From a virus, in IMG/VR virus record IMGVR_UViG_3300044800_000144, positions 1-30,626 of that record: a DNA stretch of 30,626 nucleotides. One strand, given 5' to 3'. The position numbers were made by a program, and so were the translations under genes. Numbering within the stretch: position 1 is the stretch's first letter; every line of letters starts with the position of its first letter. Below the pieces are notes generated by a model. The model was not told the origin of the DNA and made no database searches. It worked only from the letters and a program-made list of their open reading frames with translations. Shown in pieces: positions 1-30,626 of this stretch.

Positions 1-19
1 TAAAGGCAGGATAAATGAA

Positions 20-277
20 ATGGAACATAACATACAAACAAATGACATTGACTTTGGACAGGTTACCAAAACTATTTATAAAGGTATTTCAACAGAATCC
101 TCTAATTTAATTAAACTTGTATTTATGCAAACACGAAATGCAGGAATTGTAATACGATTATATTTCCAAAGAATTATTAATACTGGTATAGTAATACAAG
201 GTAAAGAAGTCAAGTTTGATGATTGGGAATGTTACCACGATCAGGATTTATTTCTTAATATTAGTATTGTAAAATGA
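20..277 (+). CDS. Hypothetical protein, 85 aa
   Basis: Small protein of unknown function; I recognise no family. The sequence has alternating hydrophobic stretches (for example residues 41-60, with GIVIRLYF and GIVIQG) that suggest a small beta-rich fold, and no signal peptide or membrane segment. The start ATGGAACAT resembles the ATGGAACG starts of several replication genes in this window, but the third residue is His rather than Arg. A TAA at positions 1-3 may end the gene before it. Its stop overlaps the next start in an ATGA, so the two are translationally coupled. Confidence 0.6.
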   Translation: MEHNIQTNDIDFGQVTKTIYKGISTESSNLIKLVFMQTRNAGIVIRLYFQRIINTGIVIQGKEVKFDDWECYHDQDLFLNISIVK

Positions 278-465
278 AAAAACTTATCCATCACCGGTGG
301 CAGAAGATTGAACCTACAAACAAACTTAAACACAAGGAATGTACTCGCTGTCATTGTGAAAAATTCTATGACTCTGAGGGATTCCGGCAACTAATATATC
401 AGGATAGGTTTGGACACATGTCTTACCATACACCACAATGTGTACTGCCAAATACCCGGTTGTAA
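274..465 (+). CDS. Small Cys/His-rich protein, probable zinc ribbon, 63 aa
   Basis: Basic small protein with Cys23, Cys26, His27 and Cys28 in a CTRCHC cluster, followed by His52 and Cys56, which could bind one zinc ion. Small zinc-ribbon proteins of this kind are common in phage early regions, usually with unknown roles. It overlaps the upstream gene by 4 bases (ATGA) and is the last gene before the 338-base non-coding stretch. The function is not known. The zinc-binding idea rests only on the spacing of Cys and His. Confidence 0.6.
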   Translation: MKKLIHHRWQKIEPTNKLKHKECTRCHCEKFYDSEGFRQLIYQDRFGHMSYHTPQCVLPNTRL

Positions 466-530
466 AGGGTTGTTAATCAGGGATAAATAAAATAATATGT
501 GCAAAGTCTTTATTTTTAAAATAATTTACT

Positions 531-538
531 TATCTTTA
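531..538 (+). promoter_or_regulatory. Possible host-type promoter -7 element (TATCTTTA)
   Basis: TATCTTTA differs at one base from the Bacteroidetes -7 consensus TAnnTTTG. No clear -33 TTTG lies about 20 bases upstream. If active it would start a transcript near 545 that runs straight into the hairpin at 636-676. It would then produce a short structured RNA rather than an mRNA. Confidence 0.35.
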
Positions 539-570
539 CGCTGTATTTAAAAAACGAATATTAATTCATA

Positions 571-689
571 GGGGCACATATGGGTAATAAAATATTTTCT
601 ACTTTTTTCAGATCAGGTTTAACATTACCACTCGTGTCGGAGGTTATTAAATGGTGCCCCATTTATGTCCTCCGACTTTTTATTTTTAT
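571..689 (+). ncRNA. Candidate structured RNA or attenuator
   Basis: The stretch ends in a strong intrinsic terminator. Its hairpin loop contains GTGCCCC (654-660), the exact complement of GGGGCAC at 571-577. The upstream copy could pair with the loop, forming a pseudoknot or an alternative fold that competes with the inner stem AAATGG/CCATTT (649-654/659-664). This is what a small phage RNA or a conditional terminator would look like. I do not recognise a known RNA family, and no expression evidence is available. Confidence 0.4.
636..689 (+). terminator. Intrinsic terminator with bulged two-part stem
   Basis: GTCGGAGG (636-643) pairs perfectly with CCTCCGAC (669-676). Inside it AAATGG (649-654) pairs with CCATTT (659-664) around a TGCC loop. 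TTTTTATTTTTAT follows at once (677-689). GC-rich stem plus T-run is the classic rho-independent form. It would stop transcripts from the genes at 20-465 or from the weak promoter at 531. Confidence 0.75.
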
Positions 690-710
690 ATCCCATGTAC
701 TAAAAAATAC

Positions 711-773
711 AAAACAACCCTCGGTGGGCTTTCCTACCCCGGTAAGTTTCTTGACATCGAGGGTTTGTTTTTC
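711..773 (+). terminator. Second hairpin, terminator-like, possibly bidirectional
   Basis: AAAACAACCCTCG (711-723) pairs with CGAGGGTT, a bulged T, then GTTTT (758-771): 13 pairs with one bulge. A nested stem GGTGGG (723-728) with CCTACC (733-738) around CTTT includes one G-U pair. The 3' side is T-rich (764-772) and the 5' side A-rich, so it could end transcription in both directions. The -35 box of the next promoter lies in its loop. Confidence 0.6.
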
Positions 774-781
774 TATATTTG
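751..781 (+). promoter_or_regulatory. Promoter for the replication operon
   Basis: TTGACA (751-756), a 17-base spacer, then TATATT (774-779) fits a sigma-70 type promoter. The same bases read as TTG about 20 bases before TATATTTG (774-781), which matches the Bacteroidetes -33/-7 pattern TTTG ... TAnnTTTG. The predicted start near 787-789 leaves a leader of about 15 bases before the ATG at 804. The second hairpin's 3' arm occupies the spacer, so it is not part of this promoter's transcript. Confidence 0.65.
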
Positions 782-803
782 ATATAACTAAAAAATTTAC
801 TTT

Positions 804-1607
804 ATGAAAATGGAAAGAACAATACCACCTGAGAATGCTCCAGAGAAAATTATCTATGCTGTTCAGGACGAACCTATTGTTATTTCAAAAGCATTGATTG
901 ATCTTTTATTAAAAGAAGATCATCCCACTGAATTAATAGCTTTATATACATTTTATTATTACACATCCAAATGGCAAAAGACAGATCAGCCCAAAGCCAC
1001 AGATAACTTCTGTGAACAAGGACTTTCTATGGGACGAGATCGCTTTACTAGAGCCAAACAAACTCTAACCCGATTAGGATTGATAGAACAAATAAGCAGT
1101 AAAGATCAATATGGTAAAATTAATGGTTGGTTTATTAGAGTCAATTTTATATGGACTAAAGATAGTGTAAAAAAAGCAATCAATGACCAGACAGTTGAAA
1201 ACAGTAGTCTGGTAGAGAAAAACCAGACAGTTGATTTCCCACTCAGTGGAAAAACAGAAATAAATGCTTTAAGTTCTAATAATATAAATGCTTTAAGTTC
1301 TAATAATAAAAAAATAAACAAAAAAGAAAAAACTTTTATACCTCCCTTATTAGAAGAAGTTGTTGAATATTTCTCAACTAAAGGATACACTAAACAAGCT
1401 GCTGAAAAAGCCTATGATTATTATTCAATTGCAAATTGGATAGATAGTAAAGGTAATCCTGTACGAAACTGGAAACAGAAAATGATTGGAAATTGGTTCA
1501 AGAATGAATATCGTATCAATGGTCATAAATTACCAGTTACTACTTCTGGTAGTCACAATTCCGGTCATATAGGAAAATTTAGACAACCCACACAAATAAT
1601 TAACTAA
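804..1607 (+). CDS. Replication initiator, winged-helix protein, 267 aa
   Basis: Probable DNA-binding replication initiator. Residues about 25-115 look like the N-terminal winged-helix domain of phage replication proteins: helices in YAVQDEPIVISKALIDLL and TELIALYTFYYY, a recognition-like helix in SMGRDRFTRAKQTLTRLGLI, then a beta wing (GKINGWFIRVNF). A low-complexity linker (about 128-178) contains a perfect tandem duplication (INALSSNN twice). The C-terminal part (about 180-245) has the helix-rich YFSTKGYTKQAAEKAYDYY and NWKQKMIGNWFKNEYR seen in DnaD-like or primosomal proteins. It is followed by a DnaC-like loader and a helicase, as lambda O is followed by P. The start MKMERTIP is shared with other genes here. 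The repeats inside it may be the origin. Confidence 0.7.
   Translation: MKMERTIPPENAPEKIIYAVQDEPIVISKALIDLLLKEDHPTELIALYTFYYYTSKWQKTDQPKATDNFCEQGLSMGRDRFTRAKQTLTRLGLIEQISSKDQYGKINGWFIRVNFIWTKDSVKKAINDQTVENSSLVEKNQTVDFPLSGKTEINALSSNNINALSSNNKKINKKEKTFIPPLLEEVVEYFSTKGYTKQAAEKAYDYYSIANWIDSKGNPVRNWKQKMIGNWFKNEYRINGHKLPVTTSGSHNSGHIGKFRQPTQIIN
1186..1234 (+). repeat. Direct and inverted ACCAGAC repeats inside the initiator gene
   Basis: ACCAGACAGTTGA occurs at 1186-1198 and again, identically, at 1222-1234, 36 bases apart. Between them GTCTGGT (1207-1213) is the reverse complement of ACCAGAC. Together with the 24-base tandem repeat that follows, these could be initiator-binding iterons. Confidence 0.6.
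1260..1307 (+). repeat. Perfect 24-base tandem repeat, candidate origin iterons
   Basis: Two identical 24-base units lie back to back (1260-1283 and 1284-1307), each with the core AAATGCTTTAAGTTCTAATA. An almost pure A/T tract follows (1308-1340), like the DNA-unwinding element of lambda-type origins, which also sit within the initiator gene. The length is a multiple of three, so the reading frame is kept and the protein gains INALSSNN twice. Confidence 0.6.
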
Positions 1608-1619
1608 AAACATTCAATT

Positions 1620-2264
1620 ATGACAAATTTAACATTTGAAGAACGTCGAGCACAAAGATTAAAAGAACAACCAGAACGAGAAGTCAAAAGTCTTCAACAT
1701 TGGAATGAGAATAATTTAAGAGATGAGCTTATAAAATTACCCCCCCGTATTAGACGTGATATAGAACATATCCCGTTTCCAGAAATAGACATTGTTAAAG
1801 GAACGTATCTTTGTGGTAAGGTAGGGTCTGGTAAAACAATACGTGCTATTTTTTTAATGTTAGCTGATTTACGTAATGGTTATGTAAAAGGGAGTAATCT
1901 AGGGTCTTATGAAGCTATATTTATTTCTGTTCCAGAATTGTTGTTTGAATTTAAACGTCTTTATTCGAACCATAATGAAACAGAAGATGGGTTAACAGAA
2001 GATGATCTAGTAAAAAAATACAGTAATATTGGTTTGTTAGTGCTTGATGATTTTGGGGTAGAAAAAACAACAGATTGGTCTTTCCAATTGCTTTATCTTA
2101 TAATCAACCGGCGTTATGAATACATGAAAAAAACTATCTTTACATCCAATTTTACCTTAGAACAATTGGCTGAAAAATTAGGAGATGATCGTTTGCCTAG
2201 TCGAATCCAGCAGATGTGTGAAATCATCCTTTTTAATAACAAAGATTATCGTTCAGGAGTATAA
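1620..2264 (+). CDS. DnaC-like helicase loader (AAA+ ATPase), 214 aa
   Basis: AAA+ ATPase of the DnaC/IstB type, which loads the replicative helicase. Walker A GKVGSGKT is at residues 66-73, Walker B with LLVLDDFG at 139-146, a sensor-1 like TSNFT at 175-179 and an arginine-finger candidate in PSRIQQM around residue 196. The length suits a phage loader with a short N-terminal helicase-binding arm. It lies between the initiator (12 bases upstream) and the helicase, whose start overlaps its stop as TAATG. The order of initiator, loader and helicase supports the assignment. Confidence 0.85.
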   Translation: MTNLTFEERRAQRLKEQPEREVKSLQHWNENNLRDELIKLPPRIRRDIEHIPFPEIDIVKGTYLCGKVGSGKTIRAIFLMLADLRNGYVKGSNLGSYEAIFISVPELLFEFKRLYSNHNETEDGLTEDDLVKKYSNIGLLVLDDFGVEKTTDWSFQLLYLIINRRYEYMKKTIFTSNFTLEQLAEKLGDDRLPSRIQQMCEIILFNNKDYRSGV

Positions 2265-3802
2265 TGGAACGTTCAATAGCAATAGGTTGTATAGCTAGTG
2301 TAGAATATCTGCAACAGATACAAAGCATCTGGGATTCCCGTTTTATAGAATCCGACAGTGCCAAGCGAATATGTCTATGGGCATGGGAATACTTTGAGGA
2401 AACCAGTAAGGCTCCCGGAAATACTATTTACGATATATTGCTTGAAAAAACAAGAACTCATAAAATATCTGAAAAGGATGCTAAGGATGTTGAAGAAATA
2501 CTTAATAGTCTAAGTAAAGACAGTTTTCAAGAAATAAATCTGGAATATTTACTCACCCAGACTAAAAAATATTTCAGATCACAACGTTTAACTATTTTGT
2601 CAGATACTATCACATCGCTGATCACCCGTGGACAAGTAGATGAAGCTGAAAAACAGGCTTGTGATTATAAACCAACAGCAAACACATCAGAGACTGATTT
2701 AGACCTGAGTAATGAAATTACACTAGACCGGGTTGAACGGGCTTTTAATATTATCAATGAACCAGTCATAACATATCCTAAACAATTAGGTAAGTTTTGG
2801 AATGATCAATTGATCAAAGGTGGGTTTGTTTCTATACTCGCTAGTGACAAGAAAGGAAAGTCATATTTCCTATTAGATATGGCAATGCGAGCTTGCCGGA
2901 ATGGTAAACGGGCATGTTTATTTCAAGCAGGAGATATGTCTGAAGCTTCTCAACTCCGACGTATTTGTATATATCTGGCACAACGGTCTGATCAGGAAAA
3001 GTATTGTGGTCAGCAATGGGAACCTGTACGAGATTGTGTATTGAATCAGATAGATGAATGTGATAATGTAGAACGGGAATCTAGTTTTGGCATCTTTGGA
3101 GGTCGGGATGAAAAAGAATTACGTAATGAGATAACCTTAGAACAACTTATTACAGCACATGAAGACACAAATAATATTGGTTATATCCCATGTCATAACT
3201 GTCGAGCATATGAAACAAACCGTCTAGGTGCAGTCTGGATTCAACGAATTAATACTGGTGATCCTCTGACAGTTAAAGAAGCTCAACGAAAAATATCTGA
3301 TTTTTTTATCACTCACAAGCGACATTTCAAACTTAGTAGTCATGCCAATGGAACATTGAGTGTACGACAGATAGAAGCAATACTGGCTGGGTGGGAAAAA
3401 CAGGATGAATTTGTACCTGATCTAATTGTTATTGATTATGCTGACTTGCTGGTAGCAGAAACTAAAGAGTTTCGTCATGGTCAGGATGAAATCTGGCGAG
3501 GTCTGCGTCGGTTATCTCAGCAAAATGGTAATCCACTGGTTGTAACAGCTACCCAGGCTGATGCAAAAGCGTATGAACGTAATAAACTTACTGCCAGTAA
3601 CTTCTCGGAAGACAAGCGCAAGCATGCCCATATAACGGCTGAATATGCTCTGAACCAAGATATTAAGGGAAGAGAAAAGAAATTAGGTATAATCCGCATC
3701 GGGGAAATAATGTTACGTGAAGGAGATTTTGAAATAGGCAATGAGGTTACTGTTTTGCAGAATTTACGTCGTGGACGACCTTTTATTTCAAGTTTCTTTT
3801 GA
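2264..3802 (+). CDS. Replicative DNA helicase, DnaB-like, 512 aa
   Basis: RecA-fold ring helicase. An N-terminal helical part (about 1-150) resembles the DnaB N domain. The ATPase core follows: Walker A is the variant ASDKKGKS (193-200), Walker B is DLIVIDYADL (386-395), the sensor motif is TATQAD (428-433), and a C-terminal LRRGRPF (501-507) fits the arginine-rich end of DnaB. Between Walker A and B lies an extra segment (about 245-320) with Cys248, Cys258, Cys266, Cys310 and Cys313, a possible zinc site that standard DnaB lacks. The start ATGGAACGT overlaps the loader stop, and the protein begins MERSI, the tag found on several other proteins here. Confidence 0.8.
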   Translation: MERSIAIGCIASVEYLQQIQSIWDSRFIESDSAKRICLWAWEYFEETSKAPGNTIYDILLEKTRTHKISEKDAKDVEEILNSLSKDSFQEINLEYLLTQTKKYFRSQRLTILSDTITSLITRGQVDEAEKQACDYKPTANTSETDLDLSNEITLDRVERAFNIINEPVITYPKQLGKFWNDQLIKGGFVSILASDKKGKSYFLLDMAMRACRNGKRACLFQAGDMSEASQLRRICIYLAQRSDQEKYCGQQWEPVRDCVLNQIDECDNVERESSFGIFGGRDEKELRNEITLEQLITAHEDTNNIGYIPCHNCRAYETNRLGAVWIQRINTGDPLTVKEAQRKISDFFITHKRHFKLSSHANGTLSVRQIEAILAGWEKQDEFVPDLIVIDYADLLVAETKEFRHGQDEIWRGLRRLSQQNGNPLVVTATQADAKAYERNKLTASNFSEDKRKHAHITAEYALNQDIKGREKKLGIIRIGEIMLREGDFEIGNEVTVLQNLRRGRPFISSFF

Positions 3803-3818
3803 ATATTAAAAAAATTAT

Positions 3819-3830
3819 TTGTATAATATA
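3819..3830 (+). promoter_or_regulatory. TTGTATAATATA element upstream of 3881
   Basis: One of seven near-identical copies of TTGTATAATA in this window. It has a perfect TATAAT (3822-3827) and lies in the 78-base gap after the helicase, 53 bases before the next ATG, so it probably drives the operon starting at 3881. It does not fit the host TAnnTTTG pattern. Confidence 0.55.
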
Positions 3831-3880
3831 TTGAAAAATTAATTAAATTTATAAAAAGTATAAACCAAAAATTTGCTACA

Positions 3881-4792
3881 ATGAAAGAAATTAAAAAATC
3901 AGCTATCCGTGTGGCTACTGAAGAAATTATTGAAAAGATAGGTCTGACCACCCCTAATGAACAGGGTGAGAAGGTGCCTATTACGTTCGATGACAACACG
4001 TCGGATCAGGAAGTGGAACAGGTATTTAAAGACGCTGTAGGGTACATTGATCCTGTGTTAGACAAGAGTAAATTCTCTATAGCAACTAAGATTATTATTC
4101 ACAATTATGACCCAAAGTTGTTCCCCGAAGTTGAGGCAACAGTTAAGGAAGTTAAAAAAGAAACCACCCCTGAACTTCTTGAAGTTGAACCAGCAGACGA
4201 CCTGTTCACACAAATCAACAGTTGTGAACGGCTGAAAGACCTCAAGGCGATTGCTCAGACCAATACAGAATTCAAAGGTCTGCGTGGACGGTTGAACAGT
4301 TACAAGAGCCTAGATGATCTCCACGATGCTATGGTTGACGTGCTGAACAGTGGGGAACCACAGGTGGTAGCTGATAGGTTGCATGAACAGAATATTGAAA
4401 GCCAGGGTGTCAATGGTGGGGAGAAAAAGGAAAAACCTGCTGAAGAAAAACAGTTTAAAGCTAAAATGGAAGTTGTCCCTACTGGGGATAAAAAAGAAGC
4501 AACACTTGTTTCTGAAAAGAAGGTTAAGGCTGAGAAAAAAGAGAAGGTTGCAAAAAAGGAACCTAAACCACTGATCGAAAAAACTGGTAAAACCCGTGCA
4601 ACGGTAATGGCTAAAATATTGCAGGAAACTGTGGATGTGCCAATGACAATAAAAGAAATAGCAAACCGGGTACAATCAGAATTTGGTGGAAGTGAGAATG
4701 AAGCAAAATATCAAACAAAAGTTGCTGTTAGTCTTTTATCAGAACTCAAACTCATTAACGAACAGTCTGGTAAATTATCATACAAAGGATAA
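3881..4792 (+). CDS. Hypothetical protein with C-terminal winged-helix-like domain, 303 aa
   Basis: I do not recognise the family. Three parts are visible. An N-terminal half (about 1-95) is mixed alpha/beta. A central helical part (about 105-160, with LFTQINSCERLKDLKAIA and LDDLHDAMVDVLN) looks like a small SAP/HeH-type helical domain. After a highly charged Lys/Glu linker (about 175-238), residues 240-303 (TRATVMAKILQ, TIKEIANRVQSEFG, KVAVSLLSELKLI, SGKLSYKG) have the pattern of a winged helix. It could bind DNA or another replisome protein. It is first in its operon, behind a TTGTATAATATA element. Confidence 0.6.
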   Translation: MKEIKKSAIRVATEEIIEKIGLTTPNEQGEKVPITFDDNTSDQEVEQVFKDAVGYIDPVLDKSKFSIATKIIIHNYDPKLFPEVEATVKEVKKETTPELLEVEPADDLFTQINSCERLKDLKAIAQTNTEFKGLRGRLNSYKSLDDLHDAMVDVLNSGEPQVVADRLHEQNIESQGVNGGEKKEKPAEEKQFKAKMEVVPTGDKKEATLVSEKKVKAEKKEKVAKKEPKPLIEKTGKTRATVMAKILQETVDVPMTIKEIANRVQSEFGGSENEAKYQTKVAVSLLSELKLINEQSGKLSYKG

Positions 4793-4798
4793 TCCAGT

Positions 4799-5677
4799 AT
4801 GGTTTTGCTTAACACCCCAATAGAAAAATATATACATGATAATATTTCTTACTTTGTCAAACGTGAGGATTTGTCATGTAAATCACCTGGTCCACCTTTT
4901 GCAAAAATAAGAGGGTTGTATCCTCACATGAAAAAATTAAAAGCAGAAGGTGTGACAACCGTTGGTTATATGGATACTGCTATTTCTATGGCTGGATGGG
5001 GTATTTCATATTTTGCTAAGAAATTAAAAATGCAAGCGGTTATTTATTACCCTCAATACAAAAGTGGTTTTAAATATAACCAAACAGTGTTTATTAAAAA
5101 GTGGGAAAAATTTGGTGCTGTTATTTGTCCATTGGAAAAACCTAATTTGTACCAGATAAATGTTTACAGGGCAGAAAACCGGTTTAAAAAACAATATCCT
5201 GATGGTGTATGGTTGCCGAATGGTTTGAATCTCACCGAGACATTGGAAAGTGTTTGTAAAGAATCTTTTCAGACTTTTAAACAGATGCAGCCTGCAAGTA
5301 TCATTTGTTGCGTTGGTAGTGGAGTAATGCTTGCGGGCATTCTACAAGGGCTAAATAGAGTTATGGTTCGAACGAAAGAGATTAATGCAGTACTTATACA
5401 CAGGCAGGTCAATATACCCGCAAAACGCACCAAAATACTAAACCATGCTGGTTTTAAGGATTACATGTATTCCGGGTTTTTTCCTGAATATCCTTTGATT
5501 GGAAATGTTACAAATGCATTGAATATTATCAAAACTGAATATTTATACCATGAACAGGCAAGAATGAAAGCACCATTTCCATGCAACACGTATTATGATT
5601 TGAAAGCATTTGAATGGATGATTAATAATATTCATGAATTACCACAACCAATTTTGTTTTGGAATATAGGAGCTTAG
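4799..5677 (+). CDS. PLP-dependent enzyme, fold type II (lyase or desulfhydrase-like), 292 aa
   Basis: Fold-type-II pyridoxal-phosphate enzyme related to the cysteine synthase / ACC deaminase / D-cysteine desulfhydrase superfamily. VKREDL (20-25) precedes the likely PLP lysine Lys36 in GPPFAKIRGL. The substrate-loop region is MDTAISMAGWGIS (58-70), and the PLP phosphate-binding glycine loop is VGSGVMLAG (172-180). The C-terminal FPCNTYYDLKAFEWM and ILFWNIG also look conserved-type. The GGNK motif of the metabolic enzymes is replaced by GPPFAK and the usual SNH loop is absent, so the substrate probably differs. Only 3 bases separate it from a DNA methylase, which suggests work on DNA or on a precursor of a modified base. 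The reaction cannot be read from the sequence. Confidence 0.75.
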   Translation: MVLLNTPIEKYIHDNISYFVKREDLSCKSPGPPFAKIRGLYPHMKKLKAEGVTTVGYMDTAISMAGWGISYFAKKLKMQAVIYYPQYKSGFKYNQTVFIKKWEKFGAVICPLEKPNLYQINVYRAENRFKKQYPDGVWLPNGLNLTETLESVCKESFQTFKQMQPASIICCVGSGVMLAGILQGLNRVMVRTKEINAVLIHRQVNIPAKRTKILNHAGFKDYMYSGFFPEYPLIGNVTNALNIIKTEYLYHEQARMKAPFPCNTYYDLKAFEWMINNIHELPQPILFWNIGA

Positions 5678-5680
5678 ACT

Positions 5681-6688
5681 ATGAAAATGGAACGTACAAT
5701 CCCATCGGAAACAACTGAAAAGAAAATAAAGGGGAAAAATAAAGAAAGTCTTGCTAATTCAAAAAACAGTAAAGCAAATTTCTTTTTTCGGATGGGAATT
5801 ACAAGTGTTCCAAATTCCATATTAATATATGATCGTAGTGATTCTTCCATTGATTTATCTGTCAATGAAAGATCAAGTAAAGATTTTAACAGGGACTTGG
5901 TAAATAGAACATGTTCTGACAGACAACTCCGAAATGCTTTTGGAATGAGTGGTCCAACTTGCAGAAGAAAAGATGGAGCATTATCAAAATTCCCTCAAAA
6001 TATTGGTCGTCTTTTGGTAAAATTCTTTTGTCCACAAGATGGTATAGTTTATGACCCTTTTGCCGGACATAACAGCCGGATGCAACTGACCTATGAATCC
6101 AATCGGAGTTATATAGGTGTAGATATATCACATGAATTTATGATTAAAAACCATGAAATACGAAATATACTAAAAAGTGAAAAACGACAAGGATTACTTA
6201 TTCAGAATCAGAATTTTATCCGGCTTATTGAATGCAGTTCATCAAAAGTAAAAATATTAAAAAATGATTTTGCTGATTTTACTTTAACCAGTCCGCCATA
6301 CTGGAACCTGGAATACTACGGAGATGAACTAGAACAATTAGGTAATGCTAAGACTTATGGTAAATTTATTAAACTTATTTCAGAACATGTAAAAGAAAAT
6401 TTTCGTATATTGAAACTTGGTTCATTTTGTGCCTGGTTTATAAATGATTTTATTATAGATAAGATTTTTTACCCTTACCATATTGATATTGCCCGTTTAT
6501 TTCAAGAATCTGGTTTTATATTACATAATATTTATATTGTTGATCTTGGAAGACCTTTTACTGAATCATTTATACAATCAATAATCAATACAAAATGTTT
6601 TCCGAAAAGACATGAATTCTGTATAATTGGTAAAAAACCAGGAGTTAATCAAGGTGTGGAAAATCATATTTTAAGTCTTATAGAATAA
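5681..6688 (+). CDS. DNA N4-cytosine/N6-adenine methyltransferase, 335 aa
   Basis: SAM-dependent amino-methyltransferase of the N6_N4_Mtase family. Motif IV is TSPPYW (203-208), which faces the exocyclic amino group. Motif I is DPFAGHNSR (125-133), altered from the usual DPFxGxGTT. YIGVDIS (144-150) is the acidic SAM-ribose strand. The order I then IV with an N-terminal extension of about 120 residues (FFRMGITSVPNSI and SVNERS-like segments) matches phage orphan methylases that have no restriction partner; none is seen here. It follows the PLP enzyme by 3 bases. It begins MKMERTIP, nearly the same start as the replication initiator (MKMERTIPPE versus MKMERTIPSE). Confidence 0.8.
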   Translation: MKMERTIPSETTEKKIKGKNKESLANSKNSKANFFFRMGITSVPNSILIYDRSDSSIDLSVNERSSKDFNRDLVNRTCSDRQLRNAFGMSGPTCRRKDGALSKFPQNIGRLLVKFFCPQDGIVYDPFAGHNSRMQLTYESNRSYIGVDISHEFMIKNHEIRNILKSEKRQGLLIQNQNFIRLIECSSSKVKILKNDFADFTLTSPPYWNLEYYGDELEQLGNAKTYGKFIKLISEHVKENFRILKLGSFCAWFINDFIIDKIFYPYHIDIARLFQESGFILHNIYIVDLGRPFTESFIQSIINTKCFPKRHEFCIIGKKPGVNQGVENHILSLIE

Positions 6689-6691
6689 GAA

Positions 6692-6703
6692 TTGTATAAT
6701 ATA
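6692..6703 (+). promoter_or_regulatory. TTGTATAATATA element upstream of the clamp gene
   Basis: TATAAT lies at 6695-6700, 13 bases before the clamp ATG at 6714. Read as a -10 box it gives a leader of about 7 bases. It lies in the 25-base gap after the methylase stop. Confidence 0.55.
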
Positions 6704-6713
6704 AAAACAGAAT

Positions 6714-7703
6714 ATGAAAAAAGAAAATTTGCTACGAGCCTTAGAAATTGTTAAGCCCGGTCTGGCAAGCCGTGAGATCATTGAACAGACCAATGCTTTT
6801 GCTTTTATCAAAGGACGGGTGGTCACATACAATGATGAAATAAGTCTGAGTCACCCTGTTGAAGGACTGGATATAACCGGTGCTGTACAGGCAGAAGAAC
6901 TGTACCAATTACTCCGTAAGATCAAGAAGGATGAGATTGAGATTACAGTTAATGACAACGAGATCACCATCAATGCCGGCAAGGCAAAAGCTGGTCTGGT
7001 GCTGCAACAGGAAATCAAGTTACCCCTGCAGGAAGTAGACACCCATAGTGACTGGCACAAGTTACCAGAAGGGTTTACAAAGCCCCTGCGTTTTGCCGTA
7101 ACAGCATGTAGTCACGACTCCAGCCAGCCTATACTTAAGAGTGTACATGTTAACCAGAAAGGTTACATTGAGGGTTCAGATAACTTCCGGGTCACCCGTT
7201 ATACCCTAGTGAAGCGTATGCCTGTGAAGACGTTCCTGATACCAGCCACCAGTGTACGTGAAGTGATTAAACTAAACCCAGCTGAAATAGCTGAGGGCAC
7301 CGGTTGGATTCACTTCCGCACCGCTGAAGGAACTACGTTGAGTTGCCGGGTATATGAAGAAACATTCCCTGACACTACACCATTCCTGAGCGTGGAAGGC
7401 GTGGAGATTAACTTCCCCAAGACTATCACGGATATTATCGAACGTGCTGCTGTATTTACTGAGAACGATGTCTATGTCTCACTAAAAGACAAATGTATCA
7501 CCATAAGCAGCAAGAGTGACACGGGGTGGTTTAAAGAAGAAGCCAATGCGGTGTATGATGGGGAACCTGTTGAATTCAGTATTGTGCCAGGTCTGCTCAA
7601 GGATATTTTATCAGAAACGCAACATTGTGTTTATAATGGCAGTGTACTGAAGTTTGAAGGTGAAAACTGGGTATATGTCAGTTCAGTGATAGCAAAAGAG
7701 TAA
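6714..7703 (+). CDS. DNA polymerase sliding clamp, DnaN-like, 329 aa
   Basis: Likely beta clamp that holds the polymerase on DNA. The start (MKKENLLRALEIVKPGLAS) is the first helix of a DnaN domain. The repeated beta-strand pattern continues, with ITINAGKAKAGLVLQQE, KPLRFAVTACSHD, SVHVNQKGYIEGSDNFRVTRY and KTFLIPATSVREVIKL, the last being the typical DnaN inter-domain segment. The length is slightly under the bacterial 366 residues. A clamp loader is at 15598 and a polymerase at 14143. Its DNA is visibly richer in G/C than the methylase and ParB-like genes on either side. The ParB-like gene starts 3 bases downstream. Confidence 0.75.
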   Translation: MKKENLLRALEIVKPGLASREIIEQTNAFAFIKGRVVTYNDEISLSHPVEGLDITGAVQAEELYQLLRKIKKDEIEITVNDNEITINAGKAKAGLVLQQEIKLPLQEVDTHSDWHKLPEGFTKPLRFAVTACSHDSSQPILKSVHVNQKGYIEGSDNFRVTRYTLVKRMPVKTFLIPATSVREVIKLNPAEIAEGTGWIHFRTAEGTTLSCRVYEETFPDTTPFLSVEGVEINFPKTITDIIERAAVFTENDVYVSLKDKCITISSKSDTGWFKEEANAVYDGEPVEFSIVPGLLKDILSETQHCVYNGSVLKFEGENWVYVSSVIAKE

Positions 7704-7706
7704 ATT

Positions 7707-8882
7707 ATGCAAATATTCCGGGATGATCCTATTAAAAAACAAATAGAATTACGTCAACAAATTAAAAATTCTATCACTGAATTATTGTCAGATATTTCAT
7801 TTGATAAACAAATCCGGTTTATCAATGAAATCCGGGAACATATTCATACACTTTCCCCGTTTAAAAATGAACCAGTTGATTTTGTAAAATGGGTTCCTAG
7901 TGAAAGTGTGATAGCAAATGATTATAACCCAAATAAGGTAGCACCACCGGAAATGGAATTGCTTGAGGTTAGTATAGTAAATGATGGTTATACTCAACCA
8001 ATAGTTACATGGCCAACAGAAAATAAAGCTGAAGTGATAGACGGTTTTCACCGTAATCGTGTCGGTAAAGAGTCTAAATTAGTCAAAGAAAGAATAATGG
8101 GATATTTACCAACTGTTATAATAAGAAAGGAACAGAGTGGTAAAAACGATCGTATTGCCTCTACAATACGACATAATAGAGCCAGAGGTAAACATACTAT
8201 TGATGGTATGTCAGAAATAGTTATTGAACTCAAAAATAGAAATTGGAAAAATGCCCGGATTGGAAGAGAACTTGGTATGGATGAGGATGAGATATTACGT
8301 CTTTGTCAAATTACCGGACTTGAAAGCCTATTTAAAGATGATGATTTTTCAAAATCCTGGTTAATTGAGGATTCAGATGAAGGTACAGAAATATTAACAG
8401 ATATTGTTACAGAAGAAGAAAAGGAAGAAAATGAGTTTAGAACTGTAAATACAAGTGATCCAAATCGTATATTTCACACATACGACAAATGGGAATGTTA
8501 TAGAGCAGGTTTTTATGACAGTACAAAAGAAGGTATGACAAAAGAACAATGTGAACAGGCATATTGTGATTTCCTGGCTGATGAAACCCAATTCCGGGAT
8601 GCTTTGAGTCATATCATAGTTGAATGGAAATACTCATGTGAACACTATCTGACCAATGTTTCAATGAACCGGATCGCTTATTTAGGTCAGGCTGCTTTAT
8701 GTTATGCAAAAGGCATACCAAGTACATTCCGGAGTGGATTTCATCTACTGTCAAAAGAACAACAGGAAAAAGCTAATAATATAGCATTAGAATATCTGAA
8801 CAAATGGTTACAAAATAATGGGCGTGAAGAAATTTCTATTGAAGACGGGTTGATGATAGAGAAACAGGTTGATATTTATTAG
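7707..8882 (+). CDS. ParB-like protein with C-terminal extension, IbrB-like, 391 aa
   Basis: The ParB/sulfiredoxin-fold domain spans about residues 60-165: VPSESVIANDYNPNKV, then LEVSIVNDGYTQPIVTW, the catalytic-type loop VIDGFHRNRVG (110-120), and IRHNRARGKHT. A helix-turn-helix follows (about 168-205, ARIGRELGMDEDEILRLC). An acidic linker (about 215-245) leads to a C-terminal helical domain (250-391, with EWKYSCEHYLTN and NRIAYLGQAALCYAKG). In IbrB-like proteins a ParB domain is paired with a PAPS-reductase-like IbrA, and just such a gene follows 2 bases after the stop. It is not a chromosome-partition ParB in context, since there is no ParA. It may be a DNA-binding nuclease or NTPase working with its neighbour. 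Confidence 0.75.
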   Translation: MQIFRDDPIKKQIELRQQIKNSITELLSDISFDKQIRFINEIREHIHTLSPFKNEPVDFVKWVPSESVIANDYNPNKVAPPEMELLEVSIVNDGYTQPIVTWPTENKAEVIDGFHRNRVGKESKLVKERIMGYLPTVIIRKEQSGKNDRIASTIRHNRARGKHTIDGMSEIVIELKNRNWKNARIGRELGMDEDEILRLCQITGLESLFKDDDFSKSWLIEDSDEGTEILTDIVTEEEKEENEFRTVNTSDPNRIFHTYDKWECYRAGFYDSTKEGMTKEQCEQAYCDFLADETQFRDALSHIIVEWKYSCEHYLTNVSMNRIAYLGQAALCYAKGIPSTFRSGFHLLSKEQQEKANNIALEYLNKWLQNNGREEISIEDGLMIEKQVDIY

Positions 8883-8884
8883 AA

Positions 8885-10126
8885 ATGAATATAAAGAAAT
8901 ATCAGACATATACTGTATTAGAGGCATCCAGAGACAGGGTTAGAAAAGTATTTGATGACTTTGAACGGATATATATATCCTTTTCTGGTGGTAAGGATAG
9001 TTCTGTAATGACACATTTGGTTTTGGAAGAAGCTATACGACGAAATAGAAAAGTAGGATTACTGATTATTGATCTTGAGGCACAATATGCTGATACAATA
9101 AAGCATGTTACAAATATGGTAAATCTTTACAAAGAAAATATTGATCTGCATTGGGCATGTATCCCTTTATTGCTTCGTAACGCAGTTACTCAATTTGAAC
9201 CCCGTTGGATTTGCTGGGATCCAGATAAAAAAGATATTTGGGTACGAGATATGCCAAAAGAAGCAAAAACTGAAAAAGATTACCCATTTTTTATTCCCCG
9301 AATGGAATTTGAAGAGTTTATGGTTTTGTTTGGAGAATGGTACGGACAAGATAAATTAACTGCTGGATTCATTGGTATTCGTTGTGATGAAAGTTTACAT
9401 AGGTATTGTGCCATTGCCCGGACTAAAATAGGGCTAACATATAAAAATTACAGGTGGACAACAAAAGTTGCAAAAAATTTGTATAATATATATCCTATTT
9501 ATGATTGGCGAACTGAGGATATTTGGGTATTTCACGGTAAATATCCTAATAAAATACATAATAAAATATATGATAAAATGAATATGGCTGGTGTTAAGTT
9601 AAGTCAACAACGGTTATGTCAGCCATATGGGGATGATCAGAAAAAAGGATTATGGTTATATCATATTCTTGAACCTGAAACATGGTATAAATTAATTGCC
9701 AGGGTAAATGGTGCAAATTCTGGTGCTTTATATATTCAGGAACATGGTAATATCAATGGGTATTACAAAATTACAAAACCAGAAGGTCATACATGGGAAA
9801 GTTTTTGTAATCTACTTTTAAGGACTTTGCCAAAGAAAACAAGGGATCACTACATATTCCGGTTTAAAAAATTCATTTCTGGTTGGCATGACCGGGGATA
9901 TGAAAAGATACCAGAAGAAGTGCCGGAAGAACTTGAAGCAAAATGCTGGGCTCCATCCTGGCGTCGGATGTGCAAAGTTATTTTACGTAATGATTATTGG
10001 TGCAAGGGACTCGGTCAGACTCAACCTAAATCAGATGCTTATTGGGAATTCAAAGAAATAAAAAAGAAACGAGCATTAGAAAAGAATCAAAAAATAGAAT
10101 CAGAAACAGTAACATTATTTGAATGA
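8885..10126 (+). CDS. PAPS-reductase-like PP-loop protein, DUF3440 / IbrA-like, 413 aa
   Basis: PP-loop ATP pyrophosphatase related to phosphoadenosine-phosphosulfate reductase and DndC. The ATP-binding loop is FSGGKDSSV (33-41). GIRCDESLHRY and YPIYDWRTEDIW correspond to downstream PAPS-reductase elements. The C-terminal third (about 250-395) fits the DUF3440 domain of IbrA, with RLCQPYGDDQKKGLW, CWAPSWRRMCKVIL and NDYWCKGLG. These Cys residues may bind a metal cluster or carry sulfur. It is paired with the ParB-like gene upstream, and the nuclease gene overlaps its end by 4 bases. Sulfur transfer to DNA or RNA is a reasonable guess from DndC. Assimilatory sulfate reduction is unlikely, since no other gene of that pathway is here. 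Confidence 0.8.
   Translation: MNIKKYQTYTVLEASRDRVRKVFDDFERIYISFSGGKDSSVMTHLVLEEAIRRNRKVGLLIIDLEAQYADTIKHVTNMVNLYKENIDLHWACIPLLLRNAVTQFEPRWICWDPDKKDIWVRDMPKEAKTEKDYPFFIPRMEFEEFMVLFGEWYGQDKLTAGFIGIRCDESLHRYCAIARTKIGLTYKNYRWTTKVAKNLYNIYPIYDWRTEDIWVFHGKYPNKIHNKIYDKMNMAGVKLSQQRLCQPYGDDQKKGLWLYHILEPETWYKLIARVNGANSGALYIQEHGNINGYYKITKPEGHTWESFCNLLLRTLPKKTRDHYIFRFKKFISGWHDRGYEKIPEEVPEELEAKCWAPSWRRMCKVILRNDYWCKGLGQTQPKSDAYWEFKEIKKKRALEKNQKIESETVTLFE
9479..9490 (+). promoter_or_regulatory. TTGTATAATATA copy inside the PP-loop gene
   Basis: The full 12-base element occurs within the coding sequence (it encodes NLYNIY). It could be an internal promoter for the downstream nuclease and polymerase genes, or chance in an AT-rich gene. 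Confidence 0.3.
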
Positions 10127-10668
10127 TAAAAAAACCCGCTGTAACACAGTTAATTGCTTTACTAGATAAACCTGCATTACTGAGATGGGCAAATCAGATA
10201 GGTTTGCAAGGTATTGAACTAGATAAATATCGTAAACAGTCAATGTCTACCGGTACGGATTTACACAACCAGATTAAAGAAAATATACAAAACAAAATAC
10301 CTTTTAAAGATATTCAGGTTCAACAAAACTGGGATCATTTTATTGCAGATAAACATATAATTGCTTCTGAAAAGGATATTGAAACTGAATGGTATAAGGG
10401 ACGGTTAGATATAAAACTATTTTATAATGGTTATACATATATCTGTGATTTTAAAAGTCAATCATCTGTATATCTTGAAACAATACTCCAATTGACAGCA
10501 TATCGTATGGCAGTAAACCATAGTGAATTTACTAAAATTGCAGTCATTGAAATTCCTGTATTCCGTTTGATCCCTATTGAAATAATTAATTTTGAACCAT
10601 ATGAAGAAATATTAAAATCACTTTACTCTATTTACAAGTGTAAACAACAAATACAGGTGATTAAATGA
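10123..10668 (+). CDS. PD-(D/E)XK nuclease, Cas4/RecB-like, 181 aa
   Basis: Single-domain nuclease of the RecB/Cas4 exonuclease class. GTDLHNQI (44-51) is the N-terminal metal-binding region. YKGRLDI (91-97) supplies the first acidic residue, Asp96. YICDFKSQ (107-113) is the (D/E)XK motif with Asp109 and Lys111, and QLTAYRMA (123-130) is the conserved QxxxY motif. No Fe-S cysteine cluster is present, unlike full Cas4. It starts within the stop of the PP-loop gene (ATGA), and its own stop overlaps the UDG/exonuclease start. Likely roles are end processing in recombination or host DNA breakdown. Confidence 0.75.
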   Translation: MIKKPAVTQLIALLDKPALLRWANQIGLQGIELDKYRKQSMSTGTDLHNQIKENIQNKIPFKDIQVQQNWDHFIADKHIIASEKDIETEWYKGRLDIKLFYNGYTYICDFKSQSSVYLETILQLTAYRMAVNHSEFTKIAVIEIPVFRLIPIEIINFEPYEEILKSLYSIYKCKQQIQVIK

Positions 10669-11888
10669 AACCCTTCTTTAATACTCAACAGACAACATCC
10701 GTTTCACGTCCAGATGGTAAGGGACGTTCCTGCATCAGCTGTGGTCTGTATAAAGATGTCATCACACCTCATATGAAACCGTATGGTAATTTCAAAAAGA
10801 AAATACTAAATATAGCAGAAGCACCTGGATTAGAAGAAGATCAGGCAGGACGACCATTCCAAGGCAAAACCGGACAACTCCTGCAACGTACTTATAAAAA
10901 ACTAGGTATTGATCTGTTTGAGGACTGTCTGAATATTAATAGTTGCTTATGCAGACCCACGGATAGCAAAGGTAATAATCGTACACCAACGAATCAGGAA
11001 ATAGAAAATTGCCGTCACACTGTTTTACAATTAATCAAGGACGTCCAGCCACACGTCATTGTATTACTAGGTGGTTCTGCTCTGTATAGCTTGCTGGGTC
11101 ACCGATGGCGTAAAAACCTGGGTGGTATCAGTAAGTGGCGGGGATACACTATACCAGACCGGGATTTCAATGCCTGGTTATGCCCTACGTTCCACCCCAG
11201 TTATATTGAACGTAGTGACACGGGTGGTGTGGAAGAAGTCATCTGGTTACAGGACTTGCGTCAGATGGTAGATTGCATTGACACACCACTGCCTGTATAT
11301 AAAGAACCTGTTATTGAAGTAATACAGGATTTATCAGTACTGAATAATATAAATAGTGGTCGGGTGGCATTTGACTTCGAGACAACTTCTTTAAAACCAC
11401 ACGCCTGCGGACACCGAATTGTTTGTTGTGCAGTGGCAGACACCCCTGATCATGCCTGGGTGTTTATGATGCCTGATACTCGTAGAGAACGTCAACCACT
11501 AGTCAATCTGTTAGCAAACCCAAATGTAGGTAAAATGGCCCACAATATGAAGTTTGAACAGGCATGGAGCGTGGTACGGTTAAACCAAGGTGTTGAAAAC
11601 TGGCTTTGGGATAGCATGCTAGCATCTCACATATTAGATAATCGTACTGGAATAACAAATCTGAAATTCCAAACATACGTAAATTTCGGAATCGTGGACT
11701 ATGCAAGTTCTATTGCCTCATACTTAGAGGGAGATGATACGAATGCTAATTCATTTAACAAAGTTCTAGATTTGATAAAAACACAAGATGGAAAAGATCA
11801 GTTATTACATTACTGTGGATTAGATGCTATATATGAAAGGAGATTAGCCGAAAAACAAATGGAATTGATTGGAGTATTACCATTCTAA
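10665..11888 (+). CDS. Uracil-DNA glycosylase (family 4-like) fused to Pol I-type 3'-5' exonuclease, 407 aa
   Basis: Two domains. Residues about 20-205 are a family 4-type uracil-DNA glycosylase: Fe-S cysteines Cys23, Cys26, Cys96 and Cys116, motif A EAPGLEED (52-59) followed by GRPFQGKTGQLL, and motif B HPSY (177-180). Residues about 230-400 are a DnaQ-like proofreading exonuclease: Exo I DFET (237-240), Exo II HNMKFE (293-298), Exo III YCGLD (383-387). Such fusions normally continue into a family A polymerase domain. Here the frame ends at 11888 just after Exo III, and the polymerase domain is a separate gene at 14143. Repair and proofreading are thus on one chain and synthesis on another. 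Confidence 0.85.
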   Translation: MKPFFNTQQTTSVSRPDGKGRSCISCGLYKDVITPHMKPYGNFKKKILNIAEAPGLEEDQAGRPFQGKTGQLLQRTYKKLGIDLFEDCLNINSCLCRPTDSKGNNRTPTNQEIENCRHTVLQLIKDVQPHVIVLLGGSALYSLLGHRWRKNLGGISKWRGYTIPDRDFNAWLCPTFHPSYIERSDTGGVEEVIWLQDLRQMVDCIDTPLPVYKEPVIEVIQDLSVLNNINSGRVAFDFETTSLKPHACGHRIVCCAVADTPDHAWVFMMPDTRRERQPLVNLLANPNVGKMAHNMKFEQAWSVVRLNQGVENWLWDSMLASHILDNRTGITNLKFQTYVNFGIVDYASSIASYLEGDDTNANSFNKVLDLIKTQDGKDQLLHYCGLDAIYERRLAEKQMELIGVLPF

Positions 11889-11904
11889 TTTTAAAAATAT
11901 TTAT

Positions 11905-11912
11905 TATCTTTG
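11905..11912 (+). promoter_or_regulatory. Host-type promoter -7 element TATCTTTG
   Basis: An exact match to the Bacteroidetes -7 consensus TAnnTTTG, 20 bases before the ATG of the GIY-YIG gene in a short AT-rich gap. No strong -33 TTTG is visible. It suggests that the homing endonuclease brings its own promoter. Confidence 0.5.
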
Positions 11913-11932
11913 TACTGCTTATTGATCATACT

Positions 11933-12712
11933 ATGAATTCAGTAAAAGATACATTTGCCCCAAAAATGGATGTGATTATTCCTTACGGTATGATCAATAA
12001 GCCTTCTATTTGCGGGGCATCTTATTTTATAGTTATGAAAATAAATGGTTTTATTAGAACAAACATTCCTCCACACACATCTGGCGTTTATGTTATTCAA
12101 TCTATTGTTAATAATAATGGATATATTGGAAGTGCAAGTGATTTCAATTCAAGAAAACAAGATCATTTTAAAAGATTAGAAGAAGGAACACATAATAAAA
12201 ATTTACAACCTCATCATGATCAATACGGTAAAAATGATCTTTGGTTTGGTATAATAGAACTTGTAAAAAGATTACCAGATGAAGATATTAAAATATTTAG
12301 AGTTCGATTACTTGCTAGAGAACAATTTTATATTGATACTTTAAAGCCTGAGTTTAATGTATGTCCAACAGCAGGTTCCCCTTTAGGAAGAATTCAATCA
12401 AAAAAAGAAAAAGAAGAACGTAAAATTATATGGACTAATTTAGAATATAAAAAAAGAGTTTCTTTAAAAATGAAAGAATCACATTCTAATTTTTCAGGAG
12501 AAAATCATCCAAATTATGGTAAAAAATATCATGCTAAAGCAAGAACATCACCTCATAAAAATAAAGATAAAAAACAATCTAAAGAGCATGTAAGAAAAAA
12601 AGTTGAATCTTTTAAAAAATGGTGGGATACTAAAGATGGACAAAAACGAAAATTAGAAATATCTATATCTAATAATAAACAAAATGGTCATTTTGAGAAA
12701 AGTAAATTATAA
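11933..12712 (+). CDS. GIY-YIG homing endonuclease with NUMOD3 repeats, 259 aa
   Basis: Site-specific endonuclease that spreads its own gene. The GIY-YIG domain has GVYVI (51-55), GYIGSA (63-68), the catalytic Arg74 in FNSRKQDHF, and the catalytic Glu130 in AREQFYIDTL, ending with FNVCPTAGSPLG. Residues about 170-230 hold NUMOD3-type DNA-binding repeats (ENHPNYGKK; then SPHKNKDKKQSKEHVRKK), very rich in Lys and A/T codons. It lies at the split between the exonuclease and polymerase coding regions, a common homing target. It appears free-standing, with a TATCTTTG promoter of its own. The first 45 residues precede the domain, and a later start at Met35 is possible. Confidence 0.85.
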   Translation: MNSVKDTFAPKMDVIIPYGMINKPSICGASYFIVMKINGFIRTNIPPHTSGVYVIQSIVNNNGYIGSASDFNSRKQDHFKRLEEGTHNKNLQPHHDQYGKNDLWFGIIELVKRLPDEDIKIFRVRLLAREQFYIDTLKPEFNVCPTAGSPLGRIQSKKEKEERKIIWTNLEYKKRVSLKMKESHSNFSGENHPNYGKKYHAKARTSPHKNKDKKQSKEHVRKKVESFKKWWDTKDGQKRKLEISISNNKQNGHFEKSKL

Positions 12713-12714
12713 AA

Positions 12715-12726
12715 TTGTATAATATA
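12715..12726 (+). promoter_or_regulatory. TTGTATAATATA element abutting the HD gene
   Basis: TATAAT lies at 12718-12723, only 5 bases before the ATG at 12729. If it is a -10 box, transcription would begin on or next to the start codon, giving a leaderless mRNA. Confidence 0.5.
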
Positions 12727-12728
12727 TT

Positions 12729-13259
12729 ATGGAAAAGATTACAAAAGCAGTTGACTTAGATCAACATAAAATTGTCAATGACGGTTGTATGATAACTTTC
12801 AGTGGAATTGTTATTAACTTAATGCACCCTGATCCTGAAACGATATTAATAGAAGATATTGCTCACGGACTTGCTAATAATTGTCGATGGAATGGTCACT
12901 CTCAAAAGTTCTGGAGTGTAGCACAACATTGCTGTATGATGTATGATAAAGCTCCACATAACGAAAAATTATCTTGGCTATTTCATGATGCAGAAGAGGC
13001 TTACTGGGGTGATATAATTAAACCACTCAAAAATATTATTAGAGAAAGTTGTCCTCAAATAACGGAAAGGATGAAACAGATGAGGCGACTTATTTATAAA
13101 AAATTTAAAATTTATCCGCAAACTATGTTATGCATGATAGGAGATTTTGAATGTCTGGAATGGGAATTTGAAAATATTATTAAAAAAGAGAATGCTGATT
13201 TTTGGTTACCAGAACGAGCAGAACAGGAATGGTTATACAGATATTTTAAATCTATATAA
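12729..13259 (+). CDS. HD-domain phosphohydrolase, 176 aa
   Basis: HD-superfamily metal-dependent phosphohydrolase like those in many phages (YfbR-like). The metal ligands are in WSVAQHCCMMYD (His68), the hallmark WLFHDAEEAYWGDI with His-Asp at 87-88, and Asp142 or a nearby acidic residue in IGDFECLEWE. The preceding segment DIAHGLANNCRWNGHSQKFW is also typical. Likely substrates are nucleoside mono- or triphosphates, so it may adjust the dNTP pool or prepare a nucleotide for base modification. It sits inside the split polymerase locus, and the next gene begins 2 bases after its stop. Confidence 0.75.
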   Translation: MEKITKAVDLDQHKIVNDGCMITFSGIVINLMHPDPETILIEDIAHGLANNCRWNGHSQKFWSVAQHCCMMYDKAPHNEKLSWLFHDAEEAYWGDIIKPLKNIIRESCPQITERMKQMRRLIYKKFKIYPQTMLCMIGDFECLEWEFENIIKKENADFWLPERAEQEWLYRYFKSI

Positions 13260-13260
13260 T

Positions 13261-13566
13261 ATGGCAAAAGTTATAAAAATGACTCCTGAACTTCAAAAGA
13301 AGTCAGAAGGGTTTGACAAAGCTGATGAACATTTCAAAAAGATTTATACTAAGAATGGTATAAATAAATTAGAATTAATTAATTTTATTGAAGATACCAT
13401 CCAGTTAATGCCACAGGAAGGCAAATCTGATTTTGCACAACATATTATATTTCATATCCTGCTTTGGAGTTCCTATAATCTTTATGAAGCATTGGGCATA
13501 CTTGAATGTGCTAAAGTAGATTATTATGAATCATGGATTAATATGAATGAAGACGATGAAGATTAA
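13261..13566 (+). CDS. Hypothetical protein, 101 aa
   Basis: Unrecognised small, mostly helical, acidic protein ending in MNEDDED. The frame is open further upstream, but the ATG at 13261, next to the HD gene stop (TAATATG), is the sensible start. An upstream start at 13147 would overlap the HD gene by more than 100 bases. No motif or membrane segment is seen. It lies between the HD phosphohydrolase and the C5-methylase-like gene, 8 bases from the latter, so it is probably co-transcribed with them. Confidence 0.6.
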   Translation: MAKVIKMTPELQKKSEGFDKADEHFKKIYTKNGINKLELINFIEDTIQLMPQEGKSDFAQHIIFHILLWSSYNLYEALGILECAKVDYYESWINMNEDDED

Positions 13567-13574
13567 TTTTTAGT

Positions 13575-14153
13575 ATGAAAGTATTAAATTTATACGCTGG
13601 AATTGGAGGTAATCGTAAACTTTGGAAAGATGTTGAAGTTACTGCTATTGAAAATAATCAGGAAATAGCAGATATTTATAAAGACTTATTTTCTGATGAT
13701 ATAGTTATTGTAACAGACGCCCATCAATATCTCTTAGAATACTTTCAGGAATTTGATTTTATATGGAGTGGTCCTCCTTGTCAAAGTCATAGCAGAACTA
13801 ATTATTTTTTGAAAACAAAAGTATTGAGATACCCTGATTTAAAATTATATGAAGAAATAATATTTTTACAAACTTATTTTAATAAAGGTAGATGGGTTGT
13901 TGAAAACGTAATTCCTTTTTATTTACCTCTTATACATCCTACAATAGTTATCGGGAGACATTGTTTTTGGTCTAATTTTAGAATACAAAATATATTTTCA
14001 TCAAATAAAGAAATTGGAAAAATGTGTGGTAAAAATCAAACTGCACATAAAAAACCACTTTTAGAAAGAAACATGGTTGATCCAAAACTAGGATTACATA
14101 TATTTAATGAATCTAAAAAAGGAATGAAACCTCTTTTCAATTATGACTATTAA
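13575..14153 (+). CDS. Short DNA cytosine-C5 methyltransferase-like protein, 192 aa
   Basis: Resembles the catalytic half of a DNA (cytosine-5) methyltransferase. Motif I is LNLYAGIGGN (4-13), a motif II-like acidic residue follows in VTAIEN, motif IV with the catalytic Cys69 is GPPCQSHSR (66-74), and motif VI is VVENV (108-112). C5-methylases normally exceed 300 residues; here the target-recognition domain and motifs IX and X are missing, and the gene ends about 80 residues after motif VI. Either it relies on a partner or acts as a modifying enzyme with unusual specificity, or it is a decayed form. The frame is intact and overlaps the polymerase start by 11 bases, which favours a functional gene. 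Confidence 0.7.
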   Translation: MKVLNLYAGIGGNRKLWKDVEVTAIENNQEIADIYKDLFSDDIVIVTDAHQYLLEYFQEFDFIWSGPPCQSHSRTNYFLKTKVLRYPDLKLYEEIIFLQTYFNKGRWVVENVIPFYLPLIHPTIVIGRHCFWSNFRIQNIFSSNKEIGKMCGKNQTAHKKPLLERNMVDPKLGLHIFNESKKGMKPLFNYDY

Positions 14154-15573
14154 TCCCAAAACAAAAGAAGCATACAATCTGCTACACGAAGGAATTTTGG
14201 CACTTTCACGGGCTGAACAAGTTGGCATACGTGTAGATTTACCATATATTGAACACCAGAAGGTTATTTTGACCCGTAAGATTAACCGTCTGGAAAATGA
14301 GTTTAAAGAAACCAACTTTTTTAAACACTGGGAGCATAGCACCAACGGTAAGGTCAATATCAATAGTGATCAACAGTTAGCTCACTTCCTGTACAGGGTA
14401 AAAAAACTTAAACCACCCAAGTTCACTACTAATGGTCAGGGGTCAGTGGATGAAGACTCACTCAAGCAGTTGAACATACCCGAACTGAATATATTGCTGG
14501 AATGTGGTAAGATTAAACGCCTGAGAGATGTCAACCTAGACGGGTTTGCCCGTGAACAGGTTGATGGTTATATTCATCCGATGTTCAACTTACATCTTGT
14601 AAAAACTTATAGATCAAGCAGTTCCAATCCCAACTTCCAAAATATTCCAATTCGAGATGAAGAATCTATGCAGGTAGTACGTCAGGCGTTGTATGCTCGT
14701 CCAGGTCATCAGTTAATGGAAATTGATACATCTGGTATGGAAGTACGTATTGCTGCAACATATCATAAAGACCCTACCATGTTAAAATATATCAGAAATC
14801 CAAAGTCAGATATGCATGGGGATATGGCAAAGCAAATCTATCTATTAGATAAATTAGATAAAGACATACCATCCCATAAAGTATTACGCTATGGTGCTAA
14901 GAACGGTTTTGTATTTCCTGAATTTTATGGTGACTATTATAAAAATTGTGCTATTGGGCTTTGTGATTGGGGGGAATTACCACAGGGACGTTGGCATGAG
15001 GGGGAAGGTATTGAAATGCCACAAGGTACTTTATCAGATCATCTAATTTCTAAAGGTTTAAAAGAATTTGGTGAGATTAAAAAAGTAGGTAACAAAATTA
15101 TTGTAACAGGATTCTTGAAACACATACAGGATATTGAATATGATTTTTGGAATAATCGCTTTCCGGTTTATGCAGAATGGAAAAATCGTTGGTGGCGAGC
15201 ATATTTACGTAATGGTTATTTTGATTTATCAACAGGTTTTCGCTGTAGAGGAATAATGAATCTTAAAGAAGTAATAAATTATCCCGTACAAGGTGCCGCA
15301 TTTCATTGTCTGCTGTGGGGATTTATTGAAGTTGATAAAACAGCTATAAAAGAACATTGGGATAGCCGATTAGTAGGACAGATACATGATTCACTCGTAC
15401 TTGACGTTCTTTCATCAGAAGCTGAATACATTTATAAAACAATCCGTAGAATAATGTGTGAAGAATTACCTGCTGCATGGGATTGGATCAACGTCCCAAT
15501 AGACATAGACTGTGAAATATCTCCGGTAGATAGTTCATGGGCTGAAAAACAAAAATTTGAATTAAAAAATTAA
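14143..15573 (+). CDS. DNA polymerase family A, polymerase domain only, 476 aa
   Basis: Replicative polymerase domain of the Pol I type, without exonuclease. Template-contact segment TYRSSSSNPNFQNIPIR lies at 155-171. Motif A is MEIDTSGMEVRIAA (192-205), where Asp195 is the metal ligand of the usual DYSQIELR. Motif B (O-helix) is RYGAKNGFVFPEFYG (249-263) with Arg249 and Lys253. Motif C is GQIHDSL (412-418) with His415-Asp416. The first 130 residues form the thumb-like part. The missing 3'-5' exonuclease is encoded at 10665-11888 with a glycosylase, and 2.25 kb of other genes separate the two. The ATG overlaps the upstream stop. Confidence 0.9.
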   Translation: MTINPKTKEAYNLLHEGILALSRAEQVGIRVDLPYIEHQKVILTRKINRLENEFKETNFFKHWEHSTNGKVNINSDQQLAHFLYRVKKLKPPKFTTNGQGSVDEDSLKQLNIPELNILLECGKIKRLRDVNLDGFAREQVDGYIHPMFNLHLVKTYRSSSSNPNFQNIPIRDEESMQVVRQALYARPGHQLMEIDTSGMEVRIAATYHKDPTMLKYIRNPKSDMHGDMAKQIYLLDKLDKDIPSHKVLRYGAKNGFVFPEFYGDYYKNCAIGLCDWGELPQGRWHEGEGIEMPQGTLSDHLISKGLKEFGEIKKVGNKIIVTGFLKHIQDIEYDFWNNRFPVYAEWKNRWWRAYLRNGYFDLSTGFRCRGIMNLKEVINYPVQGAAFHCLLWGFIEVDKTAIKEHWDSRLVGQIHDSLVLDVLSSEAEYIYKTIRRIMCEELPAAWDWINVPIDIDCEISPVDSSWAEKQKFELKN

Positions 15574-15585
15574 TTGTATAATATA
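15574..15585 (+). promoter_or_regulatory. TTGTATAATATA element upstream of the clamp loader
   Basis: TATAAT lies at 15577-15582 in the 24-base gap after the polymerase stop, 15 bases before the clamp-loader ATG. The sequence continues as TATAAAATAACAAT, close to the copies at 6692 and 21630. Confidence 0.55.
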
Positions 15586-15597
15586 TAAAATAACAAT

Positions 15598-16515
15598 ATG
15601 AGTCTATATCAAAAGTATCGTCCTACAAGTTTAGATCAAATTAAAGGTAATCAGGATACTATTACTGCACTAGAAAAATATCTTGAGGATAAAACTAAAT
15701 GTCCTCATGTATTTCTCTTCCATGGCCCTAAAGGTACGGGCAAAACAACGGTCGCACGTATTATAGCTAATCGCCTGGGTTGCACAGGTAATGATCTGAA
15801 AGAACTCAACGTTGCTGATTTTCGTGGTATTGATACCTCACGTGAGATATGTCAGCATGCTATGTACAAACCAATGGAGGGAACGAGCCGGGGATGGATA
15901 TTTGACGAGGCCCACCGATGGACATCTGATGCCGCTAGTGCACTATTGAAAATATTTGAAGATACCCCTGCTCATGTGTACTTTTTCCTTTGTACTACTG
16001 ATCCTCAAAAGTTGCTAACCACTATAAAAGACCGTTGTACCACGTTCCAGATGAATCCCCTGAGTGAATCCCAGATGAAAGGTCTATTGCGCAGGATTCT
16101 ACATGAAGAACAGGAATCTATACCTGATGAAGTTTATGAACAGATCACTCAGGACAGTCTAGGACATCCCCGTGCAGCGTTGCAGATACTTGATAAGGTA
16201 TTACAAGTCCCCGTGGAACGTCGTCTGGAAGTTGCCCGGCAGACAGCAGAACAGCAAAGTGAGAGTATTGCTTTATGTCGGGCGTTGTTAGAAAATGCTA
16301 GTTGGAAAAAGATTCGGAACATTCTTAAAGATTTAAAAGATCAGGAGCCAGAAGAAATACGTCGGCGTGTTTTAGGATATTGTCGGGAAACGCTATTAAA
16401 AAATGATGAAAATGACCAGGCAGGTTTAATTATGGAAGAGTTCCTGGAACCATTTTACAATAGTCCTGCTGAGCAGTTGGTTTATGCCTGTTATGCCATT
16501 GCACGTCACCAATGA
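15598..16515 (+). CDS. Clamp loader ATPase, DnaX/RFC-like, 305 aa
   Basis: AAA+ clamp-loader subunit that opens and closes the sliding clamp. The start MSLYQKYRPTSLDQIKGN is the signature of DnaX/RfcS proteins. Walker A is GPKGTGKT (43-50), Walker B is WIFDEAHR (100-107), sensor 1 is LCTTDPQKL (131-139), and KDRCTTF (144-150) is the SRC-type arginine-finger motif. Residues about 155-200 (LSESQMKGLLRRI, LGHPRAALQIL) form the lid. A helical collar follows. The zinc-binding module found in DnaX is absent, as in RFC-type loaders. The next gene overlaps its stop by 4 bases. Confidence 0.9.
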   Translation: MSLYQKYRPTSLDQIKGNQDTITALEKYLEDKTKCPHVFLFHGPKGTGKTTVARIIANRLGCTGNDLKELNVADFRGIDTSREICQHAMYKPMEGTSRGWIFDEAHRWTSDAASALLKIFEDTPAHVYFFLCTTDPQKLLTTIKDRCTTFQMNPLSESQMKGLLRRILHEEQESIPDEVYEQITQDSLGHPRAALQILDKVLQVPVERRLEVARQTAEQQSESIALCRALLENASWKKIRNILKDLKDQEPEEIRRRVLGYCRETLLKNDENDQAGLIMEEFLEPFYNSPAEQLVYACYAIARHQ

Positions 16516-16871
16516 AATGCTCAACACCAGACTGTACCAATGAAGCACCAAGGGGTAGACGATTATGTCTCACATGTAAATCAAAACTTTACAGAGAAAG
16601 AAATCAATTAAAGTACTGGTATGACACGTTGAAGATGAACGCTAAGTGTAGACAAAAGCCCTTTACTTTAACACTAGAACAGTTTAGTGAGTTTTGTAAA
16701 AAGACAGGTTATGATGAAAAGAAAGGTAAGACAGCACAATCGTTGTCGGTAGACCGTATTAAAAGTCATCTAGGTTACACTGCTGATAATATTCGGGCAA
16801 TAACTTTGAGTGAAAATACGATGAGACGTTATAATGAAAGTGTAAAACCTGAAGATAATTGCCCATTTTGA
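16512..16871 (+). CDS. HNH-like endonuclease with N-terminal zinc finger, 119 aa
   Basis: The N-terminus has two Cys pairs, CSTPDC (3-8) and CLTC (19-22), typical of a treble-clef or ribbon zinc site. Residues about 80-110, LSVDRIKSHLGYTADNIRAITLSEN, strongly resemble the HNH nuclease segment that usually reads IDRIDN...GYT..N...T..EN. The first His of the HNH core is not clear, so activity is uncertain. It may be a free-standing homing endonuclease or its remnant next to the clamp loader, whose stop it overlaps (ATGA). Confidence 0.55.
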   Translation: MKCSTPDCTNEAPRGRRLCLTCKSKLYRERNQLKYWYDTLKMNAKCRQKPFTLTLEQFSEFCKKTGYDEKKGKTAQSLSVDRIKSHLGYTADNIRAITLSENTMRRYNESVKPEDNCPF

Positions 16872-16889
16872 AAATATTAAAATAAAAAT

Positions 16890-16901
16890 TTGTATAATAA
16901 T
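16890..16901 (+). promoter_or_regulatory. TTGTATAATAAT element upstream of 16917
   Basis: TATAAT lies at 16893-16898, 18 bases before the ATG at 16917. The leader continues TAAAAACACGTTTGCT, and TTTGCT also precedes the ATG at 3881. It probably drives the genes from 16917 through the ssDNA-binding protein. Confidence 0.55.
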
Positions 16902-16916
16902 AAAAACACGTTTGCT

Positions 16917-17396
16917 ATGGATTATGAAAAGGATATAGAAATAGACGAAAGTGCTATTGATTTAGGATGTTTTGAACAACCTAGATTAATGTTAAAGGTT
17001 ACAAGACTTGAAGCAGAACTTGAAAAAGCTGAAGATGAAGCTAAAGAAAGGCAAAATTTAATTAAAGCCGATATTGATAAAGAAATTCGTTCTGATCCTG
17101 AAAAGTTTGGGATTGAAAAAATCACAGAAGCTGCTGTTACCAGTGCTATACTTTCTGACAAGCGTTATAAACAGGCAAGCACAGAATATATAAATGCTAA
17201 ATTTGAATCAAAATGTGCAACAGGGGCTGTTAAATCTTTTGAGCATCGTAAAAATATGCTTGAAACGTTAGCAAAACTCCATGGACAGAGTTATTTTGCT
17301 GGACCAGCTATACCCCATGATTTATCAAAATTCCGTCAGGAGAGGCAAAAGAAAGTTGATACTGGTGTTTCTAATAAAATACAACGCACAAGATAA
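16917..17396 (+). CDS. Coiled-coil protein, possible recombination mediator (UvsY-like), 159 aa
   Basis: The start is placed at the ATG 16917 because the open frame before it only contains the promoter element. Residues about 20-60 form a coiled coil rich in Glu, Lys and Leu. The central part reads DPEKFGIEKITEAAVTSAI followed by a second helix pair and LHGQSYFAGPAIPHDLS. I have the impression of similar small proteins beside phage ssDNA-binding proteins, sometimes predicted as UvsY-like mediators, but cannot verify it here. The neighbours (SSB at 17553, RecA/UvsX at 19234) fit such a role. It overlaps the next small gene by one base (TAATG). Confidence 0.6.
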   Translation: MDYEKDIEIDESAIDLGCFEQPRLMLKVTRLEAELEKAEDEAKERQNLIKADIDKEIRSDPEKFGIEKITEAAVTSAILSDKRYKQASTEYINAKFESKCATGAVKSFEHRKNMLETLAKLHGQSYFAGPAIPHDLSKFRQERQKKVDTGVSNKIQRTR

Positions 17397-17572
17397 TGAA
17401 AATAGTAATATATGTCTTATCGTGCAGTGCTGCATTCTTAATACTATTCTACTTATTAAGCTGGGTACAGATGCGAGCCTGGTTACGTGCAGCAGATGAT
17501 TTTTTCAATAATAAAATAACAGAATATTTAACGAAATTTAAAAACAAAGAAAATGAGGAACAAAAAAAGTAA
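17396..17572 (+). CDS. Small single-pass membrane protein, 58 aa
   Basis: Short gene beginning MKIVIYVLSCSAAFLILFYL, a hydrophobic helix of about 22 residues, followed by a charged tail ending KNKENEEQKK. It would lie in the inner membrane with the tail probably in the cytoplasm. Its start overlaps the upstream stop (TAATG), and its last 20 bases overlap the start of the ssDNA-binding protein gene, a packing pattern typical of real phage genes. Function unknown. Confidence 0.55.
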   Translation: MKIVIYVLSCSAAFLILFYLLSWVQMRAWLRAADDFFNNKITEYLTKFKNKENEEQKK

Positions 17573-18875
17573 TTTCCGTGGAAAAGTAGCCAGTGATGCA
17601 CAACGTCAGCAAAAGGCTGCAACAAGTTATGGACATTTGTTATTACCTAAAGACATTAAGGTATTCAACCCCAAACCAGGCAGCAAGGTACTGCTGGATT
17701 TTTTACCTTACGAAGTCACAGATGCTAAGCATCCTGACCGTAACCCGGAACAGGACGTGGCTATGCCAGGTTCACTATGGTACAAGCGACCATATAAGCT
17801 GCACCGCAACGTGGGGGCGGATAACGACTCAGCTGTTTGTCCAACCAGCATTAAGAAACCCTGCCCAATATGTGAACACCGGTCTGTACGCAGTAAAGCC
17901 GGGGCAGATAAAGAGGAACTCAAAGCTATGAATGCCAGCCAGCGTAACCTGTATGTGGTTGTACCATTGGGTGAAAAAGATTATGATGAAAAACCTCACA
18001 TAATGGATATTGCCCAGTTCCTATTTCAGGACTTGCTCAATGAGGAACTTCAGGAAAATGAGGACAATGAAGTATTCCCTGATCTAGAAGAAGGTAAATC
18101 AGTTAAAATCCGGTTTGATTCTACAACCATTGCAGGGAGTAAGGCATTTGCTACAGCTGACCGCATAGACTTCATTGAACGGGAAAGTCAGTACAAAGAA
18201 TCCATACTGACTAAAGTTCCTAACTTGGATGAAGTACTCAAAATTTACAGTTATGAGGAACTGTCTGCCAAGTGGTTTGAATTAGAGTCAGAACCTGATG
18301 GAGGTAAGCTCAGAGATGTTGATGACGATAACATTGAAACAGACCGAGTCAAGAAGACAGTCAATCCAGACAAAGAACCAGCACGTTCAACCCGTCGGGC
18401 TGTTAAAGAAGAAAAAGAAAAAACAAAAGACCTGCCTACATGGGCTGAATTAAAACGCATTGACCGGGCAAACCTGACTACACTGATTGAGGAATACGAA
18501 CTGGGATTGAATATAGATGATTTTGAAGATTCTGATGCCGGGGATGATGAATTGAGAAAAGATATTGCTGTATCATTAGATATTGTAATCCCAAAACGTT
18601 CAACACGTCCTACTAATAAAGAACCAGAAGAGAAGGAAGAAAAACATACTCCAACCCGTGGTAGTGTTAGCAGTTCAACCCGCACGTCAACGAAAGATGA
18701 AGCAGACGTAGTGGATAAAAAGTCAGGCAGTCGGGCATCTCGTGGAACAGACCCTGAAGAAAAATGTCCATACAATCACACCTTTGGTAAGGATACTGAG
18801 CGGTTTGATGACTGTGATAACTGTAAACTGTTTGATGATTGCCTGGATGCCAAGCGGGCAGCAAATAAGAAGTAA
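17553..18875 (+). CDS. Single-stranded DNA-binding protein, gp32-like, 440 aa
   Basis: Likely ssDNA-binding protein of the T4 gp32 type. The N-terminus is basic. The core (about 40-235) has FLPYEV, WYKRPYKLHRNVG, a zinc site made of CPTSIKKPCPICEHR (Cys96, Cys104, Cys107, with His84 or His109), and RNLYVVVPLGEKDY, as in phage gp32-like proteins. Then comes a long acidic and Ser/Thr/Arg-rich tail with a small helical insert (LPTWAELKRIDRANLTTLI). The tail ends in a second Cys cluster (Cys405, Cys421, Cys424, Cys430) not usual for gp32. It lies upstream of RecA and downstream of the coiled-coil protein. Base use is richer in G/C than in flanking small genes. Confidence 0.65.
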   Translation: MRNKKSNFRGKVASDAQRQQKAATSYGHLLLPKDIKVFNPKPGSKVLLDFLPYEVTDAKHPDRNPEQDVAMPGSLWYKRPYKLHRNVGADNDSAVCPTSIKKPCPICEHRSVRSKAGADKEELKAMNASQRNLYVVVPLGEKDYDEKPHIMDIAQFLFQDLLNEELQENEDNEVFPDLEEGKSVKIRFDSTTIAGSKAFATADRIDFIERESQYKESILTKVPNLDEVLKIYSYEELSAKWFELESEPDGGKLRDVDDDNIETDRVKKTVNPDKEPARSTRRAVKEEKEKTKDLPTWAELKRIDRANLTTLIEEYELGLNIDDFEDSDAGDDELRKDIAVSLDIVIPKRSTRPTNKEPEEKEEKHTPTRGSVSSSTRTSTKDEADVVDKKSGSRASRGTDPEEKCPYNHTFGKDTERFDDCDNCKLFDDCLDAKRAANKK

Positions 18876-19234
18876 TGGTTATACTCAAGACACATACTAA
18901 AAGAGAACCATATAAGTACATTGGGGTATTTCTGCCCCAATGGGTACATGAGTACTTTGCTTTATACACGCTGGCTAAAGGTGAAAGTAAATCAACAGTG
19001 ATACGACGTTTATTTGAGGAGTGGATCACTAATCAACACACCACCTCAGCGGATAGTAATGACGCTAAATTGATCAGCGAAATTATACAAACGATCAAAC
19101 TTCAATGGAAGTTGGAACGAGTCACTCATCCTAACATTATGCTTAGTGTGTATAAAGCTAATGTGAAAGCAGAATTAACCAGCAGAGGGATTAATTCACA
19201 ATATATTGAAACCATACTAAAGGAACTTGAGTGA
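18875..19234 (+). CDS. Probable ribbon-helix-helix protein, 119 aa
   Basis: Residues about 12-52 fit a ribbon-helix-helix fold: strand KYIGVFLP, helix QWVHEYFALYTLAKG, then ESKSTVIRRLFEEWI, as in CopG/Arc-type DNA-binding proteins. The remaining half is helical (ISEIIQTIKLQWKLE, NVKAELTSRGI) with no known motif. It shares one base with the SSB stop, and its own stop overlaps the RecA start (TGATG), so it is translated with the recombination genes. It could regulate this operon or bind DNA in replication. Confidence 0.55.
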   Translation: MVILKTHTKREPYKYIGVFLPQWVHEYFALYTLAKGESKSTVIRRLFEEWITNQHTTSADSNDAKLISEIIQTIKLQWKLERVTHPNIMLSVYKANVKAELTSRGINSQYIETILKELE

Positions 19235-20301
19235 TGAAAATGGAACGTACCATTAAAGCAGAAGAACCACTCAGCACTCAGATGAAACGTCGGGTCACTG
19301 CCAACGTGGAACGTAAGTCCAAGCCAGAATATGATGGGGATTTTGGCAAAGTTATTAGTACAGGTTCAACGTTACTTGATCTGGCTATCAGTGGTGGTCG
19401 GGTGCATGGCGGGGGTTTGCCCGGTGGTATATTTGTTGAAGCATTTGGGCCAACCGGGAGTGGTAAGACTGTTTTGTTATCAGAGATTGCCGGAGCTGTT
19501 CAACGTCAGGGTGGAGATGTGTTGTTTCATGACCCAGAGGCTAGGTTGAATAAACAGTTTGCTCAAATGTTTGGTCTTAAAATTAAAGACGAAAACTATA
19601 AAAAACCAGCTACTGTACCAGAAGTTTTTAAAGCTGTTCGGGCATGGGAACCAGAAGGTAAATCAAAAGTCGTACATGGTATATTTGCAGACTCCCTAGC
19701 TGCTCTTTCTACTACTACAGAAATGGACAATGAGGAAGGGGACAAAATGGGAATGCGTCGTGCCAAGGAGTTTAGTCAGGAGTTGCGTCAAACGTGTCGC
19801 CTGATCACTGAAAAGAACTATTTAATGGTTTGCAGTAATCAGGTACGTATAAATGTAGACGCTGGTCAGTACGGTCAAAAATACACAACCCCTGGTGGAG
19901 AATCTGTCGGATTTTATGCCAGTTTGCGATTACGATTTAACCGAGCAGAGAAAATTAAACTTAAAAAGCGAATTGCTGGTAAGGAAGAAAGTCGGGTAAT
20001 TGGTGTGGAGGCTTGTATTGAAGTGTTTAAAAGTTCAATATGGAAACCATTTCATACTGCTCCTGTAACAATACTTTTTTCCTATGGCATAGATTCAATC
20101 CGGGATGAACTGCAATTTATTAAAGATCACACTAAAAACACCACTTATTGTGTATCCAATATCAGTTTGTCTAATAGTATTGAAGAAGCCATTAAGATTG
20201 TTGAAACAGATAAATTAGAAACTACTTTAAAAGAAGAAGTGATTAATTTGTGGGAACATATAGAAAGTCAATTTGAACAGGAACGTAAACCCAAAAGATG
20301 A
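19234..20301 (+). CDS. RecA/UvsX-like recombinase, 355 aa
   Basis: Strand-exchange ATPase. Walker A is GPTGSGKT (72-79), preceded by the RecA-type STGSTLLDLAISGG and GGLPGGIFVEAFG. A Walker B-like strand is GIFADSLAAL. The DNA-binding loop region is SNQVRINVDAGQYGQ with TTPGGESVGFYASLRLRF, matching the TPGGxALKFYASVR motif of RecA. The length is near that of bacterial RecA. The ATG at 19234 is preferred over the GTG at 19231, as it gives MKMERTI, the N-terminus shared with the initiator and methylase. SSB, RuvC and SbcCD genes are near. Confidence 0.85.
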   Translation: MKMERTIKAEEPLSTQMKRRVTANVERKSKPEYDGDFGKVISTGSTLLDLAISGGRVHGGGLPGGIFVEAFGPTGSGKTVLLSEIAGAVQRQGGDVLFHDPEARLNKQFAQMFGLKIKDENYKKPATVPEVFKAVRAWEPEGKSKVVHGIFADSLAALSTTTEMDNEEGDKMGMRRAKEFSQELRQTCRLITEKNYLMVCSNQVRINVDAGQYGQKYTTPGGESVGFYASLRLRFNRAEKIKLKKRIAGKEESRVIGVEACIEVFKSSIWKPFHTAPVTILFSYGIDSIRDELQFIKDHTKNTTYCVSNISLSNSIEEAIKIVETDKLETTLKEEVINLWEHIESQFEQERKPKR

Positions 20302-20492
20302 TGAAACCCGGAGATATAGTAATGATATTCGCAAGTCCAGTTAAACAGGAACATCCAATAGATCAGGCAAAATTGATTGAGAAGAAACGAGATTTACCAA
20401 GAGGTCTTGAAGAATGGTGGGTTGAATATACCAATGATCCTGATAAACAGTATGTAGTTATACTAAAAAATGATGATGGAACGCACGAATGA
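20298..20492 (+). CDS. Hypothetical protein, 64 aa
   Basis: Small protein starting MMKPGDIVMIFASPVKQEHPI, suggestive of a short beta-barrel (KOW or Tudor-like), with WWVEYTNDPDKQYVVILK forming later strands. Not recognised. The start overlaps the recombinase stop, and its end overlaps the resolvase start by more than 15 bases, so it is embedded in the recombination operon. Confidence 0.6.
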   Translation: MMKPGDIVMIFASPVKQEHPIDQAKLIEKKRDLPRGLEEWWVEYTNDPDKQYVVILKNDDGTHE

Positions 20493-21015
20493 ACCAAGGA
20501 TATTGACTAATGATCCTAGTTTTACTGCCTGGGGTTGGGCTATCCTGAGTAGCAATGGTAGAGTCTTTAGAACAGGTTGTATTAAAACTGCTCCTGAACA
20601 AAAGAAACGTCGTATACGTACTTCGGACGACCGAACACGTCGGACGAGTGAGATTGTACAAACATTGCTGAAGTTGATAAAAGATCATAATATAACATAT
20701 ATACTGAGTGAATCTCCACATGGTTCACAGAATGCCAGTGCAGCAGTAATGATCGGTATTGTAACGGGTATTACCACTACAATATCGGAATGCCTGAATA
20801 TCCCAATAGAATATTATTCTGAACAGGATGCCAAGAAAGCTGTACTGAATAAAAAAGCAGCTACCAAAGAAGATATGATTAATGCTATTGATAAACTCTA
20901 TGCCGTAAATTGGCGAGGTGTTAAATACATAGATGAAGCAGTGGCTGATGCCCTTGCTATTCATTACGTAGCTAGCAGGGAAAGTCCAACATTACGTTTA
21001 TTTAAAAATCAATAA
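20470..21015 (+). CDS. RuvC-like Holliday junction resolvase, 181 aa
   Basis: RNase H-fold nuclease of the RuvC family, which resolves branched DNA before packaging. Acidic residues, numbered from the first ATG: Asp15 in ILTNDPSFTAWGWAI, Glu81 in ILSESPHGSQNASA, Asp155 or Glu156 and Asp160 in IDEAVADALAIHY. Three ATG codons stand in a row (20470, 20473, 20476). The last gives MERTNEP and matches the ATGGAACG starts of other genes here, so it may be the true start. The gene lies just after the recombinase. Confidence 0.75.
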   Translation: MMMERTNEPRILTNDPSFTAWGWAILSSNGRVFRTGCIKTAPEQKKRRIRTSDDRTRRTSEIVQTLLKLIKDHNITYILSESPHGSQNASAAVMIGIVTGITTTISECLNIPIEYYSEQDAKKAVLNKKAATKEDMINAIDKLYAVNWRGVKYIDEAVADALAIHYVASRESPTLRLFKNQ

Positions 21016-21017
21016 CT

Positions 21018-21644
21018 ATGAAACAACGAGATACAATACATTGGGAAACTCAAATATTGTTGTGGATTATTATAATGATACTTTGCACAATTTGTCACAA
21101 ATTAAATGCTCAAAACCTAGACATACATTTACTTAGGCAAATCAATACCCCTCATGAACTAGTTACTGATGGATTCTTTAGAGGGGTGTCTAATTCTACC
21201 TTTTTTATATCAGTAGGAACTCCGCTCACTATGATGATTACGGGTGAGATAAGAAATGATCCTAAACTACTTAAAACTTCCTGTATATTAATAGTCTCAA
21301 CAGCAACTACATTTGCTATTACTGATATTTTAAAGCATGCTGTGAACCGTCAGCGACCGTTTGTGACTTATAAAGACATACTGAACAAATCCAGGGTGGT
21401 TACCTTAGACCCATCATTCCCATCTGGTCATACGTCCAGTGCTTTTAATACAGCTACATTTATAAGTTTACATTATCCTAAGTGGTACATTATTTTACCA
21501 TCTTTTACGTGGGCAGGCACAGTGGCATACTCCAGGATGTATTTAGGTGTACATTATCCTTCAGACGTACTCGTTGGTGCTTTAATTGGATCAGGCACGG
21601 CTTATTTAACTCATGTATTAAATAAAAAATTGTATAATAGATAA
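21018..21644 (+). CDS. PAP2-family phosphatase with signal peptide, 208 aa
   Basis: Membrane phosphatase of the PAP2 superfamily. All three motifs are present: KHAVNRQRP (106-114), PSGH (135-138) and SRMYLGVHYPSD (172-183). The N-terminus has a hydrophobic stretch (LLWIIIMILCTICHKLNAQ) that looks like a Bacteroidetes-type signal peptide with cleavage near LNA-Q, then further hydrophobic helices. Substrates in the family include undecaprenyl diphosphate, phosphatidic acid and lipid A. It is out of place between recombination genes, and may be a cargo gene from a host that alters the cell envelope during infection. Its last codons (KLYNR) overlap a TTGTATAATA promoter-like element. Confidence 0.85.
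   Translation: MKQRDTIHWETQILLWIIIMILCTICHKLNAQNLDIHLLRQINTPHELVTDGFFRGVSNSTFFISVGTPLTMMITGEIRNDPKLLKTSCILIVSTATTFAITDILKHAVNRQRPFVTYKDILNKSRVVTLDPSFPSGHTSSAFNTATFISLHYPKWYIILPSFTWAGTVAYSRMYLGVHYPSDVLVGALIGSGTAYLTHVLNKKLYNR
21630..21641 (+). promoter_or_regulatory. TTGTATAATAGA element at the end of the PAP2 gene
   Basis: TATAAT lies at 21633-21638, 11 bases before the ATG at 21650. The element overlaps the last codons of the PAP2 gene and is followed by TAAAAACTATG, much like the copy at 6692. It would drive the 21650 gene and the SbcC/SbcD cluster. Confidence 0.5.
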
Positions 21645-21649
21645 AAACT

Positions 21650-21766
21650 ATGATCTGGACAAAAACTTTCAAATTTACAAAAATTAGACCAAACAAATAT
21701 CCAGAAACTATATGTGTTGAAGTTTGGTTCTTTTTAATTATCCCAATGTTTATAAGAATATATTAA
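21650..21766 (+). CDS. Very small hydrophobic protein, 38 aa
   Basis: ATG directly after a TTGTATAATA element, reading MIWTKTFKFTKIRPNKYPET then a hydrophobic C-terminus, VWFFLIIPMFIRIY. The basic N-terminal half and one possible membrane helix suggest a small membrane peptide. Without it the 123 bases between PAP2 and the 21768 gene would be empty. Short length limits confidence. Confidence 0.4.
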   Translation: MIWTKTFKFTKIRPNKYPETICVEVWFFLIIPMFIRIY

Positions 21767-21767
21767 T

Positions 21768-21992
21768 ATGAGAAATTTAAAAAACTTTAATCATTGGATT
21801 GCTGAAATAAGGCAATTGGCAATAGAATTTCCGGTAAAAGATATTGATGAGGATGGGATTACATCAAATATTTCAAAATTAGGCATTAAAAGAATCTTTA
21901 ATAAATCATCATTTACCGATGAATTTAGAGATGGGTTAACACCGCAAGAAGCTTTTGATAATGAAATGGATGCTTGGAAAGATTCCTTATAA
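21768..21992 (+). CDS. Hypothetical protein, 74 aa
   Basis: Small soluble, acidic protein (MRNLKNFNHWIAEIRQLAIE, ending NEMDAWKDSL). It has helix-forming segments and no known motif. It starts 1 base after the preceding stop and ends 9 bases before the SbcC N-terminal gene, so it is probably co-transcribed with it. Function unknown. Confidence 0.55.
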   Translation: MRNLKNFNHWIAEIRQLAIEFPVKDIDEDGITSNISKLGIKRIFNKSSFTDEFRDGLTPQEAFDNEMDAWKDSL

Positions 21993-22001
21993 ACTATTAA
22001 T

Positions 22002-23051
22002 ATGATACAATCGCTCGAACTTTGCAACTTCGAAAGTTACCGGCATTCCAAATTAGAATTCGTACCGGGCGTAAATATCGTCGTTGGTGCCACAGATGCA
22101 GGTAAGACAGCCATTATGCGAGCATTTCGCTGGTGCATAAACAATCGTCCTAATGGTAGTGATTTTGTTAGTTGGGAAGGGGTTAATGATGAAGGAGACA
22201 CTCAGGTTATAATAACCACAGACACTGATACTATCACCCGTAGCAAAGGAAAAATTGAGCTTTATAAAGTCAACAAACTTGAACTTAAAGCATTCAATAA
22301 AGATGTACCGTCGGAAGTCAGTCAGGCATTGAATTTGTCAGAGATAAATATCAAAAGTCAGTTCGAATCACATTTTCTGCTCAGTAAAACATCAGGAGAA
22401 GTAGCTAGTTTTTTCAATAAGATTGCCCGATTGGACATTATTGATACTGCAACTAACAATGTCAACCGATGGATCAATGAAATTAAACAGGACATTGCTA
22501 GTAAGAACCGACTGATTGAAGAGAACCAGATTAAATTAAAAACATTTGATTACCTTACTGAGTTTGAAACTGAAGTTGAAACCCTGGAAGATGCAGAAAT
22601 TGATCTGAGAGAAATGCAATCACAATATGATCAACTCAATAAACTGTTAACAGATATTGATCGGGTTAATGCTGCTATTGAACAGGAACAACTCATGGTG
22701 CAAAGTGAAACGTTGATTAACAGTATTCTGGATGATTATAACCAACGTCGAGCACTCCAGACAAAACACGATAATTTAACCGTGTTACTGAATGAAATAG
22801 ATGACATTCAGCGTCAATCAGACGAATTTCAACAGTTGTTAGGTTGTGAAACGTTAATTAATGAACTGTTAAAACTTTATAAGGAACGGGCTATTGCTGA
22901 AACAGAACACATCAAGTTATCCCGGTTGTTGCATAATATAAGTGGTACAGAAACTCAGTTGAAACAGGCAGAAACCCGTTACAATGCTTTACATAAACAG
23001 TTTGAGGATGAATTTCCATCAGTATGCCCTTTGTGTGGTAAACCAAAATAA
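22002..23051 (+). CDS. SbcC/Rad50-like ATPase, N-terminal half ending at the zinc hook, 349 aa
   Basis: N-terminal half of a Rad50/gp46-type ATPase. The start IQSLELCNFESYRHSKLEF is typical, Walker A is GATDAGKT (29-36) and a Q-loop candidate is Gln120 in KSQFESHF. A long coiled coil runs from about residue 170 to 335. The chain then ends abruptly with CPLCGKPK (342-349), the CxxC zinc hook that normally lies at the coiled-coil apex in the middle of the protein. The Walker B half is encoded at 25067. The nuclease partner SbcD is at 23240. So the ATPase must assemble from two or more chains. Confidence 0.85.
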   Translation: MIQSLELCNFESYRHSKLEFVPGVNIVVGATDAGKTAIMRAFRWCINNRPNGSDFVSWEGVNDEGDTQVIITTDTDTITRSKGKIELYKVNKLELKAFNKDVPSEVSQALNLSEINIKSQFESHFLLSKTSGEVASFFNKIARLDIIDTATNNVNRWINEIKQDIASKNRLIEENQIKLKTFDYLTEFETEVETLEDAEIDLREMQSQYDQLNKLLTDIDRVNAAIEQEQLMVQSETLINSILDDYNQRRALQTKHDNLTVLLNEIDDIQRQSDEFQQLLGCETLINELLKLYKERAIAETEHIKLSRLLHNISGTETQLKQAETRYNALHKQFEDEFPSVCPLCGKPK

Positions 23052-23057
23052 AGAATT

Positions 23058-23240
23058 ATGGATAATAATTTTGATTTTATAAAAAAGGTTGCTCTTCGTT
23101 TAAAAAATGAAGAAATAGATAAAATGTCAGAAGAACAAAAAACAAGAATTATAGAGATTGATTCTGAAATTAATGAAATTGAAGAAAAAGAAAGTTATAT
23201 GCAATATATATTGGATTTATTAGAAAAATATATGTTTTAA
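23058..23240 (+). CDS. Small coiled-coil protein, 60 aa
   Basis: Charged helical protein (KKVALRLKNEEIDKMSEEQK, then IDSEINEIEEKESYMQYIL) with the heptad pattern of a coiled coil. It lies between the SbcC N-terminal half and SbcD, and its stop overlaps the SbcD start as TAATG. It may contribute to the split SbcC complex or be independent. No family recognised. Confidence 0.5.
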   Translation: MDNNFDFIKKVALRLKNEEIDKMSEEQKTRIIEIDSEINEIEEKESYMQYILDLLEKYMF

Positions 23241-24136
23241 TGGAACGTTCTAAACTAAATAAAATCCCAACATTAATTTGCTCTGCCGATTGGCACCTAA
23301 GAGAGGATACCCCTGTGGCAAGAACGGATGATTACTGGGTAGAACAATGGCGAAAGGTTGATTTTATTTCTGACTTACAAAAGAAATATCATTGCCCTGT
23401 AATATTATCTGGAGATATGTACGATCATTGGAAACCTTCACCAAACCTGTTGCGAGAAACTATATTACATATACCAGATCAATTAATGGTTTGTTACGGG
23501 CAACATGACCTACCAGCACATTCGCTGGATTTAGTAAACAAGTGTGGGATAAATGTTTTAGAAGCTGCAAAAAAATTAACTGTTTTACCAGAATGTCACT
23601 GGAATCAATTTCCAAAAGAAGGTAGTTTATATTTACCTAATTATGATTGTCATATTCTAGTCTGGCACGTTATGAATTATCAAGGTAAATTGCCGTGGCC
23701 AAATTGCCCATCACCATTATCAGGAGCAATACTTAGAAAGTACCCTCAATTCCCATTGATCATAACCGGTGATAACCATAAAAGTTTTTCAGAATCGTTT
23801 GAAGGACGTTGGCTCATTAACCCCGGTTCGTTAATGCGTATGGATGCTGACCAGATTGACCACCGACCTTGTGTATATCTATGGTTCGCAGAAGATAACA
23901 CTATAGAACAAGTATTTATACCCATTAAGCAGGGAGTGATCAGCCGGGAGCATCTGGAACGTGAAGCAGAACGGGACGGTCGTATTGATGCTTTTGTAAG
24001 CCGTCTGGATGATGACTGGGAAGCTGCGTTGTCGTTTGAACAAAATGTTGAAACTTTTAAACAGACTAATCAGGTTAGGATAAGTGTAATGGATATTGTT
24101 TACCGGAGTATGGAGAAAGTAAAATTAGTATTATGA
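23240..24136 (+). CDS. SbcD/Mre11-like nuclease, 298 aa
   Basis: Metallophosphoesterase that works with the SbcC/Rad50 ATPase in DNA end and hairpin processing (T4 gp47 type). Metal-binding motifs in order: DWH (17-19), GDMYDHW (58-64), GQHD (87-90, in place of GNHD), His143 in VWHVM, and GDNH (177-180), followed by NPGS (194-197). A C-terminal region (about 225-298) is the ATPase-binding part. The start ATGGAACGT overlaps the upstream stop and gives MERSK, the tag also seen on the helicase (MERSI). The SUF-like overlap with the DUF2493 gene (ATGA) points to coupled translation. Confidence 0.85.
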   Translation: MERSKLNKIPTLICSADWHLREDTPVARTDDYWVEQWRKVDFISDLQKKYHCPVILSGDMYDHWKPSPNLLRETILHIPDQLMVCYGQHDLPAHSLDLVNKCGINVLEAAKKLTVLPECHWNQFPKEGSLYLPNYDCHILVWHVMNYQGKLPWPNCPSPLSGAILRKYPQFPLIITGDNHKSFSESFEGRWLINPGSLMRMDADQIDHRPCVYLWFAEDNTIEQVFIPIKQGVISREHLEREAERDGRIDAFVSRLDDDWEAALSFEQNVETFKQTNQVRISVMDIVYRSMEKVKLVL

Positions 24137-24498
24137 AACTAATAGTAGCTGGTAGTAGAACCTTTGATAATTATAAATTACTAGATATTTCTATTACTGA
24201 TTTTATAGTACATTTAACAAAAGAACCTTTTCATCAATTAGAAATTATATCTGGTACTGCTAAAGGAGCAGATCACCTTGGAGAAATATTTGCAAAAAAG
24301 AATCATTTGAAATGTTCTAGATTTCCAGCTAATTGGGACAAATATGGAAAATCTGCCGGATATAAACGAAATGAAGAAATGGCAAAATATGCTGATGCTT
24401 GTATTTGTTTCTGGGATGGTATAAGTAGGGGAACAAATCATATGATAAACATAGCAATTGAACATGAATTAGACTTAAAAATAATACGATTTAGATGA
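24133..24498 (+). CDS. DUF2493 / SLOG-family protein, 121 aa
   Basis: Rossmann-like protein of the DUF2493 (YspA) branch of the SLOG superfamily. MKLIVAGSRTF (1-11) is the first strand and nucleotide-binding loop, IISGTAKGADHLGE (38-51) the second conserved motif, and AGYKRNEEMAKYADACICFWDG (about 76-97) the third, ending with SRGTNHMI. Family members are thought to bind nucleotides or nucleotide-derived ligands. In phages they are common and without a proven role. It overlaps SbcD and the next gene by 4 bases each. Confidence 0.8.
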   Translation: MKLIVAGSRTFDNYKLLDISITDFIVHLTKEPFHQLEIISGTAKGADHLGEIFAKKNHLKCSRFPANWDKYGKSAGYKRNEEMAKYADACICFWDGISRGTNHMINIAIEHELDLKIIRFR

Positions 24499-24680
24499 CA
24501 CCAATAGAAGTTTTACAGGAACAACTTTATAAATATGAAAAGGCACTCAAAAAGTCTGAGGAATCGTTAAAAGCAGGACAGATCACTCCAGAACTTCATC
24601 GTATACATCGGACAAACAATGAACCGGAGATTAAAAAATTCAGAAGAGCCATAGCAATATTAAAAGCAGAGGAATTATGA
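24495..24680 (+). CDS. Small coiled-coil protein, 61 aa
   Basis: Lys/Glu-rich helical protein (LQEQLYKYEKALKKSEESLK and IKKFRRAIAILKAEEL) with a central break at ITPELHRIHR. It looks like a helical hairpin. It is coupled to its neighbours on both sides by ATGA overlaps and lies between the two SbcC halves, so it may be part of that assembly. Unknown family. Confidence 0.55.
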   Translation: MTPIEVLQEQLYKYEKALKKSEESLKAGQITPELHRIHRTNNEPEIKKFRRAIAILKAEEL

Positions 24681-24913
24681 AAACAGAAACCCAATTACTA
24701 GACTTAAAAAAGGATGTTGAATCAGCAAAAAACACTACTGCTGAACTGACCGGTCAACTGAAAGGTCTTAAAAAGCAATTACAGGAAGAATGGTCTTGTA
24801 AAGATTCTGCCACAGGAGACAAACGAATTGTTGATTTATTAAAGCAGATTCGTGAACTGGATCAGAAGATCAAAGACAGTACTGTTGAACTAGAGGAAAA
24901 ATATCAACTATGA
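24677..24913 (+). CDS. Coiled-coil protein, possible middle segment of split SbcC, 78 aa
   Basis: Two heptad-rich helices (ETQLLDLKKDVESAK...LTGQLKGLKKQLQEE and IVDLLKQIRELDQKIKDSTV) joined by a loop, WSCKDSATGDKR, with a single Cys. The pattern is that of a Rad50/SbcC coiled-coil segment. The C-terminal SbcC gene has only about 55 residues of coiled coil against about 165 in the N-terminal gene, so this chain could supply the missing return strand. This is inference from length and position. Confidence 0.55.
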   Translation: MKTETQLLDLKKDVESAKNTTAELTGQLKGLKKQLQEEWSCKDSATGDKRIVDLLKQIRELDQKIKDSTVELEEKYQL

Positions 24914-25074
24914 AATTTATAATGAAGGCAGATATTATATTTAGGGCAGAGGATATTGATGATGCTTTTTTATGCTTAGCAACTCATTTTATGTATCTTA
25001 ATGATGGGGTGGGTGAAGATCCTCAACTTATTGAAAAAGGAAAAATTGAAATAAAACCTTTAAAAGATGAATAG
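24910..25074 (+). CDS. Small hypothetical protein, 54 aa
   Basis: Frame MKFIMKADIIFRAEDIDDAF...KIEIKPLKDE between the coiled-coil gene (4-base overlap) and the SbcC C-terminal gene (overlap of 8 bases). It fills an otherwise empty 153-base gap, and its alpha/beta pattern looks protein-like (strand KADIIFRA, helix DIDDAFLCLATHFM, strand KIEIKPL, as in small ferredoxin-like folds). Function unknown. Confidence 0.5.
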   Translation: MKFIMKADIIFRAEDIDDAFLCLATHFMYLNDGVGEDPQLIEKGKIEIKPLKDE

Positions 25075-25693
25075 CATATCCCAAATCCGTCAACGACTAG
25101 AACAACGCAAGGGTCAGCGCACGGAAGTTGAACAGACTATCACTAATAATGTTCAGGCAGTCAAAGATCAGGAACGTTCCCTCAGGCGTCATGAAGAAGC
25201 TCGTGAAATTATTCGTATTACTGGACAAAAAACCCAAAACCAATTGTCCTTTCACATAAAAGATATTACTTCACTGGCTATGGAAGCCGTATTCAATAAT
25301 CCTTACGGTCTGGCTATGGAATTTGTTAACCGACGTAATAAAACTGAATGTGATCTATATTTTGAACGGGACGGCAACCGGGTAGAACCCCTTGATGGTG
25401 GAGGTGGTGGTGCTGCCGATGTGGCTTCATTCGCTCTGCGGGTTGCTAGTTGGTCTCTACAACGTCCACACACACGTAACGTGCTTTTATTGGATGAACC
25501 GTTTAAACACCTCAAAGGAGAGAACGAGAACCGACGAGTGCTTGAAATGTTACGTAAGATCAGTCAAGAGTTAAAAATGCAAATTATTATGGTCAGTGAT
25601 GAACGTATAAGCCGGGAAACTACCATTGAAGCTACTGACCGGCTGTTTGAAGTGAGTATTCGTAGCGGGATAAGTAAAATAACAGTATCATGA
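25067..25693 (+). CDS. SbcC/Rad50-like ATPase, C-terminal half, 208 aa
   Basis: C-terminal ATPase half of the split Rad50/gp46. A short coiled coil (about 5-58) leads to the ABC signature region LDGGGGGAADVASFALR (109-125), the equivalent of LSGGE, and Walker B NVLLLDEPFKHLKG (138-151) with the D-loop. The usual switch histidine (THD) is replaced by VSDE. With the N-terminal gene at 22002 this rebuilds one ABC-type ATPase head. The five genes between the halves include SbcD. The frame is clean, so the split looks stable rather than a frameshift artefact. Confidence 0.85.
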   Translation: MNSISQIRQRLEQRKGQRTEVEQTITNNVQAVKDQERSLRRHEEAREIIRITGQKTQNQLSFHIKDITSLAMEAVFNNPYGLAMEFVNRRNKTECDLYFERDGNRVEPLDGGGGGAADVASFALRVASWSLQRPHTRNVLLLDEPFKHLKGENENRRVLEMLRKISQELKMQIIMVSDERISRETTIEATDRLFEVSIRSGISKITVS

Positions 25694-25695
25694 AA
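25682..25695 (+). repeat. 14-base direct repeat, left copy
   Basis: ACAGTATCATGAAA spans the stop of the SbcC C-terminal gene and the start of the next gene. The same 14 bases recur at 26047-26060, at the next gene junction. Confidence 0.55.
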
Positions 25696-26058
25696 ACAGA
25701 AATTTGGGTAAATTTTAATTATGGTGCGTGGCATTTATCTTTTTCAAAAACATTTATTTTCCCATTTACTCCTTTTGTTGGGATGTTTCTTTTAGATAAA
25801 GAAGGAGATTACGAAAATCAAATTGAACTTGCAAATAACGATTATCGCAGAACTATGATTTTCTATTATGTAAAGGAAGATAAATTTATTGTTGATATTA
25901 ATGAGCATTGGAAACGCCCAGTATCTGATGAATGCATTGATAATACAATAGAAATATTTAAAAATACTAAATGGAAAAGAGAAGATGATACAAATGTTTC
26001 TGAATTAAAAGAATTAATGAAAAGGGATTACGAAAAAACTAAAAAGACAGTATCATGA
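25690..26058 (+). CDS. Hypothetical protein, 122 aa
   Basis: Unknown protein with an aromatic-rich N-terminal half (WVNFNYGAWHLSFSKTFIFPF) and a helical charged C-terminus. No signal peptide is clear. The gene is bounded on both sides by the same 14-base sequence, ACAGTATCATGAAA, each copy joining a TVS-stop to the next start, so it may have been inserted as a unit. AT-rich and SD-less like its small neighbours. Confidence 0.6.
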   Translation: MKTEIWVNFNYGAWHLSFSKTFIFPFTPFVGMFLLDKEGDYENQIELANNDYRRTMIFYYVKEDKFIVDINEHWKRPVSDECIDNTIEIFKNTKWKREDDTNVSELKELMKRDYEKTKKTVS

Positions 26059-26060
26059 AA
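26047..26060 (+). repeat. 14-base direct repeat, right copy
   Basis: Second copy of ACAGTATCATGAAA, 365 bases after the first, spanning the end of the 25690 gene and the start of the 26055 gene. Confidence 0.55.
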
Positions 26061-26309
26061 GTACTAATCATTATCATCTCTTGTATCATATTAAATATCT
26101 CATGTTGGATTGGAACGGTGACTATCAATCAACATCAAATACCTAATCAATTAACTTTAACAGTTAAATCCATTCATAATGACCACGACGTTGTATTAAA
26201 GGATCAGAAAGGTAATATTTACGTAATGAGTGTTGAGAATGCTTATGATGAAGCATTCGTCCCAGGTACAATAATTTATTTTGGTAGAAATGAAGTAATA
26301 ATCAAATGA
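26055..26309 (+). CDS. Small exported protein, possible lipoprotein, 84 aa
   Basis: The N-terminus MKVLIIIISCIILNISCWIG is a short signal sequence. Either Cys10 or Cys17 could be lipidated, although neither has a perfect lipobox. The mature part (LTLTVKSIHNDHDVVLKDQK, NIYVMSVENAY, GTIIYFGRNEVII) is a small beta-barrel-like domain of OB type. It could be a periplasmic or envelope protein acting during infection. Function unknown. It overlaps both neighbours by 4 bases. Confidence 0.55.
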   Translation: MKVLIIIISCIILNISCWIGTVTINQHQIPNQLTLTVKSIHNDHDVVLKDQKGNIYVMSVENAYDEAFVPGTIIYFGRNEVIIK

Positions 26310-26761
26310 AAACAATTCCGTTATCTAGAGGTCACGTTGCTTTATGTGATGACAAAGATTATAAATTTCTTAATCAATGGAAATGGTCATATCAGGAAAA
26401 CCTAGATGGTAGTTGTTTTGCAGTAAGAATGACTACAATTAATGGTGAAAGAAAATCATTAATAATGCATAGAATATTATTAAATCCTCCTAAAGGATAT
26501 ATAGATAAGCATTTAGACGGTAATGGAATAAATAACCAGCGAGCAAACTTCTTAAGAATGTCGCTCAGTCAGTTACGAGCTAGTGATCATATTGTTCATT
26601 CAAAATCAGGATACAAAGGTGTTAAGATTACAGCACAAATAAGTGTAAATAGAAAACATATTGATTTAGGTAGTTTTAAGTCAGTAAAGAAAGCAGCAAA
26701 AGCGTATGATAAAGCTGCAAAGAAATATTTTGGTGAATTTGCTGTTCTTAATTTTAAATAA
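26306..26761 (+). CDS. HNH homing endonuclease with AP2-like domain, 151 aa
   Basis: Free-standing homing endonuclease type. Residues 1-45 are the usual beta-rich start (IPLSRGHVALCDDKDYKFLNQWKW). The HNH core is MHRILLNPPKGYIDKHLDGNGINNQRANF (in two parts, about 52-80), where DH is replaced by KH. The C-terminal AP2 DNA-binding domain starts SKSGYKGVKI and ends DLGSFKSVKKAAKAYDKAAKKYFGEFAVLNF (in parts). The AP2 domain is about ten residues shorter than usual because the first beta-hairpin is reduced. Location among small AT-rich genes fits a mobile gene. Confidence 0.75.
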   Translation: MKTIPLSRGHVALCDDKDYKFLNQWKWSYQENLDGSCFAVRMTTINGERKSLIMHRILLNPPKGYIDKHLDGNGINNQRANFLRMSLSQLRASDHIVHSKSGYKGVKITAQISVNRKHIDLGSFKSVKKAAKAYDKAAKKYFGEFAVLNFK

Positions 26762-27087
26762 TGGATCAGGACAGAGCAGTCAACAAAATCCTTCGTGATC
26801 TTAAACAATTTGAACTGATAAAAGCAGATGATGAGGGACATATTAGATTACATTTACAAAGATTGTATACAGCAGGATGGGAAGAGGGTAATAAAAGAAT
26901 ATTTGCTAACTTTAAAAAAACAATCATTTTGTACAATAAATACAATGAACCTATTGCTGAGTATGAAAGTGCTGAAGAGGCAGCAAGGCAAACTAAATGT
27001 TCTGTGAAAGGAATTTATAGTGCTGTTTATAGAAAATCAGTATCAAGAAATGGTAATTACTGGAAATATAAAGATAATGAAAGATGA
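26761..27087 (+). CDS. NUMOD1-like DNA-binding protein, 108 aa
   Basis: The C-terminal half (about 53-105) matches the NUMOD1 type module of homing endonucleases: IILYNKYNEPIAEYESAEEAA, then KCSVKGIYSAVYRK and GNYWKYK. The N-terminal half is a separate helical segment (DRAVNKILRDLKQFELIK, LHLQRLYTAGWEEG). No nuclease domain is present, so it may be a remnant or a partner of the HNH-AP2 gene just upstream, with which it shares one base. Confidence 0.6.
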   Translation: MDQDRAVNKILRDLKQFELIKADDEGHIRLHLQRLYTAGWEEGNKRIFANFKKTIILYNKYNEPIAEYESAEEAARQTKCSVKGIYSAVYRKSVSRNGNYWKYKDNER

Positions 27088-27262
27088 TAGTCTAATGCCT
27101 TTTGGAAAATATCAAGGAGAAAAGATGGCCAACATACCTGCTAGTTATTTACTTTGGCTATTTGAAAACGGCAAATGCTATGGTGAAGTCAAAGAATATA
27201 TTAAAGCAAATTTAGATGTTTTGAAAGCTGAGATTAATTATGAATCTAAAAAAGGAAAATGA
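27077..27262 (+). CDS. DUF3820-family protein, 61 aa
   Basis: Short protein with the DUF3820 pattern: MPFGKYQGEKMANIPASYL then LLWLFENG and VKEYIKANLDVLKAEI. The start is at the ATG 27077, since the open frame before it lies inside the previous gene. DUF3820 proteins are common in phages and sometimes occur beside or fused to exonuclease domains, with no proven role. It is the last plus-strand gene, and its stop is 2 bases from the end of the convergent minus-strand gene. Confidence 0.65.
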   Translation: MKDDSLMPFGKYQGEKMANIPASYLLWLFENGKCYGEVKEYIKANLDVLKAEINYESKKGK

Positions 27263-27264
27263 TT

Positions 27265-27783
27265 TTATTCAATTTTAAAAAAGTTCTCATAAAATATAGA
27301 AGGAAAAATACGTGTAGTTTCCTCAAATGAACGTACCCATATCAGGTTATCTATCTCAATATAAACCTTTCGTGCTTTAACGTCACATTCTTTTATCTTT
27401 CCAATTTCTATGTCTGATTCTGAATCACCAATAAACCGTACTGAAGTACCTGTCATAAAGTAGTATTGGACGTCCCAAAATCCTTTAATTTTTTCCTGAT
27501 ACTCATCCCGATAACAAAAGGCAGGTAACCCATTTTTTCCAAAAAACTTCTGTAAATAACGTTCCTGCTGACTAACATTGTTGAATATTGACGGCAAACA
27601 GTTTTCTAAGGCTATCTGATCAATCTTCTCACGCTTCTTGATACATATATCAGCAAACTTCTTTTTATCAAAAGGGCGTGTGTAAATAAGTCCACGGAAC
27701 CTGTAGCACAACCACTCAATTTGTAAACGACTATAAAAATCAGAAATAGGAATAATCCGTGTGCGAGGTAACTGGCTAGTCAT
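27265..27783 (-). CDS. Hypothetical protein, 172 aa
   Basis: Unrecognised protein, last gene of the minus-strand operon, 3 bases after the terminase stop. The N-terminal half is basic and helical (PISDFYSRLQIEWLCYRFRG, KKKFADICIKKREKI). The C-terminal half is beta-rich (YYFMTGTSVRFIGD, KARKVYIEIDNLIWVRSFEE), like a small SH3-type domain. Its position suggests a packaging or virion role. Function unknown. Confidence 0.55.
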   Translation of the reverse strand: MTSQLPRTRIIPISDFYSRLQIEWLCYRFRGLIYTRPFDKKKFADICIKKREKIDQIALENCLPSIFNNVSQQERYLQKFFGKNGLPAFCYRDEYQEKIKGFWDVQYYFMTGTSVRFIGDSESDIEIGKIKECDVKARKVYIEIDNLIWVRSFEETTRIFPSIFYENFFKIE

Positions 27784-27786
27784 ACA

Positions 27787-29487
27787 TTATATGTAATGAA
27801 CTTTGAATGTGGTATGTGTTTCTCGCAGGTCAGTCACAGCAAAGAACGTACTCATTGCCCCATCATCATGATCGGAACTACTTTCTAGCTTACCACTATC
27901 TTCATGAAACGTCACACTATTAAATTCCCCACATAACCATTCGAACGTGTTCCGGCTTGTCTCATCACCAAACGGAATACGCAGTTCACCCCGTTCGAAC
28001 ATAGCACTCAGGCTGGGCAATCCTTCGTACAGGTCTTTTTTCAGGTTACTTTCCGTAATGAATGGTTCAATATTACTTACACCACGTTCCCTGACCAGTT
28101 CGATCATTATACTCTGAAAACCATTCCCCTCGGCAATAATACGGTTTGGTCGGAAGCGGTTGTTCAACGACACAATCTCCGAGACCTGTTCTCCATGGGG
28201 CATACCCTTCTTACGGAACACGTGTAACAGGTAATATTTTTTATCAGCAGCACGTCCCCAAACACTAAATACTGAATAATCAGCACTCACTGTACCACTA
28301 AGAGCAAAGTCACAACCCATCACTACACGTTCCATCTGGACGGGAAAACTATCAATATTGTTAACCAACGAAATTTTATCCATACCAATTTTAGCACGAT
28401 TCAGGTATTCCCACGGGAACAGTGAAGAATAATCACTGATAGGCTTGACCAAATGCTCACGGGTGAAAACAATAGTACCCTGAGATTCCTTCAATTCCAT
28501 CAGTTTGTCAAACGTGTACCGTTCTGGTGCTAGTATTCTGCCATCCGGATATATACCAGGATAAATAAATGTCTTGAAGTTAGGATCATTCTTGATGCGC
28601 CAGTACAGGTCTTTCTCATGGAACGGTGTACCGCTGACTATCAAATATCCCCCAGGCTCAACAATGTTCACAATTTCGGCATAGAATACCTCTTCAAACT
28701 TATCCCGCTGATCTTTGCTGTACAGGCAACTTTTATCCAGAAAGTCATCTACTATGGCTGCCCCTAAGTGTAGACCACGTATAAAAGAACCTTTAGAACG
28801 TAAAAGTATAGAGGCTCCATTTTTGGTACGTATCTGTTCCTTGCCTAAGTCGTTATGATTGGTGGGTAATAAAATGTCATGTAAGAAATCATTTGTACGT
28901 ATTTCTTCAACCACTTTCTCCAGATGACGTATCCCCAACTTGCTTTCATTAGTTATTAGAACTGTTTCTTTATGATTACGATTTTCATGAGTATCCTGTG
29001 TACGATTCATCCATTGTGGACGGCGATAACCATAACTACGCCATAGAGGAAATGCAAAACACCACTCATAGGATTTTCCTGACCCACGTTCACATTGGAA
29101 ACTACTGAATGGATACATTTGGGTTAAATTACCCCACTCGATATTCCTATAACCCATGTCGAAATTAGGTAACATTGTGGTTTTAAAGTAATTGAATGAA
29201 TTGATCTTCAATGTTTCATCCATTACTGTTTCTAAATTCGGTAAATAATCAATGCTTTCCGGATCAATCAGGTCAGATTCCACATGCGTTACTCTGTATG
29301 TTTCCTGCAACATGCTCAGGTATAATGCATCCAGGTCATTATTATACCCTCCCAGAAGTTCTTTCATTGCTGCTGGAGTAAGATTACGCAATATTTGATC
29401 AACATAAGAAAAAATATCACGTTTTTCTGACTTACTTAAAACCTTCCCTTCAATAATATTGTTACTAATTTCAATCATTACGTTCAT
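27787..29487 (-). CDS. terL: Terminase large subunit, 566 aa
   Basis: DNA-packaging motor and nuclease. ATPase domain: Walker A CERGSGKS (132-139), Walker B GAAIVDDFLD (242-251), coupling motif SGTP (285-288). RNase H-like nuclease domain: GCDFALSGTVSADYSVFSVW (391-410) with Asp393, IAEGNGF (451-457) with Glu453, and HDDGAMS (540-546) with Asp541 and Asp542. The first ATG (29487) overlaps the upstream gene by 17 bases; the ATG at 29478 (MIEIS) is an alternative. About 130 residues precede Walker A, longer than in many TerL proteins. It marks the start of the late, minus-strand module. Confidence 0.9.
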   Translation of the reverse strand: MNVMIEISNNIIEGKVLSKSEKRDIFSYVDQILRNLTPAAMKELLGGYNNDLDALYLSMLQETYRVTHVESDLIDPESIDYLPNLETVMDETLKINSFNYFKTTMLPNFDMGYRNIEWGNLTQMYPFSSFQCERGSGKSYEWCFAFPLWRSYGYRRPQWMNRTQDTHENRNHKETVLITNESKLGIRHLEKVVEEIRTNDFLHDILLPTNHNDLGKEQIRTKNGASILLRSKGSFIRGLHLGAAIVDDFLDKSCLYSKDQRDKFEEVFYAEIVNIVEPGGYLIVSGTPFHEKDLYWRIKNDPNFKTFIYPGIYPDGRILAPERYTFDKLMELKESQGTIVFTREHLVKPISDYSSLFPWEYLNRAKIGMDKISLVNNIDSFPVQMERVVMGCDFALSGTVSADYSVFSVWGRAADKKYYLLHVFRKKGMPHGEQVSEIVSLNNRFRPNRIIAEGNGFQSIMIELVRERGVSNIEPFITESNLKKDLYEGLPSLSAMFERGELRIPFGDETSRNTFEWLCGEFNSVTFHEDSGKLESSSDHDDGAMSTFFAVTDLRETHTTFKVHYI

Positions 29488-30055
29488 TTATGAAATTCAC
29501 TCCAGGGAATGTTGAAATATAATTATCCAACAGGGCAAAGTCAGCATCCCGTTGTTCCATATCAGTGTATTCTATTGTCTTGTTAGTTTCCGGGTTTGTA
29601 ACCGAAGTGGTTTCAGGCAGAGCGTTGATGATTATAAAGTATAACATGGCGTGCTTCCCAAAATTGTACTCATCCCGCTTTTCATAACCCCGTACATAAT
29701 GTAAATCCAACCGGAAGTCTCGGAAGTAAATCCAGTTACGCTTGAATAAAAAGGTTAAACCACTTTTTGACTTTTTGTCTTTGACTTTTGGAACACCATC
29801 CTCATCATCCCCCGTCCCATCATCCCGTTCCAATACTAGTTTGGCATGAACATCCAACAGTTTATCATAAATTTCTTTATCCTTTAAATATTTCCATTGG
29901 TTGAGTATAGTTACCACTTCCTGTAAACCAGCATCTTTTAATAAACCAGTAAGTTCTGTAATTATCTCTGCATCTTCCTTACTTAAAGGATGGATTAAAG
30001 AGGATTCTAAGTCTTTTGGATATCTTTGACTTGAAGATTGTAAGAAAGTATTCAT
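29471..30055 (-). CDS. Hypothetical protein upstream of terL, 194 aa
   Basis: Not recognised. The N-terminal half is helical (SKEDAEIITELTGLLKDAG, LQEVVTILNQWKYLKDKEIY), followed by an acidic then lysine-rich linker (ERDDGTGDDEDGVPKVKDKK) and a segment with aromatic residues (RNWIYFRDFRLDLHYVRG). By position it could be the small terminase subunit, but no clear DNA-binding helix-turn-helix is visible, so this remains a guess. Its end overlaps terL. Confidence 0.5.
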   Translation of the reverse strand: MNTFLQSSSQRYPKDLESSLIHPLSKEDAEIITELTGLLKDAGLQEVVTILNQWKYLKDKEIYDKLLDVHAKLVLERDDGTGDDEDGVPKVKDKKSKSGLTFLFKRNWIYFRDFRLDLHYVRGYEKRDEYNFGKHAMLYFIIINALPETTSVTNPETNKTIEYTDMEQRDADFALLDNYISTFPGVNFINERND

Positions 30056-30073
30056 ACCAAATTTGTAACAAAA

Positions 30074-30626
30074 TTAAACAATTATATCTCCTCCAATCGG
30101 GTCTCCATAATACTGTGACCCCCACTCCATGTGAATACTAATAGCATCTTGTTTATCAGGAACGATCGGTACCACTAGATCAACATTGTTTGGATCAGTA
30201 GTATATAAATTATTTTCAGCCTGTATGCTATCAGCCAACCCGTCAACAAGACTGCGTTGAATCCATATGCCTACCATACCATCAATAGCAACTGTACCTA
30301 TTTCTACTGCATTCACCTGCCCTGATGCTTCATAAAAATCAGCATACAATGGTTTGGAATTTCGGTTTGGTATATGTTCCATTTGAAGTACTCCATTGGC
30401 ATCCGCTGTCATATCAACAGCAGCAACCAGATACTTACTATATGACCCATCAGGATATTCAAACCAAAGCCACAGATTATCAACCTCTACTCCTGTTTCA
30501 TTCTTCAGTACCAGTGCAATGAATTCATCTTCTGGTGTCTTACTCAACATAAACTGAGTTATCTCACTGAACAGGTTATCAAAAGCATTATTAGGCAAAG
30601 GACTTGCTGACTTGTAACCACCCAGT
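30074..30626 (-). CDS. Hypothetical protein, 5' end outside the window
   Basis: The frame stays open to the window edge, reading LGGYKSASPLPNNAFDNLFS, so the true start is likely upstream and the TTG at 30598 is probably not it. The visible part is acidic and beta-rich (EFIALVLKNETGVEVDNLWL, GTVAIDGMVGIWIQRSLV, AISIHMEWGSQYYG), like an Ig-type or virion decoration domain. It lies 18 bases upstream of the next gene in the minus-strand operon. No family recognised. Confidence 0.5.
   Translation of the reverse strand, partial: LGGYKSASPLPNNAFDNLFSEITQFMLSKTPEDEFIALVLKNETGVEVDNLWLWFEYPDGSYSKYLVAAVDMTADANGVLQMEHIPNRNSKPLYADFYEASGQVNAVEIGTVAIDGMVGIWIQRSLVDGLADSIQAENNLYTTDPNNVDLVVPIVPDKQDAISIHMEWGSQYYGDPIGGDIIV

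Follow-up and report, generated by a model that had tools for sequence, protein, structure and literature searches.

The C-terminal tip of bacterial SSB (DDDIPF) and the clamp-binding motifs are short linear motifs that gather unrelated DNA enzymes at one hub. In phage T4, the SSB gp32 acts as a hub whose acidic C-terminal domain recruits UvsX, UvsY, Dda, and gp59 (PMC3016280). The LAST motif of gp32 (Lys-Arg-Lys-Ser-Thr, residues 3–7) is a short basic N-terminal peptide that docks on the SSB core (PMC12893549), and the T4 capsid targeting sequence is a conserved sequence common to otherwise diverse phage proteins (PMC3012670). We describe here an N-terminal peptide, M-[E/K/Q]-R-T-[K/R], carried by unrelated recombination and replication enzymes in a group of uncultivated phages. 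Like the LAST motif, it is a short basic N-terminal peptide containing Ser/Thr. Unlike LAST, which is on the SSB itself and serves cooperative binding, it is found on none of 132 SSBs, and where LAST has three basic residues and two Ser/Thr, with the basic residues interchangeable, the peptide described here has an invariant Arg3 (113/113) and often Glu at position 2. It shares with the capsid targeting sequence its presence on diverse proteins, but that sequence marks virion internal proteins and is removed by the prohead protease, whereas the carriers here are recombination enzymes. The bacterial SSB tip and the clamp-binding motifs, which are acidic or hydrophobic, occupy C-terminal or internal positions; the tag described here is basic, sits at the N-terminus, and is borne by the clients. 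We claim membership neither in the T4 capsid targeting sequences nor in the LAST motif, and a search of the open-access literature found no published description of the motif.

The analyzed stretch (the window, 30,626 nucleotides) is a 30.6 kb virus fragment. Genes of DNA metabolism fill its left 27 kb and encode a replication protein, a DnaC-like loader, a DnaB-like helicase, a methylase, a clamp-like protein, a UDG-exonuclease, DNA polymerase A, a clamp loader, a gp32-like SSB, RecA, RuvC, a split SbcC/Rad50, and SbcD. No close cultivated relative was found in a collection of 50,697 phage records, megablast with 25 kb giving 0 matches; no cultivated phage gave a protein match to the SSB or to RuvC, and the matches of RecA, SbcD, PolA, and UDG were all distant. 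Some related phage contigs sit in metagenome-assembled genome bins, including Ignavibacteriales and Bacteroidota, with other bins from other phyla, which gives a weak hint of Ignavibacteriales- or Bacteroidota-like hosts. In its gp32-fold SSB with acidic linkers, UvsX-like recombinase, Mre11/Rad50 pair and, in some members, EndoVII, the group resembles the T4 recombination module (PMC3016280).

All features given here lie on the plus strand. The SSB (17553..18875) has an OB core, acidic disordered linkers, a small helical domain, and a conserved C-terminal Cys4 knuckle; its AlphaFold model matches T4/RB69 gp32 in Foldseek with a probability of 1.00, the cysteines are conserved, and the acidic linkers connect two small distal domains. 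Upstream of it lies a conserved coiled protein (16890..17396) that falls in a PHROG with no known function and is putatively UvsY-like by position and style. The SbcC/Rad50 N-terminal lobe (22002..23051, PF13476), the partner of SbcD, ends at the zinc-hook half CPLCG. The UDG + 3'-5' exonuclease protein (10665..11888, PF03167 + PF01612) starts with MxxFF, unlike the tag, and this start is common to 29 of 41 members of its family.

Six proteins of the window start alike, as a sequence-only reading had pointed out: those at 804 (MKMERTIPPE), 5681 (MKMERTIPSE), 19234 (MKMERTIKAE), 20470 (MMMERTNEP), 2264 (MERSIAIG), and 23240 (MERSKLNK). All six were re-read in the sequence exactly as written, as were the codons that differ among them (Arg as AGA, CGT, or CGC; Thr as ACA, ACC, or ACG; Ile as ATA, ATC, or ATT). 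In relatives, translation of the tagged genes begins with the ATG of MER, so the leading MK or MM in the window probably reflects upstream codons outside the peptide. Three of the six are firm carriers: the RecA/UvsX-like recombinase (gene 19234-20301, PF00154, MERT at 19240..19251), the RuvC-like resolvase (gene 20470-21015, PF02075, MERT at 20476..20487, immediately ahead of the first core strand), and the SbcD/Mre11-like nuclease (gene 23240-24136, MERS at 23240..23251), whose Mre11 fold was identified by AlphaFold and Foldseek.

The putative replication initiator or organizer (gene 804-1607, MERT at 810..821, translation probably starting at the ATG at 810) is a likely carrier, because its positional counterparts in two relatives have the tag, one of them DnaD-like and starting MQRTK (L050:410) and the other starting MKRTH (L047:6072). 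It is an HTH-type protein of a PHROG with no known function, encoded upstream of the DnaC-like loader and the DnaB-like helicase. For the N6/N4 DNA methylase (gene 5681-6688, PF01555, MERT at 5687..5698) the tag is sporadic: among relatives from the same phage group with 44–50% identity it is absent in the three with readable N-termini, although in one of these, L139, a sibling methylase starts MQRTK. The DnaB-like helicase (gene 2264-3802, MERS at 2264..2275) had been counted as sharing the peptide and is probably not a member. Its orthologues start MIERKILIG, MIERKIIIG, MIERRLITG, and MAEEFIERRIITG, placing the ER near the start in the helicase family's own N-terminal motif; the nearest relative is the one exception and has SEILIITG at the equivalent place. 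Of the gene identities first proposed, methylase, RuvC, helicase, RecA, and SbcD held (by Pfam, or by AlphaFold and Foldseek for SbcD), and the "initiator" is better described as a likely replication protein.

We followed the peptide through about 130 related uncultivated phage contigs, a RecA profile giving about 100 loci and an SbcD profile more. Both profile scans used protein-internal search patterns and so did not select for N-termini; the patterns of a first, single-sequence RecA scan did include the peptide MKMERTIK. The strict form M[EKQ]RT is present on 58 of 132 RecA proteins (97/132 in a relaxed form), on 31 of 79 RuvC proteins of the window's family, RuvC(a), and on 43 of 103 SbcD proteins. 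Scrambled orders of the same residues in the same proteins occur 5, 0, and 1 times, respectively; a relaxed reversed-motif control was discarded, since it also picks up tags with Arg5. Among the distinct sequences of the first data set, the strict tag was found in 37 of 82 RecA, 18 of 52 RuvC, and 23 of 55 SbcD proteins against a chance expectation of 0.14, 0.08, and 0.07 (about 0.1 per family), calculated by multiplying the residue frequencies at each position of 1,564 other genes (p = 0.001 per start), and the enrichment has P < 1e-37 for each of the three. The tag is real, far above chance, and much wider than one genome. The peptide is kept on RecA, RuvC, and SbcD of related phages, and starts of this type are concentrated in a few DNA-metabolism genes; the sequence-only reading had named the opposite outcomes as grounds for refuting its proposal.

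The strict tag was found in none of the SSB, SbcC (0/119), UvsY-like (0/116), clamp loader, clamp, Rad50C, UDG-exonuclease/polymerase, and RHH proteins (36–132 members each). Other identified carriers are methylases, an initiator, GIY-YIG nucleases, and a terminase small subunit. The tag also occurs on some homing endonucleases and small proteins, and several tagged proteins have no known function. In many phages one or more of RecA, resolvase, and SbcD are untagged, so the tag is not essential everywhere.

Between RecA and SbcC sits one Holliday-junction nuclease gene whose family varies by phage. This slot is occupied by RuvC of the window's family in 66 loci, by a PD-(D/E)XK nuclease (PF24608/RusA-like PHROG 244) in 13, by RuvC(b) in 10, by a third RuvC-like resolvase (HJR, PHROG 1770) in 7, and by EndoVII (PF02945) in 5, while 8 loci have none. 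The occupants, whose families were checked with Pfam and PHROGs, are mutually exclusive, two never being found together in one locus. All five families, which comprise three unrelated folds, include strictly tagged members: in addition to the window's family, the strict tag is present in 4/12 RuvC(b), 4/8 PHROG 1770, 6/15 PD-(D/E)XK, and 3/5 EndoVII proteins. The tag goes with role, not fold. Because every slot family has strictly tagged members, common ancestry is excluded as its cause across the three folds, and the tag behaves as if it were re-acquired when the enzyme is replaced by an unrelated one.

The core of the motif is M-x-R-T-[K/R], with E, K, or Q at position 2; the Met and Arg of the originally proposed MER core stand, and its Glu is one of three alternatives. 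Given M[EKQ]xT[KR], position 3 is Arg in 113 of 113 cases and never Lys. In starts of the form M[EKQ]Rx[KR], the fourth residue is Thr in 113 cases, Ile in 7, Val in 5, and Ser in 4. Glu occupies position 2 in about half of the tags, and positions 5–6 are mostly basic. At the starts of slot genes, one residue separates Met from RT in 169 cases, and 0, 2, 3, 4, or 5 residues in 6, 19, 12, 11, and 2. The invariant Arg3, the preference for Thr, Ile, or Val, and the single spacing show that the motif is anchored to the N-terminus and Arg-specific, with position 4 favoring Thr or another beta-branched residue. Together with the 40 different codon triplets that encode 84 strict tags, the Arg3 invariance and fixed spacing also bear out the proposal that selection acts on the peptide rather than only on the nucleotides. 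In RuvC and SbcD the peptide is followed by the first core strand, in RecA by a variable spacer. In SbcD it is predicted to be disordered: the AlphaFold model is confident in the fold, with pLDDT < 50 at residues 1–3.

A tree of RecA from 128 phages requires at least 22 changes of tag state in RecA, 32 in the resolvase, and 26 in SbcD. Such repeated gain and loss is the pattern of a linear motif that evolves easily and is selected again and again. Disorder, presence on unrelated folds, and repeated gain and loss, all seen here, are traits of a generic short linear docking motif. Within genomes, the tags on RecA and SbcD (Fisher p = 0.002) and on resolvase and SbcD (p = 0.004) tend to co-occur, neither association being significant after tree correction, and no co-occurrence was found between RecA and resolvase. 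Residue 2 of the tag is the same in RecA and SbcD in 20 of 21 cases (p = 5e-5), which correspond to only 1–3 independent pairs; we set this covariation aside as a functional link, since it is inseparable from relatedness.

We consider that the peptide is a docking motif of some kind, with a probability of roughly 55%. Its main rival, because most identified carriers act on DNA, is a DNA-binding arm in which the N-terminal amine, Arg3, and Lys5 hold DNA, for instance at branches or in the minor groove, and raise the affinity of the enzyme. RecA, the resolvases, SbcD, the methylases, the initiator, the GIY-YIG nucleases, and the terminase small subunit all bind DNA, and the basic character of positions 5–6 would suit such an arm. 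The Glu at position 2 in about half of the tags and an Arg3 that is never Lys would be odd for a generic basic arm, however, which would also need no strict Met-x-Arg register, and SSB, polymerase, clamp loader, and SbcC are DNA binders that are never tagged; we regard this explanation as unlikely. Tuning of expression, in which the first amino acids would set translation or early elongation instead of a contact of the mature protein, fits the position of the tag at codons 2–5, its A-richness (A is 0.60 of codons 2–6 and 0.47 in other genes), and the NAR codon (K, E, or Q) that nearly always fills position 2. The Arg and Thr codons, however, are not A-richer than the early codons of other genes: Arg is AGA in 47% and CGN in 40% of tags against 57% AGA in early codons of other genes, so that in this respect tags show a weaker A-bias than ordinary starts. 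The tag is also specific to certain roles and not to operon position, and it is never found on SSB, which is presumably made in large amounts, leaving expression tuning improbable. An artefact of A-rich starts is ruled out by codon variety and codon use.

Short N-terminal recognition signals such as the ClpXP N-motifs are known, and a host or phage protease could control the recombination enzymes through the peptide as a degron or adaptor site. We give this little weight: these data hold no sign of a protease, Met before E, K, or Q is expected to stay, and the tag is stricter than ClpXP N-motifs. The capsid targeting sequence of T4, conserved on otherwise diverse internal proteins (PMC3012670), sets a precedent for a signal by which enzymes would be packaged in the capsid and then injected. 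This is very improbable here, the carriers being recombination enzymes expected to be active in replication and not internal defense proteins, with no cleavage site. A nucleotide-level element, such as a translational operator or a promoter-like site, would match the location of the tag at the translation start; we assign this, together with chance, a negligible probability in view of 40 codon triplets for 84 tags, 0–5 matches to scrambled motifs, and P < 1e-37 in each main family. A RegA-type operator, which would require the mRNA around the start codon to be conserved in sequence, had been thought less likely from the window alone and is now effectively excluded by the same codon variety and the ordinary use of Arg and Thr codons.

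The docking or sorting tag that the sequence-only reading had listed thus becomes the best reading, with the reader of the tag a candidate. M-[E/K/Q]-R-T-[K/R] would be a short disordered N-terminal docking motif that these phages share among enzymes of recombination and replication, and one partner protein would recognize the free N-terminus plus Arg3-Thr4. This partner would gather RecA, the resolvase, and SbcD at the same DNA sites, sometimes with the replication initiator or a methylase. The most likely partner would be the gp32-like SSB, acting via its acidic linker or C-terminal domains, and the clamp and the UvsY-like putative mediator (16890..17396) are alternatives. The SSB is placed first among the candidates because recombination proteins of T4 meet at gp32 and the SSB of the window has acidic disordered linkers; as an assignment it is tentative, and doubtful rather than probable. 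For the T4 partners of gp32, the available part of the account describes no common N-terminal peptide (PMC3016280), in which they differ from the carriers here, and binding of the tag by SSB is our proposal.

Among the conserved families searched, no protein showed charge covariation with tag residue 2 above background. The C-terminal Cys knuckle of the SSB is not supported as a tag-specific reader: untagged relatives have the knuckle, and two tagged phages (L067 and L105) have none that was found in or just after the SSB. The RHH protein encoded upstream of RecA is uninformative as a candidate: 61 of 72 tagged phages have it, as do 19 of 28 untagged ones.

We put at about even odds the broader proposal that this phage clade uses a dedicated N-terminal "address code", in which a single hub protein of the phage would recognize a free Met-x-Arg-Thr-Lys. 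Enzymes entering the role would acquire the code, and the recombination center would be built by tag recognition, not by pairwise contacts between enzymes. If the peptide is such a docking code, it would explain how resolvases are swapped between unrelated folds without loss of recruitment, and it would provide a sequence handle to find more members of the recombination center, several tagged proteins having no known function. The replication and recombination hub of these phages would then be modular and tag-based.

The N-terminal tag M-[E/K/Q]-R-T-[K/R] of RecA, the resolvases and SbcD extends to a packaging protein, the terminase small subunit encoded on the minus strand of related phage contig L037 (10480-11127), which starts MERTRRK, whereas the homologous protein of another phage begins with MARRRKK. 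A family of ~230-aa proteins (L050:9837, L061:122, L075:535 and L105:2035), which has no sequence match in Pfam, PHROG or PDB, carries the strict form M[EKQ]RT in three of its four members and MERKK in the fourth.

Two proteins are split in the window. SbcC/Rad50 is divided into an N-lobe (22002-23051), a separate coiled-coil protein (24677-24913) and a separate C-lobe (25067-25693), and these pieces flank SbcD (23240-24136). The N-lobe ends in half a zinc hook: of its 119 family members, 104 have a CxxC motif close to the C-terminus. Polymerase A is split between a UDG + 3'-5' exonuclease protein (10665-11888) and a polymerase domain protein (14143-15573), with a GIY-YIG-like gene, a short C5-methylase-like gene and other short genes between them. 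The polymerase reading frames of L021 and L023 have intein-like ends (HNFFANEICVHN) ahead of a conserved motif.

A PLP-dependent enzyme (4799-5677), which adjoins the DNA methylase gene (5681-6688), and a pair of ParB-like (7707-8882) and PAPS-reductase/DUF3440 (8885-10126) genes perhaps serve DNA modification or sulfur-related functions.

The UDG-exonuclease proteins commonly start MxxFF (29/41 family members; window 10665-10680), which differs from the M-x-R-T tag and is similar to the PIP box at the N-terminus of UNG2. Two members of a small unrelated family start similarly (MKPFF, L038:10750; MKSFF, L080:940). MxxFF may be a second docking motif, with the clamp perhaps its partner. Some single-strand-binding proteins (SSBs) of the phage group (L028, L074, L077) end in DDIPF, preceded by a conserved Cys4 knuckle (CPxGHxFGxD..CDxCxxWDxC). 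This end resembles the tip of bacterial SSB and is possibly a means to recruit host SSB partners.
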